From Halalkalibacter krulwichiae (GTDB taxonomy: Bacteria > Bacillota > Bacilli > Bacillales > Bacillaceae_D): 64,000 nucleotides of DNA. A program made the translations under genes and the position numbers. The DNA is taken from assembly GCF_002109385.1 (NCBI RefSeq), contig NZ_CP020814.1, forward strand, positions 1,635,501-1,699,500, in the 5' to 3' direction. The notes under the pieces were generated by a model. That model searched no databases. It was not told the origin of the DNA and was given only the letters and a program-made list of their open reading frames with translations. Positions 1-64,000 of this stretch are shown here, in pieces (the stretch's first letter is position 1; each line of letters begins with the position of its first letter).

Positions 1-43
1 CTAGCCCTACTTTTGTGAAAGTAAATATTCTCCAAACTAACTG

Positions 44-72
44 TTGCTAAATATACAAAATCATAGTTTAAT
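44..72 (+). promoter_or_regulatory. Candidate sigma-A promoter of the cobalamin operon
   Basis: TTGCTA (44-49) and TTTAAT (67-72) are separated by 17 bases. A start near 79 would begin just before the first riboswitch stem at 92. Only the hexamers and spacing support it; neither hexamer is perfect. Confidence 0.45.
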
Positions 73-90
73 AGACATTATATGACAAAA

Positions 91-256
91 TATTAAAAGT
101 GCCATAAGTAATCAACTGTGGATAATAGGGAAATCAGTTAAAATCTGATGCAGCCCCCGCTACTGTAAGTGTCGATGAACATGTAAAACCACTAGATTTT
201 TTCTAGGAAGGGACATAAGTAAGTTTGAGACACAAGCCAGGAGACCTGCTTTTAAT
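91..256 (+). ncRNA. Cobalamin riboswitch, first of two
   Basis: The B12-box signature GCCAGGAGACCTGC lies at about 236-249, and the upstream core GCAGCCCCCGCTACTGT at about 150-166. Closing stem P1 is ATTAAAAG (92-99) pairing with CTTTTAAT (249-256). The aptamer is followed by its own intrinsic terminator, so B12 binding should cause premature termination. It lies upstream of a complete second copy in the same leader. Confidence 0.95.
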
Positions 257-342
257 ATATGAATCCAATCTTCGGAGGGAAGGTTTGGGGTGAGCATCTA
301 GAAATCTAGTTGAGTAGATTTCTAATTTGATCATGCCTATAC

Positions 343-374
343 CCTTAACTTCAAGATGGAGTTAAGGTTTTTTT
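343..374 (+). terminator. Expression-platform terminator of riboswitch 1
   Basis: CCTTAACT (343-350) pairs with AGTTAAGG (360-367), followed by seven T. It separates the two aptamers, so transcription must pass it before the second is made. Confidence 0.85.
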
Positions 375-385
375 ATTATCGTCAT

Positions 386-548
386 GAAACAAGGTGCGTA
401 ACGACTCGTTATGCTTAAAAGGGAAGAACGGTGCAAATCCGTCACGGTCCCGCCACTGTAATGGGGAATTTCATTGTATGAAGTCACTGAGTATTCGGGA
501 AGACACAATGAAATGATGAACCTAAGTCAGGAGACCTGCCTTGTTTTC
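386..548 (+). ncRNA. Cobalamin riboswitch, second of two
   Basis: A second complete aptamer: core GCCACTGTAATGGGG region around 452-466, B12 box GTCAGGAGACCTGCC at about 526-540, and P1 AAACAAGG (387-394) pairing with CCTTGTTT (539-546). Its core is closer to the family consensus (GGTGCAAATCC at 430-440) than that of the first copy. Together they form a serial two-switch leader for the operon. Confidence 0.96.
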
Positions 549-619
549 GTCTTCAATACCTACGGGTCATAGGTAGAGAAGTGTAATAGATGAGCTTACT
601 ATTCGTTTGCCGTTTAATG

Positions 620-648
620 CACCTCTATCTTTGATAGAGGTGTTTTTT
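620..648 (+). terminator. Expression-platform terminator of riboswitch 2
   Basis: CACCTCTATC (620-629) pairs perfectly with GATAGAGGTG (633-642), followed by six T. It ends 64 bases before the cbiW start and is the last barrier before the operon. Confidence 0.9.
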
Positions 649-712
649 GTTTCGTAGTCTAGCGTTACTAATCTAATCTGTTTGGAAAAAATTACTTTGG
701 AGTTGATGAAAC

Positions 713-1095
713 ATGACAACTTGGAATTTAAAGGGTACCCAAAAGCACGTATTAATTTGTAATGGTTCTAGCTGTATGCGTAAGGAGGGGAAGAAATAAC
801 TCTCGCAATTCGTGAAGAGATTGCAACCCTTCAATTAGATCATGAAATTCACACATCACGAACTCGTTGTAATGGGCGTTGTAAGGATGCTTGTGTCGTC
901 ATTGTATATCCAGAAGGCAAGTGGTATTCGGCAACGTCTACGGAGGTAGGACGTGACATTATAAAAAATCACGTTGACCCAAGCATTCACTTACATGACG
1001 CATTAATATATGACTTCGTAGATGATGAACTGAATGCAGTCAATGAGTCAAGCAGAATTGAAGGAATTATGAAAAAGGAAAAAACAAACGTTTAG
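713..1095 (+). pseudogene. cbiW: CbiW-like [2Fe-2S] thioredoxin-fold ferredoxin, apparent frameshift
   Basis: Small iron-sulfur protein that opens the B12 operon, as in P. megaterium. The ATG frame reads 28 codons (including C16-x4-C21) and stops at TAA 797-799. The next frame continues without a stop to TAG 1093-1095, with C53-x3-C57-x3-C61. One more G in the four-G run at 787-790 joins both parts into a normal 127-residue protein with four conserved cysteines. The family binds a [2Fe-2S] cluster; its exact role in corrin synthesis is not established and may be electron delivery (inference). The run overlaps an SD-like AAGGAGGGG. I judge a base-calling error more likely than true loss. Confidence 0.8.
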
Positions 1096-1123
1096 TTTTC
1101 TAACATGGAAGGAGGCTAGTAAG

Positions 1124-2770
1124 ATGCTTGGGAAAATACTTGTCATAGGCTTTGGTCCTGGAAGTTTTGATCATATGACAAACAGGGCACAAACGGCAAT
1201 ACAAGAAAGTGAATGCATCATTGGGTATAAAACGTACGTTGACTTGATTCAAGATTTACTGACGGATCAAGAAATTATTAGTACAGGAATGTCTGAGGAA
1301 GTCAGCCGTGCTCAAGCAGCGGTAAAACTTGCAGAACAAGGAAAAACCGTAGCTGTCATTTCAAGTGGAGATGCTGGAGTGTACGGAATGGCAGGACTAG
1401 TTTATGAGGTTTTAATCGAAAAAGGGTGGACAGAGAATACAGGAGTGAGCGTTGAGGTGATTCCAGGTGTTTCTGCAAGCAACTCCTGCGCTTCTTTACT
1501 AGGAGCACCGATCATGCATGATGCGTGTACGATTAGTTTAAGCGACCATTTGACACCTTGGTCTCTTATTGAAAAGCGAATTGATGCAGCGGCACAAGCT
1601 GACTTTGTCATTAGCTTATATAATCCGAAAAGCGGTAGAAGAACGAGACAAATCCAAGAGGCTCAGAAGATTTTACTTGAATATCGTTCACCGCAAACGC
1701 CAGTAGGCTTAGTGAAAAGTGCTTACCGAGATCGTCAACAGATTGTTATAACGGATCTTGAAAACATGCTGAATCATGATATCGGCATGCTGACAACTGT
1801 CGTAATCGGGAACTCATCTACATTTCTCTATGATAATAAAATGATAACGCCAAGAGGATATCAAAGAAAATATACGTTACATACTGAAAAACAACGATTA
1901 AGACCGCACGAGCGGTTACGTCATGAGAACGAGCCTTGGGCGTTACATCAAGGGAAAAAGGAATGGGATACTCAGAAATCAGAAACAGCCGCAACGGTAA
2001 CAACAGTTCATTCCATTAAAGCTGGCTCACTAGAACTAGCATTAGAGGCGTTAAGTAAAGTGGAAGAGAGTACTTCTACTAGCTATAAAAAAGAAAATAA
2101 AACCGTTCACCATCCCGTCGTTTCGGTGTTTGAACTAGCAGTCAGTCCAGGAATTGTTAATAAGCAATTTACACCTAAACAAATGCTCACGTTAGCTGAA
2201 GTGGTCGGAAATGAAGGGGAAATGGAGTATACCCCTCATCATCAGATACATTTGCGAATACCAACGGCAAATCCTAATGACATTACAGAAAAATTAGAAG
2301 AGGCAGGCTTTATTCTTGAACCTTTAGGAGATGTCTTTCAATTAAAAGCTTGTGATTTTTGTGAAGGGGAGAAAAAAGATTCAATCCCACATGCAGAAGA
2401 GTTGCATCAAAAATTAAGTGGCGTTCCTCTTCCGAAAGAGTTAAAGGTTGGATTTAACGGTTGTGGCATGGCTTGTTACGGTGCCGTTAATGATGATATT
2501 GGTATTATTTTTCGTAAAGGGAAATTTGATTTGTTTTTAGGGGCAAAAACCGTTGGTCGAACAGCCCATGCCGGTCAGCCTGTTGCAGAAGGAATTGAGC
2601 CTGACAAAATTGTTGAAGTTGTTGAAACCATCATTCAGGAGTACAAAGAAAAAGGTCATCCAAACGAACGCTTCTTTAAATATTTCAAACGTGTAGGGAC
2701 CATTCAAGGCTATACATACCAAGATATGACACCAAAGATTGAGATTGAACCAGCTCCGTGTGGAGACTAA
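1124..2770 (+). CDS. cbiH60: CbiH60: cobalt-factor III C17-methyltransferase fused to an Fe-S domain
   Basis: A 548-residue fusion. Residues 1 to about 240 are a SAM-dependent tetrapyrrole methylase of the CbiH/CobJ family, with the glycine-rich GFGPG start (residues 9-13) and SGDAGVYGMA (81-90); it methylates C17 and drives ring contraction. The C-terminal half resembles the sulfite/nitrite reductase ferredoxin-like fold. It carries C410-x2-C413 and C447-x3-C451, expected to hold a [4Fe-4S] cluster as in P. megaterium CbiH60. The start follows AAGGAGG (1109-1115). It acts in the cytoplasm in the cobalt-early branch and is followed after 21 bases by cbiX. Confidence 0.95.
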   Translation: MLGKILVIGFGPGSFDHMTNRAQTAIQESECIIGYKTYVDLIQDLLTDQEIISTGMSEEVSRAQAAVKLAEQGKTVAVISSGDAGVYGMAGLVYEVLIEKGWTENTGVSVEVIPGVSASNSCASLLGAPIMHDACTISLSDHLTPWSLIEKRIDAAAQADFVISLYNPKSGRRTRQIQEAQKILLEYRSPQTPVGLVKSAYRDRQQIVITDLENMLNHDIGMLTTVVIGNSSTFLYDNKMITPRGYQRKYTLHTEKQRLRPHERLRHENEPWALHQGKKEWDTQKSETAATVTTVHSIKAGSLELALEALSKVEESTSTSYKKENKTVHHPVVSVFELAVSPGIVNKQFTPKQMLTLAEVVGNEGEMEYTPHHQIHLRIPTANPNDITEKLEEAGFILEPLGDVFQLKACDFCEGEKKDSIPHAEELHQKLSGVPLPKELKVGFNGCGMACYGAVNDDIGIIFRKGKFDLFLGAKTVGRTAHAGQPVAEGIEPDKIVEVVETIIQEYKEKGHPNERFFKYFKRVGTIQGYTYQDMTPKIEIEPAPCGD

Positions 2771-2791
2771 ATAAATATGGGGGAAATGAAC

Positions 2792-3670
2792 ATGAAAGCT
2801 ATTTTACTTGTTGGACACGGTAGTAGAGATCCTGAAGGAAATGAACAAGTCAGACAAATGATTGAAGAATTAACTAGTCAACTAGATTCTACTTTACTAG
2901 TTGAAACGTGTTTTTTAGAATTCGAGAAGCCAACGATTGAACAAGGAATTCAAGCTTGTGTCGAAAAGGGAGCAGCAAGTGTTTACGTCATTCCACTTAT
3001 GCTACTCGCAGCGGGACACTCTAAAATTCATATACCTGTAGCGATTGATGAAGCGAAAAAGAAATATCCTCAAGTCAAATTTACGTATGGCAGACCATTT
3101 GGTATTCATGAAGAAGCTATTGAAATTTGTAAAAGTCGTTTAGAGGAAGTTGGGGAAAATCTAGCTGAACCAAAAGAGGACACAGCAGTACTTTTATTAG
3201 GACGCGGTGGTAGTGATCCGGATGCAAACAGTGACCTTTATAAGATTAATCGCCTCCTCTGGGAAAAAACGAATTACAAATTAGTCGAACCTGCATTTAT
3301 GGGAGTAACCGATCCACTCATTAAAGAAGGAGTAGAGCGCTGTATTAAGCTTGGAGCTAAGAAAATAGTAGTTTTGCCGTATTTTTTATTTACCGGAATT
3401 TTAATAAAGCGATTAGAAGGCTTAATGAGTGACTTTGAACGTGAATACCCAGGTGTGCAATTTAAGCTAGCAGGCTACTTCGGGTTTCATACGCGTTTAA
3501 AAACCATTATTAAAGACCGTATTGAAGAAGCGCTACAAGGTGATGTCAAAATGAATTGTGATACTTGTCAATATCGAATTGCTGCAATGGAACATATCGA
3601 TCACCATCATCATCATGACCACGATCACGCTCATCACCATCATCACGAGCATGAGGCTCAGAAACTATGA
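2792..3670 (+). CDS. cbiX: Sirohydrochlorin cobaltochelatase CbiX, long form with His-rich tail
   Basis: Inserts Co2+ into sirohydrochlorin, the defining step of the cobalt-early pathway. It has two CbiX/SirB-type repeats (LLVGHGSRDPEG at the N-terminus; LLLGRGGSDPD in the second half). A short MNCDTC motif follows, then a C-terminal tail with about 15 histidines mixed with Asp and Glu (about 3596-3654). In the long Bacillus form the cysteines hold an Fe-S centre and the His tail is thought to store or deliver metal. ATG 2792 is preferred because GGGGGA lies 7 bases before it; in-frame ATGs at 2777 and 2786 would add up to five residues. The next gene overlaps its stop. Confidence 0.95.
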   Translation: MKAILLVGHGSRDPEGNEQVRQMIEELTSQLDSTLLVETCFLEFEKPTIEQGIQACVEKGAASVYVIPLMLLAAGHSKIHIPVAIDEAKKKYPQVKFTYGRPFGIHEEAIEICKSRLEEVGENLAEPKEDTAVLLLGRGGSDPDANSDLYKINRLLWEKTNYKLVEPAFMGVTDPLIKEGVERCIKLGAKKIVVLPYFLFTGILIKRLEGLMSDFEREYPGVQFKLAGYFGFHTRLKTIIKDRIEEALQGDVKMNCDTCQYRIAAMEHIDHHHHHDHDHAHHHHHEHEAQKL

Positions 3671-4458
3671 TTCTATTTTTAGCTGGAACAAGTGACGCTA
3701 GACAACTAGCGATTACGCTCTCCGATGCCGGACACAAGCTTTTAACAACAGTTGTAACAGATAACGCTTCGATTGAATTGCGTAAAGCGGGGCTTGATGT
3801 CTTAGTAGGGCGGTTAACGAGTGAAGATTTTACACAATTGATACAAGAGCAAGGCTTTCAAGCTGTAGTAGATGCAAGTCACCCTTTTGCAGAAGAAGCT
3901 AGTGTAAATGCTTTAACTGCAGCAAAAGAAGCAGGTGTGCCTTATATACGTTATGAGAGAGAATCACAATCTCATGAACAAAAAGGCGTTACGATGGTTG
4001 AATCCTACAAAGAAGCAGCTGAACGAGCTTTTGAGAAAAAAGGCGTGATCCTACTTACTACAGGAAGCAAAACCCTTCAAGTTTTTGCAGAGAAGCTTCT
4101 GAATCAACCTGATATCCGAGTCGTTGCTAGGATGCTTCCGAGAAAAGATAACATGGAAAAATGTGAACAGTTAGGATTTTCACAAAAAGACATAGTCGCG
4201 ATACAAGGGCCATTTACAAAAGAGTTCAACTATGCTCTTTATCGTCAGTACAGTGTGACAACGATGGTTACGAAAGAAAGTGGCAAAGTTGGCTCAGTAG
4301 ATGAAAAGATAGAGGCAGCGAGTGAATTAGGCATAGAGACAATCATCATTAAGAGACCAAAAATTCAATATGAAAATAAGTTTTCTAACTTCTCTGATGT
4401 ATTGAAATTTGTTAACGAAAAATTACGAAAAGAAGCGAAAGCGACTGGAGGCTATTAA
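3667..4458 (+). CDS. cbiJ: Cobalt-precorrin-6A reductase
   Basis: Reduces cobalt-precorrin-6A to 6B using a pyridine nucleotide. The 263 residues match the CbiJ/CobK family: N-terminal LFLAGTSDARQLA, then the DASHPFAEEAS segment and LLTTGSKTL near the middle. The ATG overlaps the cbiX stop (ATGA), which implies translational coupling. cbiC follows after 2 bases. Confidence 0.94.
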   Translation: MILFLAGTSDARQLAITLSDAGHKLLTTVVTDNASIELRKAGLDVLVGRLTSEDFTQLIQEQGFQAVVDASHPFAEEASVNALTAAKEAGVPYIRYERESQSHEQKGVTMVESYKEAAERAFEKKGVILLTTGSKTLQVFAEKLLNQPDIRVVARMLPRKDNMEKCEQLGFSQKDIVAIQGPFTKEFNYALYRQYSVTTMVTKESGKVGSVDEKIEAASELGIETIIIKRPKIQYENKFSNFSDVLKFVNEKLRKEAKATGGY

Positions 4459-4460
4459 AC

Positions 4461-5108
4461 ATGGATTTTTTAACAGATTTTAAACCTTTAACGGTTCAAC
4501 CCCAAGAGATCGAGGGAATGAGTTTTCAAATGATTGACGAAGAATTTGGAGAGCATTCCTTTACAGATGACCAGTATAAAGTCGTGCAACGAGTCGTCCA
4601 TGCATCGGCGGATTTTGAATTAGGACATAGTATGTTGATTCATGAAAAAGCGATTAAAGCAGGAATTGAAGCGATACGAAATGGTGAAAAAGTGTATGCA
4701 GACGTACAAATGATTGTAAGTGGTGTTAGTAAAGGGAGAATTGAAAAGCATGGTGGAAGTGTAAATGTGTATATTTCCGACCCGGATGTGATGGAAGAAG
4801 CAAAACGATTAAACACAACCCGAGCGATTATATCTGTGAGAAAAGCGATTCAGCAGTTCGAAGGTGGAATTTTTGCGATTGGAAATGCACCAACTGCTTT
4901 GCTTGAGTTAATTCGGTTAATTAAAGAAGGTTATGCTAAGCCAAGTTTAGTAATCGGTTTGCCAGTAGGATTTGTGTCGGCACCTGAGTCAAAGGAAGAA
5001 TTAGCAAAGCTAGATGTACCGTTTATTACAAATGTCGGTAGAAAAGGCGGTAGTACGGTTACGGTTGCGGCATTAAATGCAATATCTCTTTTAGCTGAAA
5101 AGGCATAA
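4461..5108 (+). CDS. cbiC: Cobalt-precorrin-8 methylmutase
   Basis: Moves the C11 methyl group to C12, giving cobyrinic acid. The 215-residue length and the segments RVVHASADFE, DVQMIVSGVS, GNAPTALLELI and LPVGFVSAPESKE are typical of CbiC/CobH; the histidine of RVVHAS is the family's catalytic base. It sits between cbiJ and cbiD with two-base gaps. Confidence 0.96.
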   Translation: MDFLTDFKPLTVQPQEIEGMSFQMIDEEFGEHSFTDDQYKVVQRVVHASADFELGHSMLIHEKAIKAGIEAIRNGEKVYADVQMIVSGVSKGRIEKHGGSVNVYISDPDVMEEAKRLNTTRAIISVRKAIQQFEGGIFAIGNAPTALLELIRLIKEGYAKPSLVIGLPVGFVSAPESKEELAKLDVPFITNVGRKGGSTVTVAALNAISLLAEKA

Positions 5109-5110
5109 AA

Positions 5111-6250
5111 ATGGAAGCGAAAGCTAAAAAAAAGGATAAAAAAGAGATGCGCTCGGGTTATACGACGGGCGCTTGTGCAACGGCTACAACGAAAGCAGCA
5201 CTAACCGCTCTTATTACACAAGAAAAACAATTAGAGGCAACGATCTATTTACCTGTTGGAAAGTTCGCGACCTTTGAGATGGAAAACTGTGATTTGGGTT
5301 CAGAATATGCCGTAGCTGGAACGATTAAAGATGCGGGTGATGACCCAGATGCTACACATGGTGCGTTGATCATTGCAAGAGTAAGTTGGTCATCAGAACC
5401 CGGAATTCACTTAGATGGTGGGGTTGGTGTTGGTCGAGTTACAAAGGAGGGTCTCCCTGTGCCAGTCGGACAAGCTGCCATTAATCCTGTTCCTAGAAAA
5501 ATGATCTGTGAAACAGCGGAAGAAGTGCTTCACTCTTTTGGGATTAAAAGAGGAATTTCGATTGTCATTTCGGTTCCAGACGGTGAAAAGATGGCTGAAA
5601 AAACGTTAAATAAACGTCTCGGCATTATTGGCGGTATTTCGATCCTAGGCACAAGAGGTACAGTGATCCCTTTTTCTAGTTCAGCTTATATGGCTAGTAT
5701 TGTTCAAGCGATTAGTGTTGCACGGGCAAGTGGCTGTCGTCATGTTGTCATATCGACTGGTGGACGTAGTGAAAAATTTGGCATTCAGCAATACCCGGAG
5801 CTTCCTGAAGAAGCTTTTATTGAGATGGGAGATTTTGTTGGTTTTACCTTAAAGCAATGCAAGAAACAAGGAATCGAAAAAGTATCTCTTGTTGGCATGA
5901 TGGGGAAGTTTTCAAAAGTAGCACAAGGTGTGATGATGGTTCATTCTAAAAGTGCACCTGTTGATTTTACCTTTTTAAAAAATGTTGCACGTGAAGCTGG
6001 TGTAACAGATCAACCATTACTTGAAACAGTGTTAGGGGCTAATACTGCTTCGCAAGTTGGTGATTTAATGCTGGAACATGGGTATAAAAAATTCTTCACC
6101 ATTCTTTGCGACTATTGTTGTGCAGCGGGATTAAAGGAAGTGGGCGGAGGAATGTCGATTGAAACAACTTTGTATTCGATGAAGGGTGTGTTTCTAGGAA
6201 AGGCAGGGAAAGATGACAGAACAAAAAATGAAAATCATTGGAATTGGTGA
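5111..6250 (+). CDS. cbiD: Cobalt-precorrin-5B C1-methyltransferase
   Basis: Methylates C1 of the corrin ring in the cobalt-early pathway; this family has no counterpart in the oxygen-dependent route. It starts with the diagnostic [17 protein letters not shown] after a short lysine-rich N-terminus. Later come [18 protein letters not shown] and [15 protein letters not shown]. At 379 residues it is of normal length. The last 38 bases overlap cbiET. Confidence 0.96.
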
Positions 6251-7430
6251 TGATGGAAAACGAAGCCTATTACCAATCTATGAAAAGTGGATTTATGAGA
6301 GCGAGATTTTAGTAGGTGGAGAAAGACAACTGGCTTTCTTTTCTGATTATTCAGGAGAAAAAAGAGTATTAAAGGGTGGATTAACCGATCTAGTCAATGG
6401 TTTAAGTAAGGAAACGAAAAAAATAGTCATCTTGGCGTCAGGAGACCCTTTATTTTACGGAATTGGTAGCTATTTAGCCAAAAAATTAAATGTTGAGATT
6501 TACCCCTATTTAAGCTCCATCCAACTTGCTTTTGCCCGTATGAATGAACGGTGGCAGGACGCTTATGTAACGAGTGTTCATGGCAGAAGCATGAAAGGAC
6601 TTGCTCAGCGTATAAATGGGCGAGACAAAATAGCGTTGTTAACAGATGCTTTGAATAACCCAATTGAAATAGCTCGCTATTTGCGTTCGTTTGGAATGAA
6701 TGAGTATCGAATGTTCGTTGCAGAAAACCTTGGTGGAGAAAATGAACGTTATGGTTTCTATGACTTTGAAGAAATAGAAGCAATGGATTTTTCGCCACTT
6801 AATGTTGTTATCCTTCAAAGAGTAAAAGAAGTGAAAACTTGGGGAATGGGCATAGAGGATCATGAATTTCATCAAAGAAAACCAGAAAAAGGGTTACTGA
6901 CGAAAAAGGAAATTCGAACTCTTAGTTTAATGGCCTTGAATTTAAAAGAAAATAGTACCGTTTGGGATATTGGAACGTGTACCGGTTCAGTTGCGATTGA
7001 GGCTAGTCTGATTGCAAAGGAAGGAAGTGTGTTTGCAATCGAGAAAAACGAACAAGATCTCAACAACTGTATGTTAAATCAAATTAAATTTCGAACCGAT
7101 TTCACGGCCATTCAAGGAAAGGCACCAGATAAGCTAGACACGTTTCCCGATCCTGATGCCATTTTCATTGGGGGAACGGCTGGAAGCATGGAAGATATTT
7201 TATCAACCTGTTGTACCCGGTTGAAAAATGGTGGAAGAATTGTTTTAAATGCCGTTACAATCGAAAATTTAATGCAAGCAGTTGAGGTTTTTAAACAAAA
7301 TGGATTTGAGCCTACGATTACCCTTGCTCAAATCTCAAGAAGCAAACCAATTTTGAATCTAACAAGGTTCGATTCGTTGAATCCAATTTATATCATTACC
7401 GCACAACGTAAGGAAGGGGCTTCATTATGA
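6213..7430 (+). CDS. cbiET: Cobalt-precorrin-6B C5,C15-methyltransferase and decarboxylase, CbiE-CbiT fusion
   Basis: A 405-residue fusion. The CbiE tetrapyrrole methylase part covers about residues 1-205 ([14 protein letters not shown]). The CbiT Rossmann-fold part covers about 215-405 ([18 protein letters not shown]-binding motif; AIFIGGTAG). Together they methylate C5 and C15 and decarboxylate the acetate side chain at C12. The fusion is usual in Bacillus and equals CobL. A second in-frame ATG at 6228 is possible, but GGGAAAG directly before 6213 favours the first. cbiL overlaps the stop. Confidence 0.95.
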
Positions 7431-8128
7431 TAGGAACATTGTATGGATTAGGAGTAGGTCCTGGAGATCCAGAACTTCTGACGATCAAAGCATTCAGGAA
7501 ATTGAAGGAAGCAGATGTTATTGCCTACCCTAAAAAAAGGAAGGGTAGCAAAAGTTACGCGCACCGTATTATCGATGTGTATATAACCCCAGGGGAAAAA
7601 GAGATGTTAGGTCTTGTCTTCCCGATGACAAAGGATCCTGTTATTTTGCAACGGGAATGGTCAAATACGGTGGATCAGGTTTGGGAGCAACTTAAAATCG
7701 GGAAGGATGTTGCGTTTGTAACAGAAGGAGATCCTCTTTTATATAGTACGTTTATTCACATGATGAATCTAGTGAAAAAACGCCATCCAGAAGTAACGAT
7801 TCAGACTGTACCAGGAATTTCATCCATTAATGGGGCAGCTTCTAGACTGGGCATTGCGCTTGCTGAAGGGGATGATCATGTCGCAGTTATTCCAGCAACT
7901 GATGACTATGAAGCAATGAAAAAAGCAATTGTTGAACATGATTGTGTTGTGTTTATAAAGGTCGCAAAAGTGATCGACCTCATTCTTAGCATATTGCGTG
8001 AGCTTGAATTATTGGACAAGGCGTCTGTTGTTACGAAAGTCACATCTGATGAGGAAGTCATTTGGAAGATCGATGAATTAGAAAGAGCTGAGCTAGAATA
8101 CTTAACGCTAATGGTGGTGAGAAAATAA
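7427..8128 (+). CDS. cbiL: Cobalt-factor II C20-methyltransferase
   Basis: SAM-dependent methylation of C20, the first methylation after cobalt insertion. The N-terminus [18 protein letters not shown] and the [12 protein letters not shown] and VPGISS segments place it in CbiL/CobI rather than in the CbiF or CobA branches. The length of 233 residues is normal. It overlaps both neighbours by one to four bases. Confidence 0.95.
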
Positions 8129-8901
8129 TGGAAATTACAATTATTGGAGCGGGTCCTGGAGATCCAGACTTAATTACGGTTAAGGGATTGAAGAAACTAG
8201 AAGAAGCCGATGTCGTTTTGTATGCTGATTCACTTGTAAGTGAGGAGCTTATTGAACGAGCTAAACCGGAAGCGGAAGTAATGAAAACAGCGGGGATGCA
8301 TCTTGAAGAAATGGTTGAAGTTATGGTCGAGCGTGTCCAACAAGGTAAGAAGGTCGTTCGCGTTCATACAGGAGACCCTGCAGTATATGGGGCAATCATG
8401 GAACAAATTTCTCTATTAAATAAACAGGAAGTTCATGTTGAGATTATTCCAGGAGTTAGTTCTGTTTTTGCTTCAGCCGCAGCGCTGGGTGCCGAATTAA
8501 CGATTCCAGATTTAACTCAAACGGTCATCTTAACACGTGCTGAAGGGCGTACGCCGGTTCCGGAAACAGAGAAACTACGAGATTTAGCAAAACATAATTG
8601 TACAGTTGCTTTGTTTTTAAGTGCAACGTTAACGAAGAAAATTGTCAGAGAGTTCTTAGCTGCAGGGTGGAGTAAGGATACCCCAGTTGGAGTCGTTTAT
8701 AAAGCGACTTGGCCTGATCAAAAAATTGTCCGTTCAACCCTTGAAAACTTAGATGACGATATGCGCGTAAATGGAATTAGAAAACAAGCAATGATTTTAG
8801 CTGGTTGGGCACTAGATCAAGATATTCATAGTAAGGAATTTAAATCAAAATTGTACGATAAAGAATTTACACATGGCTTTCGGAAGGGAGTGAAACAATG
8901 A
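8128..8901 (+). CDS. cbiF: Cobalt-precorrin-4 C11-methyltransferase
   Basis: Methylates C11. The 257 residues show IIGAGPGDPDLITVKG, LYADSLVSEEL (the CbiF/CobM signature), HTGDPAVYGAIMEQ and VPGVSS-like IIPGVSSVFA. The start codon overlaps the cbiL stop (TAATG), so the two are probably translationally coupled. Confidence 0.96.
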   Translation: MEITIIGAGPGDPDLITVKGLKKLEEADVVLYADSLVSEELIERAKPEAEVMKTAGMHLEEMVEVMVERVQQGKKVVRVHTGDPAVYGAIMEQISLLNKQEVHVEIIPGVSSVFASAAALGAELTIPDLTQTVILTRAEGRTPVPETEKLRDLAKHNCTVALFLSATLTKKIVREFLAAGWSKDTPVGVVYKATWPDQKIVRSTLENLDDDMRVNGIRKQAMILAGWALDQDIHSKEFKSKLYDKEFTHGFRKGVKQ

Positions 8902-10025
8902 CACTTGTTTTAGAGGAAGGCAAACAAGTTAGCCTCGAACAGAATGCAACGTATGCAATCGTGGCCATCACCAAACATGGTGTTGAGTTAGCTCGTTTTT
9001 TACATAACAACTTTTCACAAACAGACTTATTTTATATGAGTAAATTTGAGAGAGGAGATGAACAAAGAAGGAACATTCAATTATTTGAAGGCAATGTTCG
9101 TCTCTTGTTGCCCGCTCTATTCCAAACATATAAAGGAATTATCATGATTGTTTCTTTAGGAGCTGTTGTTCGGATGATTGCTCCACTGTTAAAAGATAAA
9201 AAAACAGATCCAGCGGTTGTCGTAATTGATGATAAAGGTCAACATGTGATAAGCGTATTATCAGGCCATTTAGGCGGTGCAAATGAGTTGACAAGGGAAG
9301 TTGCTAACCTCCTTGAAGCAACACCAGTTATTACGACGGCGTCGGATGTTCAAAAAACGATTGCAGTCGATTTATTTGGAAGTCGCTTCGGTTGGACATG
9401 GGAATCTGCAGAGAAACTAACCCCTGTAAGTGCATCTGTTGTGAATGAAGAACAGGTTGCCATCATACAAGAGTCAGGTGAAAGAGACTGGTGGCAATAC
9501 GATCATCCCCTCCCTGATACGATTAAAATATACCCAACGATTGAAGCAGCTCTCGAGGCTAAGCCTAACGCAGCACTTGTTGTCACTCATCGTAAGTTAA
9601 AAGAAGAGGAACAATCGATTTTGAACAATGGAGTGCTTTACCGACCAAAAGTTATTGTACTTGGGATCGGCTGTAACAGAGGAACCTCAGTATTAGAGAT
9701 TGATGAAGTGATTCAAAATACACTTGAGGAATTGCAGTTTTCCTTAAAGAGCGTAAAGGCCATTTGCTCAATCGATTTGAAAAAAGATGAAAAAGGGCTG
9801 CTATCCATTGCAGACAAATACAATTGGGAGTTCATTTGTTATTCGGCTGAACAGTTAAATCAAATGTCCATTGAGGAGCCATCCGAGACCGTCTTTACAT
9901 TCACGGGAGCTTATGGAGTTAGTGAACCTGCAGCTAAACTGTATAGTCGGTCAGATACGCTAGAGCTTGTTAAGAAAAAATCAGGAAACGTAACGATATC
10001 CGTTGCTGTAATTCCTTATTCATAG
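8898..10025 (+). CDS. cbiG: Cobalt-precorrin-5A hydrolase
   Basis: Opens the delta-lactone of cobalt-precorrin-5A, releasing acetaldehyde; a step specific to the cobalt-early route. It has an N-terminal domain (AIVAITKHGVELA), a central SLGAVVRMIAPLLKDKKTDP and SGHLGGANELTREVA, and a C-terminal VLGIGCNRGTS domain. The 375 residues are normal for full-length CbiG. It overlaps cbiF by four bases. Confidence 0.95.
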   Translation: MTLVLEEGKQVSLEQNATYAIVAITKHGVELARFLHNNFSQTDLFYMSKFERGDEQRRNIQLFEGNVRLLLPALFQTYKGIIMIVSLGAVVRMIAPLLKDKKTDPAVVVIDDKGQHVISVLSGHLGGANELTREVANLLEATPVITTASDVQKTIAVDLFGSRFGWTWESAEKLTPVSASVVNEEQVAIIQESGERDWWQYDHPLPDTIKIYPTIEAALEAKPNAALVVTHRKLKEEEQSILNNGVLYRPKVIVLGIGCNRGTSVLEIDEVIQNTLEELQFSLKSVKAICSIDLKKDEKGLLSIADKYNWEFICYSAEQLNQMSIEEPSETVFTFTGAYGVSEPAAKLYSRSDTLELVKKKSGNVTISVAVIPYS

Positions 10026-10037
10026 GAGGCGGTACAT

Positions 10038-11417
10038 ATGACTGAGCGAAGAATCGTCATTGCTGGTACGGGAAGTGGTGTAGGAAAAACGACTCTGACG
10101 ATTGGGTTAATGTCGTCCCTGCAAAAAAGAGGGCTATCTGTACAAGGATTCAAATGTGGACCAGATTATATTGACCCGAGTTATCATACAGCCGTAACGG
10201 GGCGTATTTCTAGAAATTTAGATAGTTGGATGCTTAAAAAAGAAACAGTATTAGATATTTTCAAGCGCGGCAGCCAAGATGCAGAGATATCTATTATTGA
10301 AGGGGTCATGGGTTTTTTTGATGGAAAGAACCCTAAAAACAATGAAGGTAGTACGGCGGATATAAGCATGATTACGGAAAGTCCCGTTATTCTAGTTGTA
10401 AACTGCGCTAGTATGGCAAGAAGTGCAGCCGCTATTGTAAAAGGATTTCAACTGTTAGCCGAAGGACCAAACATTGTTGGTGTGATTGCTAACAATGTTG
10501 GAAGCGAGGGCCATTTTACGATTGTTAAAACAGCAATTGAACAGGAGTGTAACGTTCCTGTAATTGGATATTTAAAGCGACAGCTCGATATTGAAATACC
10601 TGAAAGGCATTTAGGATTAATTCCATCAATTGAAAGAGGAGAACTCGATTCATTTTTTGATCAATTAGGAGATCTTGTAAGTCAGACGATTGATCTTGAT
10701 CAGCTTCTAGAATTATCGGTTGCAAAACCACTGTCCGGTGGTCAGATAGGAAGTTCATTATTTGAGAAAAAGAAAGAGGCGTTCGTTCGAATTGCGGTTG
10801 CAAAGGATGCAGCTTTTAATTTTTATTACCCAGAGAACTTGGAACTTTTACAGTCATATGGAGCTGAGATTGTTTATTTTTCACCATTAGCAAATGAGCC
10901 TCTACCTGAAGCCTGTGATGGATTATATCTTGGAGGTGGATTTCCTGAAGAATATGCCCAACAACTTTCACAAAATAGCGTCGTTAAAGAGTCCATTAGA
11001 ACTGCCATTGAAAACGGTTTGCCGACGCTTGCAGAATGTGGAGGATTTATGTATTTAACTGAATCTATTGAAACAACTGATCAGTCAAAGTTTCCGATGG
11101 TTGGGTTAATTCCTGGAACCGTTAAAATGCAGAGAAATCTTGCTGCCCTAGGTTATCGTGAAATCAACGGTCAAATTGGTAACTTTCTTATTAGTGAGAT
11201 TGAGAAAGCAAGAGGTCATGAATTTCATTATTCCACTTTTCAATGTGGCCAAGAAGTTCCGTATGCATACGAAACAAAGGGCATGCGTGGAACTAAGCAG
11301 GAAGGTTATATGAGGAACAATCTTATAGCTGGGTATACGCATTTCCATTTTGCCTCATGTGTAAAAATGGTCGAAAATTGGATTGATAAGTGTAGTCAAG
11401 GGAAAGTAAGTTTGTAA
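10038..11417 (+). CDS. cbiA: Cobyrinate a,c-diamide synthase
   Basis: Glutamine- and ATP-dependent amidation of the a and c side chains. An N-terminal P-loop domain (IAGTGSGVGKTTLTIGL, GPDYIDPSYH) is joined to a C-terminal class I glutamine amidotransferase domain with its nucleophile in LAECGGFMYL and the closing histidine in GYTHFHFAS. It starts after AGGAGGCGG with ideal spacing. The 459-residue length is as expected. Confidence 0.96.
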   Translation: MTERRIVIAGTGSGVGKTTLTIGLMSSLQKRGLSVQGFKCGPDYIDPSYHTAVTGRISRNLDSWMLKKETVLDIFKRGSQDAEISIIEGVMGFFDGKNPKNNEGSTADISMITESPVILVVNCASMARSAAAIVKGFQLLAEGPNIVGVIANNVGSEGHFTIVKTAIEQECNVPVIGYLKRQLDIEIPERHLGLIPSIERGELDSFFDQLGDLVSQTIDLDQLLELSVAKPLSGGQIGSSLFEKKKEAFVRIAVAKDAAFNFYYPENLELLQSYGAEIVYFSPLANEPLPEACDGLYLGGGFPEEYAQQLSQNSVVKESIRTAIENGLPTLAECGGFMYLTESIETTDQSKFPMVGLIPGTVKMQRNLAALGYREINGQIGNFLISEIEKARGHEFHYSTFQCGQEVPYAYETKGMRGTKQEGYMRNNLIAGYTHFHFASCVKMVENWIDKCSQGKVSL

Positions 11418-11470
11418 TTTGCGTGAATTTCGTCGGCGGGTATTTCTAAGAAAACGGAGAGATTGAAAGT

Positions 11471-12268
11471 ATGACAAAAGGAAAAGGAAAGGTTTTTCTT
11501 GTCGGTGCAGGGCCCGGAGACCCGAAGTTAATTACAGTTTATGGTCTTGAATGTATTCAAAAAGCTGATGTCATTGCCTATGATCGCTTAGTAAATAAAG
11601 ATCTGCTTAGCTATGCAAAAAAAGAGGCAGAACTTGTTTACTGTGGGAAAGCTCCAGGGAATCACATATTTATTCAAGAAGAGATTAATCATTTACTTGT
11701 GACAAAGGCTCGTCAAGGTAAAATCGTTACGAGATTAAAAGGTGGAGACCCATTTGTGTTTGCTAGAGGAGGTGAGGAAGCAGAGGTGTTATCAAAGGCA
11801 CAGATTTCATATGAAATTGTTCCAGGTATCACCTCTGGAATTGCAGCTCCTGCCTATGCAGGAATTCCAGTCACGCATAGAGGCTTTGGTAGATCCTTTA
11901 CGATGATCGCGGGTACTGGACGTGAGGATGACGGAATAGATGAAGTGAATTGGGAAGCAATTGCAAATGGAAGTGATACGATTGCTTTTTACATGGGTAC
12001 CCGTAATTTAACTTATATCTGTCAGCAACTGATCTTACATGGGAAAGACTCTAGCACTCTAGTAGCCGTTATTCAAGAAGGGACAACCATTCATCAGAAA
12101 ACAGTCATGGGTACATTAGAGACAATTGAAAAAAATGTAGCAGAAGCAAAGATTAAACATCCGGCCATGATTGTTGTCGGCAATATTGTGCAGTTAAGAG
12201 AAAAGTTACATTGGTTTAAAGAAAAAGGAGAGAATGCAGATGAGTGTCATAGAGTTCCTACATTCTAG
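11471..12268 (+). CDS. cobA: Uroporphyrinogen-III C-methyltransferase
   Basis: Methylates C2 and C7 of uroporphyrinogen III to precorrin-2, the branch point toward B12 and siroheme. It contains VFLVGAGPGDPKLITVYG, the YDRLV segment, RLKGGDPFVFARGGEE and the PGITSGIAAPAYAGIPVTHR block, all diagnostic of SUMT. No precorrin-2 dehydrogenase is nearby, so that step must be encoded elsewhere. The 53-base gap from cbiA shows no terminator. Its end overlaps the next gene. Confidence 0.95.
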   Translation: MTKGKGKVFLVGAGPGDPKLITVYGLECIQKADVIAYDRLVNKDLLSYAKKEAELVYCGKAPGNHIFIQEEINHLLVTKARQGKIVTRLKGGDPFVFARGGEEAEVLSKAQISYEIVPGITSGIAAPAYAGIPVTHRGFGRSFTMIAGTGREDDGIDEVNWEAIANGSDTIAFYMGTRNLTYICQQLILHGKDSSTLVAVIQEGTTIHQKTVMGTLETIEKNVAEAKIKHPAMIVVGNIVQLREKLHWFKEKGENADECHRVPTF

Positions 12269-12806
12269 AAGAGCTATTCGAAACTATCAACCTCGTGAAG
12301 TAGAAAAAGAGAAAATTGAACAGTTACTAAAAGTAGCTACTCTTGCTCCAAATGATCGATTACGAGAACCGTGGAGTTTTTATGTGATACAAGGAGAAGC
12401 AAAGAAAAGATACGAACAAGTAGCTCTTGACTATTTACAGGAGCGCTTTCCTACGAAACCGAAACTCATTGAGAGTTCAATAGAAGTCGTGAAAAATACA
12501 CCGGTTATTATTATGGTAACAGCTGATATTGCCTCAAACAAAGCAGATACAAAAGATAATGAATATGCAGTTTGTTGTGCGATTCATTCAATGTGGTTAG
12601 CTGCATGTGAGTTAGAGCTAGGATTTGTTTGGAGAACAAGAGGGGTCGGACTTGTACATGATCAGCGTTCTTATCAATTTATCGGTTCTCCTGAAGGAAA
12701 AAAGATGGTGGGGACGATCTTTTTAGGTTATCCAGACCAATCGGAAACTGAAGTTGGTATGTTGAAAAAACGGACTTCTTATGAAGAAAAAACGGTTTGG
12801 CTTTAA
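12240..12806 (+). CDS. Nitroreductase-family flavoprotein in the B12 operon
   Basis: A 188-residue FMN-dependent nitroreductase-fold protein (HSRRAIRNYQP near the N-terminus, TLAPNDRLREPWSFYV, and HSMWLAACELELGFVW). It is related to BluB but lacks BluB's SVGFMQPWNF motif, so it probably does another flavin reaction. P. megaterium has a nitroreductase-type gene named cbiY at this point; whether this one or the next corresponds is unclear. AAAGGAG at 12224-12230 fits ATG 12240 better than the in-frame ATG at 12234. It overlaps cobA by 29 bases. Confidence 0.85.
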   Translation: MSVIEFLHSRRAIRNYQPREVEKEKIEQLLKVATLAPNDRLREPWSFYVIQGEAKKRYEQVALDYLQERFPTKPKLIESSIEVVKNTPVIIMVTADIASNKADTKDNEYAVCCAIHSMWLAACELELGFVWRTRGVGLVHDQRSYQFIGSPEGKKMVGTIFLGYPDQSETEVGMLKKRTSYEEKTVWL

Positions 12807-12882
12807 GTATGTTCGAAGAGTTGAAATGTAATGTAAGATCTACTAAAAAGTGACTTTGCTAGATGTTTTTTGGAGGAATACG

Positions 12883-13530
12883 ATGTTTACAGAAGAAGAA
12901 AAAGATGCTTTTTACAAAGTGTTGTATAGAAGGCGAGATATTAGAACGTTTCTAACAGATCCGATTCCTGAGCAAGCGCTTCATAACATACTACTAGCAG
13001 CCCACCATGCGCCATCTGTTGGTTTTATGCAACCTTGGAATTTTATTGTTATAGATTCCAAGGAGGTTAAGGAACGTTTAGCTTGGGCTGCTGATAAGGA
13101 AAGAAGAGCTCTTGCGATTCACTATGAGAATGAGACGGAAAAAAAACAGCACTTTTTACAATTGAAAATTGAAGGAATAAAAGAAGCACCATACACGATC
13201 TGCGTGACTTGTGATCCGACACGAGGTGGTTCTCATGTATTAGGAAGAAACTCAATCCCAGAAACGGATGCCCTATCCACTGCATGTGCAATTCAGAATA
13301 TGTGGTTGGCGGCATGCGCCGAAGGTCTAGCGCTTGGGTGGGTTAGTTTTTATAAAAAGCAAGATATTCGTGACATCTTGGAGATTCCTCCTCATGTCGA
13401 ACCAATCGCTCTACTGAGCATTGGTTACACGAAAGACTATCCAGATAAACCCATTTTAGAAACAGTTAATTGGGAGAAGCGAAGAAATGTAGAGGACCTC
13501 TTGTATAGAAATGGATGGGGTAATAGATAG
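12883..13530 (+). CDS. bluB: 5,6-dimethylbenzimidazole synthase BluB
   Basis: Breaks down reduced FMN with O2 to make the lower ligand of B12. It matches BluB throughout: RRRDIRTFL, HHAPSVGFMQPWNF, LKIEGIKEAPYTICVTCD, TRGG and NMWLAACAEGLALGWVS. The product has 215 residues. ATG 12883 is chosen because GGAGG (12872-12876) lies 6 bases upstream; the longer GTG start at 12850 has no ribosome site. The reaction needs oxygen, although the surrounding corrin genes belong to the oxygen-independent route. Confidence 0.93.
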   Translation: MFTEEEKDAFYKVLYRRRDIRTFLTDPIPEQALHNILLAAHHAPSVGFMQPWNFIVIDSKEVKERLAWAADKERRALAIHYENETEKKQHFLQLKIEGIKEAPYTICVTCDPTRGGSHVLGRNSIPETDALSTACAIQNMWLAACAEGLALGWVSFYKKQDIRDILEIPPHVEPIALLSIGYTKDYPDKPILETVNWEKRRNVEDLLYRNGWGNR

Positions 13531-13554
13531 AGGAAAATAAATTGGGGGTTTCGG

Positions 13555-15080
13555 ATGAACAGAAATTACTTACTATTAGGATTGCTTTTGATTTCTTTTA
13601 TAATGACGGCTTGTGGAGTGTCTGATGCTTCACACCATGAAGAAGAAAAAGTAACGTTGGAGGTAGCATTCCCTTGGAGTCCACCGGGGCTTGATCCTCA
13701 TCAGTCAGGGAGGAATAGTTGGGATGTCATGCGTTCAGGTGCAGGAGAGACGTTAATCAAATTAGACGAAACGTTACAACCAGCAGCTTGGCTGGCAAAA
13801 AGCTGGGAACAAGAGGATGAGAATAGTTGGATCTTTACACTCCAAGAAAATGTTTTGTTTCATAATGGCACGAAGCTTAATGCAGAAGGTGTAAAAGATT
13901 CAATTGAAAGGTCGATCGAGATTAATCCACGTGCAAATGATTTATTGTTAATTGAAACAATTGAAGTGCTAGATGAATTTGAATTGAAAATAAAAACAGT
14001 TCAAAGTAATTCAGCGCTAATCTCTCATTTAGCTGATCCTTCCTTTATTATTGTTGATACTACGACTATTGAAGACAAGGAAGCGTATCCTGCTCTTACG
14101 GGAGCATTTTCATTTAAAGAATTTATTAAAGATGAGTCGTTAACAGTAGAACGTTTTGATGACTATTGGGGGGACGTGCTTTACTATCTGAAGTAACATT
14201 TAACTTTATATCTGATGGGAATACAAGATTAATGTCTCTTCAATCAGGTGATGTAGATATCGCAATTGATATCCCAGTAGATGGAATTTCGTTAATTGAG
14301 CAACATTCACAGTTAGAAATAGTGACAGCTCCTTCATTAAGAACTCATCTTGTCCTTTTTAATATGAGTTCTACTCTCTTTGAGAAAGAAGAATACAGAA
14401 AAATGATTGACCAAGCTATTCCTCGGGCAGACATGGTCGAAACAATCATGAATGGCTATGGCACAGTAGCTAATAGTGCTTTTTCAGACGTACTGCCTTT
14501 TGGAAAGTTAGAAGATCCACATTCTATAGATTCAATTGAAATGATTATGACCCAGAACGGTTGGGAGAGAAGTGAACAAGGTATTTGGGTAAACGATGAC
14601 CAGGTTTTTGAAGCAACGATGTTAACATTCCCACAAAGACCAGAGCTTTCAGTGATGGCTGAAATCATTCAAGCGGAATTAGCACAAGAAGGAATCAAAG
14701 TAAATATTCGTCAAGTTGAGAGTATTGATGATGCACTAGCGCAAGATGATTGGGACCTCTCCATGTACAGTATGCTAACAGCTCACACGGGAGATCCACA
14801 GTATTTCTTGAATATTTTCTACCGCGAGGATAGCTCTTCAAATGTTAGCAACTATAAATCGAAATCACTCGAAAATGTGATCGATCAATTAAATAAAACA
14901 ACAGATCAAGATAAACGAATTGAATTAGCATTAGAGGCACAAACAATCGTACAAGATGATGTTCCTCAATCATTTGTTGTTCATCCTGAAACGATTTTTG
15001 GAGTGAATAAAAAAGTAGACGGGTTTTTAGCCCATCCAATTGAGTATTACTATATTCATCCAGAAATTACGATCAATTAG
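13555..15080 (+). pseudogene. nikA: NikA-like substrate-binding lipoprotein, apparent frameshift
   Basis: Solute-binding protein of a nickel/peptide-type ABC importer. A signal peptide ends in a lipobox (FIMTAC, cysteine near residue 20). SBP_bac_5 segments follow (WSPPGLDPHQSG; ENVLFHNGTKLNAEGVKDSI). The first frame stops at 14196; the second runs from about 14166 to 15080. Adding one G to the six-G run at 14168-14173 restores DYWGGRALLSEVTF and a 508-residue protein. Inside a B12-riboswitch operon it most likely binds cobalt or a cobalt chelate (inference). Nickel is the other candidate. Confidence 0.85.
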
Positions 15081-15093
15081 CTGAGAGGAACGT

Positions 15094-16029
15094 ATGATGA
15101 TTCGTTTTTGCATAGAGCGTTTGCTTCATTTGATTCTAATTGTTTTTTTTCTTTCAACGCTCACATTTATTCTTTTAAGAATATCACCGGGTGATCCAGC
15201 CTTTATCATGTTGACGACTCATGGAATGCCTGCTTCCGAGGAGGTGCTTTTGTCTGTACGTGAAGAACTTGGATTAACCGATTCAATCTGGAGTCAATAC
15301 GGACAATGGATAAAGAGCCTTGTCTCTGGGCAATGGGGAATTTCCTATGCTTCAAAAGAACCTGTTCTAGATGAGCTAGTAAAAAGATTACCAGCAACGC
15401 TCGAATTGGCAGTCGCGGGTTTGGGTGTCATGACCTTTTTTACACTAGTAATCGGAATTAGTACGGCCATTTGGGCCGATGGCTGGATGAATCGGTTTAG
15501 TAAGCTTTTAGCCCTGCTAGGTTCGGCATTACCTAGCTTTTGGCTCGGGTTTCTTTTCATTTACTTCTTTTCGGTTAAATATGGAATCTTTCCAACAACT
15601 GGACGAGGGAGCTGGCACCATCTAGTATTGCCAGCTCTTACAATGGGGATCGGAATGGGTGCAGTGTACGCACGTGTCCTACGAACGAATATGCTTGATT
15701 TAATGAATCATAATTTTGTCAAAGCAGCAAAAGCAAGAGGGTTATCTACATGGCGTATTTTGGTCTTTCACTTATTAAAGCATGCTTTTCTTCCAATCTT
15801 AACGATGCTTGGGACAAGTTTTGCTTTTATGCTAGGCGGAAGTATTATTGTAGAAAGTATTTTCTCATGGCCTGGATTAGGAAGATATGTCATTCAAGCG
15901 ATCTTACAGCGAGATTATCCTGTCATTCAAGGCTATGTTATTTTCGCTTCTCTTTTATTTATCACAATTCATTTTCTCGTTGATCTCATTTATGGGTGGT
16001 TAGATCCGCGATTAAGAATAACGGACTGA
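15094..16029 (+). CDS. nikB: NikB-like ABC transporter permease
   Basis: Integral membrane permease of the metal/peptide importer, 311 residues. It has the long N-terminal helix (FCIERLLHLILIVFF), five further hydrophobic segments, and the EAA-type cytoplasmic loop (ARVLRTNMLDLMNHNFVKAAKARGLS) that contacts the ATPase. It follows nikA by 13 bases and ends overlapping the nikC leader. Confidence 0.92.
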   Translation: MMIRFCIERLLHLILIVFFLSTLTFILLRISPGDPAFIMLTTHGMPASEEVLLSVREELGLTDSIWSQYGQWIKSLVSGQWGISYASKEPVLDELVKRLPATLELAVAGLGVMTFFTLVIGISTAIWADGWMNRFSKLLALLGSALPSFWLGFLFIYFFSVKYGIFPTTGRGSWHHLVLPALTMGIGMGAVYARVLRTNMLDLMNHNFVKAAKARGLSTWRILVFHLLKHAFLPILTMLGTSFAFMLGGSIIVESIFSWPGLGRYVIQAILQRDYPVIQGYVIFASLLFITIHFLVDLIYGWLDPRLRITD

Positions 16030-16040
16030 TGGAGTTGATC

Positions 16041-16859
16041 ATGTTGAAAATCTTTTCAAAACGTTTTGGTGCTGCTAACCTGATCGGGGCTTTCCTCCTG
16101 TTAGGAACTATTCTTGTGGGTCTTTTGGCGCCATGGTTATCTCCTCATGATCCATTATCCATACATGTAGCAAATAGATTGCATCCACCTACTTGGGAAT
16201 ATCCGTTTGGAACGGATCATTTAGGCCGCTGTATTTTATCAAGGATGATGTATGGCATACGAACAACTGTTACGACAGCTTTTCTCATTATGACATTCAC
16301 TATGATGATTAGTATTCCACTTGGACTCGTAACAGCCTATAATCGAGGTCGTTCCGATCATTTTATTATGCGTTTAGTAGATGGCACTCTTGCATTACCG
16401 GACATTATCATAACAATCGCGATTGTTGGTATATTAGGGCCTGGTTATTTACATATGATTATGGCGATTGTGGTCGTACGTTGGGCAAGCTATGTTCGTT
16501 TTATTCGCAGTCTTGTTATAAAAACAACAAAGGAGGATTTTATTTTAACGGCTCGCATCTCAGGGAATTCACATTATAGGATAATGAAAAATTATATTTT
16601 TCCATTTATTTCTTCGCCCATTCTTATATTTGCAGCGTTAGATATGGGGAGAATTGTCCTGTTAATTTCTGGTCTTTCCTTTTTAGGACTTGGAGCTCAG
16701 CCCCCTACACCTGAGTGGGGAGTAATGTTACATGATGCGACAGCGTATTTTCAAATTGCGCCACATGTGATGATTTTTCCAGGTCTAGCGATCATGCTTT
16801 TTGTATTAGGATGTCAACTAATTAGTGAAAGGAGGAAAACAAGTGATACATGGATCTAG
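16041..16859 (+). CDS. nikC: NikC-like ABC transporter permease
   Basis: Second permease, 272 residues. Its N-terminal helix is followed by HDPLSIHVANRLHPP and the TDHLGRCILSRMMYG motif typical of DppC/NikC, then an EAA loop near VIKTTKEDFILTARISG. ATG 16041 is favoured by GGAG at 16031-16034; an in-frame ATG at 16029 overlaps the nikB stop, and the reading frame extends upstream to 15996. nikD starts before it ends. Confidence 0.9.
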   Translation: MLKIFSKRFGAANLIGAFLLLGTILVGLLAPWLSPHDPLSIHVANRLHPPTWEYPFGTDHLGRCILSRMMYGIRTTVTTAFLIMTFTMMISIPLGLVTAYNRGRSDHFIMRLVDGTLALPDIIITIAIVGILGPGYLHMIMAIVVVRWASYVRFIRSLVIKTTKEDFILTARISGNSHYRIMKNYIFPFISSPILIFAALDMGRIVLLISGLSFLGLGAQPPTPEWGVMLHDATAYFQIAPHVMIFPGLAIMLFVLGCQLISERRKTSDTWI

Positions 16860-17612
16860 TATGAGTACAAGGGTTGACCAAGCAGCTTTATTACAAATCG
16901 AACAACTTGAATTATCATATACTGACTCTAAAAAAAAGGTCCCGATTGTTCAAAATGTGTCGTTTGAAATACATTCAGGTGAAATTGTTGCGCTTGTTGG
17001 TCCAAGTGGTTGCGGAAAAAGCATGACTGCGCAAGCAATTGTTGGTCTACTAGATTCAGGGGTTCAGGTGACAAATGGAGCAATTATTTATAAAAAGGAT
17101 AACGTTTGTACGTATACAAATAAGCAAATGAAATTACTAAGGCGTAATGAAATTGCTTTATTTATTCAGCATTCCTTAAGCGGACTAAACCCTATTCGAA
17201 CCGTTAAAAAGCAAATGGTTGAAACACTTATGAATCAAAAAAGATGGAAGAAGAAAGAAATGGAATTTTATTTACATACTCTTTTACAGCAAGTGGGATT
17301 TTCAGATCCTAAAGCTATTCTTGGCTCTTATCCATTTGAATTAAGCGGGGGAATGCAGCAGCGAGTATTACTAGCGATGATGGTAAGTTTGAAACCGAAA
17401 CTATTAATTGCAGATGAACCGACCACTGCTCTTGATGTGATTAATCGAAATAGAGTTTTAAATTTACTAAAAAAAATCCAACAAGATCATCATTTAACCG
17501 TCTTACTCATTTCCCATGATCAACAAAGTGTCAAACATATTGCCGACCGAGTCATCCAAATGAGTGCAGGGGGATTGTTCGTGAGTCTACTTCAACTATG
17601 CAATGTGTCTAA
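16843..17612 (+). pseudogene. nikD: NikD-like ABC ATPase, apparent frameshift that fuses it to nikE
   Basis: ATPase with Walker A GPSGCGKS, signature LSGGMQQR, Walker B LLIADEPTTALD and switch LLISHD. As sequenced, the frame runs on into the next ATPase, giving an apparent 500-residue double protein. One more G in the five-G run at 17569-17573 lets it end normally at TAA 17610-17612 (256 residues), overlapping the nikE start as expected in such operons. Start GTG 16843 has AAAGGAGG (16828-16835) 7 bases upstream. The fusion is probably artefactual. Confidence 0.8.
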
Positions 17613-18360
17613 GGATTATCCTGTTAAAGGCAGAAAGAGGAGTCTATTGCGTGAGCCTGTATGTAAAGCTTTGAAACAAGTTAATTTAACAGTAGAAAAA
17701 GGCGAGTGTGTTGGTCTTGTTGGCGAGAGTGGTAGTGGTAAGAGTACGTTAGCGAAAGTCATAATGAAACTCGAACCTCTATCATCAGGTGAAATTTTTC
17801 TAGAATCACAACCTATAAGTGGCAAACAATGTCAGGATAAAGAATTTTACAAGCGAGTCCAATTAGTATTACAAGATTCCTCAGCGACGTTACATCCTAA
17901 AATGAATGTAAAAGAAAGTTTAATGGAACCGTTAAAGAATTTTTTTCCTAGAGAGAGAGAAAAATGGCTAGACATGTTAATGAAAGTAGTAGAATTAGTA
18001 GCTCTTGATGAACGTCTCCTAACAAGATATCCTTATCAATTAAGCGGTGGACAAAAACAAAGAGTTTGTATTGCAAAAGCATTAGCTGTTCAACCAAAAC
18101 TGATTATTTTTGATGAATCGATAGCTAGTTTAGACTCAGATTCACAAGCGTCCATTATTAAAATGTTTCAATTGATCCAGGAGGAAGAAGAAATATCTTT
18201 CTTATTCATTACCCATGATCTTCAGTCAACGAAACAATTTTGTAACCGGATAGCAGTGATGTATGAAGGAGAGATTGTTGAGCAATTTACTAAATGGGAT
18301 AAAGCACAGGTGAAACATCCATATACACGTTCTTTAATGGAAGCTTTTATAAAGGTTTAG
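17581..18360 (+). CDS. nikE: NikE-like ABC ATPase
   Basis: Second ATPase of the importer, 259 residues from GTG 17581. It has Walker A GESGSGKST, a Q-loop at VLQDSSATLHP, signature LSGGQKQR, Walker B LIIFDESIASLD, and LFITHD. AGGGGGAT seven bases upstream can act as ribosome site. A free GTG start overlapping the repaired nikD end is the usual NikD/NikE arrangement. Paired with NikD it powers NikBC. Confidence 0.85.
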   Translation: MSLLQLCNVSKDYPVKGRKRSLLREPVCKALKQVNLTVEKGECVGLVGESGSGKSTLAKVIMKLEPLSSGEIFLESQPISGKQCQDKEFYKRVQLVLQDSSATLHPKMNVKESLMEPLKNFFPREREKWLDMLMKVVELVALDERLLTRYPYQLSGGQKQRVCIAKALAVQPKLIIFDESIASLDSDSQASIIKMFQLIQEEEEISFLFITHDLQSTKQFCNRIAVMYEGEIVEQFTKWDKAQVKHPYTRSLMEAFIKV

Positions 18361-18370
18361 GGAGGTCACA

Positions 18371-18922
18371 ATGGGCAAAGAGAAGAATACGAAGCGAGGA
18401 CTTATACTCGTTTACACTGGAGATGGAAAAGGCAAAACAACTGCTTCTTTAGGATTAGCGCTTCGAAGTGTAGGCAGAGGCCAGAAGGTTAAAATCTTTC
18501 AATTTATTAAGTCTCCAGAGCGGACGTATGGAGAGCAAATTGCTTTACGGAAGCTAGGAGTAGAAATGGTTCAACTTGGTATCGGATTTACTTGGACGAA
18601 AACACCAGAAGAACATAGGGAAGCTCTGAAAAAAGCTTGGCCTATTGCGAAAGAAGCTGTTATGAGTGGGGAGTATGATGTTGTTATTTTAGATGAATTA
18701 AATAATGCGTTGGCAATTGAGAAGTTTTCAATTGAGGATGTGTTACCATTAGATGAGGTCATTGATTTATTGAAAAATAAACCTTCACATGTTCATCTTG
18801 TTATTACAGGAAGAAATGCTAAAAAAGAAATATTGGATTTAGCCGATCTCGTATCGGTGATTGAACCTGAAAAGCATTATTATAATGAAGGAATTCCGGC
18901 AGTAAAAGGAATCGAATTTTAA
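18371..18922 (+). CDS. btuR: Corrinoid adenosyltransferase (BtuR/CobO type)
   Basis: Transfers the 5'-deoxyadenosyl group from ATP to reduced corrinoid. The 183 residues contain the P-loop YTGDGKGKTTASLGLALR, the Walker B-like YDVVILDELNNAL, and VHLVITGRNAKKEILDLADLVS near the end, all characteristic of the CobA/CobO family. It follows nikE by 10 bases with GGGAGGT as ribosome site. P. megaterium also has btuR at the end of its equivalent operon. Confidence 0.95.
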   Translation: MGKEKNTKRGLILVYTGDGKGKTTASLGLALRSVGRGQKVKIFQFIKSPERTYGEQIALRKLGVEMVQLGIGFTWTKTPEEHREALKKAWPIAKEAVMSGEYDVVILDELNNALAIEKFSIEDVLPLDEVIDLLKNKPSHVHLVITGRNAKKEILDLADLVSVIEPEKHYYNEGIPAVKGIEF

Positions 18923-19008
18923 CGATCAAAGATCATGCATCTTACAGATAGTGAAGGCTGAAGGACGGACATCGTTCCATAAATGAAAGAGGTTTGGAGT
19001 GAAATCTA

Positions 19009-20520
19009 ATGAAAAAAGCTGTTCCACTTATGATTCAGGGAACACACTCTGATGCTGGAAAAAGTGCACTTGTTACAGCTCTATGTAGAATTTTTGTTCA
19101 AGATGGTTTTAAAACGGCTCCATATAAATCTCAGAATATGGCTCTAAATTCTTATATAACGCTTGATGGGAAAGAAATTGGGCGAGCACAAGGAGTACAG
19201 GCTGAAGCGGCAGGAATTGCTGCGACAACAGATATGAATCCGATTTTAATTAAACCAACAGGTGAATATAAATCACAGATTGTTGTTCATGGAGCACCTT
19301 ATAAAAATATGCAGGCAGGTGCTTATCGTGAAGAATTCTATGACCAGGGTTTGCAGATAATTGAACAGTCCTATAGCCGATTAGCTAATCAATTTGAGAG
19401 AATTGTCATAGAAGGAGCAGGAAGTCCTGCTGAGATTAATTTAAATGATAGAGAACTTGTCAATATGCGTGTTGCCCAAATTGCCAATGCACCTGTTATT
19501 CTAGTAGGAGATATTGAAAAAGGAGGAGTGTTTGCAAGTTTAGTAGGAACATTGCAGCTTCTTCATCCCGAAGATAGAAAAAGAGTTGTAGGGGTATTCA
19601 TTAACAAGTTTAGGGGAGATGTTACACTCCTTGAACCAGGACTTACTTGGTTTGAAGAATATACAGGTGTTCCTGTTTTAGGTGTGATCCCTTATATTCA
19701 CGATTTAATGATCGAGGCAGAAGATTCAGTTGTGTTGAGTAAATACTCAACGAATCAAGATGATTCTAAAGAAATTGATATTGCGGTCATACGCTTTCCG
19801 ATGATTTCTAACTTTACGGATGTTGATCCTTTTTTTAATGAACCTGATTGCCACGTTCGTTTCGTGAAAAAAGCGGAAGAGTTAGGAGAGCCAGATTTAG
19901 TAATTCTACCAGGTAGTAAAAATACAATAGAAGATATGATGTTTATAGACAATAATGGGTTGTCCAATCAGATTTTACAGTTGGCAGAAAAAGGTGTAAC
20001 GATGATAGTAGGGATTTGCGGAGGCTATCAGATGTTAGGGAACACCATTGACGATAAATATCGGGTTGAATCAACACATAGCGAGAAAGCAGGATTAGGG
20101 TTAATCCCAATGAAAACATCATTGACGCAAAAGAAAATGACGGTTCAATCGGAAGGGGTAGCTGAGTTAGGAGAACAGAAGATTTCAGTTACAGGTTATG
20201 AAATACATATGGGCGAGTCTCATTATCAACACACTCACACTCCTTTTATCCGATTAGCAGATCGAGTAGATGGGTACATCTCCTCTAGTAAAGCGTTAAT
20301 AGGAACCTACTTCCATGGTATATTCCATAACGATCAATTGAGAGAAGTACTACTTAACGAAATTAGGCGAAAAAAAGGTTTAGATCTGGTTCATAATAGA
20401 GTTTCTTTTGCTCAGAAAAAAGAAGAAGGATTTGAATTATTAGCGAAGGTAGTAAGAGAAAACATTAAATTGGACCGAATAAATGAAGTCATGATCCAAT
20501 TTCAAAGACACACAAACTAG
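19009..20520 (+). CDS. cbiP: Adenosylcobyric acid synthase
   Basis: Amidates the b, d, e and g side chains with four glutamines. It combines an N-terminal P-loop domain (IQGTHSDAGKSALVTALCR; PYKSQNMALNSY) with a C-terminal amidotransferase domain (VGICGGYQMLG nucleophile; GTYFHGIFHND). The 503 residues are normal. It is the last operon gene, followed by a strong terminator. The 86-base gap from btuR contains no visible gene. Confidence 0.96.
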   Translation: MKKAVPLMIQGTHSDAGKSALVTALCRIFVQDGFKTAPYKSQNMALNSYITLDGKEIGRAQGVQAEAAGIAATTDMNPILIKPTGEYKSQIVVHGAPYKNMQAGAYREEFYDQGLQIIEQSYSRLANQFERIVIEGAGSPAEINLNDRELVNMRVAQIANAPVILVGDIEKGGVFASLVGTLQLLHPEDRKRVVGVFINKFRGDVTLLEPGLTWFEEYTGVPVLGVIPYIHDLMIEAEDSVVLSKYSTNQDDSKEIDIAVIRFPMISNFTDVDPFFNEPDCHVRFVKKAEELGEPDLVILPGSKNTIEDMMFIDNNGLSNQILQLAEKGVTMIVGICGGYQMLGNTIDDKYRVESTHSEKAGLGLIPMKTSLTQKKMTVQSEGVAELGEQKISVTGYEIHMGESHYQHTHTPFIRLADRVDGYISSSKALIGTYFHGIFHNDQLREVLLNEIRRKKGLDLVHNRVSFAQKKEEGFELLAKVVRENIKLDRINEVMIQFQRHTN

Positions 20521-20559
20521 TACTCCATAAGGATAACAGATACTCCTAATTGCTTATTT

Positions 20560-20592
20560 AAAACGGAAGGAAAAGCCTTTTCCTTCCGTTTT
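20560..20592. terminator. Strong bidirectional terminator after cbiP
   Basis: A 15-bp perfect stem (AAAACGGAAGGAAAA / TTTTCCTTCCGTTTT) around a GCC loop, with A-rich and T-rich flanks usable on both strands. It separates the B12 operon from the convergent COG0523 gene. Confidence 0.9.
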
Positions 20593-21640
20593 AGTATGCT
20601 ATTTTACCTGCGTATGTTATTTGTAAACAGTTATCCAGCATTCTTTCAATTTCTTGATGATTCATCTCAGACCCAATGAATAGGAACTCAGTTAAAAAAT
20701 GGTTTGAATTAATAGGTAATAACGTTGTATCAACTTGTATGGATGATCCAACTTGAGAAATGGAATATAGTTCTTGTTTAGATGAATGATAGCATCTTCC
20801 TTTCATACGAAATACTTCATTAGGAAGATTAGAAAAAAAGTCTTCTAAACGGCTAAAATCAATAGGTGAATTGCTCTGATAAACAAATGTTTCAATGCCA
20901 TATTGACCAATAACATTCAAGTTCCTTCTAGAAGAGAACAATTCTATCTGGTGACTATATAAATAGTTAGCTGCTTCTAGGTCAAAGCCAACATTATTAT
21001 TCTCCGTTCTCCATACCCTTTCATGTAGTCTTTCTACAACCGCGTTTGGTTGTAAATTTTGTATAAATACAGTTAGTTCAGCTAACCGTTCATGTGAAAG
21101 CTGTTCTGTATTTGTTAAGTAAATCATTCCAGCGTGCTCTAGTTGGTGAATAAATGCCTCTCCAAGTGTATATTCGAGTGTTGGCGTAGAATTCAGTTCA
21201 TTTGTCTGTATGCTGTGTTCAGAAAAATAGGCAAACCAAAAATCCCTCGCATTTAATATATGAATATGGGCCTTTGGCGAGTAATTTAAACGTTTCATTT
21301 GTGATGCAAAGCTTCCAAGAAGAGATTCAAAAGTTGAGATCGGATAAATATCTAAAATAATCTCGTCAATATGTTCATTGTCGCATTCCTCTTCTAGTAT
21401 CGTGAGCAGATTGGATACTGTGTTTATCTCTAAGTGATGAACAGCTTCACTAACAAAGTGTGTAAGAGGAAAGGGATCTTCTGCTGAATGAACTACTAAC
21501 TTAACATCGGTAGGTCGGAAGCGAATCACTCTAATGTTGTTTGCATTCTTTCTTTGTAGTTTTCTTATTACATCACATTTATCTTTTAAAGAAAAGCCGG
21601 TTATAACTGTTAGAGCTTTTTGTTTTTCCAATCTGCACAC
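20591..21640 (-). CDS. Degenerate COG0523 (CobW/ZagA-like) protein without GTPase motifs
   Basis: 349 residues. Two stretches match the zinc metallochaperone family ZagA/YciC: LNARDFWFAYFS (family DANRFW) and LQPNAVVERLHERVW (family LQPRA). The motifs that define the GTPase are gone. The Walker A position reads TGFSLKDKCD instead of GxxGxGKT, the CxCC metal motif is absent, and NKxD is replaced by TNTEQL. It lies 20 bases downstream of zinc-independent S14 behind a Zur-like box, so it probably serves zinc starvation without hydrolysing GTP (inference). The start is uncertain: GTG 21640 or TTG 21631. Confidence 0.75.
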   Translation of the reverse strand: MCRLEKQKALTVITGFSLKDKCDVIRKLQRKNANNIRVIRFRPTDVKLVVHSAEDPFPLTHFVSEAVHHLEINTVSNLLTILEEECDNEHIDEIILDIYPISTFESLLGSFASQMKRLNYSPKAHIHILNARDFWFAYFSEHSIQTNELNSTPTLEYTLGEAFIHQLEHAGMIYLTNTEQLSHERLAELTVFIQNLQPNAVVERLHERVWRTENNNVGFDLEAANYLYSHQIELFSSRRNLNVIGQYGIETFVYQSNSPIDFSRLEDFFSNLPNEVFRMKGRCYHSSKQELYSISQVGSSIQVDTTLLPINSNHFLTEFLFIGSEMNHQEIERMLDNCLQITYAGKIAY

Positions 21641-21660
21641 ATCCTATATCTCTTGTATTT

Positions 21661-21930
21661 TTACCAGCTAGATTTTTTTACACCTGGAATTTGACCTTTG
21701 TGGGCAAGTTCTCTAAATGCAATTCTAGATAGTTTAAATTTACGGAGAACACCACGCGGTCTACCAGTCATCTCACATCTACGAGTTAAACGACTAGGCG
21801 CCGAATCACGCGGAAGTTTACTTAGGGCTACGTAATCTCCTTTTTCCTTTAATTCTCTTCTTTTTTCTGCATAATGTGCAACAAGCTCCTGTCTTTTCTT
21901 TTCCTTAGCCACCTTCGACTTTTTTGCCAT
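21661..21930 (-). CDS. rpsN2: Zinc-independent ribosomal protein S14 (C-minus paralogue)
   Basis: 89 residues, the standard length of the C- form. It contains the S14 core ([31 protein letters not shown]) but no pair of CxxC zinc motifs. Such paralogues replace zinc-containing S14 when zinc is short and are normally repressed by Zur. The start at MAKKSK (ATG, 21930) follows AAAGGTGG; the longer GTG start at 21942 would use part of that site. Confidence 0.95.
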
Positions 21931-21955
21931 GATGACGACCACCTTTCTATGATAA

Positions 21956-21970
21956 TCAAAATCATTACGA
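21956..21970 (-). promoter_or_regulatory. Zur-box-like operator
   Basis: On the minus strand it reads TCGTAATGATTTTGA, matching the Bacillus Zur/Fur-type core TCGTAATNATTACGA at 13 of 15 positions, with A/T-rich flanks. It lies about 25 bases upstream of rpsN2, which fits zinc-dependent repression. Confidence 0.65.
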
Positions 21971-22052
21971 TTTATATATTAAAGGAAAGTTATGGTGAAG
22001 TAAAGTTTCTTGTGGAATAAAAGGTAAATTTTCTCTTTATGGATAGGGTGGG

Positions 22053-22077
22053 AGCGAACAGTATCAAGCTGTTCGCT
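22053..22077. repeat. 9-bp hairpin of unclear role
   Basis: AGCGAACAG (22053-22061) pairs with CTGTTCGCT (22069-22077). There is no T run on either side, so a terminator role is weak. It lies just downstream of the minus-strand gene ending at 22089. Confidence 0.35.
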
Positions 22078-22088
22078 ATAAATATCAC

Positions 22089-22379
22089 TCAAACATGATT
22101 CCTAACTTCATAAAACAAATCCTCGAAATCAGACCAGCGTATTTTACGTTTTAAGTACTCTCTAAAAGAATAGCAGCTTTTTTCCTGAGGGTTATTGTAA
22201 AGGGATGAGATTAATATTTCCAAACGAGCTTGGATCATAAAATAATAACGATCTGAGGTTTGAACAACAGGGATATCTGTGATTTTCACCTTTTGTCCCG
22301 TTATATTTCTAAACTCAATTCTCTTATAAAACACAATATCAGCCTCTTTTTTAAACCGTTTTCTTTTTATTATAACCAA
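22089..22379 (-). CDS. Hypothetical 96-residue protein
   Basis: I do not recognise a family. The sequence is basic at the N-terminus (KRKRFKKE), then predicted mixed beta/alpha (VFYKRIEFRNITGQKVKITDIPVVQTSDRYYF), ending in a charged helical part (FREYLKRKIRWSDFEDLFYEV). It has no signal peptide or membrane segment. The proposed TTG start has only a weak upstream site, so the N-terminus is uncertain. It stands alone between the Zur-type operon and nspC. Confidence 0.5.
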   Translation of the reverse strand: MVIIKRKRFKKEADIVFYKRIEFRNITGQKVKITDIPVVQTSDRYYFMIQARLEILISSLYNNPQEKSCYSFREYLKRKIRWSDFEDLFYEVRNHV

Positions 22380-22432
22380 TCAAGGTTGTCATTGTCTAAA
22401 TATTCATAGAAATATGTGAAGCTTCTCTATAC

Positions 22433-22466
22433 AAAAAAACCAGATTCATATTTAGAATCTGGTTTT
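22433..22466 (-). terminator. Terminator of the carboxynorspermidine operon
   Basis: On the minus strand AAAACCAGATTC pairs with GAATCTGGTTTT and is followed by a run of T. It begins 16 bases after the nspC stop. Confidence 0.88.
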
Positions 22467-22481
22467 CTCCTATTTCCGATC

Positions 22482-23609
22482 TTATGCTAATCTTGTCTTG
22501 AAGTTTTCGTAGCCAAACTCTCGTACGATACGATAATCTCCATTTTTATCTTTTAACGCAATTGCTGGTAGGGGCATGCCGTTAAAAGTAGTGTTTTTCA
22601 CCATCGTGTAAATGGCCATATCGCCAAAGACTAGGCGGTCTCCATTTTGTAAAGGCTGATCAAAGGAATATTCGCCAATCACGTCACCGGCAAGACAAGT
22701 TTGTCCACCGAGTCGATACGTATATGGCTTCTCATTGGCTTCACCTGATCCAAGTAGAGGAGGGCGGTAGGGCATTTCTAACACATCTGGCATATGACAA
22801 GTAGCAGATGTATCAAGAATTGCAATCTCGATATCATTCTCGAGTTTGTCAAGAACGGTCGTAACGAGGTAGCCGGCATTTAAAGCAATCGCTTCTCCAG
22901 GTTCTAGATAGACTTCTAACCCATATTGATCTTGCATTCTTTTAATGCATTTCTCAAGTAAGTCAATGTCATAGTCTTCACGAGTGATGTGATGTCCACC
23001 GCCAAAATTGATCCACTCTAGTTGAGAGAGCCACGGCCCGAACTTTTCTTCAACTGCATTTAATGTAGTTTCCAAATCATCTGAGTTTTGCTCGCAAAGT
23101 GTGTGGAAGTGAAGGCCTGACACACCATCAAGTAGCTCTGGACGAAAGTTTTTAGCTGTAACACCAAAGCGTGAACCAGGAGAGCATGGATCATAGATCG
23201 CATGCCCCACCTGTGTAGAGTGCTCTGGATTAATCCGTAAGCCAACTTTTTTTCCAGCTTGAAGGACTTTGTCCTTAAACTTTTCTACTTGTGAAAAAGA
23301 ATTGAAAATAATGTGATCACAATAGGAGATGATCTCATCAATCTCATCTTCACGATAAGCAGGGGAGAAGACGTGATTTTCTTTGCCCATCTCCTCATGT
23401 CCAAGTCGTGCCTCATACAAACCGCTTGATGCCGTGCCACTTAAATATTTTCGGATCAATGGATACATCGTTGACATCGAGAACGCTTTTTGCGCAAGAA
23501 GGATTTTCGAACCTGTTCGTTCCATGACGCCATTTAAAGTCTTCAAATTTTGTTCTAGAAGGCTTTCGTCCACTACATAACAAGGCGTTGGTAATTCCTC
23601 AAACCGCAT
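22482..23609 (-). CDS. nspC: Carboxynorspermidine decarboxylase
   Basis: PLP-dependent decarboxylase of the alanine-racemase fold, 375 residues. It makes norspermidine or spermidine from the carboxy intermediate. Visible features are TPCYVVDESLLEQNL, the lysine region KILLAQKAFSM (expected PLP Schiff base), SGLYEARLG, GLHFHTLCEQ and WINFGGGHHIT, as in NspC/CANSDC. ATG 23609 (MRFEELPTPCY) directly follows the stop of the upstream gene; the open frame extends to 23654 without a ribosome site. Confidence 0.93.
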   Translation of the reverse strand: MRFEELPTPCYVVDESLLEQNLKTLNGVMERTGSKILLAQKAFSMSTMYPLIRKYLSGTASSGLYEARLGHEEMGKENHVFSPAYREDEIDEIISYCDHIIFNSFSQVEKFKDKVLQAGKKVGLRINPEHSTQVGHAIYDPCSPGSRFGVTAKNFRPELLDGVSGLHFHTLCEQNSDDLETTLNAVEEKFGPWLSQLEWINFGGGHHITREDYDIDLLEKCIKRMQDQYGLEVYLEPGEAIALNAGYLVTTVLDKLENDIEIAILDTSATCHMPDVLEMPYRPPLLGSGEANEKPYTYRLGGQTCLAGDVIGEYSFDQPLQNGDRLVFGDMAIYTMVKNTTFNGMPLPAIALKDKNGDYRIVREFGYENFKTRLA

Positions 23610-23610
23610 C

Positions 23611-24843
23611 TTAACGCACTGTCTCCTGCTCTTTGATCGGCTCATTATCAACAAGCTCTGGGTTGAAGCTTTCTTGCCATGGAAGACCCCACTTGTTTAA
23701 TGCTTCCATGAATGGATCTGGATCGAATTCTTCGATGTTGTATACGCCTGGTTTGTTCCATTTTCCAGTCATAACCATCATCGCACCAATCATTGCTGGA
23801 ACACCTGTTGTGTAAGAAACCGCTTGTGAGCCAACTTCTTTATAGCACTCTTGGTGATCACATACGTTGTATACATAGTATGTTTTTTCTTTGCCGTCTT
23901 TTTTCCCTTTGAAAATACAACCGATATTCGTTTTTCCGACTGTGCGTGGTCCAAGAGAAGCAGGATCAGGCAGTAACGCTTTTAGAAATTGAAGTGGAAT
24001 GATTTCTTTTCCTTCGTATTCAATTGGCTCAATTGACGTGAGGCCAACATTTTCAAGACATTTTAAATGAGTTAAATAGCTTTCACCAAATGTCATGAAG
24101 AAACGAATGCGTTTAATTCCAGGAATATTCACAGCAAGAGATTCAAGTTCTTCGTGATACAATAAATACATATCTTTTTCGCCGATTTCAGGGAAGTTGT
24201 AGACACGTTTAATTTCCATTGGATCCGTTTCAATCCATTCGCCCTTCTCCCAGTAGCGTCCATTTGCAGATACTTCACGAATATTGATTTCAGGATTGAA
24301 ATTCGTTGCGAACGGATAACCGTGATCACCTGCGTTACAATCAAGAATATCGATATATTCGATTTCATCAAAGTGATGCTTTAAAGCGTGAGCAGAGAAA
24401 ACTCCCGTTACGCCTGGATCGAAGCCACTACCTAAAAGAGCCGTAATTCCAGCTTTTTCAAAGCGCTCACGGTAATCCCACTGCCATTTATATTCAAATT
24501 TAGCCGTATCTTCTGGCTCATAGTTGGCTGTATCCATATAATGCGTCTTTGTTGCAAGACACGCATCCATGATCGTTAAATCTTGGTAAGGTAATGCCAA
24601 GTTCATAACGATATCTGGTTTTACTTCTTCAATTAATGCGATTAACTCATCTACATTGTTCGCATCCACTTGGGCTGTCGTAATCTTTGTCTTTCCACCG
24701 TCAAGTTTTGCTTTTAAATCATCACACTTTGACTTTGTACGACTTGCGATACAAATTTCTTCGAATACTTCATAGTTTTGAACACACTTGTGAATCGCTA
24801 CAGAAGCAACTCCACCACAACCGATAATTAGCGCTTTTCCCAA
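23611..24843 (-). CDS. Carboxynorspermidine synthase (saccharopine-dehydrogenase family)
   Basis: NADPH-dependent enzyme joining aspartate semialdehyde to a diamine. It has an N-terminal Rossmann motif (ALIIGCGGVASVAIHKC), then NLALPYQDLTIMDACLATKTHYMDTANYEP and LGSGFDPGVTGVFSAH, and is 410 residues long, as in the Lys1-like CANSDH proteins paired with NspC. The start appears to be TTG 24843 with AGGGG nine bases upstream. It forms an operon with nspC (one-base gap), an alternative to SAM-dependent spermidine synthesis. Confidence 0.92.
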   Translation of the reverse strand: MGKALIIGCGGVASVAIHKCVQNYEVFEEICIASRTKSKCDDLKAKLDGGKTKITTAQVDANNVDELIALIEEVKPDIVMNLALPYQDLTIMDACLATKTHYMDTANYEPEDTAKFEYKWQWDYRERFEKAGITALLGSGFDPGVTGVFSAHALKHHFDEIEYIDILDCNAGDHGYPFATNFNPEINIREVSANGRYWEKGEWIETDPMEIKRVYNFPEIGEKDMYLLYHEELESLAVNIPGIKRIRFFMTFGESYLTHLKCLENVGLTSIEPIEYEGKEIIPLQFLKALLPDPASLGPRTVGKTNIGCIFKGKKDGKEKTYYVYNVCDHQECYKEVGSQAVSYTTGVPAMIGAMMVMTGKWNKPGVYNIEEFDPDPFMEALNKWGLPWQESFNPELVDNEPIKEQETVR

Positions 24844-25744
24844 TTTTTCATACCCCTAACTAAATGTATTTTGCAATATGCAAGAGAAGTCCGTACACAC
24901 TGACTTAGTAGTAGCTTAACTGCTGAGAAAGTCTTAAGCAAAAACAACGACTTAATGACTTTTGGACAGCAAAAAAGCAAGTGTAAACGCATTATGCGCA
25001 CAACACTTGCTAAGATATTATCGTCAATATTAAAAAGGCAGCAACAATCCATGACAAAAATATGTATCGGATTTAGATCTATATCATAAAAAAGTAAAAA
25101 CCATTATGATTAGAGAGCTCTTTAATATATAAAATATCTTATTAGGATCAGAGTCTATATAGCAAATAATTACTTCTTAGCACTCTTATTGACCGTTTCA
25201 CAAGTTGATGTGCAAATGCACTGGTTGTAAAGTAACCAACTTATAAAATTTGAGCTTCTAACTCAATCAATAAGGCAACAAAGTTGCCAAGCGGCATTTG
25301 ACCCAGCTGTCCGTATGGCTTTGACTTACAATCGTAAGTGGTCAAAATTATCTGCTTGGAAAGACCTGATAACGAAGAGAGAGCTTTCCAATTAATGCTT
25401 CTCTAGATTATCAACTTGTAATTAAAATAGCAATAGTCATATAAAAAAAAATAAAAAAAATTGTTATGTGAAATCGATTTTATTTGCTGTTGAGGAAATA
25501 ATTGGTTAATTGCATTCACATTTGAACCATTTTTTCCTTAATCTATAAGAAGATTCATTTTTTTCATTGAAGGCCATTGGTTTTACTTAAAGAAATATGT
25601 GGTATAAGGAACTATTAGAGTTTTATGTAACAATTATACTTGTGAAAAAACTAAATTACGAAAAGAAAAATCAATGATAAAATAGATAGACTATCCGATT
25701 ATGAAGGTTGCAAGTTTGAAATGGTATTTATACAACATTGGTAG
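24844..25744. other. 900-bp intergenic region with a dense hairpin cluster
   Basis: No convincing gene. Between 25202 and 25391 there are at least six hairpins: GTGCA/TGCAC (25210-25221); AAGTTG/CAACTT (25202-25207 with 25237-25242); TTGAG/CTCAA (25250-25266); GGCAAC/GTTGCC (25274-25288); TTTGACTTAC/GTAA..GTCAAA (25320-25346); and an 8-bp TTGGAAAG/CTTTCCAA (25356-25391). The local base composition is richer in G+C than the A/T-rich 25430-25560. I cannot assign it to a known RNA family. Together with the minus-strand terminator at 24971-25011 it could be a leader or an independent RNA. Confidence 0.5.
24971..25011 (-). terminator. Terminator upstream of the carboxynorspermidine operon
   Basis: On the minus strand AGCAAGTGT pairs with ACACTTGCT, with a further inner CGCAT/ATGCG stem, then six T. 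It stands about 130 bases before the synthase start with no gene upstream in that direction. It may therefore be an attenuator or end a short untranslated RNA. Confidence 0.7.
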
Positions 25745-25753
25745 GTGTGTGAC

Positions 25754-26668
25754 GTGCGGGGAAAGTATGTAGCGATCATGATCGCTAGTTTATTATTGAT
25801 GAGTTTCCTTTTGTATTTATTTGTTTTTGATGGCAATTCTAGAAAACTAGAAAGCTTTGAAAAGGCAGAATTGCTTATCGAAGTTGAGGAAATAGAGAAC
25901 CAAAATCTTGTAGTAGAAGAAGAAAATCAGCTCGAAGATGAGAACGAAGATGACGTACGACTAAATACAAAAATCAAAGGAAAAGTAAGAGAAGTCGTGG
26001 AAGGCGCCATTAAATTAGTTAGAAAAGATCAAAAGATAGTCGCGATTGGTGATTCACTTACTCAAGGAGTTGGCGATGAGACAGAGCAAGGTGGTTATGT
26101 CGGCATCCTTAATCACACGTTCGAAGATCATAACGTAAACCTGACAATAGAAAATTTCGGTAAAAGAGGTAACCGTTCAGATCAATTATTACAACGGTTA
26201 GATGAAGAAGAAATTGTCTCCTCTATCGAAGAGGCTGATATGATTCTCATTACTATTGGGGCTAATGACATAATGAGAGTGGTGCAAAATCATTTTACGA
26301 ATCTTACAATTGAACCTTTCCAAGAAGCTAGAGCAGGCTATAAAGAGCGATTAACGGAAATTATTTACGTCATGAATCAACTAAATCCAGATTCACACAT
26401 TTTCTTAATTGGTTTTTATAATCCGTTTGAGGCGTATTTTAGTGATATTGAACAAGTAGAAATGATCATAGATGATTATAATGAGGCTAGTGAATCGGTG
26501 ACAGAGCAATTTGAGAATGTAACCTTTATCCCAACAAAAGATTTATTTAGTGAATCTGATCAAGAATTATTAGCTGATGATCATTTTCACCCGAATACTA
26601 GAGGCTACAAACTAATTGCAACGCGTGTCTTAGACTATTTAATGATGATCTCGAGTGAAGAATCTTAA
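25754..26668 (+). CDS. ypmR: SGNH/GDSL-type lipase-like protein (YpmR-like)
   Basis: Membrane-anchored or secreted SGNH hydrolase, about 304 residues. One N-terminal transmembrane segment (IMIASLLLMSFLLYLFVF) is followed by an acidic linker. Next come the block I serine (VAIGDSLTQGVGDE), block III GANDIM and the block V Asp-His pair DDHFHPNTRGY. GTG 25754 is chosen because GGTAGGTG lies just upstream; the frame is open from 25745. The ypmR-ypmS order matches B. subtilis; the substrate is unknown. Confidence 0.85.
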   Translation: MRGKYVAIMIASLLLMSFLLYLFVFDGNSRKLESFEKAELLIEVEEIENQNLVVEEENQLEDENEDDVRLNTKIKGKVREVVEGAIKLVRKDQKIVAIGDSLTQGVGDETEQGGYVGILNHTFEDHNVNLTIENFGKRGNRSDQLLQRLDEEEIVSSIEEADMILITIGANDIMRVVQNHFTNLTIEPFQEARAGYKERLTEIIYVMNQLNPDSHIFLIGFYNPFEAYFSDIEQVEMIIDDYNEASESVTEQFENVTFIPTKDLFSESDQELLADDHFHPNTRGYKLIATRVLDYLMMISSEES

Positions 26669-26702
26669 TTCATTGAAGTAAGGCGCAGAAAGGAGATGTA
26701 AA

Positions 26703-27311
26703 TTGGATAAACTAAGAAAAAAAGTGAGTTGGAAAGTATTGTTTTTGGGTTTAGTAGGGGTGAATGGCCTTTTTCTTATCCTTTTCCTCGTCTTTCTTTT
26801 GTGGCCCGTTTCTCAATCAAATATACCAGAAAAAGAGTTCATTGAAGATGTTTCAGGGGCTGAGTTCACGGTGCAGTCGAGTAAGCAAAATTTAAATGCG
26901 CTTGTGAATGGGTATGTAAATAAGTTGCTAAAGGATAAGGACGATAAATATTTTGTTGAGTTTGATGAGGATGTTCATTTGTTAGGTTCCTTTGAAGCGT
27001 TTCAAACAGATATTCCATTTTCAATAATATTGCAACCTGCTGTTCAAGAAAACGGAGATCTAATTTTACGTCCAACGGAAATGTCTCTTGGATTACTACA
27101 ACTGCCTAAGAGAAGAATTCTTGATTACGTTAAGAAAAATACCCCTACACCAGAATGGATAGAAATTGATCCTAAAAATGAGCTCATCTATATCGCTGTT
27201 ACGCAAATGGAAGTGAAATCCAATTTCAAAGTGAAAGTACAACAATTTGATTTGAAAAATGATAAAATTTCTTTCCGAATTAAAGTGCCGAATGAAACGT
27301 TAGGATTATAA
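26703..27311 (+). CDS. ypmS: YpmS family protein (DUF2140)
   Basis: 202 residues: one N-terminal membrane helix (VLFLGLVGVNGLFLILFLVFLLW), then an extracytoplasmic domain with SKQNLNALVNGYVNKLLKD and a lipid-binding-like beta-rich part (LPKRRILDYVKKN). It starts with TTG after AAAGGAGATG. Function is not known; it is paired with ypmR, 34 bases upstream. Confidence 0.85.
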   Translation: MDKLRKKVSWKVLFLGLVGVNGLFLILFLVFLLWPVSQSNIPEKEFIEDVSGAEFTVQSSKQNLNALVNGYVNKLLKDKDDKYFVEFDEDVHLLGSFEAFQTDIPFSIILQPAVQENGDLILRPTEMSLGLLQLPKRRILDYVKKNTPTPEWIEIDPKNELIYIAVTQMEVKSNFKVKVQQFDLKNDKISFRIKVPNETLGL

Positions 27312-27325
27312 AAGAAATGAAAAAG

Positions 27326-27368
27326 GAGCTTGCCTCAACTGAAGAACACGAGGTTCGCAAGGTTTTTT
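27326..27368 (+). terminator. Probable terminator after ypmS
   Basis: CTTGC (329-333) pairs with GCAAG before six T, with a CTC/GAG inner stem separated by an uneven loop. The stem is imperfect but the T run is good. Confidence 0.6.
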
Positions 27369-27410
27369 GCAACACGAGAGGATTTAAAAGGGTGATGTTA
27401 TAGGAAATGG

Positions 27411-27482
27411 CTGGGCTAGCAGGATTCGAACCTACGCATGACGGAGTCAAAGTCCGTTGCCTTACCGCTTGGCTATAGCCCA
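27411..27482 (-). tRNA. trnQ: tRNA-Gln (anticodon TTG)
   Basis: 72 bases on the minus strand with a full cloverleaf. The acceptor is TGGGCTA/TAGCCCA with discriminator G, the D-loop GCCAAGCGGTAAGGC, the anticodon arm ACGGA-CTTTGAC-TCCGT and the T-loop GGTTCGAATCC. It closely resembles the B. subtilis glutamine tRNA. CCA is not encoded. Confidence 0.97.
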
Positions 27483-27617
27483 ACAACATTTTTATTATGG
27501 ATTTAATGAAAGATGATTATTCATATTTCTTTCAAAAATTTTTAAAGCATGTCTGATTTCATTCATGGAACAATCTCAAGTTTTAGCAAATTTACATGTA
27601 GAGTTTAAAAATAACAC

Positions 27618-27646
27618 TTGAATTTTATGTATACAATTGATAATAT
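27618..27646 (+). promoter_or_regulatory. Candidate promoter of the SAM riboswitch transcript
   Basis: TTGAAT (27618-27623), 17 bases, TAATAT (27641-27646). It lies about 35 bases before the aptamer. Confidence 0.45.
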
Positions 27647-27681
27647 AAGTAACAATATAATAAAAAATGAATAGCGATAAA

Positions 27682-27795
27682 CTTCTTATCCAGAGTGGTA
27701 GAGGGACAGGCCCTATGAAACCCGGCAACCATCAAGTCAACATACTTGAACGGTGCTAAATCCTGCAAAGGTTGTAACCTTTGAAAGATGAGAGC
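27682..27795 (+). ncRNA. SAM-I riboswitch (S box)
   Basis: It contains the S-box core (CAGAGTGGTAGAGGGACAGG, CCCTATGAAACCCGGCAACC, and GGTGCTAAATCCTGC). P1 is closed by TCTTATC (27684-27690) with GATGAGA (27787-27793). A terminator follows directly, the usual transcription-off arrangement when SAM is plentiful. Confidence 0.95.
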
Positions 27796-27810
27796 GACGT
27801 ATAATAATAC

Positions 27811-27845
27811 AAACCTCTCTTTTAATCTAAAAGAGGGGTTTTTTT
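27811..27845 (+). terminator. S-box expression-platform terminator
   Basis: CCTCTCTTTT (27814-27823) pairs with AAAAGAGGGG (27829-27838), followed by seven T. It lies 37 bases upstream of the MsrA-like start. Confidence 0.9.
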
Positions 27846-27881
27846 GGATAGAAGGCTATCGCTCAAAAAGGAGCGAGTACA

Positions 27882-28259
27882 ATGGAAAAAGCAATCTTTG
27901 GTGCAAGTGAATTTTTTAGTCAAGAGGCATTTGTTACAGGGTTTCGAGGAATTGAGAATGTTCGAAGAGGACAATTGAAAGGAACGAATATAGAGATAGT
28001 AGAAATTTGGTTTGATCCGTGGAAAGTTTCTTATGAGGAAGTCGTAAACTTATTCTTTGATTTACATGACCCTACTGCGACAAAAGGTCAAACAATAAAG
28101 AATCAATCATTCATCTTTTTTACCGATCATATTCAATTAACAAAAGCGAAACAAAAGAAGAAAGAGTTAAAACATTTAGTGAAAAATGAAGTTATTACAG
28201 ATATCATTCCAGTAGAGCGCTATATCGATCGCTTGAAAGAAAGTAGGCTCATTTCTTAA
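27882..28259 (+). CDS. MsrA-like protein lacking the catalytic cysteine
   Basis: 125 residues resembling the middle of peptide-methionine-S-sulfoxide reductase: GFRGIENVRRGQ, VEIWFDPWKVSYEEVVNLFFDLHDPTA and SFIFFTDHIQ. The GCFWC catalytic motif is absent (the N-terminus reads AIFGASEFF) and the protein has no cysteine at all, so it cannot do the normal reduction. It is also shorter than MsrA (about 175). Control by a SAM riboswitch suggests a role linked to methionine, perhaps binding methionine sulfoxide or regulation (inference). The start follows AAAAAGGAGCG. Confidence 0.75.
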   Translation: MEKAIFGASEFFSQEAFVTGFRGIENVRRGQLKGTNIEIVEIWFDPWKVSYEEVVNLFFDLHDPTATKGQTIKNQSFIFFTDHIQLTKAKQKKKELKHLVKNEVITDIIPVERYIDRLKESRLIS

Positions 28260-28285
28260 TCCGAAAAAAGATGATAGTAAATGTA

Positions 28286-28330
28286 AAAGCCACTGAAAAA
28301 GGTGAGATACATCCCTTTTTCAGTGGCTTT
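28286..28330. terminator. Bidirectional terminator with CACTGAAAAA core
   Basis: AAAGCCACTGAAAAAGG pairs with CCTTTTTCAGTGGCTTT across a short loop. It serves the convergent MsrA-like and SleB-type genes. The same core recurs in two other terminators at 49611 and 51336. Confidence 0.88.
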
Positions 28331-28355
28331 AGTCATAAATAGAACATAGAGAGAA

Positions 28356-28976
28356 TTAATTCTTAAACACATGTTGTCCAATAACAACCGTTGTCTCTCT
28401 TGTGTCTAGCCAACGGTTAGTAGCTATGTCAGGGTTGTAAAAGAATAATGATTCTTCTGTTATATTTCTCATGTCGGATAATGCTGCTTCTACAGCTTTG
28501 ATCGATTCTGCATCGGCTGGTTTATTAACTTGTCCATTTGCGACCGGTTCGAATTGCTTAGGTTCGTAGATGACTTCCTTTACTGTATCAGGAAATTTAG
28601 AGCTCTCAATTCGATTTAAAACAACATCCGCCACAGCCACTTTTCCTTCAAAAGGTTCTGTTTGTGCTTCAGCTCGTACAATTCTAGCTAAGAGATCTAC
28701 TTCTTTTTCAGAGAGATTGATTTCGCTAGTTTCATTGCTGCTTATTTCTTTTACTTTAGCCGTGTCGTTATTTTTATGTATGTTAATATTCTGTCCCACA
28801 ACAATTACATTTAAATCTGTAATTTCAGGATTGGCCATAGCTAATTCTAGTAGAGTTAAATCATGCTCTTTTGCAATTTGAGTCATCGTATCTCCTTCTT
28901 CTACCGTATAAGCAAAGGTAGGTTCACCAATCATTAGTGCGACAAATAGTGTAAAGATAAAGAGTAGCTTTTTCAT
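28356..28976 (-). CDS. Secreted LysM / SleB-type cell wall hydrolase
   Basis: 206 residues: signal peptide (MKKLLFIFTLFVALMIGEPTFA), one LysM peptidoglycan-binding domain (residues about 23-67, YTVEEGDTMTQIAKEHDLT), a linker, then a Hydrolase_2 domain of the SleB/CwlJ/YkvT group (LLARIVRAEAQTEPFEGKVA; VLNRIESSKFPDTV; YNPD). The conserved glutamate in RAEAQTEP is the likely catalytic residue. It may act in spore cortex or vegetative wall turnover; the single LysM favours YkvT-like function. Confidence 0.9.
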   Translation of the reverse strand: MKKLLFIFTLFVALMIGEPTFAYTVEEGDTMTQIAKEHDLTLLELAMANPEITDLNVIVVGQNINIHKNNDTAKVKEISSNETSEINLSEKEVDLLARIVRAEAQTEPFEGKVAVADVVLNRIESSKFPDTVKEVIYEPKQFEPVANGQVNKPADAESIKAVEAALSDMRNITEESLFFYNPDIATNRWLDTRETTVVIGQHVFKN

Positions 28977-29333
28977 TAAGTAATCCTCCTAATACAAATC
29001 GTTTTGATAGCTTTTCACATTTCCATTCCTATGAAAACGAAGTAGGGATTATGATTACAGTGAGATTACAGTGAGATTACAATTAGAGAGGGGGCTACCG
29101 AAACTATTATATAGAAGGAAAATATTAGGAGGAATTAGTTAAGAGTGAAAGCTACTTTATAAATTATCCAAGAGTAGCAAACATAGGTCTAATACGTTTT
29201 TGGTAGTTTTTGCTAACTTTCTCCCTGAATTTCACGGCTAATTAACTAGTCCTATTAGCCTATTTTTATTGACGAGGCACAATCTCAAACTGAGATGGAG
29301 TTGGAAGTTAAATGATTTATAGGAGGTTTGTAA

Positions 29334-29429
29334 ATGAATAAGAGAGTAACAATGAAAGTCTATGATAGATGTGGTATAGCGAAGAGTTTCTTATGTCTCA
29401 AAATGAAAGCAAAAAGGGGTTTAAATTAG
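29334..29429 (+). CDS. Possible 31-residue small ORF
   Basis: ATG 29334 is preceded by AGGAGG (29321-29326), 7 bases away, the best ribosome site in the region. The peptide is basic (about 9 Lys/Arg) with two cysteines and ends at TAG 29427. No family is recognised. It could be a leader peptide or a real small protein; chance is also possible. Confidence 0.35.
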   Translation: MNKRVTMKVYDRCGIAKSFLCLKMKAKRGLN

Positions 29430-29516
29430 TAACACTGGGGCGAATTAGTCCTAAATACACGGTTACTTGCTTTACGATACATAACTAATAATTCAGTACG
29501 AAAATCCCATTGTAAA

Positions 29517-29530
29517 TAAAAGCGTTTACA
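29517..29530 (-). promoter_or_regulatory. cre-like site upstream of the GH3 gene
   Basis: On the minus strand it reads TGTAAACGCTTTTA, one base off the WTGNAANCGNWNNCA-type CcpA consensus at the final CA. A weaker second copy (AGAAAGCGCTTAAT) is at 29701-29714. Catabolite repression of a glycosidase is plausible. Confidence 0.45.
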
Positions 29531-29555
29531 ATTAACATAATATTCATGATATTTA

Positions 29556-29697
29556 ATTTGTATGGTTAACAAACTAAATAGGTGAGAGTTAGGTTGCCGG
29601 CCTGAAAGAGTAAGCGAAAAGCGTGACTACATACAATCTAAGTAAACGAATCAGAGATATCCTTCTAAAAGTTAGTTAGTTTGTTTGCTATACAAAT
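29556..29697. repeat. 22-bp imperfect inverted repeat around a 98-bp core
   Basis: The left arm is at 29556-29577 and the right arm at 29676-29697; 19 of 22 positions are complementary. The arms contain ATTTGTAT..AACAAACTAA. The core includes GGTTGCCGGCC and TAAGCGAAAAGCGTG. It could form a long leader stem or be the remnant of a small non-autonomous element. Confidence 0.55.
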
Positions 29698-29803
29698 AAA
29701 AGAAAGCGCTTAATTTAAGGGGGTGATTTTTTTCAAGGTAAAGCAAATAACAGAAAGTATATTTCGTTAATTACATTCATTAAACAGGGGGAGGAAGAAG
29801 GTA

Positions 29804-32206
29804 ATGGTTAAAGTGAGGCAAGAGAAAAAGAAGTCTAAGTTCAAAAATCGTTGTAAAAAATTATTCGTTTCAACACTTGCAGTCTCATTAGTTGTTCCAG
29901 CTATTGCAGTCGGAGCGAATGATGATGATGATCGAGAGGATCTAGGGTATGTCCCACCAACTGATGGTTCAGAAGTAGAATTTATTAGTACATTCGATAG
30001 ACTGAATTTTGTTGAAACAGGCGACACGGTGCTTGGTATAGCAAATGAAGATAACATTATTACTTCCGATGGATATTATTTTAAAGACTTAAATGGGAAT
30101 GGTGAGCTTGATCCTTATGAGGACTGGAGACTACCAGTTGAAGAACGTGTGGAAAACTTAGTGTCACAAATGACTCTTAAGCAAAAAGCTGGGTTAATGA
30201 ATATCAACACTCATCGAATCAATCTTGATCTTGAGGACGGTGAGTATGTAGTTGAGGATGATCAGTTAATCGTCGATAGAGGAATGAGATATACGATTTT
30301 CAGAACTACTGAATCGGCTAATGTTGTAGCACAATATACGAACCAGCTACAAGAAGTAGCAGAGAAACAACCATTAGGGATTCCAGTAGTTGTAACATCT
30401 AACCCTCGTAATCATCCATCGATCAATTACACAGATGTGGTCGATGAACCAGGCCAACACTCTTTCTGGCCAGGACAATTAGGAATGGCAGCTACGCGTA
30501 ATGTAGATGCGGTAAGAGAATTTGCTGAAATTGCAGCACAGGAATGGAGAGCAATGGGAATCCGTAAAATCTACGGATACACCGCTGACCTAGCAACAGA
30601 TCCACTTTGGTCAAGAATTGAGGAAACATTCGGAGAGGATCCACAACTTTCAGCAGATATGATGACAGCTCTAGTAAAAGGTTTCCAAGGTGAGGAACTT
30701 GGACCAGATAGCATCGCGAAAACCGTGAAACACTTCCCAGGTGGAGGAGCGCGAGAAGATGGTCTAGACCCGCACTTCCCTGAAGGAAAAAGAAATCCAT
30801 ATCCAACTCCAGGAAGTTTAATGGATTACCATATCATACCTTTCCAAGCAGTGATTGATGCAGGTGTAAGCTCATTAATGCCTTACTATTCATTCCCAAG
30901 CAATGATTTAAGTGCAGATCAAGGATTGCCTTGGCATAGTGAAGATCAACAGTTCGAGGAAGTGGGCTTTACGTTCAACTCAGCGTTTATTAACGATCTT
31001 TTACGTGAGGAAATGGGCTTTAAAGGATATATCAACTCAGATACAGGAGCAGTTACAAGCAGAGCGTTCGGTCTTGAAGATTTACCGGCAGTAGAAAGGT
31101 TCGCAAGAGCAATTAATGCTGGTACAGACCTTATTTCTGGTAACTCTGATCCACAACCTATCATTGACACAGTCGACCAAGGACTAGTTTCTGAAGATAG
31201 AATTGATGAAGCTGTTTCACGCTTACTTACAGAAATGTATACATTAGGTTTATTTGAAAATCCATATGTAGATCCAGAGAAAGCTCTTGAAGTGGTCGAT
31301 CGTCCAGAATCACAAGAAAAGGCCGATGTCTTACACCGTGAATCAGTCGTTCTAATGAAAAATGAGGATAACGTTTTACCATTACGCAATAAACAAATCA
31401 ATGACATCGTCCTTTATGTAGAAATGTTTACAACGGCAGATAATGATGAAGAAATTACGGCAGGATTAATGGATCTAATTGAAGAATACGATGGCGCAAT
31501 TACATTAACAGATAATCTTGATGAAGCGACACATGCCTTTGTTTGGGTTCAACCTGTACAAGAAATGTGGGAAAATAATGTAGTTATAACCGTTGGAGAA
31601 GGAACAGGAATTGATGATGTAGACAGAATTGTAGAAATCCAACAAACTGTTCCAACGATTACAACTATTAGCATGACAAACCCTTGGTTACTTGAAAAGA
31701 TTGAAGAAAATGCAGCAGCAGTGATCGCGACATTCGGTGTGAAAACTGAAGCATTATGGGATGTTGTTAGAGGAGAATTCAATCCAACTGGTACATTGCC
31801 ATTCACGATCCCAGCAAGCATGGAAGCGATTGAAAATGGAGCAGGAGATATTCCAGGATATTTAGAAGATGAGTCATATGCGTACAAAAACTCAGCTGAC
31901 GATCAATATTGGTTTGGATTTGGTCTTTCTTATGAAAATTACGAACAACTACTGTTAACAGAATTGCAAGAGCAAACAGAAGATTATATTGCATCTGGTG
32001 ACATATCTGGCCCAGTAGTTAATCAATTAACGAACCAACTAAAGCAAAGCCAACATCACTTAGATAAGGGCTCAAAAGAACAAGCAACACACTTTGTTAA
32101 CAATTACCTTTCTCACCTTCAACGTGACGCAAATAGCCGACACATTACAACCGAAGCAAAAGAGAGTTTAACGAAGGTTGCAAGTGGTATTATTGAAAAG
32201 TGGTAA
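29804..32206 (+). CDS. Secreted glycoside hydrolase family 3 protein
   Basis: 800 residues. A long basic N-region and hydrophobic core (KLFVSTLAVSLVVPAIAVGA) form the signal peptide. A calcium-loop-like DLNGNGELDPYEDW follows at about 98-111. The GH3 barrel has KTVKHFPGGGA and a probable nucleophile Asp413 in GYINSDTGAV, followed by the C-terminal GH3 domain (VLMKNEDNVLPL; GTLPFTIP). It likely acts on beta-glucosides or related saccharides outside the cell; the exact specificity cannot be read. An acidic DDDDRED stretch after the signal fits an alkaliphile or halophile. It has cre-like sites upstream and a terminator downstream. Confidence 0.92.
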   Translation: MVKVRQEKKKSKFKNRCKKLFVSTLAVSLVVPAIAVGANDDDDREDLGYVPPTDGSEVEFISTFDRLNFVETGDTVLGIANEDNIITSDGYYFKDLNGNGELDPYEDWRLPVEERVENLVSQMTLKQKAGLMNINTHRINLDLEDGEYVVEDDQLIVDRGMRYTIFRTTESANVVAQYTNQLQEVAEKQPLGIPVVVTSNPRNHPSINYTDVVDEPGQHSFWPGQLGMAATRNVDAVREFAEIAAQEWRAMGIRKIYGYTADLATDPLWSRIEETFGEDPQLSADMMTALVKGFQGEELGPDSIAKTVKHFPGGGAREDGLDPHFPEGKRNPYPTPGSLMDYHIIPFQAVIDAGVSSLMPYYSFPSNDLSADQGLPWHSEDQQFEEVGFTFNSAFINDLLREEMGFKGYINSDTGAVTSRAFGLEDLPAVERFARAINAGTDLISGNSDPQPIIDTVDQGLVSEDRIDEAVSRLLTEMYTLGLFENPYVDPEKALEVVDRPESQEKADVLHRESVVLMKNEDNVLPLRNKQINDIVLYVEMFTTADNDEEITAGLMDLIEEYDGAITLTDNLDEATHAFVWVQPVQEMWENNVVITVGEGTGIDDVDRIVEIQQTVPTITTISMTNPWLLEKIEENAAAVIATFGVKTEALWDVVRGEFNPTGTLPFTIPASMEAIENGAGDIPGYLEDESYAYKNSADDQYWFGFGLSYENYEQLLLTELQEQTEDYIASGDISGPVVNQLTNQLKQSQHHLDKGSKEQATHFVNNYLSHLQRDANSRHITTEAKESLTKVASGIIEKW

Positions 32207-32259
32207 GAATAGTTGAATGAAAGTCTGACAAACGATTGATTTTGTTTGAAAAGAAATTG

Positions 32260-32297
32260 AGAAACTCCCATTTTGATAAGTGGGAGTTTCTTTGTTT
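32260..32297 (+). terminator. Terminator after the GH3 gene
   Basis: AGAAACTCCCA (32260-32270) pairs with TGGGAGTTTCT (32281-32291), followed by T-rich sequence. I see nothing else in the gap to 32558. Confidence 0.88.
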
Positions 32298-32558
32298 TAT
32301 ATGCACGGATGAGCTACAGAATAGACGTTTGACTAGGGAAAAAGACTGATAAATAAATAAGGTTGTCATCTTCTTCAAATCTTCCAATAAAGAGAACGTT
32401 GGCCCCCTTTAAGATTATCACCTCAGCCTCCAGACTGATTTTTTTATTATTTTTGTAAAATTTGGTAATCGAATGGGTGTTTTAGTATATAATTCGCTTG
32501 GGGAGAGTAAATTTGTTGAGCTCGAACTTTGGAAGTAGGTACATAGAGGGGGAGACGT

Positions 32559-35500
32559 ATGAATCTTATTACATTTATTGTTCGGAGAAAGATCTTAGTT
32601 GGGTTGTTGGCAGTTTTGGTGGTTTTAATCGGGGCATATGCAATGCAAAAGCTTGATAAGGAGCTTTTTCCAGCAATTGATTTTGATGGGGCTTATGTAA
32701 TGATTGATGCAGGAGATTTGCAAGCAGCTGAAGTGGAGAGAACGATAACGAGTCCATTGGAACAACAGATTTTAGCAATAGATGGCGTGGAGAGCATTCA
32801 TTCATCATCTACTATTGGGTCAAGTAACATGGATATCTTCTTTGAGCGTGGGCGCGGGGAAGAAGTTTTTAAAGAGGTAGATACGATTGTGAGCAGTTCA
32901 ACTGCCACTATATCTAGTGTTCGAGATGTCGTAACCGGTAAATACAGTACAAATCAACCGTACGACTTTTTCATGGATATTTCAGGTGGAAGCCAGGAGG
33001 ATATGACTGCTTTAGCTCAGGACATTTTAGAGCCTAGATTGGAAGCATTGAAAGAAGTATCTGATGTTTTATTAGTTGGTGTACAGGAATTTGAAATGAT
33101 GATCGAATTGAACCGTGATCAGTTATTAGATGAGGGAGTTAATGTTGCAGAGTTAATTGGCTTTATCCAACAAGAAAACAATGAGGTTACAGTAGGAACC
33201 TTAAATGGAGAACAAGATTCACCAACTCTCCGATGGAACACAAGAGTTGAGACAATTGAAGACATTGAAAATTTGAAAATCCCAACACAAGACGGATTTA
33301 TAAATTTAAGTGAAGTAGCAACAGTTTCGTTAAAACCGAAAGTAGAAACATCTGGCGTCTGGAAAGATGGCGACAGTGAATTTATTTTCGTTCAAGTCGG
33401 TAGAGTCTCGAACGTCTCTCAAATAGAGATGGCCAAAGCTGTCCGAGCGGAAGTTGCAAAGATGAAAGAAGAGGGTTTAGTCGACGGTTTTGAATTAAAC
33501 GATGTTGTCTCTCAAGCAGATTATGTTCAAGAGTCAATAGATGGGGTTTCTAACAATATTTTAATAGGTGGCATTCTTGCCGTTTTGATCTTGTTATTGT
33601 TTTTACGAAACGTTCGAGCGACACTCATTGTAGGGATTTCGATTCCAACATCGATACTCTTAACTTTTATCAGTATGTGGTTATTGGATTATAGCTTTAA
33701 CGTTTTGACATTAATTGGGCTTGGATTAGGGATAGGAATGATGGTTGACTCTGCGATCGTGATATTGGAGTCGATCTATAGAAAGAAGGAAGAGGGGTTA
33801 GAAAGCTTAGATGCAATCACAAAAGGTATAAAAGAAGTGGCCACTGCTGTGATTGCCTCTATGTTAACAACGATTGTCGTCTTTTTACCGGTTGGGCTAA
33901 TGGGGGAGAAATCGGACAGTTTATGATTATCCTTTCAGCTATTGTAGCAATTACGCTGATTAGTTCCGTCGTTGTGTCATTTACATTAATCCCGTCTCTA
34001 GCGGATAAATTTTTAAAACTGAAAAATAACAACACACGTAAGAAGGAAGGTCGAGTATCTCAAATTTATAGCAAGATCGTTTCATGGATTGTAAAGAAAA
34101 AGAGACATAGTGTAGCCATTATTATTTTGTTCCTATTCATGTTTGTCGGGTCTCTTGCTTTAGTGACAAAAATACCGATGACCATTATGCCTGATGTCTT
34201 TAACCGCTATGCAGAGATTGTCGTGAATGTAGAAACGGGTTTAACCCCTTCCGATAAGGAAAGCTTAGTCGAGGAAATTGATAAAGTTCTTTCTTCCATT
34301 AAAGACGTAGAAACGAGTTACGTCATGGATAATGGCGATATGTTTTATACGATTATTAATATGACCAAAGGCGACGAGATTACAAGGGATCAAAAGGAAG
34401 TGAATGAAGAGGTCTTTAGAGCGTTGCGTGAACTAGAGGAAACGGAGCCAATCGTCAGTGTTCAAGGAGTGATGGATGAAGGAGGAGGACATCCGGTTCA
34501 AGTCAATATTAAGGGAGAACAGTTTGATGAGTTACAGTCGTTAGCAACTGCATTTACAAGTGAGCTTGAAAACATTGACGGGATCGTTGGAATTTCACAT
34601 TCAATGGAAAGATCATCAGTAGAAGAAAGAATCGAGCTGAATGAAGACGAATTGGAAAAGGCTGGTTTAACCTCTTTTCAAGTTAGACAGTTTCTAGAAC
34701 AAGCATTTCTTCAAGTGCCAGCAGGAGAAATGACGATCGAAGAACAAACGATTCCAATCGTATTAACTTGGGAAGAAGCGACAGAAAAATCATCCGATTT
34801 GCTTAACTTGAATGTCCCAACGTTAGAAGGAGATAAGAAGCTTTCGCGCTTTATCGACTTACAGAGTGTCGATACTCCTAACAACATTAATCGAATAGAT
34901 GGGGAGCGATATATTTCGGTTACAGCTGACATTGAAGGGGTCGACCTCGGCACGATTAACAGAGACGTTCAGAACCTTATCAATGATTTTGAAGTACCAA
35001 CAAGTTATAGTATATCTGTAGCTGGGGATTTAGAGCAGCAACAAGAATTGATCGTAGAAATGCTTTTAATATTAGGATTAGCGATTTTTCTCGTTTATTT
35101 CGTAATGGCCGTTCAATTCAATCACCTCATCCAGCCGTTTATTGTGATGTCGATTATCCCAATGACGATCGTTGGAGTCATTTTAGGATTAGTTGTAACA
35201 CAGAGAGAGTTGAGTATTATGTCGGCAATGGGTGTGATCATGCTAATTGGTATCGTATTAAATAATGCGATTCTCTTAATAGACCGGACAAATCAATTGC
35301 AAAAGGCTAACTACCGCGTTGAGGATGCACTTGTAGAGGCGGGAAAAAACCGGATTCGTCCTATTTTCATGACAACACTCACGACAGCAGGAGGAATGCT
35401 GCCGTTAGCATTAGCAACGGGAACGACTGGAAACTATCAAGCTCCAATGGCTACGGTGATCATATCAGGGTTACTATTTGCTACTTTTATTACCTTGCTG

Positions 35501-35611
35501 TTAATCCCGGCGGTATATAAAGTGTTTTCTTCTAGTGAAAAGGGAATTAGAAAACTTTTGAAAAGGGATAGAAAGAAGAAAAATGCGGAAGTGAATGAAA
35601 TGGAAGTGTAA
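32559..35611 (+). pseudogene. RND-family efflux transporter (SwrC/YerP-like), apparent frameshift
   Basis: Proton-driven efflux pump of the AcrB/HAE1 superfamily. The first frame ends at 33926 in the middle of the membrane domain; the second picks up at about 33907. One extra G in the five-G run at 33902-33906 restores LMGGEIGQFMIILSAI and a 1017-residue protein with the usual 12 segments and two large periplasmic-type loops. Family landmarks are DKELFPAIDFD near the N-terminus, LGIGMMVDSAIV in TM4, and GIVLNNAILLIDRTNQL and NRIRPIFMTTLTTAGGMLPLA in the second half. In B. subtilis SwrC confers surfactin resistance. The stop is followed by a perfect stem terminator. Confidence 0.88.
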
Positions 35612-35653
35612 CCTATAATTTAAAAAGAGCGTTTTTTTTGTAATATAAGATGA

Positions 35654-35687
35654 AAACAGACGTAATCAAATGAGATTACGTCTGTTT
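35654..35687. terminator. Bidirectional terminator, RND gene / IclR gene
   Basis: AAACAGACGTAATC (35654-35667) pairs perfectly with GATTACGTCTGTTT (35674-35687). The two genes are convergent and both end here. Confidence 0.9.
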
Positions 35688-37305
35688 AGTCATCATGTTC
35701 ATAGTGACCTAATATACTAGAAATTCTCTCAGCAGTCCTTGTTACTTCACCTACAAAAAGCGGATATTTGTCGTTTGTGACACGAGACATCGGTCCCACT
35801 ACACATACTGAAGCGATAACTTCATTTGTATAATCTCGAATAGGTGCTGCGATACTGACGACTCCTTCATAAAATGTCTCCTCTGCTATTACATAGCCAT
35901 CTATTTTAATTTGATCCAACCACCATTGAAGTTCTAAACGATTTGTGGTGGTTTTATTTGTATACGATTGCAGTTCTACGTTTTCGATCATTTTACGAAT
36001 GTTTTCTTCTGATTGAAAAGCTAGAAGGGCTAAGCCGGATCCGGTGCAATAAATAGGGTTCCTTTTACCGATGTCTGAAAAAAGGCGTACTGGATGATCA
36101 CATTCTATTTTGTGTAAATAAACGATACTTTTGTCTTCAATCACAGCAAGATGTGCTGATTCACCAAGCCTTGATACAAGAGCTTCTAATTTTGGCAACG
36201 TTTCTTTATATATTCCTTTTTGCTCGGTAACAATTCCTCCAAGTGTTAACAGCCCAAGTCCAAGTGTGTATTGATGATTGGGAGCTTTTTGGAGAAACCG
36301 ATAATCTAGTAAAGTTGAGATTAATCGATGTGCTGAGCTTTTGGAAATTCCGATTTGTTTCGAAATCTCCGTTACGCCTAAAGTAACTCGATTGGATGTG
36401 AATAATCGAAGAATCTTCATTGCATTTTTGACAGAGGACAAAGTTGATTTACTATCTATGTCATTGGCTAAAAATTGTTGCTGTTTGTACAATGTCCGAT
36501 TGGTAGCTTTTTTTCGTTCGGTAGCCGTGGAGAAAAGACTGTTTTGTTTTTTTACGATTTTACTAATATGATCACTCGCTTCTTTGACGTAGTCCACTAA
36601 CTGATTCAGCCTCATGTTCGTCATTCTTTCAATTGGCCCGGCAATATTAATCGAGGCAATGACTTCATGATTAGCATTGAAAATCGGTGCTCCAATTGAA
36701 ATAACTCCATTATGTAGTTCTTGGTTACTAATTACGTAACCACTCTTCTTGATGCTTTTCAATACGCTCATGAATACATCGGGATTTGTGATTGTTTTAT
36801 TTGTATATGGATACAACCCATGTTTGATCACTTGATTGATATCTTCTTCGGTTTGATAGGCAAGAATGGCTTGCCCAGAACTAGTACAGTATGATGGATT
36901 TCTTCTTCCTGAGTGTGATAACAGACGAATAGGGTGAGGACATTCCTCTTTGTGCAGGTAAACTACTTCCGTCCCATCTAAAATACAAATGTGTGAAGTT
37001 TCACCTGTGATTTTTGTTAATTTTTTCATAATCGGGATTATTTCTTGTAAGATTATCATTTTTGAAGAAAGAAGATGACTTAAAGATAAGATAGAAACGC
37101 CCGGCGAATACAATTTTGTGTACGGATCCTTATTAATAAAGCCTTCTGAAGCCAATGTATGAACGAGTCGATGGGCTGTACTTAAGGCGATCTCTAATTC
37201 GCCTGCGATTTTAACTAAAGGTAATTCAGATCGGTCCATTGAAAAAATAGTTAATAACCGTAAGGCATTTTCTAGCGAGGAATATTTTCTTTTAGTGGTA
37301 GACAT
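35686..37305 (-). CDS. Tandem IclR-IclR transcriptional regulator
   Basis: 539 residues that hold two complete IclR proteins in one frame. Winged helix 1 is at about 8-68 (PLVKIAGELEIALSTAHRLV) and effector domain 1 at about 80-255 (RRNPSYCTSSGQAILAY). A linker covers about 256-288. Winged helix 2 is at about 290-350 (LGVTEISKQIGISKSSAHRL) and effector domain 2 at about 360-530 (KRNPIYCTGSGLALLAF). The halves are clearly homologous but diverged. IclR proteins normally act as dimers or tetramers of 250-residue chains, so this is a covalent dimer. It lies divergent from the CoA ligase gene and may control it (inference). Confidence 0.88.
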   Translation of the reverse strand: MSTTKRKYSSLENALRLLTIFSMDRSELPLVKIAGELEIALSTAHRLVHTLASEGFINKDPYTKLYSPGVSILSLSHLLSSKMIILQEIIPIMKKLTKITGETSHICILDGTEVVYLHKEECPHPIRLLSHSGRRNPSYCTSSGQAILAYQTEEDINQVIKHGLYPYTNKTITNPDVFMSVLKSIKKSGYVISNQELHNGVISIGAPIFNANHEVIASINIAGPIERMTNMRLNQLVDYVKEASDHISKIVKKQNSLFSTATERKKATNRTLYKQQQFLANDIDSKSTLSSVKNAMKILRLFTSNRVTLGVTEISKQIGISKSSAHRLISTLLDYRFLQKAPNHQYTLGLGLLTLGGIVTEQKGIYKETLPKLEALVSRLGESAHLAVIEDKSIVYLHKIECDHPVRLFSDIGKRNPIYCTGSGLALLAFQSEENIRKMIENVELQSYTNKTTTNRLELQWWLDQIKIDGYVIAEETFYEGVVSIAAPIRDYTNEVIASVCVVGPMSRVTNDKYPLFVGEVTRTAERISSILGHYEHDD

Positions 37306-37458
37306 CTATTCACTCCCTCAAAAATTAAAGGTAAATGTTCCGTATAGAAGAAGTAACGACTTTTGTTCGGAATATTCTTACTATAACATAACATTAGTTG
37401 TTGAATAAGATTGTCAATTTATTACATGCCTCTCTATAGGGAGCAAGGAGGAAAATAC

Positions 37459-38732
37459 ATGACAGAAATGTTATATGGAGTGCGAGAAGGGGAAGTCAAC
37501 CTTGAACGCTATCAGCTACAAGAATTAAACCAATTACTCGTATTTGCAGCGCAGTTTAATGATTTTTATAAAGAGAAATTAGCACATGTATCATTGCCGA
37601 TTCAATCGAACGAAGACTTATTAGAGGTTCCTTTCACTCTTAAATCGGAATTATCAAAAGATCAAATCGACTTTGCTCCATATGGTAGAAATCATTCATA
37701 TCCAGAATCAAGTTATATTCGCTACCATCAAACTTCTGGTACTTCTGGGCGACCTTTAAAAATTCTTGATACGAAAGAAAGTTGGGAGTGGTGGAGTGAT
37801 TGTTGGGTGAAGGTTCTTGAATCAAGTGGGGTAACAAAAGAAGACCGGTTATACCTTGCTTTTTCATTTGGACCATTCGTCGGCTTTTGGTCAGCTTACG
37901 AAGGAGCGAAAAAAGTGGGAACGACCGTGTTTCCTGGTGGTGGCCAATCAACGATTGAGAGATTAAATAGCATTATTGAAAACAAAGCAACCGTTCTTCT
38001 CTGTACACCAAGTTATGCCTTACATCTTGCTGAAGTTGCAAGCGCTAACAATATTGATATTAAGAACGCCCATATCGAAACGATCATTACGGCCGGAGAA
38101 CCAGGGGATCCATTCCTTCCGTGCGTGAACACATTGAGCGTTTATGGAGTGCGAAACTTTATGATCATGTAGGAATGACAGAAATGGGTGCGTATGGCTA
38201 TTCTTGTTCTGAACAAAAGGGGATTCATGTAAATGAAGAGCACTTTATTTGTGAAGTGATCGACCCACAAACCTCTTTACCTGTCGCAGAAGGAGAAAGA
38301 GGTGAGCTTGTCTTAACAAATTTAAAGAGATATGGATACCCTCTGATTCGCTACCGGACGGGTGATATAGTTATTAACACGAATACGAAATGTCCGTGTG
38401 GCAATTCACACAAACACCTTCCAGGAGGAATCATCGGCCGTGCTGATGACATGGTTGTTATTCGCGGAATTAATATTTTTCCACAATCAATTGAAGCAAT
38501 CGTTCGAGAGTTTAATGAAGTGACGGAGTTTAGTATTGTTTATTATACAATTGAAGAAATGGACCAAATCAAGGTGAAGGTTGAAACAGAGAATGAGGGA
38601 ATAAAAGATGATTTGCAAAAACGGCTAAGAGATCGAGTAGGGTTAAGGGTTCAAGTAGATGTTGTTGAAAATGGATCGCTTCCTCGTTTTGAAATGAAGG
38701 CTAAAAGAGTTGTAGATGAGAGAGTAAAGTAA
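37459..38732 (+). pseudogene. PaaK-like aryl-CoA ligase, apparent frameshift
   Basis: AMP-forming ligase of the phenylacetate-CoA ligase family. Motifs are YHQTSGTSGRPLKI (ATP/AMP P-loop-like), FSFGPFVGFWSAYEG, YDHVGMTEMG and YRTGDIV, with GRADDMVVIRGINIFPQSIE in the C-terminal lid. One extra G in the four-G run at 38104-38107 joins the two frames (PGGSIPSVREHIERLW) into 424 residues. ATG 37459 follows AAGGAGG. The substrate is an aromatic acid. Because kyn genes making anthranilate are nearby, anthranilate is a candidate (inference); phenylacetate or benzoate are equally possible. Confidence 0.85.
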
Positions 38733-38769
38733 AAAAAGGAAAGTGAGAAGCACGGGACAAAGAGCTTTT

Positions 38770-39150
38770 ATTGATGAAAAAGCATGGCATCCGCTCCGGA
38801 AATACTTCGCTTTTTAGCGGGCGGCTGGTGAGTCTCCTCGTGCTAACACAGAGGGCAATGTGGGGGTCTCACCCTTGCCTTTTGATGAAAATTAAACTTC
38901 AGACTGTAGACAAAAGGCCTTTGAGTTTGATTTCTCAAAGGCCTTTTTACGCTATTTCTTTTGATCGTTGAAGAGTAGGGAACTTCTATTTTTCCGCTCA
39001 ACACCCGCCTGCGGAAAGCGTGTCCCCCATCCCGGGAGTGAGATCGAAGCTCCTTTTCAAGTCCGAAATAAACGAGCACTTTTTCAGTGGCCTCCCTTTT
39101 GATCCCGCAGGAGACTACGCATATTTCCTCCGCTTCAATAACCCAGCCTC
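38770..39150. repeat. GC-rich dispersed-repeat-like sequence, two inverted parts
   Basis: The gap 38733-39180 has no gene. Parts 38780-38878 (GCATCCGCTCCGGAAATACT, GCGGGCGGCTGGTGAGTCTC) and 38995-39150 (minus strand: CGCTTTCCGCAGGCGGGTGT, GTAGTCTCCTGCGGGATC) are far more G+C-rich than their surroundings. They resemble each other in opposite orientation and look like the GC-rich repeats scattered between genes in many bacilli (from memory). The terminator 38912-38948 lies between them. Confidence 0.55.
38912..38948. terminator. Strong terminator in the repeat region
   Basis: AAAAGGCCTTTGAG pairs with CTCAAAGGCCTTTTT around an 8-base loop. It probably ends the CoA ligase transcript. Confidence 0.85.
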
Positions 39151-39180
39151 TTCGTTTGATTTGAAAACACTCAACCTTCC

Positions 39181-40524
39181 TTAAAACAATCCAATCATAT
39201 TAATAAAAACGATAGTGATGGTTAGTGGAACAATCCATCTCATTAAAAACTTCCACGTAGAGAACCAACTTGTAGAGAGTGAATTACCAGCTTGAAATTC
39301 TTTGGAAACAAGTTGTTGATCCATTCGATGAGTTATAAATAAGGCAATTAATAAGCTTCCTAATGGCAGCAGGATGTTACTAACGAGATAGTCGGTTGCA
39401 TCAAAAATCGGTTGACCGAAGATGAGTACATCTTGGAGAACTCCAAATGACAGTGCAGCTGGAATTCCGGCTATGAAAATGATGATTCCTGAAACGAAAG
39501 CGACCTTTTTTCTTGAACGTTTTCCGTCTTCTATAAAAGCCGAGATGATGATCTCAAGCAAACTGAAAGAAGAGGTTAAGGTTGCGAACAAGAATAATAG
39601 TAAGAATAAGCTTAGGAATACTGAACCAAATGGCATTTGTGAGAATGCAGTTGGTAAGACCATGAATAGTAATCCAGGTCCTTCCGCTGGTTCAAGTCCG
39701 AAAGAGAAGACAACTGGAAAAATGGCAAGTCCTGCTAATAACGAAACAAAGATGTTCATAAAGACAACGGATGACGCCGCAGAAGGGATGCTCACTTTCT
39801 TGTCCAAGTAAGAGCTGTATGTAACCATGCAAGAGAATCCGACTGCTAATGAGAAAAAGGATTGACCAAGTGCATATAAGATCGATTCCCCTGTAATACT
39901 TGAGAAATCAGGCTTCAGGAAAAAGCGAACCCCTTCCATCGCTCCTTCTAACGTCAGGGAACGAAACACAAGGACAATGAAAAATACAAAGAGTAGTGGC
40001 ATTAGATATTTACTTGCTTTTTCGATCCCGTTTTTAATTCCAAACGATAAGACGATGACATTGATGAGTAGGAATAATGCTAACCCAAGTAAACCCATCC
40101 AAGGAGTGCTCGTCACTTGTCCGAATAACTGTCCATAATCGGCACCGTCATGAATAATGTTACCTGAAACGGCTAATCCGGAATAAAGCAGGACCCAGCC
40201 ACCGACGACACTGTAAAAAGAGAGTAGTAGAAAGCAACCAATCACGCCGAGGCGGCCAACCCATACCCAAAAGCTATTCGGTGCTAATTTCTTATAGGCG
40301 GAAATGGCTTCTTTCTTTGCCCCTCGTCCGATCACAAATTCAGAAATGAGCATCGAAAGGCCAATCACCACTGTAAAAACAATGAAGATAAGGAAGAAGG
40401 CGCCTCCGCCATTCATCCCTGCGACATATGGAAACTTCCAAATCGCCCCTAGGCCAATCGCCGCTCCTGCCGTTGCTAGAATAAACCCTAATTTAGAGGA
40501 CCATTGTTCACGTTTTGTATCCAT
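39181..40524 (-). CDS. Sodium-dependent NSS-family transporter, probably tryptophan
   Basis: 447 residues with about 11-12 hydrophobic segments and the NSS signature near the N-terminus (GFILATAGAAIGLGAIWKFPY, unwound TM1 and GxxxxWRFP-like site). Its position as last gene after kynU, kynB and kynA suggests it imports tryptophan, as TnaT does in other bacteria (inference from context). It starts 93 bases after kynA with a hairpin between. Confidence 0.87.
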   Translation of the reverse strand: MDTKREQWSSKLGFILATAGAAIGLGAIWKFPYVAGMNGGGAFFLIFIVFTVVIGLSMLISEFVIGRGAKKEAISAYKKLAPNSFWVWVGRLGVIGCFLLLSFYSVVGGWVLLYSGLAVSGNIIHDGADYGQLFGQVTSTPWMGLLGLALFLLINVIVLSFGIKNGIEKASKYLMPLLFVFFIVLVFRSLTLEGAMEGVRFFLKPDFSSITGESILYALGQSFFSLAVGFSCMVTYSSYLDKKVSIPSAASSVVFMNIFVSLLAGLAIFPVVFSFGLEPAEGPGLLFMVLPTAFSQMPFGSVFLSLFLLLFLFATLTSSFSLLEIIISAFIEDGKRSRKKVAFVSGIIIFIAGIPAALSFGVLQDVLIFGQPIFDATDYLVSNILLPLGSLLIALFITHRMDQQLVSKEFQAGNSLSTSWFSTWKFLMRWIVPLTITIVFINMIGLF

Positions 40525-40569
40525 AGAATCATCCTTTGCTATGTGAGTTTCGCTCTTGCCGATCTGATT

Positions 40570-40604
40570 CCCCTGCTTTTATAACTAGTCAAAAAAAGCA
40601 GGGG
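40570..40604. repeat. 11-bp hairpin between kynA and the NSS transporter
   Basis: CCCCTGCTTTT pairs with AAAAGCAGGGG. On the minus strand it is not followed by a T run, so it is more likely a processing or partial-termination structure than a full terminator. Confidence 0.45.
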
Positions 40605-40617
40605 AGAGACACTTCTC

Positions 40618-41472
40618 TTAAATTTCTGTTCGTAAATCCCATAGCTCTGGGAAGAAGCGCTGATCTAGAACTTTTTTCAAGTAGTTTACACCAGAAGAGC
40701 CTCCAGTTCCTACTTTAAAGCCTATGATTCTCTCAACTGTCTTCATATGGCGGAAGCGCCATTGTTGAAGCCAATCTTCAATATCAACCAGTTTCTCACC
40801 TAATTGATATAGATCCCAATATTGATCGACATTGCGGTACACGGTGAGCCATGCTTCGCGTACAGAATCATCCGCTTTATATGGTTTTGAGAAATCACGA
40901 TTCACCATGTCTGGATTGATCGGCAATCCAGCTTTTGCAAGAGCTTGAATCGAGACATCATACAAGCTTGGTGCATGAAAAGCCTGCTCCAGTATTTTAT
41001 GAAGCTCTTGATCTTTTTCATAGATTTTCAAAATGTGGCCCGTTTTATAACCTAAAGCAAATTCAATTAAGCGATATTGGTACGACTGAAAGCCAGAAGC
41101 CTGACCAAGCGAGTCGCGGAACTCCATGTATTCTGATGGCGTCATCGTTGAGAGAACGTCCCATGCTTGGATGATCTGAGATTGAATCTTTGAGACACGA
41201 GCTAAACGTTTAAAAGAAGTAGGAAGGTCGTCTGCCTTAATCGACTCGATCGCTGCATTTGTTTCATGCAAGATTAGCTTCATCCAAAGTTCACTTACTT
41301 GATGGATCACGATGAAGAGCATCTCGTCATGATGGTCCGATAAGCGATCTTGGCTTGAAAGTAGCGTATCTAACTGTAAATATTCTCCGTATGTCATGTT
41401 GTTATTAAAATCAGTGTGAATTCCCTTCTCCGCTTCAGCTGCTTTGTTTTGATAGGTTTCGTTCTTTGTCAT
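40618..41472 (-). CDS. kynA: Tryptophan 2,3-dioxygenase
   Basis: Haem enzyme converting L-tryptophan to N-formylkynurenine. The 284 residues contain [37 protein letters not shown] (distal-pocket histidine and substrate site), [16 protein letters not shown] and [24 protein letters not shown] (proximal histidine region). ATG 41472 (MTKNETY) is preferred because AAAGGAGGC lies just upstream; the open frame extends to 41526 inside kynB. Confidence 0.96.
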
Positions 41473-41488
41473 AAGTAAGCCTCCTTTA

Positions 41489-42129
41489 TTATAGTGGGCG
41501 AATAACCGCTCGAACTGGACTTCCATCGGCCTCTCTTAAAGGCAAAGGGAGAGCAATTAACTCATAATCGCCTTCTTCGACATCGTCTAGCATTACGTTT
41601 TCTAAAATGTGAATCTTATGTTCATATAAGGCGTGATGGCCTTCTAAATCTTTGCTATCGAGTGCATCGACAGAAGGGACGTCGACGCCGATTAATTGGA
41701 TTCCTTTTTCATGTAAGTAGATGGCACCATCCTCAGTAACATACGGAATGCTTTTTGGAAAGCGCTCTGGTCTATTCGGAATGGCTGTTTTGATCAGAAG
41801 TCTAGTAACTCCTTTTAAATCAAAATGGCTCAGGGCAGCGCGATCGATTTTCTCAAAAGATGAAAGATCAATCACTCGAGCCTCACCGATAAAGACATTC
41901 AAATCTAAATCTAGTATTTTGGCCCCGTCATTACGAAAGTGAAAGGGGCATCGACATGAGTTCCAGAATGAACACTCATAGTGATTTGCCCAATATTGAC
42001 AGAGCCCGTTTGCTCTTTTGAGTACGTCATTTGATAAGAGAAGGGTGTATCTTCTGGCCAATGAGCGAGCTTGTCATGCAAAGGTTGTGAGATATCGATC
42101 CATGATTGGTTGTTTCGTTGTTTGTTCAT
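41489..42129 (-). pseudogene. kynB: Kynurenine formamidase KynB, apparent frameshift
   Basis: Hydrolyses N-formylkynurenine to kynurenine. The first part has WIDISQPLHDKLAHWPEDTPF and the metal-binding HSGTHVDAPF; the second frame continues HFRNDGAKILDLDLNVFIG and GVDVPSVDALD. One extra C (minus strand) in the run at 41945-41948 joins them into 213 residues, including the full HxGTHxDAPxH metal motif. The start directly follows the kynU stop (TAACGATG). Confidence 0.88.
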
Positions 42130-42131
42130 CG

Positions 42132-43418
42132 TTACGCCACCACTTCACGTTCATTTTTAAATTTCTTATAGCGTTCTTCTTTCATGATTGTCTTTAACAT
42201 TTGAACACATTCCCACACTTCCTCAAACGTATTATAAAGGGCAACAGGAGCGAGACGAATGCCATTTGGCGTACGGTAGTCTGGGATAATCTTTTCTTCC
42301 TTTAACGCTTTGCAAATTCTTGCTGCTTCAGGGTGCTCAAGATAAACATGACCTCCTCGTCGATGATCTTCTTTAGGATTTTGAATGGCAAATCCGTAAT
42401 CCGTAAGTTCATGCTCAATCAGATCCATCAAATATTGAGTAAGCTTCAATGATTTCACCCTTATTTTTTCCATTCCCACTTCCTCAAAGATGGAAAGAGA
42501 ACCGATGAGAGGAGCGAGGCTTAACACATGCGGTGTTCCAACTTGGAAAGCGCCCGCGTCTTCAGCCGGTGTAAGTGTATGATCCATATCAAATTGTTTA
42601 TCTTTACGTGAGCTAAACCAACCAGCGAGCCCAGGGTGTTTGCCGAAGTGTTTTTTATTAACAAATAACCCTCCAACGCCACCAGGACCGCCATTTAAAT
42701 GCTTGTAGTTGCACCAAAAGGCAAAGTCAACATCCCAGTCACTCAAGTGATGAGGGATCGAGCCAACAGAATGACATAAATCAAAACCAATCAAAATGTT
42801 GCGCTTATGAGCTTCAGCTGTTAGTCGCTTCATATCAAGAATTTGACCACTTCGGTACAGCACACTCGGTAAGACAATTAGTGCAATATCTTCCTTCATT
42901 TCATTAATAATGTCTTCTTCAGCCAAAGTATGCCCGTCAGAACTACGAACTTCAACTAAGTGTTCACTAGGATCATAGCCTTTTAAAGTTAGCTGGCTCT
43001 TTAAAGCGTAAATGTCACTTGGAAAGTTAAGTTCATCGGCTAAAATTTTCGTTTTCTTGCTGTCAGGTTGATAAAATGTACTTACTAATTGATGGAGGTT
43101 CACCGTTGTCGATCCTGTTACGATGACTTCTTCAGGTGATCCGCCCACAAGTGGAGCTAAGCTATTCCCTAATTGTTCCGATAAATAGAACCAAGGATGC
43201 TCCCCTTGAGTCCAACCATCAATACCAAAGTGCTTCCATGAATCTAGTAAGCTTAGCAACGTTTGTTCAGCTCGTTTTGATAAGAGCCCAAGCGAGTTTC
43301 CGTCAAAATAGATGCTTCCTTCTTTTACATAAAACTCATTCCGATAAGGGGCAAGCTCATCTTCTTGATCTAAACGAACCGCATACTCCTTATTGTAAGC
43401 GTTATCAATATTAGCCAT
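42132..43418 (-). CDS. kynU: Kynureninase
   Basis: PLP enzyme splitting kynurenine into anthranilate and alanine. The 428 residues include [50 protein letters not shown], and the PLP lysine region [22 protein letters not shown] 43418 (MANIDNAYN) follows AGGAGG; the frame is open to 43469 but without a ribosome site. It is the first gene of the kynU-kynB-kynA-transporter operon, directly behind the palindromic operator. Confidence 0.96.
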
Positions 43419-43457
43419 AAAAAAACTCCTCCTAAAGTAGAGTAATGAATTAATTAA

Positions 43458-43487
43458 ATTATATTGCAATAACTGACATCATGTCAA
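43458..43487 (-). promoter_or_regulatory. Consensus sigma-A promoter of the kyn operon
   Basis: On the minus strand TTGACA (43487-43482), 18 bases, TATAAT (43463-43458). Both hexamers are perfect. The -35 hexamer lies at the centre of the 35-bp palindrome, so a bound repressor would block it. Confidence 0.8.
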
Positions 43488-43504
43488 TGACATTATGTCA
43501 GTTA
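43470..43504. promoter_or_regulatory. 35-bp near-perfect palindrome, probable TetR operator
   Basis: TAACTGACAT (43470-43479) mirrors ATGTCAGTTA (43495-43504), and ATGTCA (43481-43486) mirrors TGACAT (43488-43493) around A43487; only one base pair breaks the symmetry. Each half itself contains TGACATNATGTCA, so the site is a nested palindrome able to hold two dimers. It sits between kynU and the divergent TetR gene. Confidence 0.85.
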
Positions 43505-43516
43505 GTTCTAGAATCA

Positions 43517-43545
43517 TTGTATTCACAAGAATAACCTTGTAGAAT
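43517..43545 (+). promoter_or_regulatory. Candidate promoter of the TetR gene
   Basis: TTGTAT (43517-43522), 17 bases, TAGAAT (43540-43545). It starts 12 bases beyond the palindrome, so autoregulation is likely. Confidence 0.55.
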
Positions 43546-43578
43546 AAGGACCATAGAGAAATCAAAGAGGTGTAGAAG

Positions 43579-44193
43579 GTGGCGAAAGAGAAGGAGAACT
43601 TAACGGCAAGAGAGCGTCAAGCGATACAAACGAGAAACAATCTTTTGAAGGCAGGAAAAGAAGTTTTTCTTGAAAATGGATTTCAAAAAGCTACGATATC
43701 TCAAATTATAAAACGAGCCAATACCGGATATGGGACAGCCTATGTCTATTTTAAAAATAAAGACGATCTCTTCATCGTCTTAATGGAAGAAGTCATGGAC
43801 AAATTCTATCAAGTAGCGGAGCAATCATTTGAGCCAAAATCAAAAAAAGAAGCACAAGAACAAATTTCAAAACAAGTGCATCTGTTTCTCATGTTGGCAG
43901 TCGAAGAAAAAGCGATGATGAGCGTCGTTAAGGAAGCAATCGGGTTTTCTTCTGAAGTGGAACAAAGGTGGAATGTCATTCGTGAACGGTTTATTGAACG
44001 CATTTCAGTCGATGTCCGCTATTCGCAAGAACACGGGCTCGCCAATTCTTCTTTTCACCCTGCACTAGTTGCTCGTGGATGGTTCTACGCAAATGAAATG
44101 TTCATGTGGGACTGTGTGAAAGGGGACAACGACTTTTCGATTGAGGATGTAATTTTGAATTTGACGAAGTTGTATGTGGACGGGTTGTATTAG
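43579..44193 (+). CDS. TetR-family regulator, probably of the kyn operon
   Basis: 204 residues. An N-terminal TetR helix-turn-helix (RNNLLKAGKEVFLENGFQKATISQIIKRANTGYGTAYVYFKNKDDLF) precedes a helical ligand domain without close identity to known members. GTG start with GAGGTG upstream. It is transcribed away from kynU across the shared palindrome. A kynurenine-pathway compound is the natural ligand guess (inference). Confidence 0.9.
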   Translation: MAKEKENLTARERQAIQTRNNLLKAGKEVFLENGFQKATISQIIKRANTGYGTAYVYFKNKDDLFIVLMEEVMDKFYQVAEQSFEPKSKKEAQEQISKQVHLFLMLAVEEKAMMSVVKEAIGFSSEVEQRWNVIRERFIERISVDVRYSQEHGLANSSFHPALVARGWFYANEMFMWDCVKGDNDFSIEDVILNLTKLYVDGLY

Positions 44194-44205
44194 GAGATGA
44201 GTTAA

Positions 44206-45282
44206 ATGATGAAAATAAATGTAGCGATGTATTTATTAATCGTTTTCCTCCTCGTTGGGTGTTCAGCGAATGAACAACAAAATCCAATAGACAACGAGCA
44301 GGGGAATGATTTGGAAGTGATTGCAGAAAATCTTACTGTTCCGTGGTCACTCGAAAAACTTGATCAAACGTTCTATTTAACAGAAAGACCAGGATCCATC
44401 ATAAAATGGGAAAATGGAGAAGTGGAACGGCAAAGAGTAGAACTAGAGCAAGATATTTCGACAGCTCCCGAGGCGGGGTTATTAGGGTTTGTGCTCGCCC
44501 CTGACTTTGATGAATCAAATTTAGCTTATGCGACTTATACATATGTAGATGATTCTGGACAATTTAACCGTATTGTAACTCTCCGTTTGGAAGATAACGT
44601 ATGGAGGGAAGAGCGTTTGCTCCTCGATCATATTCCTAGTGGTACGTTTCATCATGGTGGCAGGCTTAAAATTGGCCCCGATGGAATGCTTTATGCAACA
44701 ACCGGTGATGCGTCTGAACCGAATATCGCACAAGAGCTTGAGTCGCTAGGTGGGAAGATTTTACGAATGAATCTTGACGGCTCTATTCCTAGTGATAATC
44801 CATTTCCAGATTCCTATGTGTATAGTTATGGACATCGAAATCCCCAAGGCATTACTTGGTCGTCTGATGGTACGTTGTACTCGAGTGAGCACGGCAACAG
44901 AGCAAATGATGAGATCAATTTAATCGAAGCTGGTCAAAACTATGGCTGGCCGATGATTGAAGGCGTTGAGGAGCAAGAAGGGATGGTTGCACCGCTATTC
45001 ACTTCAGGAGAGGCAGACACTTGGGCCCCATCTGGAATGGCCTATTCTAATGGGAAATTGTATGTTGCCGCATTAAGAGGAACTGCTGTATTAGAATTTG
45101 ACCTTGAAACAGGTGAACAACGAGAAGTAATAACTGGATTAGGAAGAATTCGTGATGTTTTCATTGAGGATGACTTTCTTTATTTCGTTAGCAATAATAC
45201 AGATGGTCGCGGTACACCGCAGGAGAATGACGATAAGCTGTATCGAATTTCGCTTTTTAGAATAGAAATGGAAATTGAATAA
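44206..45282 (+). CDS. PQQ-type glucose/sorbosone dehydrogenase-like lipoprotein
   Basis: 358 residues. The lipoprotein signal has its cysteine in LLVGC, followed by a beta-propeller of the soluble glucose dehydrogenase family: NLTVPWSLEKL, YLTERPGSI, GLLGFVLAPDFD, HHGGRLKIGPDGMLYATTGD, YGHRNPQGITW, SSEHGNRANDEINLI. The HHGGR and HRNPQG motifs carry the family's catalytic and PQQ-contact residues. Many bacterial members bind PQQ poorly and act on unknown sugars. It starts 12 bases after the TetR gene and may be co-transcribed. Confidence 0.9.
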   Translation: MMKINVAMYLLIVFLLVGCSANEQQNPIDNEQGNDLEVIAENLTVPWSLEKLDQTFYLTERPGSIIKWENGEVERQRVELEQDISTAPEAGLLGFVLAPDFDESNLAYATYTYVDDSGQFNRIVTLRLEDNVWREERLLLDHIPSGTFHHGGRLKIGPDGMLYATTGDASEPNIAQELESLGGKILRMNLDGSIPSDNPFPDSYVYSYGHRNPQGITWSSDGTLYSSEHGNRANDEINLIEAGQNYGWPMIEGVEEQEGMVAPLFTSGEADTWAPSGMAYSNGKLYVAALRGTAVLEFDLETGEQREVITGLGRIRDVFIEDDFLYFVSNNTDGRGTPQENDDKLYRISLFRIEMEIE

Positions 45283-45367
45283 GAGAAGGTGAAGGCCATA
45301 CGGCTGTATTCGTGATCTACAGAAGCCAATAGGCACCAATATTTCAAGAAATATAATAGTATATGTT

Positions 45368-45406
45368 CCTGCTCCCAGTGGTAATTTGCTAGGGGCAGGA
45401 TTTTTT
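45368..45406 (+). terminator. Terminator after the dehydrogenase gene
   Basis: CCTGCTCC (45368-45375) pairs with GGGGCAGG (45392-45399), followed by ATTTTTT. Confidence 0.82.
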
Positions 45407-45524
45407 AGTAAAGAAATAAAATGGCTCTACGAAACAAAAAACAGAATCTCGTAAATGACTCTGTTTTCTCTAGTAAGCTTGATTCCACTAAACAAACTCT
45501 ATCAAATATAACCGCTGAAATTGA

Positions 45525-46448
45525 CTACTCGGACATCATCTGTTTGGCTTCAAAATATAATGTTTGAATGAACTTCTTTGTATTAACTCGAGTAGAAGTT
45601 GCCGGAGAGCCAGATTCATTTTTTAATTCTAACATTCTTTTTCGAACAACTGTAAAATCAAAAAAGTGGGAGGCGTACTTTTCAAAAAGGACATTAGAAA
45701 AGTCAGTAAGTCCAAGCGATGCTAAGTGATTTAAGGAATGATAAATCGTTCTTCGGACCCTCTGTTTAGAAGCTTTTATCTCTCTTCTTACATCTTCATC
45801 ATCCGCAGTTGCTCCTAGCTTTTTTGCAGCTACCTGCTCATAAATAGTTGTCAGAGAGGGCATTTCATGATCAAATGTATACTTCTTCTCAAAATTATAT
45901 AAATAAACCAAAATATCTAGTAAATCTCTAGAACCGCTTTCACCAGAGATCCCTAATTCAGATAAAAGAAATTGGCCATAAGTCTTAATATTATCCTCTT
46001 TATAAGCAGAAGGTTTCCACTTAGGTTCTATTTGTAGGACGTTATTTAACGATTTTTGAATGTCATAAATGGATTTTTCTAAGCGGATATGCTCCATCAC
46101 TTTTTGAAGCACAGCTAATACTTCGATTTTATTAATTGGTTTATTCACATAGTGCTCGATCCCAAGTAAATACGCTTCACAAATTAGATCCTTTGATTCT
46201 ATTTGAGAAATCATAATGATTTTTCCCTTAAACGAAGGTTTGATTGCTCGAATTGTTTCAAGACCATCACGCTGAGGCATTAGTAAATCAATTAATAAAA
46301 TATCGACCTTTTTTATGTTTAATGTTTCTCCATCCAATAATGCACCATCTTCAGATTCACCTACAACTTGCCCAAGGTCTTCATCCTCTATCATTTGAGC
46401 GAGCATAGAACGAACGATTTCATCATCATCGGTAATATAGAAGTTCAT
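45525..46448 (-). CDS. glnL: GlnL-like response regulator (YcbB type)
   Basis: 307 residues. The receiver domain is at 1-120, with acidic DDDE, phospho-acceptor Asp54 in LLIDLLMPQRDG, and the lysine in VNKPINK. A YcbB-type C-terminal DNA-binding domain covers about 150-300. In B. subtilis GlnL activates glutaminase and the glutamine transporter. It overlaps the kinase gene by four bases. Direct repeats resembling its target lie upstream of the symporter and of the glutaminase gene here. Confidence 0.88.
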   Translation of the reverse strand: MNFYITDDDEIVRSMLAQMIEDEDLGQVVGESEDGALLDGETLNIKKVDILLIDLLMPQRDGLETIRAIKPSFKGKIIMISQIESKDLICEAYLLGIEHYVNKPINKIEVLAVLQKVMEHIRLEKSIYDIQKSLNNVLQIEPKWKPSAYKEDNIKTYGQFLLSELGISGESGSRDLLDILVYLYNFEKKYTFDHEMPSLTTIYEQVAAKKLGATADDEDVRREIKASKQRVRRTIYHSLNHLASLGLTDFSNVLFEKYASHFFDFTVVRKRMLELKNESGSPATSTRVNTKKFIQTLYFEAKQMMSE

Positions 46449-47764
46449 CTAGAACACTCCTTTTCCACTAAATTTTCAACTGGCAAGCTAATTATAAATA
46501 CAGTTCCTTTATTCCCATGTCTACTTTGGAAGGTGACGGTGCCGTTAAGCTTTGTGACCATATCCTCTACAAAGGTTAATCCAATGCCTGTTGAGGGATT
46601 CCCCATAAGGTCATATTTAGAAGTGAAGCCAGGTTTGAATATTAATTTTTTATGCTTATCAGCAATCCCGACTCCGTCGTCTTCAATGCTAAATTCAACC
46701 GAATTCTGCTTTGCGATCGCTTCTATTTTAATGGTTCCCTTGTCAGTAATAGCTTCTACGGCGTTTGCAACTACATTATTGAGAATCGATAAAATCGTAT
46801 AGATATGGTAACGAGAGTGCACTCCCTCAATCGTATAACTAAATTTAACCTCTTTTTCTAATAAGCGAGCATACTTTTCATTGGCTCGAACAATAATATG
46901 AATGAGCTCATTAATATGGACATAATCTGAGAAACTTTCATTTGTAATAAGTTTAGACAATCCGGCAAAAATTCTTTGATTGTCTTTTTTAATGTCATGT
47001 ACCTCACCAGCGATTTCTAGTAGTTGTTGACGAGTACTTTTGATGACATTGCTGTTAATAAGTTGATCCTGATCCAATCCTCTATATAGCTCGTAAGCCT
47101 TTCTAGTAATTGCCTCCGAGTTTTGAAGTGATTTTTTCAAGTGAATGGATTCCTCATACAAATTGGAGACGAGCATGAGCATATGTTCATTATGCTTTCG
47201 AACCTCTCGCTCCCGTGATTGGGTTTCATACAACTTCATCATACTAAAAACACCTAACACCATAAAGCTGTGAGAAAGAGCTATAATAACCATTTCCGTT
47301 AAAGAGGCAGAAGTAATGGTCATTCCAAATACAAGATATTGCACGAATAGCTCTGAAAAGTCTGATAATAATTCAATAATGATGCCAAATAACCCAATGA
47401 TCAAGGGACTGTGGTGGTAACGATTAACTTTCATTACATAAAAAAGACAAGTATACGTGAAATAAAAGAAAAAAGTGGGATAATGTGATTCAAACGATGT
47501 TAACCAGTTAAAGTTGTTCAGCATGAACCAATCTAGTAGTATTCGAAAAATGACAACTACAGAAGCAGTTAAAAAAACCGGAATAATAGCGGTGTTTCTT
47601 AAAAATAGTAGAAAAAGAAAAAGAACGGGTGGGCCTAAACTAACACGGAATGTTTCGTTAATGGGGTAGAAATTAATTTCGCCCGCAAGTGGAACAAAAA
47701 GGATCATAAAAATAATAATCGTACGTTCTTTTTTTAGTAAGGGATAAAGGTTCAAAGGTGTCAC
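46445..47764 (-). CDS. glnK: GlnK-like sensor histidine kinase
   Basis: 439 residues. About six N-terminal membrane segments (residues 1-190) precede a cytoplasmic coiled stretch. The phospho-acceptor histidine is in IAGEVHDIKKDNQRI. The ATPase domain has N box NNVVANAVEAIT, G1 EDDGVGIADKHKKLIFKPGF and G2 STGIGLTFVEDMV. It matches the B. subtilis GlnK (YcbA) layout and is paired with GlnL. The signal is expected to be glutamine. Confidence 0.88.
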   Translation of the reverse strand: MTPLNLYPLLKKERTIIIFMILFVPLAGEINFYPINETFRVSLGPPVLFLFLLFLRNTAIIPVFLTASVVVIFRILLDWFMLNNFNWLTSFESHYPTFFFYFTYTCLFYVMKVNRYHHSPLIIGLFGIIIELLSDFSELFVQYLVFGMTITSASLTEMVIIALSHSFMVLGVFSMMKLYETQSREREVRKHNEHMLMLVSNLYEESIHLKKSLQNSEAITRKAYELYRGLDQDQLINSNVIKSTRQQLLEIAGEVHDIKKDNQRIFAGLSKLITNESFSDYVHINELIHIIVRANEKYARLLEKEVKFSYTIEGVHSRYHIYTILSILNNVVANAVEAITDKGTIKIEAIAKQNSVEFSIEDDGVGIADKHKKLIFKPGFTSKYDLMGNPSTGIGLTFVEDMVTKLNGTVTFQSRHGNKGTVFIISLPVENLVEKECSR

Positions 47765-47913
47765 TCCTAGAGCTTTGTCAAAAAGACTACCAAAGATTTA
47801 AGCATAATTCTATATAAAAAGTTATGTTTATTCAACTATATTTACAATAAATTAAGAGCCTCCGCCCACTGTGATTCAACGCGTATCCTATGGGCTTAGT
47901 TTCTTAGGTGATT

Positions 47914-47949
47914 CAATTTTCTCAAAATACTACTTTTTTGAGAAAATTG
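47914..47949. promoter_or_regulatory. 13-bp perfect inverted repeat upstream of the symporter
   Basis: CAATTTTCTCAAA (47914-47926) mirrors TTTGAGAAAATTG (47937-47949). It lies between the divergent kinase and symporter genes and just before the GlnL-type repeats. It could be an operator or an RNA hairpin; the T-rich sequence after it would even allow termination on the plus strand. Confidence 0.5.
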
Positions 47950-47955
47950 GATGTT

Positions 47956-48001
47956 TTTTGTGTTTTCTTGTAGCATCCGGTCTCTTTTTGTAGATTTCTT
48001 T
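47956..48001 (+). promoter_or_regulatory. Two GlnL-box-like direct repeats
   Basis: TTTTGT-GTTT-TCTTGT (47956-47971) and TTTTGT-AGAT-TTCTTT (47986-48001) approach the B. subtilis GlnL target TTTTGT-N4-TTTTGT (as I remember it) with one and two mismatches. They lie 125-170 bases upstream of the symporter start. Confidence 0.55.
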
Positions 48002-48033
48002 CTATACTTATGTATATTTGTAAGCAACCTAAA

Positions 48034-48047
48034 TGCAAACGCTTACA
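48034..48047 (+). promoter_or_regulatory. cre-like site
   Basis: TGCAAACGCTTACA fits the CcpA consensus TGNAANCGNWNNCA at every fixed position. It lies 79 bases before the symporter start, so catabolite control is likely. Confidence 0.6.
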
Positions 48048-48125
48048 ATTTTTTAGGGGGTGTCAATGATTTTTTAAAAGTGAGATTTGAACGCGGATAA
48101 ATAAAAAACTAGAGAGGTGATTCTT

Positions 48126-49544
48126 ATGGTAGAAGCAATCATTGATTGGGGAAATACGATTTTATGGTCCTATGTGTTAATTGTTTTACTTGTTGGGTTA
48201 GGGATTTATTTTACGTTCAGAACGAAATTTGTTCAAATTAGAAATCTTGGAGAAATGTTTCGTTTAATAAAAGAAAGTCCTTCGACTACCAGTGGAAAGA
48301 ATCAAGTTTCATCATTCGGGGCTTTCTGTATTAGTGCTGCATCAAGAATTGGGACAGGTAATCTTGCTGGGGTGGCTATTGCGATTACTTTAGGAGGTCC
48401 AGGTGCTGTCTTTTGGATGTGGATTGTTGCTATTTTTGGTGCAGCATTAAGCTTTATTGAAAGTACATTAGCTCAAGTATATAAGGTTAAAGGATCTAAT
48501 GGGTACAAGGGTGGCCCAGCCTTTTATATGGAAAAAGCTCTTGGTGCAAGATGGATGGGGGTATTGTTTGCGATATTAATTACTTTCTGTTTTGGACTGG
48601 CTTTTAATTCGGTTCAAGCAAATACGATAACATCTGCATTTGAGGAAGCCTTTGGCATTAATCGACTTGTCCTCGGTATTGCTTTAACTGTACTGACTGG
48701 GTTTGTTATCTTTGGTGGCGTGAAGCGTATTGCTAAAGTGACTCAGGTAGTAGTTCCGATTATGGCTCTATGTTATTTGATTTTAACTACATATGTAGTG
48801 ATTGGAAACATTGGTGAAATTCCTGGGATGATTGGTCTGATCGTCTCTAGTGCGTTTGGTTTCAACGAAGCGGTTGCTGGTGGGATTGGTGCTGCCATTA
48901 TGAATGGTGTCAAGCGCGGATTATTTTCGAATGAAGCTGGAATGGGGAGTGCACCTGTTGCAGCAGCAGCAGCAGATGTGAGTCATCCGGCAAAACAAGG
49001 GTTTGTTCAGACGCTAGGTGTATTTATCGACACATTAGTTATTTGTAGCGCAACTGCGTTTATTATTTTATTATCTGGTGTTCAAGGAGAGGGAATGGGT
49101 GGCATTCAGCTCACTCAAAGTGCATTAGCTAGTCATGTTGGTTCGTGGGCAACCATTTTTGTCGCTATTGCCATTTTGTTATTATGTTTTAGTTCAATTG
49201 TTGGAAATTACTATTATGGTGAATCCAATTTAGAATTTATTAAGGAAAATAGAACAATTCTCTTTGTCTTCCGTCTAGCAGTCTTAGCAGTAGTACTATT
49301 TGGGTCCGTATCAAGCCTAAGCATGGTATGGAATCTAGCTGATCTCTTTATGGCGCTAATGGCAATCACAAACTTAATTGCTCTTCTTTTAATTGGGAAG
49401 ATCGCGATTGCCGTTTTAAAAGATTATGTGAAACAGAAAAAAGAGGGCAAAGATCCGGTTTTTTATGCTAGCAGCATTGAAGGCCTAAAAAATGTAGAAT
49501 GCTGGGAAGATGAAGAAGTTTCTGAGAAGCATAAAGAAGCCTAA
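48126..49544 (+). CDS. glnT: AGCS-family sodium:amino-acid symporter, probably glutamine
   Basis: 472 residues with about 11 hydrophobic segments and the AGCS core (GTGNLAGVAIAITLGGPGAVFWMW; NGYKGGPAFYME; NGVKRGLFSNEAGMGSAP). The family moves alanine, glycine or glutamine with Na+. The neighbouring GlnK/GlnL pair and glutaminase point to glutamine, as with B. subtilis GlnT. ATG 48126 is preferred because AGAGAGGTGA lies directly upstream; a GTG at 48117 falls inside that site. Confidence 0.92.
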   Translation: MVEAIIDWGNTILWSYVLIVLLVGLGIYFTFRTKFVQIRNLGEMFRLIKESPSTTSGKNQVSSFGAFCISAASRIGTGNLAGVAIAITLGGPGAVFWMWIVAIFGAALSFIESTLAQVYKVKGSNGYKGGPAFYMEKALGARWMGVLFAILITFCFGLAFNSVQANTITSAFEEAFGINRLVLGIALTVLTGFVIFGGVKRIAKVTQVVVPIMALCYLILTTYVVIGNIGEIPGMIGLIVSSAFGFNEAVAGGIGAAIMNGVKRGLFSNEAGMGSAPVAAAAADVSHPAKQGFVQTLGVFIDTLVICSATAFIILLSGVQGEGMGGIQLTQSALASHVGSWATIFVAIAILLLCFSSIVGNYYYGESNLEFIKENRTILFVFRLAVLAVVLFGSVSSLSMVWNLADLFMALMAITNLIALLLIGKIAIAVLKDYVKQKKEGKDPVFYASSIEGLKNVECWEDEEVSEKHKEA

Positions 49545-49610
49545 TGCTATAAACGGGAAAGCTTGTCTATAGCGACACGCACAAAAACAGTTATAATTGA
49601 AAAAAGTTAG

Positions 49611-49655
49611 GAGGGCACTGAAAAAAGGACAAACCAATTTCAGTGCCCTCTTTAG
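49611..49655. terminator. Terminator after glnT, CACTGAAA core
   Basis: GAGGGCACTGAAA (49611-49623) pairs with TTTCAGTGCCCTC (49638-49650), followed by TTT. It shares its core with the terminators at 28286 and 51336. Confidence 0.85.
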
Positions 49656-49724
49656 GGGATTTTTATTTAATTAATCAACCATCGCCCTGTTATGTGAGCA
49701 TCTCCAATAAAAAGAACTATCTTA

Positions 49725-50719
49725 TTAATCCTCCGTATCCCAAGTTGTTGATAGATCCCAAGCTAGTGGAGTTTCTATAATTTGTTTGACTTCTTTTATA
49801 TTTGTCGTTTTACCAAGTGCCCACATCAACTTGGCCACAATGGCCTCTTTGTTCATATCTCCAGATAAAATTACATCATACTGTGCAACCTTTCTACCTA
49901 CCTCATAAAGATATAAATCTCCTCCTTCTTCTAAACATTGAGTTGAAATGAGGACGGCGACGCCTTCATCAATTAACTCTTTTATTTTAGGTAAGAGATT
50001 TCTTTGTTCAAATGGAACACCACCATTTCCGTAACTCTCGACAATTACCCCTTTATACAACTTCTTCAAAAAATCAAAAATCTCCGGTTTTGTTCCAGGG
50101 TGTAATTTCAAAACAAATACATCAGGACATAAACTTGTATCTAACATGAGTTTCAGTTCAGTACGTTCAGGCTGCCAGTAGTAGTTTCTTTTATCATAGC
50201 GACATATGGTAAGTTAATACTTTCAAAAGCATCATAGCTTTTTGTTCTCATTTTTACAGCCCTTGTTCCCATCATGACACGCCCATCAAATACAACAAAA
50301 ACCCCGCCAATGTTTTCACTTGCAAACAGAAGTGCATCTGATAAATTCTTTTTGGCATCTGTATGTTTAAAGCTGATAGGGACTTGAGAACCTGTCACAA
50401 CAACTGGCTTTTGCAATCCTTGCAGCATATAGGACAATGCAGCGGATGTAAAACTTAGCGTATCAGTTCCATGAGTAATCACAAATCCATCATACAAATC
50501 ATAGTTTTGATAAACAGCTTCTGCAATTTGAACCCAATGTTCTGGCTGCATATTTGTACTATCTCTGTTCATGAGGATTTGATAGGTTACATCAACAGAT
50601 AAAGATTTGTCGTGAAAATAATCTAGTAGATCCTTTGCTGAGAGACCGGGAACAAGTCCCTCCTTACCTTCAATTGATGCAATCGTCCCACCAGTAGCAA
50701 GTAACAATAGTTTTTTCAT
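49725..50719 (-). pseudogene. ansA: L-asparaginase, type I-like, apparent frameshift
   Basis: Hydrolyses asparagine to aspartate and ammonia. The N-terminal frame has the catalytic threonine motifs [14 protein letters not shown] and [20 protein letters not shown], and VVVTGSQVP. It stops at about 50153; the second frame has [27 protein letters not shown] and STQCLEEG. One extra base in the A4 run (plus T4, 50189-50192) gives [20 protein letters not shown] and a 331-residue protein. It is divergent from the AnsR-like gene across a palindrome. Confidence 0.85.
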
Positions 50720-50818
50720 ATCTGTCCACCTTTAGCTTCCAATATCGTAATAGTGTTTGCATAACGCGACCTTAATGTTTAATATATTATAATATAAGCG
50801 TACTTAAATCAATATATT

Positions 50819-50835
50819 GTTCTCGTTTCGAGAAC
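50819..50835. promoter_or_regulatory. AnsR-type operator palindrome
   Basis: GTTCTCG (50819-50825) mirrors CGAGAAC (50829-50835) around TTT. A related GTTCGTTTCG lies 15 bases further on. It stands between divergent ansA and the AnsR-like gene. Confidence 0.6.
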
Positions 50836-50964
50836 GAATTTCTTGATGAGTTCGTTTCGCATGCTATAATTTATGAAGATAGAGCGTGTTCAACGGCTGT
50901 CATAGAATTTCTCTATTATCAAACTATAAAACAATCTATAAAAAATACGGAAGCAGGGATCCAG

Positions 50965-51306
50965 TTGTTAAAGCGATTATCAGAACTTAGAAAGAAGAGA
51001 GATTGGTCAATGCAGGAAACGGCTGACCGGCTTGGTATTGCAAAAAGTACGTATGCGGGCTATGAATCTGGCTATCGAATGCCTTCAATCCAAGCGTTAG
51101 CTGACATTGCTGATTTGTACGAAACAACGGTAGATTATCTTTTGGATCGCGAAGTAGAAAAACGTCCGAAAATTGAACTTACAGAACTATTGGCAGCAGA
51201 GGAACATGTACTAATACTTGATCATTCTCCATTAACTGTGGAGGAATTAAGAGATTTTGTTGCTTTTACTAGGGTAAAAAGAGAGCTGAAAAAGGACGAG
51301 AGATAA
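50965..51306 (+). CDS. ansR: AnsR-like XRE-family regulator
   Basis: 113 residues. An N-terminal XRE helix-turn-helix (LSELRKKRDWSMQETADRLGIAKSTYAGYESGYRMPSIQALADIADLYETTVDYLL) closely resembles B. subtilis AnsR, the asparagine-responsive repressor of ansAB. A short charged C-terminal part follows. The start is TTG with AGCAGGGAT upstream. The divergent position next to ansA supports the assignment. Confidence 0.87.
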   Translation: MLKRLSELRKKRDWSMQETADRLGIAKSTYAGYESGYRMPSIQALADIADLYETTVDYLLDREVEKRPKIELTELLAAEEHVLILDHSPLTVEELRDFVAFTRVKRELKKDER

Positions 51307-51335
51307 CAGTATGGTTCTTCGTCTACCACTTTGAG

Positions 51336-51377
51336 AGGGCACTGAAAAAGGTCGGTTTAACCTTTTTCAGTGCCCTT
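51336..51377. terminator. Terminator after ansR, CACTGAAAAAGG core
   Basis: AGGGCACTGAAAAAGG (51336-51351) pairs perfectly with CCTTTTTCAGTGCCCT (51361-51376). Confidence 0.87.
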
Positions 51378-51443
51378 CCCTTTTGCCTACAGACGTCCTC
51401 TTTTAACTCATTTGTGCCAAGGCAGAAAAAAACTTTTTTATCT

Positions 51444-51469
51444 ATTTGTAGTGTTTTGTTCTTTTTCGT
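51444..51469 (+). promoter_or_regulatory. Three 10-bp-phased GlnL-box-like repeats
   Basis: ATTTGT-AGTG-TTTTGT-TCTT-TTTCGT: three hexamers at exact 10-base steps, each within one base of TTTTGT. They stand 75-100 bases before the glutaminase start. The steps equal about one helical turn, as expected for cooperative binding of a response regulator. Confidence 0.65.
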
Positions 51470-51542
51470 AGCTTAGTTTTTAAACTAAATAAGAAAGTTA
51501 ATAGCTCAATAATGGAAGCGATTACAATTAGGAGGAAGGCAA

Positions 51543-52517
51543 ATGCAATCACTACAGGGAATGAATACCATTGAGGGAGAAAATCTCGATCGCTGGGTAA
51601 AACAGTGCCGTCCACTTGGTACGAAAGGTCGTTGTGCAGAGTATATTCCTGCTCTAGGGGAGTCAAATCTTTTAGATTTAGGGATTTGCATCATTACCCC
51701 AGAAGGTGTTGAGATCAAATCAGGGGAATGGGACGTTCCTTTTACTCTACAAAGTATCTCAAAAGTCATTAGTTTTATTGCTGCTTGTTTAGATCGTGGA
51801 ATTTCATTTGTGCTAGAACGTGTTGATGTGGAACCAACCGGGGATGCCTTTAATTCAATTGTCAGGCTGGAAATGAATAAACCGGGGAGGCCATTTAACC
51901 CAATGATTAATGCAGGGGCTATTACAATAACTTCGCTCCTGAATGGGGAATCACCTGAGCAAAAGTTACACTCGGTATATGAATTGCTTGAAAAAATGAT
52001 TGGGAGACGACCAACTTTTAACGAAAGAGTTTTTCAGTCAGAATGGAAGACGGCGAATCGAAATAGAGCATTAGCTTACTATTTAAAAGAGAGCGGTTTC
52101 TTAGAATCAGAGGTCGAAGATGCGTTAGAAGTTTATTTAAAACAATGTTCCATTGAAGTAAATGCCAAAGATATTGCTCGAATGGGTTTAATTTTATCTC
52201 AAAATGGATTCGATCCGATTCAAAAAAAGCAAGTCTTTCCTAAGGAGGTAGCAAAGTTGATTAAAGGTTTAATGATGACTTGTGGGATGTACAATGCCTC
52301 AGGGAAATTTGCAGCTTTTGTTGGGGTCCCAGCTAAAAGCGGAGTGTCAGGGGGGATTATGGCTTCAGTTCCAGCAAGGTATGAGCAAGAAACTCTTTTT
52401 CAAATGGGGTGTGGCATCGGCATTTATGGTCCAGCAATAGATGAATTTGGAAATAGCATAGCAGGAGTTGAACTATTGAAAAATCTTGCAGGGGAATGGG
52501 ATTTTAGTATTTTTTAA
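51543..52517 (+). CDS. glsA: Glutaminase
   Basis: Serine-dependent glutaminase giving glutamate and ammonia, 324 residues. It has GRCAEYIPALGESN, FTLQSISKVISF (catalytic SxxK), RPFNPMINAGAI, NRNRALAYYLKESG, MTCGMYNASGKFA and VPAKSGVSGGIMA, the full motif set of the beta-lactamase-like glutaminase family. AGGAGGAAGG precedes ATG. Predicted GlnL targets lie upstream; glutamate dehydrogenase follows 59 bases later. Confidence 0.96.
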   Translation: MQSLQGMNTIEGENLDRWVKQCRPLGTKGRCAEYIPALGESNLLDLGICIITPEGVEIKSGEWDVPFTLQSISKVISFIAACLDRGISFVLERVDVEPTGDAFNSIVRLEMNKPGRPFNPMINAGAITITSLLNGESPEQKLHSVYELLEKMIGRRPTFNERVFQSEWKTANRNRALAYYLKESGFLESEVEDALEVYLKQCSIEVNAKDIARMGLILSQNGFDPIQKKQVFPKEVAKLIKGLMMTCGMYNASGKFAAFVGVPAKSGVSGGIMASVPARYEQETLFQMGCGIGIYGPAIDEFGNSIAGVELLKNLAGEWDFSIF

Positions 52518-52576
52518 CAATTGGATCAAACATGTAAAAACGATAGAAGATGAAAAAATTAAGGGTGGTATAAAAG

Positions 52577-53854
52577 ATGATCACTACAAAGGAAGTCAAA
52601 AAGGAAGAAAATAAGAATGTGTTAAGTCTGTTTCAATCTACACAAAGGGTTATACAAGAAGCGTTACATAAATTAGGTTATAAAGATGACATGTTCGAGC
52701 TTTTAAAAGAACCAATCAGAATGCTCACAGTACGTATTCCTGTTCGTATGGATAACGGAGAAGTTAAGATCTTTACTGGTTATCGTGCACAACATAATGA
52801 TGCTATCGGACCAACAAAAGGGGGAATACGATTTCATCCTGAAGTAACTGAAGAAGAAGTGAAAGCGTTATCGATCTGGATGAGTTTAAAGTGTGGAATA
52901 GTTGATCTTCCATATGGAGGGGGAAAGGGTGGGATCGTATGTGATCCGCGAAGCATGTCTTTTAGAGAGTTAGAAAGGTTAAGCCGGGGATATGTGCGAG
53001 CCATAAGTCAAATTGTAGGCCCAACAAAAGACATTCCGGCACCGGATGTATTCACAAATTCACAAATTATGGCTTGGATGATGGATGAATATAGCCGTAT
53101 TCGAGAATTCGATTCACCAGGTTTTATTACTGGAAAGCCACTTGTACTGGGTGGTTCACATGGGAGAGAAAGTGCTACAGCAAGAGGTGTAACCATTTGT
53201 ATAGAAGAGGCTGTAAAGAAGAAAGGTCTTACATTGCAAGGCGCACGTGTGATTATACAAGGATTTGGAAATGCAGGAAGCTTCCTAGCTTCTTTCATGC
53301 ATGAGATGGGAGCGAAGGTAGTCGGGATATCCGATGCTTATGGAGCTCTTTATGATCCAGATGGCCTTGATATTGATTATTTGTTAAGTAAGAGAGATAG
53401 CTTTGGTACGGTGACCAACCTATTTAAGCAAACGATAAGCAATGAAGAGCTGTTGAAGTCTGAATGTGATATTCTTGTGCCTGCTGCGATATCCAACCAA
53501 ATTACAGTGGACAACGCTCACGAGATTAAGGCAGAGATTATCGTAGAAGCTGCAAACGGACCAACAACATTAGAAGCTACTAAAATATTAACAGAACGTG
53601 GCAAATTTCTAGTGCCTGATGTATTAGCAAGCTCAGGTGGTGTTACAGTTTCCTATTTTGAATGGGTTCAAAATAATCAAGGGTATTATTGGGACGAAGA
53701 AGAGATTGATAAAAAATTACGCGCAATTATGAAGCATTCATTTGAAAATATATGCCAACTATCACAAAAACATCAAGTCGACATGCGTCTAGCCGCTTAT
53801 ATGGTGGGGGTTCGGCGAATGGCAGAAGCCTCTCGTTTAAGAGGTTGGATTTAG
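52577..53854 (+). CDS. gudB: NAD-type glutamate dehydrogenase (GudB/RocG-like)
   Basis: Oxidises glutamate to 2-oxoglutarate and ammonia. The 425 residues show the substrate site GPTKGGIRFHPEV, catalytic lysine region PYGGGKGGIVCDP, APDVFTNSQIMAWM, Rossmann GFGNAGSFLASF and VEAANGPTT. There is no tandem duplication of the kind that silences GudB in laboratory B. subtilis. Whether it is GudB or RocG cannot be told from sequence alone. With glutaminase it completes glutamine to 2-oxoglutarate. Confidence 0.94.
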   Translation: MITTKEVKKEENKNVLSLFQSTQRVIQEALHKLGYKDDMFELLKEPIRMLTVRIPVRMDNGEVKIFTGYRAQHNDAIGPTKGGIRFHPEVTEEEVKALSIWMSLKCGIVDLPYGGGKGGIVCDPRSMSFRELERLSRGYVRAISQIVGPTKDIPAPDVFTNSQIMAWMMDEYSRIREFDSPGFITGKPLVLGGSHGRESATARGVTICIEEAVKKKGLTLQGARVIIQGFGNAGSFLASFMHEMGAKVVGISDAYGALYDPDGLDIDYLLSKRDSFGTVTNLFKQTISNEELLKSECDILVPAAISNQITVDNAHEIKAEIIVEAANGPTTLEATKILTERGKFLVPDVLASSGGVTVSYFEWVQNNQGYYWDEEEIDKKLRAIMKHSFENICQLSQKHQVDMRLAAYMVGVRRMAEASRLRGWI

Positions 53855-54087
53855 CATAGATAAGATTTATACATAAGCATTTTTTACATCGACTTATGAA
53901 ATAAATCAAATGAAATATTTTATTATTATGTGCTTGTAGTATTATGTTTCTTTCCGTAACTTAAACATTAGACTAAATTGTATCTGCTACATAGCATGAT
54001 AACCTTAAAATGCATGGTAGATATATAGAGAATGGAAGAGAAATCACGCTATAGAAGTTGGAATATTAAAATCGAAAGGTGTTTAGA

Positions 54088-54342
54088 ATGATTCAAGAAA
54101 CTCATACGATAACAAGTCCTTGTAAAGGCATCATTGAAAAAGTTTTAATTACAGAAGACTCATACGTCTACGAGTGGGAAAAGTTATTTTTTATTAAAAC
54201 GTCTGAAGGAAATATGGAAGAGATTTCTGTAGGTGCTAGTGGCACGATTACCTCTCTTCGTATCAAAGAAGGAGACTTTGTATCGACAGAGAGCATATTA
54301 GCTCTATTAAAAGATGATCTTTTGATTACCGGTAGTGATTAA
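54088..54342 (+). CDS. Small biotinyl/lipoyl-like domain protein without the attachment lysine
   Basis: 84 residues with the half-barrel repeat pattern of biotinyl/lipoyl domains (ITSPCKGIIEKVLITEDSYVYEWEKLFFI, then GASGTITSLRIKEGDFVSTESILALL), but no EAMKM-type motif; the hinge reads GNMEEISV. It is therefore unlikely to carry a cofactor. ATG 54088 has GAAAGGTG upstream (an alternative ATG is at 54079). It stands alone after the glutamate dehydrogenase. Confidence 0.7.
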   Translation: MIQETHTITSPCKGIIEKVLITEDSYVYEWEKLFFIKTSEGNMEEISVGASGTITSLRIKEGDFVSTESILALLKDDLLITGSD

Positions 54343-54399
54343 TGTTTTGTAATACAGGTAGCATTGGTGCTTAATTTTTCTCTTTTTTATAATTATATA

Positions 54400-54439
54400 C
54401 CAATAGAAGACCCTGCTAAAAAGTAGGGTCTTCTATTGG
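54400..54439. terminator. Bidirectional stem of 19 bp
   Basis: ACCAATAGAAGACCCT(GCT) pairs with (AGT)AGGGTCTTCTATTGGT. It lies between two convergent genes; flanking T runs are weak. Confidence 0.7.
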
Positions 54440-54450
54440 TTCATTTCAGC

Positions 54451-54732
54451 TTAGCACTTATAAAAGCTACCAGCACCTACAATAATTAATAAGATAAACA
54501 AGACAACAATGAGGATGAACCCATCATAGCCACGCTTTGGACCATATCCCATAACAGGACCAGCGTAACAATAAGGAGCAGCTTCTCCCATTGTGAATGG
54601 AGCAGTTTCTCCCATTGTGAATGGTACATTTTCTTCAGCACCCATAGTGAATGGGGCATTTACATTAGCGTCCATAGAAAAAGGTGCATTTACGTTAGCA
54701 CCCATAAAAGGTGCGTTTGCGTTTGGATACAT
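54451..54732 (-). CDS. YjcZ-like small membrane protein with NAPFxM repeats
   Basis: 93 residues. The C-terminal segment YDGFILIVVLFILLIIVGAG is the hallmark of YjcZ/SscA-type spore proteins. The N-terminal half is about six imperfect repeats of the kind NVNAPF-TMGA, unlike ordinary 40-residue YjcZ proteins. ATG 54732 has AAAGGAAG seven bases upstream; the frame is open upstream to 54927. It is downstream of the spore-coat transglutaminase gene and probably made in the spore (inference). Confidence 0.75.
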   Translation of the reverse strand: MYPNANAPFMGANVNAPFSMDANVNAPFTMGAEENVPFTMGETAPFTMGEAAPYCYAGPVMGYGPKRGYDGFILIVVLFILLIIVGAGSFYKC

Positions 54733-54850
54733 GTTGACACTTCCTTTCGGGGGTTGGTTAATTATCTCTACATCATACTCGCCTACCCCTTGAAATGAAG
54801 CACGTCTACCCATAATTGGGTAGGTATCTCGATTTTTCTTGATATATTCA

Positions 54851-55696
54851 TTATCGAGGATGGTTTTGTTGTAGAAAAAATAAATATTGTAAAAAGGATA
54901 TTGAAGTTTGGTTATGATGAATAACAATTTGTTGCTTTTTATATGTTAGATAGCTTCTCTGTAACATTGAAACGGAGGCTAAATGATTATAGTTAGGTCT
55001 TGTGACAGTGCCTAGCATATAAGCAGATTGATTGCTGTATGGTCTACGATTTTCATTAAGCGTTTGAATCATTTGTTCAGCAGTCAAGATTCCAAAGCCG
55101 TGCCCGAAAAAAGTACCATCACCAAGTACTACGGCATTTTGCCCTCTTAGCCAGTGAATTTGTGGATGAAAGTCCGGATTGTTAAAATAGACAACATCAC
55201 CAGGAATAAGATGGTTAGTAGACACGTTGTGCATTCCAAGATCAGAATCAACATGCCAGCTATATAAGTAAAGGTTTGGGAAAAGAAGGTTAAAGCTATA
55301 ATCACCTATGCTGTTCAGCACCGCATCGTAAAAAATAATGACACAAGCCGTTGAACATTCAAACGCATAAAGGGAACTGTTCCTAAAAATGTCCCGGATT
55401 GCATCAGAGGGTCTTACGTCTGGTCTTAACAGAAAGCCACCGGTTTCTGTTAAATGCCAGTACTGCGGATTACAACGAGCATATTCAAATAAGGTAAACT
55501 CCATTTCGCTTTCATTCATGCTTATTGAACTGTTAATAATGTTTTTCCGTGTTGTGACTTCAAATACGAATTCATTGAAGGAAGAATATGAATGCAGGGT
55601 AGGGTCTTCATCCATTTGTCTTATAATCATTCTTTCCACTGTTCCAAAGGTCTCCATCTCAGGTTGTTGCAAAGGCATCCCCATTATTTGTATCAT
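54851..55696 (-). CDS. tgl: Spore-coat protein-glutamine gamma-glutamyltransferase
   Basis: Cross-links spore coat proteins through glutamyl-lysine bonds. The 281 residues match bacillar Tgl: NPQYWHLTETGGFLLRPDVRPSDAIRDIF, YAFECSTACVIIFYDAVL with the catalytic cysteine, SWHVDSDLGMHN and PGDVVYFNNPDFHP. ATG 55696 follows GGAGGAGC; the frame is open from 55708. Just upstream is a 28-bp tandem duplication. Confidence 0.94.
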   Translation of the reverse strand: MIQIMGMPLQQPEMETFGTVERMIIRQMDEDPTLHSYSSFNEFVFEVTTRKNIINSSISMNESEMEFTLFEYARCNPQYWHLTETGGFLLRPDVRPSDAIRDIFRNSSLYAFECSTACVIIFYDAVLNSIGDYSFNLLFPNLYLYSWHVDSDLGMHNVSTNHLIPGDVVYFNNPDFHPQIHWLRGQNAVVLGDGTFFGHGFGILTAEQMIQTLNENRRPYSNQSAYMLGTVTRPNYNHLASVSMLQRSYLTYKKQQIVIHHNQTSISFLQYLFFLQQNHPR

Positions 55697-55716
55697 ATGC
55701 TCCTCCATTCATCCCT

Positions 55717-55777
55717 TTTATTATCACAGTATTCTAGTTCCATGTTTATTATCACAGTATTCTAGTTCCATGTTTAT
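55717..55777. repeat. 28-bp tandem duplication upstream of tgl
   Basis: Two identical copies of a 28-base unit (55717-55744 and 55745-55772) plus five further bases. The unit contains TATTATCACAG and TCTAGTTCCATG. It falls where the tgl promoter should be and could duplicate a sporulation promoter element. Confidence 0.85.
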
Positions 55778-55902
55778 ATGTTTATTAATATGCTAGATGG
55801 CATGTATAATGGATAAAAAAGGAATACCACATACGGCAACAGGGGGAAGTGTAATCACATTAAGAAAAAAGCTCGTCCCTTATGTTCACTGAGAAAAAAA
55901 GG

Positions 55903-55929
55903 GTATATACTTCGCATTGCGAAATATAC
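55903..55929. promoter_or_regulatory. Palindrome upstream of the DHA2 exporter
   Basis: TTCGC (55911-55915) mirrors GCGAA (55919-55923) around ATT, extended by GTATAT and ATATAC with a two-base offset. It stands 110 bases before the exporter start; it may be a repressor site, but no regulator gene is adjacent. Confidence 0.4.
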
Positions 55930-56040
55930 ATATTGAGATAAACTTATAGGTAGGGCCAGAAGAATGTGAAAACCTTCTTCATGAGCAAAAACAAGCAGGC
56001 TAAAAACTTAGTGGAAGATTTATTGATTAGGAGTTTTCAT

Positions 56041-57462
56041 ATGGATAATAAAGAGAGTTATAGTAAGGTACTGATTGCGGCGTTATTGCTTATTGGGTCT
56101 TTTATTGCTGTTTTGAATCAAACGCTTATGATTACAGCGATTCCTCCGTTAATGGTGGAAATGAATATTACGGCCAACACAGGACAATGGTTAACGACTG
56201 TCTTTATGTTGGTGATGGGTATTATGGTTCCTATTTCTGCATTTTTAATTGAAAAATTTACGACAAGACAGTTGTTCCTATCAGCAATGGGAATTTTCAC
56301 AATTGGAACAGTCATTGCAGCATTAGCAACTAATTTTCCTTTTTTGCTTACAGGTAGAATTGTGCAGTCTATTGGAGCAGGCGTAATGATTCCATTAATG
56401 CAGACGGTGTTTTTACTCATTTTTCCTGTAGAACGAAGGGGAGCGGCTATGGGGTATATAGGTCTTGTCATCTCATTCGCACCAGCCATCGGACCAACAT
56501 TGTCTGGTTGGGTGACGACCAATTATGAGTGGCGCTATATGTTTTATGGAATTCTTCCTTTAGCACTGATGATTTTGATTTTGGCGTTTTTTAGTATGAG
56601 GAATGTAACAGAGTTAAAAAATCCGAAAGTGGACCCAGTTTCGATTATGTTATCTACATTTGGGTTTGGAGGACTTCTTTATGGCTTCACGAGTGCCGGA
56701 AACAATGGGTGGGCGAGTACACAAACGATCCTTTTTCTAATACTTGGTTTGGTATTAATCTACTTTTTCGTTAAGCGCCAGCTTGGTTTGTCCCATCCAA
56801 TGCTGGAATTCCGTGTTTTTAAAGCACGAATGTTTACTCTTTCTACGATCATTTGCAGCATTGGCTTTTTGGGACTGATTGGGCTTGAAACATTGATCCC
56901 ATTATATATGCACAACATGCGTGGATTTACAGCCGTGGAAGCGGGGATTGTCTTGCTCCCTGGTGCGTTAATAACAGGATTAATGGCTCCAATCACGGGA
57001 AGAATATTTGATCGATTTGGTGCAAAGGTACTGGCTATCCCTGGTTTAATCATCATGACAATGTCAACCTTTGCTTTTCTTTTCATTGATACAACTACAT
57101 CAATTATGTATTTAACAGTCATGTATGCAATTCGAATGTTTGGATTCTCGATGGTGATGATGCCAGTTAATACAGCAGGACTAAATCAGCTCCCAAGAAG
57201 ATTGCTTGCCCACGGCTCAGCAGTAACAAATACGATTCGTCAGATGTCAGCATCAATTGGAACAGGCTTACTCGTAACGACAATGACAACAGCAGAGAGA
57301 GCTGGTGCTAGTCTTCCTCAAGTAGCCAATCCAGATATATTTGGTGCCATTATCGCCTTTGGGATGATCGCTGTCTTAACACTTGTCTCATTAATCCTTT
57401 CGTTTAAAGTTCAGAAAACGTATCCTCCGACGGATGAAGAGTGGGAGAGGGCAGCTGGATAG
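56041..57462 (+). CDS. MFS drug exporter, DHA2 (14-TMS) family
   Basis: 473 residues with about 14 hydrophobic segments. Typical DHA2 motifs are LNQTLMITAIPPLMVEM (motif D1-like), TVFMLVMGIMVPISAFL, LTGRIVQSIGAGVMIPLMQTV (motif C/B region) and FAPAIGPTLSGWV (motif C). The closest kinds are Lmo/Lde and MdtP-type multidrug exporters. ATG 56041 follows TAGGAG; the frame is open from 55966. Confidence 0.9.
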   Translation: MDNKESYSKVLIAALLLIGSFIAVLNQTLMITAIPPLMVEMNITANTGQWLTTVFMLVMGIMVPISAFLIEKFTTRQLFLSAMGIFTIGTVIAALATNFPFLLTGRIVQSIGAGVMIPLMQTVFLLIFPVERRGAAMGYIGLVISFAPAIGPTLSGWVTTNYEWRYMFYGILPLALMILILAFFSMRNVTELKNPKVDPVSIMLSTFGFGGLLYGFTSAGNNGWASTQTILFLILGLVLIYFFVKRQLGLSHPMLEFRVFKARMFTLSTIICSIGFLGLIGLETLIPLYMHNMRGFTAVEAGIVLLPGALITGLMAPITGRIFDRFGAKVLAIPGLIIMTMSTFAFLFIDTTTSIMYLTVMYAIRMFGFSMVMMPVNTAGLNQLPRRLLAHGSAVTNTIRQMSASIGTGLLVTTMTTAERAGASLPQVANPDIFGAIIAFGMIAVLTLVSLILSFKVQKTYPPTDEEWERAAG

Positions 57463-57472
57463 TTGTAATTGA

Positions 57473-57518
57473 AAAAGGTGTTTTTCTCTGAAAGTAACAA
57501 GAGGGAAACACCTTTTTT
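57473..57518 (+). terminator. Terminator after the DHA2 exporter
   Basis: AAAAGGTGTTTTTCTC pairs with GAGGGAAACACCTTTT, followed by T. Confidence 0.85.
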
Positions 57519-58127
57519 GTCCGTTTACTTCTTAAATGATTCATTTTGTTGTTTTAATTTCTGATGAAGAAGGTTTAATTGTTTCATTAAGTTTTCGTAC
57601 TCTCTGAAGTAGAGGGGGTAACAAAAAAAACGCACTGAAACTTGTAGAAATTGCCCATCAAGTCTGTCCACACTCTGCAACAAGAGGGAATATTGAGGTG
57701 GAGATTAACTTAGTATAATTGAGGATCAGATATGAAAAAACCTAGAGAGGAGAATGCATTGCTCTGAGGAGCTATTGTCTGTTCACTCAAATTAAGAAAT
57801 TAAGCTCTCTTATAAATAATAAGAAAGAAGCCCAATTTGTTTGGCGTGCCTTTAAAATGTATGATGCTGAAAATGGTATGGAAATAAATTTGATTGTCAG
57901 TATGAATGGTTTATTATTTTAACGATGAGGGATTGATCAAGAGCAGTTTCTTTAAGGGACTGGACGGGGAATGCGTTTCTTTAACAAGGGGCACATTCTT
58001 TATGTCAGTAAAAAGGAAAATAATGTTAAACTAACGGAGCTATTATGTGGAAGAAGAAATCGTAATTAGATTACTGCGTAGTAGACCAATACTATACAAC
58101 AAGTATCTTCACTTTAACTATAATACC
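57519..58127. other. 600-bp non-coding stretch with decayed sequence
   Basis: No gene with start and ribosome site. The segment 58024-58060 (AACTAACGGAGCTATTATGT) resembles 60373-60410 (CCACTAACGGGAGCTATTGT), suggesting two remnants of one dispersed sequence, perhaps a dead mobile element. Confidence 0.4.
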
Positions 58128-58158
58128 TAAAAAAGACCACTCCATCTGAAAGTGGTCT
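58128..58158 (-). terminator. Terminator of the MFS gene
   Basis: AGACCACT (58134-58141) mirrors AGTGGTCT (58151-58158); on the minus strand it is followed by six T. It lies 15 bases after the gene's stop. Confidence 0.85.
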
Positions 58159-58172
58159 ATCCTGCAGGTAAA

Positions 58173-59390
58173 TTAGTAGTTAGACTTGTATTTTCTAAAC
58201 GTCTGTCCTCTCCATAAAATCGATAGCGCAATAACTAATCCAACAATAGAAAAAGACAAAATGACTAATTGAATATCAAATCCTCTAGAAACGAGTAAAG
58301 TTACACTTGCATAGGCGAGAGGATCAAACCCATTCATAGCTAAAAAGACAATACTCATGACCCGCCCCATAATGCGGGGATCAGTATCTTCTTGTGCTGA
58401 AGTGAAAAATGGGATGGATACAAATGTCATGGTAAATCCAATTAAGAACGCTAACGCCGTTAAAATATATAAGTTAGGAATTTGACTAAAAGCTATAGCT
58501 ACTATTAATGTTGCAATTAAGCCTATAATTGATGTTAATCCCCTACGGCGTATTTTGATCATACCGATTACAGCTGTACTTATTAGCATGCCAACTCCTA
58601 AAGCAGCTTCAATGTAACTAAGATTAATGGGGGTCCCTCCATAAGTTTCCACTAAAATGGGGATTGCAATGGATATCGCTCCGAAGGCAAAAAAGTTTAA
58701 CGTTATTAAAATAAGGATACCTGTAATTAAAAATCTACTTGCTTTTACATAGGAAAGCCCTTCTATGAGATCTTTAAATGGTGTTTGTTTTATTGTATTG
58801 ACTACAGGACCTTCCTTTAAGAAAGGTGGGAACATAAAAAAGGCAGACAAAAGAACAATAATAGATGAGACTAAATAACCTGTTGTTACGCCACCGAATT
58901 CCATGACACTCCCAGAGATAATAGGGCCAATAATAAAGCCAATCTGCCCCAACCCCTGAATAATAGCATTTGCTTGTTTTATTTGGTTTTTTTGTACTAT
59001 TTTTGGAATTAAGGATGTTCCAGCTGGTCCAGAAAATGCATCTAATGTTCCGAAAATGGACCCCAAAATGATTAAATACAGAAATGTTAATTGATTTGCA
59101 TTGTGCAAGAAGAACATGATGACTAGCAGAACTCCTTGGATTGAACTCGTACTGAACATGATTGTCGTTTTCTTGAATTTATCAGCAAGAACCCCTCCAT
59201 ATGCCATCATGAGAATACGTGGCACAGTAATGGCAATAAGAATAATGCCCAATGAACTAGCAGAATTTAAATCAGAAATGACAAACCAGGTTGTTGTCAT
59301 AAAAAACATACTAAAGCCTACCAGCGCCAAAAAGCTACCAATAAACAGAAATATAAAAGTGCGATTCCGAAACAATGATTGTTGTTCCAT
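58173..59390 (-). CDS. MFS transporter, 12-TMS, macrolide-efflux-like
   Basis: 405 residues with about 12 hydrophobic segments. SLFRNRTFIFLFIGSFLALVGFSMFFMTTTWFV, the AYGGVLADKFKKTTIM motif A, and the SGPAGTSLIPKIV segment are typical of MFS_3/MefA-like exporters. ATG 59390 follows AGAGGATGG; the frame is open to 59459. It is divergent from a MerR regulator with a MerR-type promoter between them, which suggests drug-induced export (inference). Confidence 0.88.
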   Translation of the reverse strand: MEQQSLFRNRTFIFLFIGSFLALVGFSMFFMTTTWFVISDLNSASSLGIILIAITVPRILMMAYGGVLADKFKKTTIMFSTSSIQGVLLVIMFFLHNANQLTFLYLIILGSIFGTLDAFSGPAGTSLIPKIVQKNQIKQANAIIQGLGQIGFIIGPIISGSVMEFGGVTTGYLVSSIIVLLSAFFMFPPFLKEGPVVNTIKQTPFKDLIEGLSYVKASRFLITGILILITLNFFAFGAISIAIPILVETYGGTPINLSYIEAALGVGMLISTAVIGMIKIRRRGLTSIIGLIATLIVAIAFSQIPNLYILTALAFLIGFTMTFVSIPFFTSAQEDTDPRIMGRVMSIVFLAMNGFDPLAYASVTLLVSRGFDIQLVILSFSIVGLVIALSILWRGQTFRKYKSNY

Positions 59391-59517
59391 AGATAACCAT
59401 CCTCTCAAAGCTATTATAGAATCAATCATAAATTGTGACGTAATGTCGTAAGCAAACATTTCTCACAGAAAATAGGTAAATCATTCATTTATATTTGTAA
59501 AACGATTAACGAGTGTA

Positions 59518-59558
59518 TTGATTGTGACCTTACGTAACAGTTTATAATTCAGTAAGGT
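59518..59558 (+). promoter_or_regulatory. MerR-type promoter with 19-bp spacer and operator
   Basis: TTGATT (59518-59523), 19 bases, TATAAT (59543-59548). Between them is TTACGTAA (59530-59537), and ACCTTAC (59527-59533) mirrors GTAAGGT (59552-59558). The overlong spacer is the hallmark of promoters untwisted by MerR activators. Confidence 0.6.
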
Positions 59559-59567
59559 GGTGTTTAC

Positions 59568-60326
59568 ATGGAAATGACAATTGGTCAGTTTGCGAAATTT
59601 GTAGATTCAACGGTAAGGACACTTAGATACTACGATAAAATGAAGTTACTTACCCCAAAAAAATTAAATAAAAATGGTCGGAAAATATATACACAATTAG
59701 AGTGGGAACATTTTCAACAAATATTGATTTTAAAGCATCTTGGTTTAACATTAAATGAAATAAAAGAACAAATGACTAAGCAGAAATTTAATAATAGAGA
59801 GTTGTTGCAGGTACAGAAGCGGTTAATTGAAGAAAAGCAAGCGGAATTAAATGGTAAGTTAGAAGTAATTACGAGGATGGAGAGATTGTACAACATAGAA
59901 GGCATATCTGAGGAAGAATTAAATGAATTTAATTTTATTATGCTTGATTTATTTAGGAAGGAAAAATCGCAAATTCAAATTTTAGAAAAACATTTTAGAG
60001 ATGATAAAGAGATCTTGAAAGAAATACAGGTGCTTTATGATCCTGATTATAAGGAGAGAATGGATAGAGCGATATGGTTTCTATTACAAGCTATTAGAAA
60101 TGTTATTCATTATAATGATTCTGCCAGCAGAAAAAAGGTACAAGAAATTCTTAACGAAATGAATAACCTATTTCCTGCGAGTAGGAACATTTTAAATCTT
60201 GTGGATGATGATCATTTTTTAGCTAAGTACTATCATGAGTTTACTAATTATTTTCCTGAAAATATAGCTAGCTATATGTATAAAGAATTAAAAACCTATT
60301 ATGATGAGAACGATAATAATGAATAG
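59568..60326 (+). CDS. MerR-family regulator (TipA/BmrR-like)
   Basis: 252 residues. An N-terminal MerR winged helix (MTIGQFAKFVDSTVRTLRYYDKMKLLTPKK, then YTQLEWEHFQQILILKHLGLTLNEIKEQM) leads into a coiled coil and an all-helical C-terminal domain of the TipAS kind (LEKHFRDDKEIL; ENIASYMYKELK). It probably activates the divergent exporter gene or itself on binding a drug. Confidence 0.88.
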   Translation: MEMTIGQFAKFVDSTVRTLRYYDKMKLLTPKKLNKNGRKIYTQLEWEHFQQILILKHLGLTLNEIKEQMTKQKFNNRELLQVQKRLIEEKQAELNGKLEVITRMERLYNIEGISEEELNEFNFIMLDLFRKEKSQIQILEKHFRDDKEILKEIQVLYDPDYKERMDRAIWFLLQAIRNVIHYNDSASRKKVQEILNEMNNLFPASRNILNLVDDDHFLAKYYHEFTNYFPENIASYMYKELKTYYDENDNNE

Positions 60327-60471
60327 GATAAGACAGGTGACTGAAAAGCAAATGACTCTCAAGGGCCTTTGTTCCACTAACGGGAGCTATTGTTGAGGAA
60401 GAAAGACAAAAAAACTACACATCCATTTGCTACGCAGTACAACGATACTGGTTACATAGAAGTTTCTAATG

Positions 60472-60506
60472 AGACGATTGCCTTAGAAGTAATCGTCTTT
60501 CATTTT
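60472..60506 (+). terminator. Terminator after the MerR gene
   Basis: AGACGATT (60472-60479) pairs with AATCGTCT (60491-60498), followed by TTCATTTTT. The rest of the gap to 60740 shows no gene. Confidence 0.75.
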
Positions 60507-60740
60507 TGACTCTTACTACGTAACTATTAAATTCGTTTTTGAATGGATATCCCCCTCAAAGATTAAGGTGGAGAAGTTCGGTTTTATTTGTACAGATTTC
60601 AGCAAATTGTGCGGGTGTGGGCGACACTCAAGGTTTAACTTTTGCGCTTCTTGGTGAGCTCCGATGCCGAAACGAAAACCAATTGTAAAAGCAAGTTGAT
60701 TATTGGTTCTTTTTAGTTATGATTTTGTGGATGTTGAAGA

Positions 60741-61157
60741 TTAATCATCTATTACAGCTTTTCCTTGTTCACGTAACTTCTTTAAAGATGTAAGCATATG
60801 ATTTATTTCTTCATCCGAATGTCTTTCCCATGAGCTTAATTCAGCGATTATTTTCAAAGGCGATTTAGACCTATAAGAACGTGTTGGGTTTCCAGGAAAT
60901 TTTTTGTCAGTTAAGTTCGGATCATTTTCAAAATCATCCAATGGTTCTACAATGTAAATTCTTTCTTTTGAGATAGATGTTGCTAATTCAGCACCCCATT
61001 TTGCCGCATCTAATGTTGCAGTGAAATATATATAGTTCGATTTTTTGTTTTGGTAATTTGATAAGTGTTGCGGTTCTAATAGATCTCCAATTTTTAGTTC
61101 CGCTTTAGTACCATGATAGAAAGGACCATTATCTAAGACATCTTTTTTGTCATTCAT
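60741..61157 (-). CDS. arr: Rifampin ADP-ribosyltransferase
   Basis: 138 residues, the whole Arr enzyme. It has GPFYHGTKAELKIGDLL (NAD site), YIYFTATLDAAKWGAELA, RIYIVEPLDDFENDPNLTDKKFPGNPTRSYRS and the closing EL. Arr transfers ADP-ribose from NAD to rifamycins and inactivates them. It is chromosomal, with no mobile element in sight; such genes are common in environmental bacilli. The gene stands alone. Confidence 0.96.
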   Translation of the reverse strand: MNDKKDVLDNGPFYHGTKAELKIGDLLEPQHLSNYQNKKSNYIYFTATLDAAKWGAELATSISKERIYIVEPLDDFENDPNLTDKKFPGNPTRSYRSKSPLKIIAELSSWERHSDEEINHMLTSLKKLREQGKAVIDD

Positions 61158-61579
61158 ATTAATACACCTCTTATATTTTTAGATTTGTAATTAACACTAT
61201 AGTCTAGGAATTACAAAAAAAGTAGCCTATAAATACTTTATAAGTAGTAGTATAATGAAACTAGAGAATGATATCCAACGACATTTACCTATTCCCAACT
61301 ATATAATTGCTCCGGTTTATGGCCTAACATCTGGTTTTGTTTTAAGAAGTGATATGAAACAAAACTAGGTTTTAGTTTAACTAACAAATTGATAACTAGA
61401 AGCCCGAAGAACTTACTTCGGGCTTTTTCAGTGCGATTTGATAGTGAAAGTTCTGTAATACAGCGTGTTAGTCTTGTGCAACGGTTTCTTGCCTATATGT
61501 TACGTTTTTCCCCTTATAATAATATCCTTAGAAAACTTCTTTACTCTAGTGCCATCAGGAGGAAATTCTCCCAAACTCT
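61158..61579. other. Intergenic stretch with orphan terminator and possible small transcript
   Basis: Contains TATAAT at 61251-61256, a 37-codon open frame from ATG 61255 to TAG 61366-61368 without a ribosome site, and the strong terminator at 61401-61428. No other plus-strand gene leads into that terminator, so a small RNA of about 165 bases is possible. No good -35 hexamer is visible. Confidence 0.35.
61401..61428 (+). terminator. Orphan intrinsic terminator
   Basis: AGCCCGAAG (61401-61409) pairs perfectly with CTTCGGGCT (61416-61424) and continues into five T. Confidence 0.85.
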
Positions 61580-62065
61580 TTATTCGCTATAGATAGAACG
61601 GATCTGGGATCTGATTTCACGTTCATTTGTTGTTTGAAGAGCAAGAAACTTTGGGGGGGCGGGAATGGAGAAACTTACGTGAGAATGTGACATCTCCATC
61701 AGAAGTGTACCGATTTCTACGTGCTGTCTATTTTTTATTGTAAGCCAGAATACTCTCTTTTCGTTCAACGGTGTGCCCCACTGTTCTTTTTCAAGTGAAT
61801 GGCGGAACAGTAGAAAACCGGCTATCACGAAGTCATCCTCTTTTACTTCGGCTGCTGAATGGAATCCGGCCTCCTCAACTTGCCGCCAGACGGGTACGAG
61901 CAGCTTTTCTGCATAAATACCGTAAGTGGCATCTTCATACTCCGGAAATAAGGTTTCTAACTCCTCACGGTTGTCTTCAAGGATTTTCTTCCAGTTTAAT
62001 TCAACATAGGCATTCAGTGATGTCTCAAGTTCTGATATGGTCATGTTCTGATTAAATAAAGTCAT
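61580..62065 (-). CDS. Hypothetical 161-residue protein
   Basis: I do not recognise a family. It is acidic in the first half (LEDNREELETLFPEYEDATYGIYAEK) and has an aromatic-rich centre (KRVFWLTIKNRQHVEIGTLLMEMSHSHVSFSIP). No signal peptide or membrane segment. ATG 62065 follows AAAGGGGAC. It is divergent from the double-MerR regulator and may be its target (inference). Confidence 0.6.
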   Translation of the reverse strand: MTLFNQNMTISELETSLNAYVELNWKKILEDNREELETLFPEYEDATYGIYAEKLLVPVWRQVEEAGFHSAAEVKEDDFVIAGFLLFRHSLEKEQWGTPLNEKRVFWLTIKNRQHVEIGTLLMEMSHSHVSFSIPAPPKFLALQTTNEREIRSQIRSIYSE

Positions 62066-62201
62066 TGGCTAGTCCCCTTTCTTTTTTGTTCACCCTTATC
62101 GTACAACCTTAAAGCAAATTGGAATGTTTGATATAATAAATTCAGTATTTAAAAATGATTTGCAGGAACAACTTTGCAATATAGTGAAGGTGAAAAATAA
62201 A

Positions 62202-62885
62202 ATGGATAAGCTTAGACCTGCCGACATTGCGGCGAAACTGAATGTAAGTACAAACACACTTCGTAACTATGAAGCAAAAGGACTTGTACCTTCGCCAAAA
62301 CGGACAGCAAGCGGATATCGTGTTTACTCGGACATTCATCTTGTCTATTTTTTATGCATTAAATCGCTATCCGATGGTTTTGGAATGGATGTAGCAGTGA
62401 AAGTTATGGAAAACATCGGGAATAAGAAAATCGATGAAGCACTTTGGATTCTTAACGATGAATTAATCCATAGAGGAGAGGAAAAGAAGTTCGTGATGGA
62501 AGCCGTCGAATTAATTGAATACTCCGAGAAAAAATCGTGTCTTTGGTCCCTAGGGGAAGCCGCAGAAAGAATGAATGTTTCCCGAACAGCCATCAGGTAC
62601 TGGGATAAGGAAGGGTACATACGTGCGATTCGGGATCCGGAAAGTAGCTATCGTAATTTTGATGGTCTTCAATTGGCTAAAATAAGTCTCCTTAAAGCGA
62701 TTAACCATCGGTTTTATACGGATGAAAATGCACGGATGAAGGACAGGTTTGGGGGAGCTGAGGGAAGAGCGGCATGTCGAAAACTTGCCGAGGAGGTTCT
62801 AACCCTGCTAGGGATCAGAAATAGAAGGCAATTGAAAGCGATGGCCGCTCTAGAAAAACTTTTGGAGGTAATTGAAAAAGAATAA
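62202..62885 (+). CDS. Regulator with two MerR-type DNA-binding domains
   Basis: 227 residues from ATG 62202 (AAGGTG upstream; the frame is open from 62124). The first MerR winged helix is at about 4-50 (RPADIAAKLNVSTNTLRNYEAKGLVPSPKRTASGYRVYS). The second is at about 113-165 (WSLGEAAERMNVSRTAIRYWDKEGYIRAIRDPESSYRNF). A short helical tail ends the chain. There is no ligand domain. Two different DNA-binding heads in one chain are unusual for MerR proteins. Confidence 0.85.
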   Translation: MDKLRPADIAAKLNVSTNTLRNYEAKGLVPSPKRTASGYRVYSDIHLVYFLCIKSLSDGFGMDVAVKVMENIGNKKIDEALWILNDELIHRGEEKKFVMEAVELIEYSEKKSCLWSLGEAAERMNVSRTAIRYWDKEGYIRAIRDPESSYRNFDGLQLAKISLLKAINHRFYTDENARMKDRFGGAEGRAACRKLAEEVLTLLGIRNRRQLKAMAALEKLLEVIEKE

Positions 62886-63108
62886 TTCAAATTCATAAAG
62901 AATGTGGAGACAATGTAACATGGAGTTTGGAAAGAGTAAAAAACATCACTTAACGGTTGCTTTAGTGAAAGAATATCTTTTATTTTGGGAGTATTTATTG
63001 TAAAGTGAAAATTGAACTGGAAAATTGTAGCTAGGGTTCCGCTATCTAGATAGGTCAGTGACCAAGGGCTACATCTTTTACAATATGTAAAAGGCACCTA
63101 TTGACATA

Positions 63109-63178
63109 AAAGGTCCGAGGGGAAAGGTTCAGCGTATTTGTTATGCGTTGAAATCTTTCCCCTCGGGCCTTTTTTTAT
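63109..63178 (+). terminator. Long hairpin terminator upstream of the NUDIX gene
   Basis: GGTCCGAGGGGAAAG pairs with CTTTCCCCTCGGGCC, with a further inner paired part (TTCAGCG/CGTTGAA), then seven T. It lies 22 bases before the NUDIX start and 223 bases after the MerR gene, so it may be an attenuator for the NUDIX gene. Confidence 0.8.
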
Positions 63179-63200
63179 TACTTTAAGGGAGGATTACTGT

Positions 63201-63640
63201 ATGAAAAAAATTGATGAGTTAAAAGCTGGGGTTGCAGTTGTTATTTTGAATGAGAAAAAACAAGTATTATTACAGAAAAGGTCAGATGTAGGACTTTGGG
63301 GTATTCCGTCAGGGCACATAGAAATAGGAGAAACAGTATCCGAAGCAGCTATCAGGGAAGTTAAAGAAGAAACTAATTTAGATATAAGAATTAAAAAGCT
63401 TATTGGTGTGTACTCTGATCCTGACTCACAGGTATTTGCCTATCCAAATGGTAAGGTAGTACATTTTATTACAACTTGTTTTCTTGCTGAAATTATGGGG
63501 GTGAACTACGATGTAATTCTTCTGAGTCGCTAGAAATTAAGTTCTTTAAACAACAAAATCTACCGCGAGATTTATTGAAAATGCATCCACGATGGTTAAA
63601 GGATGCACTTGCTAATAAAGAATTGGCGTTTATTCGTTAG
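63201..63640 (+). pseudogene. NUDIX hydrolase, apparent frameshift
   Basis: Nucleoside-diphosphate-linked hydrolase with a full NUDIX box (GHIEIGETVSEAAIREVKEETNL, matching Gx5Ex7REUxEExGU). The frame stops at 63533. One extra G in the five-G run at 63497-63501 continues it as EIMGGELRCNSSESLEIKFF to TAG 63638-63640, giving 146 residues. ATG 63201 follows AAGGGAGGA. The substrate is unknown. Confidence 0.83.
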
Positions 63641-63693
63641 TAAAATTCTTATTGAAGCAACGGGAGAGCGTTAGTTAAGAAACCCAATATCTG

Positions 63694-63732
63694 AAAACGG
63701 GACTCCTTAATTTATGGAAGTCCCGTTTTATT
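63694..63732 (+). terminator. Terminator after the NUDIX gene
   Basis: AAAACGGGACT (63694-63704) pairs with AGTCCCGTTTT (63719-63729). Confidence 0.85.
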
Positions 63733-63866
63733 ATCCCATCATCAACATGAACCTTTCACAGATCCTATTGTTTCATAACCAATTTGCAATCATTACATTT
63801 GTAACTAACTTTTCATTCCTGTGCCAATTAAGATTATACTAACAAGTAATACAGGAGGGTTCGTAT

Positions 63867-64000
63867 ATGGCGATGGTGGAAATGAAAAATATTGTGAAGC
63901 GGTATGGTTCACAAGTAACTTTAGATCATGTTGATTTAGAAATTGGCGAAGGTGAAATCCTTGGGTTATTAGGTCCGAATGGAGCGGGGAAAACGACTTT
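63867..64000 (+). CDS. ABC transporter ATP-binding protein, cut by the window end
   Basis: ATG 63867 with AGGAGGG at 63853-63859. The first 44 codons read MAMVEMKNIVKRYGSQVTLD, then end in the Walker A sequence GPNGAGKTT. The rest lies outside the window, so substrate and direction cannot be told. Confidence 0.9.
   Translation, partial: MAMVEMKNIVKRYGSQVTLDHVDLEIGEGEILGLLGPNGAGKTT

Follow-up and report, generated by a model that had tools for sequence, protein, structure and literature searches.

Homopolymer under-calling as the probable source of frame breaks in the Halalkalibacter krulwichiae assembly

The window analysed here, a stretch of 64,000 nucleotides from the Halalkalibacter krulwichiae chromosome (NZ_CP020814.1, positions 1,635,501 to 1,699,500), contains eight genes that a sequence-only reading had described as broken or fused at short homopolymers. 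All eight homopolymers were found where that reading had placed them, and the surrounding genes are open in two frames or fused; as first described, the observation is partly confirmed. Among named loci, the closest are those of Halalkalibacter akibai, H. alkalisediminis and Alkalihalobacillus deserti; H. krulwichiae itself has served as reference genome in one paper (PMC11123755). The genes are the following, with positions counted from the first letter of the window.

713..1092, + strand: small cysteine-motif protein encoded upstream of cobJ; frame break at about 785-790, beside a G run
13555..15080, + strand: NikA-type substrate-binding protein in two ORFs, interrupted at a G run (about 14168-14177)
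16825..18360, + strand: NikD and NikE as a single fused ORF of 511 aa, the frame changing at a G run (about 17564-17573)
32559..35611, + strand: RND-family efflux permease in two ORFs, interrupted at a G run (about 33895-33906)
37411..38732, + strand: PaaK-like acyl-CoA ligase in two ORFs, interrupted at a G run (about 38103-38121)
41489..42129, - strand: cyclase-family protein in two ORFs, beside a kynureninase-type gene; break at about 41932-41948
49725..50719, - strand: asparaginase, its N and C domains in separate ORFs; break at about 50186-50192
63138..63637, + strand: NUDIX protein, its frame lost close to the end at a G run (about 63495-63501)

The two NikA pieces match NCBIfam NF045468 at 1-185 and 186-486 of 488, those of the efflux permease match NF033617 at 3-452 and 464-1008 of 1009, and those of the ligase match NF041878 at 12-212 and 216-427 of 427. 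The single NikD/NikE ORF matches both of its models (nikD at 41-251, nikE at 254-509). Similarly, PF04199 is found in both pieces of the cyclase-family protein, whose break lies at a G run of the + strand, while the asparaginase carries PF00710 in one piece and PF17763 in the other, and the NUDIX protein carries PF00293. For the small cysteine-motif protein, neither the window piece nor a relative's protein gave a Pfam match at 1e-5; from its cysteine pattern, the protein may be ferredoxin-like.

It had been claimed that each run lacks exactly one base, and comparison of the DNA with intact relatives bears this out at six sites. A net loss of one base is seen in the small cysteine-motif protein at 785-790 relative to all three covering relatives (ORFs of 129, 139 and 160 aa), in NikA at 14168-14177 in three of three, in NikD/NikE at 17564-17573 relative to two of the three covering, in the efflux permease at 33895-33906 in four of four (ORFs of 1013-1024 aa), in the cyclase-family gene at 41945-41948 relative to the one relative that covers it (213 aa), and in the NUDIX gene relative to one of two (146 aa). 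Furthermore, each of 62 NikA piece pairs from 61 sources (three genomes and 58 named loci, some of them non-independent) gave an offset of -1 modulo 3 at the protein level, and of the 72 named loci (among 80 examined) in which both the NikD and the NikE half found a match, 70 have the two best matches in separate ORFs. The lengths that had been predicted for the restored genes also held up against the intact ORFs of relatives: 127 residues against 129-160, 508 against 510-533, 256 against 262-269, 1017 against 1013-1024, 213 against 213, 331 against 334-352 and 146 against 146. The predicted ligase length of 424 compares with 435-454 in seven homologues and 329 in the eighth.

The ligase site at 38104 is without a DNA alignment to the compared relatives, and its evidence is from protein: all eight family homologues align in two frames (1 and 3). 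The frame boundary is at 38103-38121 in five of them, and for the remaining three it falls within 38118-38163. Conversely, the claim fails for the asparaginase at 50189, which is, as had been noted, the sole A/T run of the eight. Here the DNA shows a net gap of 10 bases relative to both relatives, and three homologues give offsets of -10, -10 and -16. The change of frame is thus equivalent to -1, yet this is no clean one-base loss; an error next to a genuine difference in loop length may explain the break, as may a real deletion.

Positions no more than 9 nt from a G/C run of at least four bases make up 5.6% of the window, yet six of the seven DNA-placed breaks lie there (P ~2e-7), so that their placement is not due to chance. 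Window coding sequence comparable to relatives amounts to about 36.9 kb, and further breaks in the rest of the window are not excluded. A possible ninth break, in a double-IclR ORF at 35686-37305, was dropped, as long fused ORFs of this type also occur in some relatives (530 aa in G004, 521 in G009, 553 and 620 in G010), the genes being separate in others. Six further window indels were left uncounted: 12956 and 13533 appear relative to just one of three covering genomes, G001; those at 56373, 57156 and 57276 appear relative to G004 only; and 57396 appears relative to G001 only, G004 being aligned there with no gap.

Outside the window, 12 further -1 breaks at G/C runs were found in 229.9 kb of covered coding sequence. 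Named after the relatives' ORFs, the affected genes are ispF, rpsL, secY, an ECF ATPase, an aldehyde dehydrogenase, an MFS protein, SNF transporters (three breaks), a FAD-binding protein, lgt and one unnamed 454-aa protein. Losses placed by DNA at G/C runs of at least four bases thus total 18 over all regions (six in the window and 12 outside). A break covered by a single genome was counted when one base was lost at a G/C run, as at 41945 and at three sites outside the window; other such breaks were inspected and read as differences in non-coding sequence or start regions, apart from those in thiT and an amidase gene and others named here. Per coding base, the window's six breaks in 36.9 kb exceed the 12 in 229.9 kb outside (P 0.03, post hoc).

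Several candidates outside the window were not retained. Those at origin 120349, 124275, 127787, 161740, 168280, 170035 and 171574, at r600 51033 and 68288, and at r3600 47419, 89688, 107644 and 144312 were taken on inspection for differences at gene boundaries, in start regions or in non-coding sequence; those at origin 114810, 143591 and 144893, r600 28654 and 33470, and r3600 71854 have the support of one relative while others cover the site, and an indel at 150343 is seen relative to G001 only. In the protein test, 11 of 29 clusters match no counted or named site; ten of these rest on a single source, and the eleventh is a response-regulator-like gene.

That gene, at its own coordinate 3,697,352 (r3600 137352), carries a +1-type break, with offsets of +4, +4 and -8 in three homologues, a result obtained at the protein level without a DNA alignment. 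Together with a gain of one base in thiT relative to one reference, it makes up the gains on the wider list; the other losses there are a -1 at a T run in the amidase gene, again relative to one reference, and, at own coordinate 3,704,200, a -1 next to a C run of three bases, gapped relative to all three relatives. The assertion that no run has an extra base therefore stands for the eight listed sites but not elsewhere, and the one-sided bias toward loss is strong but not absolute.

Under a strict rule, requiring at least two intact reference genomes and the agreement of all covering genomes, H. krulwichiae shows 10 losses, 1 gain and 1 other change in 231 kb, and all 10 losses lie at G/C runs of at least four bases as given. 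The strict-rule gain is close to where an RNase H-like gene begins and may reflect variation in the start site. Applied to the relatives, the same rule gives no breaks in 235 kb of G010 and six losses, two gains and two other changes in 224 kb of G004, in which one gene that may have genuinely decayed has a mixed set of four indels (-1, -1, +1, -1).

Long G/C runs are also scarcer here than in two relatives. Runs of at least seven bases number 1 in 584 kb here and 13 in the combined 906 kb of G010 and G004 (P 0.009), and those of at least six number 22 and 66, respectively (P 0.004). G001, an Ion Torrent draft, was excluded from this test; it too is poor in long G/C runs, with one of at least seven bases in 349 kb. 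Where G010 and G004 have runs of 5-6, 5 of 55 comparisons are one base shorter here and none is longer; relative to G001, 1 of 8 is one shorter, and reference runs of 4 are one shorter in 2 of 230; these comparisons share loci. Between the controls, no run of 5-7 is shorter by one in G004 relative to G010 (0/41, with one other change) or in the reverse comparison (0/38). At 18 of 19 breaks (assigned by hand) the run on the sense strand is of G and not C, which is no significant preference given a background of 105:19 (P 0.19).

In sum, losses greatly outnumber gains, they are concentrated at G/C runs of about five bases and longer, and essential genes are apparently broken. Both rpsL and secY are presumably essential, genes whose loss a cell would scarcely survive, and the genome contains a single match to each, covering profile positions 4-85 of 110 for rpsL and 1-291 of 306 for secY. 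The secY break is close to the C-terminus, and alone might be tolerated. The breaks are almost certainly consensus errors in the assembly, in which some G/C runs, mostly of at least five bases in relatives, would have been called one base short; within a gene, such a miscall would shift the frame and split the ORF or fuse it to its neighbour. Homopolymer under-calling, which had been proposed from the eight window sites, is supported by the recurrence of these losses in three other chromosome regions, by the rpsL and secY breaks, by the excess of losses and by the depletion of long G/C runs.

Might the breaks instead be real, as recent pseudogenes or gene fusions of this strain? The eight window genes are of losable kinds (transport, catabolic and accessory), the 10-base gap in the asparaginase resembles an ordinary deletion, and a few outside breaks are gains or lie away from G/C runs. 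However, gene decay is very unlikely because rpsL and secY, each with no second match in the genome, carry the same type of break. Nor do the lesions look like decay: the pieces of split genes span their family models almost fully, as in NikA, the strict losses all fall at G/C runs, and the mixed indels of the G004 gene are unlike what is seen here. Genuine pseudogenes would carry mixed lesions and be confined to dispensable genes, whereas one lesion type dominates. The few odd lesions outside the main pattern may be real. Still less credible is that the shifts are real but that RNA polymerase or the ribosome, slipping on the G run, restores the frame in vivo. The breaks do lie on short G runs and include presumably essential genes, which, were the sequence right, would be tolerable only with such correction. 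Yet programmed frameshifting would leave relatives with two frames and a shift site, and they have the same genes in a single open frame; moreover, the broken genes share no common function, correction by itself does not explain the overall depletion of long G/C runs, and the pattern equals a known assembly error (PMC7694296). That the strain has truly short G runs and tolerates one-base breaks genome-wide, restoring the frame even in rpsL and secY, can be given hardly any weight.

Under-calling of G/C runs being the preferred reading, the cause is most likely base calling or consensus calling in an early PacBio-only assembly. A platform other than PacBio, whether nanopore or flow-based (454 or Ion Torrent), could have produced the same kind of error, though this is distinctly less probable. 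H. akibai (G001), sequenced by Ion Torrent PGM (PMC3907737), has 19 losses, 1 gain and 1 other change in 186 kb under the strict rule, and nanopore deletions, as reported for Kastor (PMC12007338), mostly follow runs of four to five bases. However, none of the 19 H. akibai losses lies at a G/C run of at least four bases (by eye), A/T runs dominate that nanopore example whereas all 10 strict losses here are at G/C runs, and the errors reported for 454 in PMC4849082 are insertions, opposite in sign.

Nothing biologically new emerges from the breaks; their value is as a warning on the assembly. Gene losses, fusions or pathway gaps drawn from it would mislead, in nickel uptake, efflux, kynurenine-type and acyl-CoA steps. 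By rough extrapolation from 12 in 229.9 kb, and assuming about 85% coding sequence, some 200 such breaks could exist genome-wide. The genome's completeness score is 99.99%, and thus fails to reveal the problem.

Comparable assemblies have been described. A PacBio assembly had 2927 deletions and 1 insertion, essentially in G/C runs of 5-6 bases, with gyrA and gyrB apparently truncated (PMC7694296), and G or C tends to be missed by the PacBio consensus (PMC4849082). H. krulwichiae resembles Thermus thermophilus NAR1 (RS II, PMC7694296) and the actinobacteria of PMC4849082 in losing one base with almost no gains, in the involvement of G or C runs of 5-6 bases, a minority of which are affected, and in the apparent truncation of essential genes. 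It differs from both in composition, those genomes being GC-rich while its own GC content is about 39%, and its density of breaks (outside the window, 12 per 230 kb of coding sequence covered) is lower than the approximately 1 per 1000 bases given for NAR1. Similarly, as in the long-read errors detected by Kastor (PMC12007338), the frameshifts arise from homopolymer deletions and were found by comparison with reference genes, although G/C runs dominate here rather than the A/T runs of its nanopore example. Halalkalibacter akibai JCM 9157, in its Ion Torrent draft (PMC3907737), likewise has many one-base losses in conserved genes, but by eye these lie off G/C runs of at least four bases, unlike those of H. 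krulwichiae.

The window lies on the single 4.61-Mb chromosome of an alkaliphilic-type Bacillaceae bacterium, whose closest named relatives are Halalkalibacter akibai (draft genome G001), H. alkalisediminis (G010) and Alkalihalobacillus deserti (G004). These genomes, from the same genus, align with parts of the window only. The sequence-only reading had proposed that eight genes here are each broken or fused by exactly one missing base in a short homopolymer. All eight runs are present where it placed them, and the surrounding genes are indeed disrupted, their reading frames being either open in two frames or fused. As to the size of the lesion, a net loss of one base relative to intact relatives was found at six sites:

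787, net −1 in 3 of 3 covering genomes
14168, net −1 in 3 of 3
17569, net −1 in 2 of 3
33902, net −1 in 4 of 4
41945, net −1 in 1 of 1
63497, net −1 in 1 of 2

At 38104, where a DNA alignment was found with none of the fetched relatives, the two frames are visible at the protein level. Each of the eight family homologues matches across two frames; five place the boundary at 38103-38121 and three place it between 38118 and 38163. The pieces match positions 12-212 and 216-427 of the 427-position PaaK family model. The proposal of a single missing base is not borne out for the asparaginase gene at 50189, in which both relatives carry ten extra bases and a third homologue lies a further six apart (offset −16). 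The frame there changes by −1, but the alignments do not show a loss of exactly one base.

The pieces of the split genes together span their family models nearly end to end. NikA is one illustration (1-185 and 186-486 of 488); another is the RND permease (3-452 and 464-1008 of 1009). All 62 piece pairs compared for NikA are −1 modulo 3; they come from three genome handles and 58 named loci, 61 sources that are not all independent. Of 80 named loci examined, 72 had matches to both NikD and NikE, and in 70 of these the best matches are two distinct ORFs.

Other features of the window are as follows:

80-267 and 376-557, plus strand, tandem pair of cobalamin riboswitches preceding the cobalamin gene cluster
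25291-25344, minus strand, SpF59, an Rfam match above the gathering score
27683-27794, plus strand, SAM riboswitch
35686-37305, minus strand, ORF with two tandem IclR regulators
60741-61157, minus strand, ORF matching rifampin ADP-ribosyltransferase (PF12120, 1-99 of 99, the whole model)

The SpF59 family is named for a Streptococcus sRNA and is matched here in a Bacillaceae genome. Fused and separate forms of the IclR pair both occur among relatives, and natural fusion or fission may therefore be ongoing. Pieces of about 30-140 bases from a dispersed repeat at 38774-39134 recur many times in the present genome and in H. akibai; a second repeat, of about 130 bases (chromosome 3,613,636-3,613,766), occurs dozens of times in relatives.

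Further regions were compared with the same relatives at 0-200 kb (about 60-65 kb aligning), 580-660 kb and 3.56-3.80 Mb. Their 229.9 kb of covered coding sequence yielded 12 additional −1 breaks, all at runs of at least four G/C as given, listed here by position within each region (origin, r600, r3600) and named from the relatives' ORFs:

origin 117959, ispF
origin 137966, rpsL
origin 154038, secY
origin 160512, ECF ATPase (2 of 3 covering genomes)
r600 23336, aldehyde dehydrogenase (sole covering genome)
r600 32308, MFS protein (flagged separately against two genomes; gap in alignments to all three)
r3600 23017, unnamed 454-aa protein (sole covering genome)
r3600 73335, 75799 and 75870, SNF transporters (three breaks)
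r3600 155428, FAD-binding protein
r3600 184515, lgt (sole covering genome)

The window's higher density (6 breaks in 36.9 kb versus 12 in 229.9 kb, P 0.03) is weak evidence because the window was chosen for its breaks. Both rpsL, which encodes ribosomal protein S12, and secY are indispensable in Bacillus relatives. Each has a single match in the genome, that of rpsL, from a profile search of the whole genome, ending at profile position 85 of 110 and that of secY at 291 of 306; the secY break is near the C-terminus, making rpsL the stronger case.

At sites covered by one genome, −1 breaks at G/C runs were counted and others inspected, a choice that favors a reading as error. Counts under a strict rule, which demands two or more intact references and agreement among all covering genomes, are independent of that choice; seven of the 12 outside breaks satisfy it. 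By this rule the present genome shows 10 losses, all at G/C runs of at least four, together with 1 gain and 1 other break, in 231 kb. G010 is free of breaks over 235 kb. G004 shows 6 losses, 2 gains and 2 others over 224 kb, and a single gene, which may be genuinely decayed, accounts for four of them. The A. deserti gene at 3610-4626 of fetched locus L205 (G004:C4) carries four frame-changing indels (−1, −1, +1, −1), a sign either of true decay or of poor local sequence quality. In 186 kb, G001 shows 19 losses, 1 gain and 1 other break; judged by eye, none of the losses is at a G/C run of at least four. This draft is itself error-prone, having been sequenced on the Ion Torrent PGM (PMC3907737), and the number of its one-base losses makes its gene breaks suspect too. 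Such losses in conserved coding sequence are seen, for example, at its loci L179-L182 and L276-L284.

Some results depart from a strictly one-sided loss. The sole strict-rule gain, which lies close to the start of an RNase H-like gene, may be start-site variation. Outside the window, thiT has one gain and an amidase gene one loss at a T run, each against one reference. Near chromosome position 3,697,352 (r3600 137352), a gene that from length and context we take to be response-regulator-like is divided between two frames; its offsets to three homologues are +4, +4 and −8, a gain-type change seen at the protein level only. Near 3,704,200 (r3600 144200), all three relatives have one extra base beside a three-base C run; this site, left uncounted, may represent the same error in a shorter run. 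Both are candidates for real lesions or a second error type.

Run lengths were also compared. Where the reference has a G/C run of 5-6 bases, the present genome is one base short in 5 of 55 comparisons against G010 and G004 and in 1 of 8 against G001, versus 0 of 41 and 0 of 38 in control pairs (runs of 5-7). In a count that needs no alignment, the present genome has 1 G/C run of at least seven in 584 kb, compared with 13 in 906 kb for G010 and G004 together (P 0.009); for runs of at least six the figures are 22 and 66 (P 0.004). G001 was excluded from this count as an Ion Torrent draft; it has 16 runs of at least six in 349 kb, one of them at least seven. A/T runs of at least eight are only mildly fewer here (54 in 584 kb, compared with 57 for G010 in 485 kb and 67 for G004 in 421 kb).

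The breaks are very probably errors of the data, and the cause named by the sequence-only reading, under-calling rather than biology, is very probably right; they are a useful warning about the present assembly and bring no new biology. Their signature is one base missing with few gains, at G/C runs of about five or more, in a minority of runs, with essential genes apparently truncated. Since this signature is one described for PacBio, and nanopore errors were more frequent at A/T runs in one study (PMC12007338), we infer that an early PacBio-only assembly is the most likely source. Two reports describe PacBio assemblies with the same signature as the present genome: in one (PMC7694296), gyrA and gyrB looked truncated, and 2927 deletions and 1 insertion fell essentially in G/C runs of 5-6 bases, and in the other, PacBio consensus in actinobacteria was prone to miss a G or C (PMC4849082).
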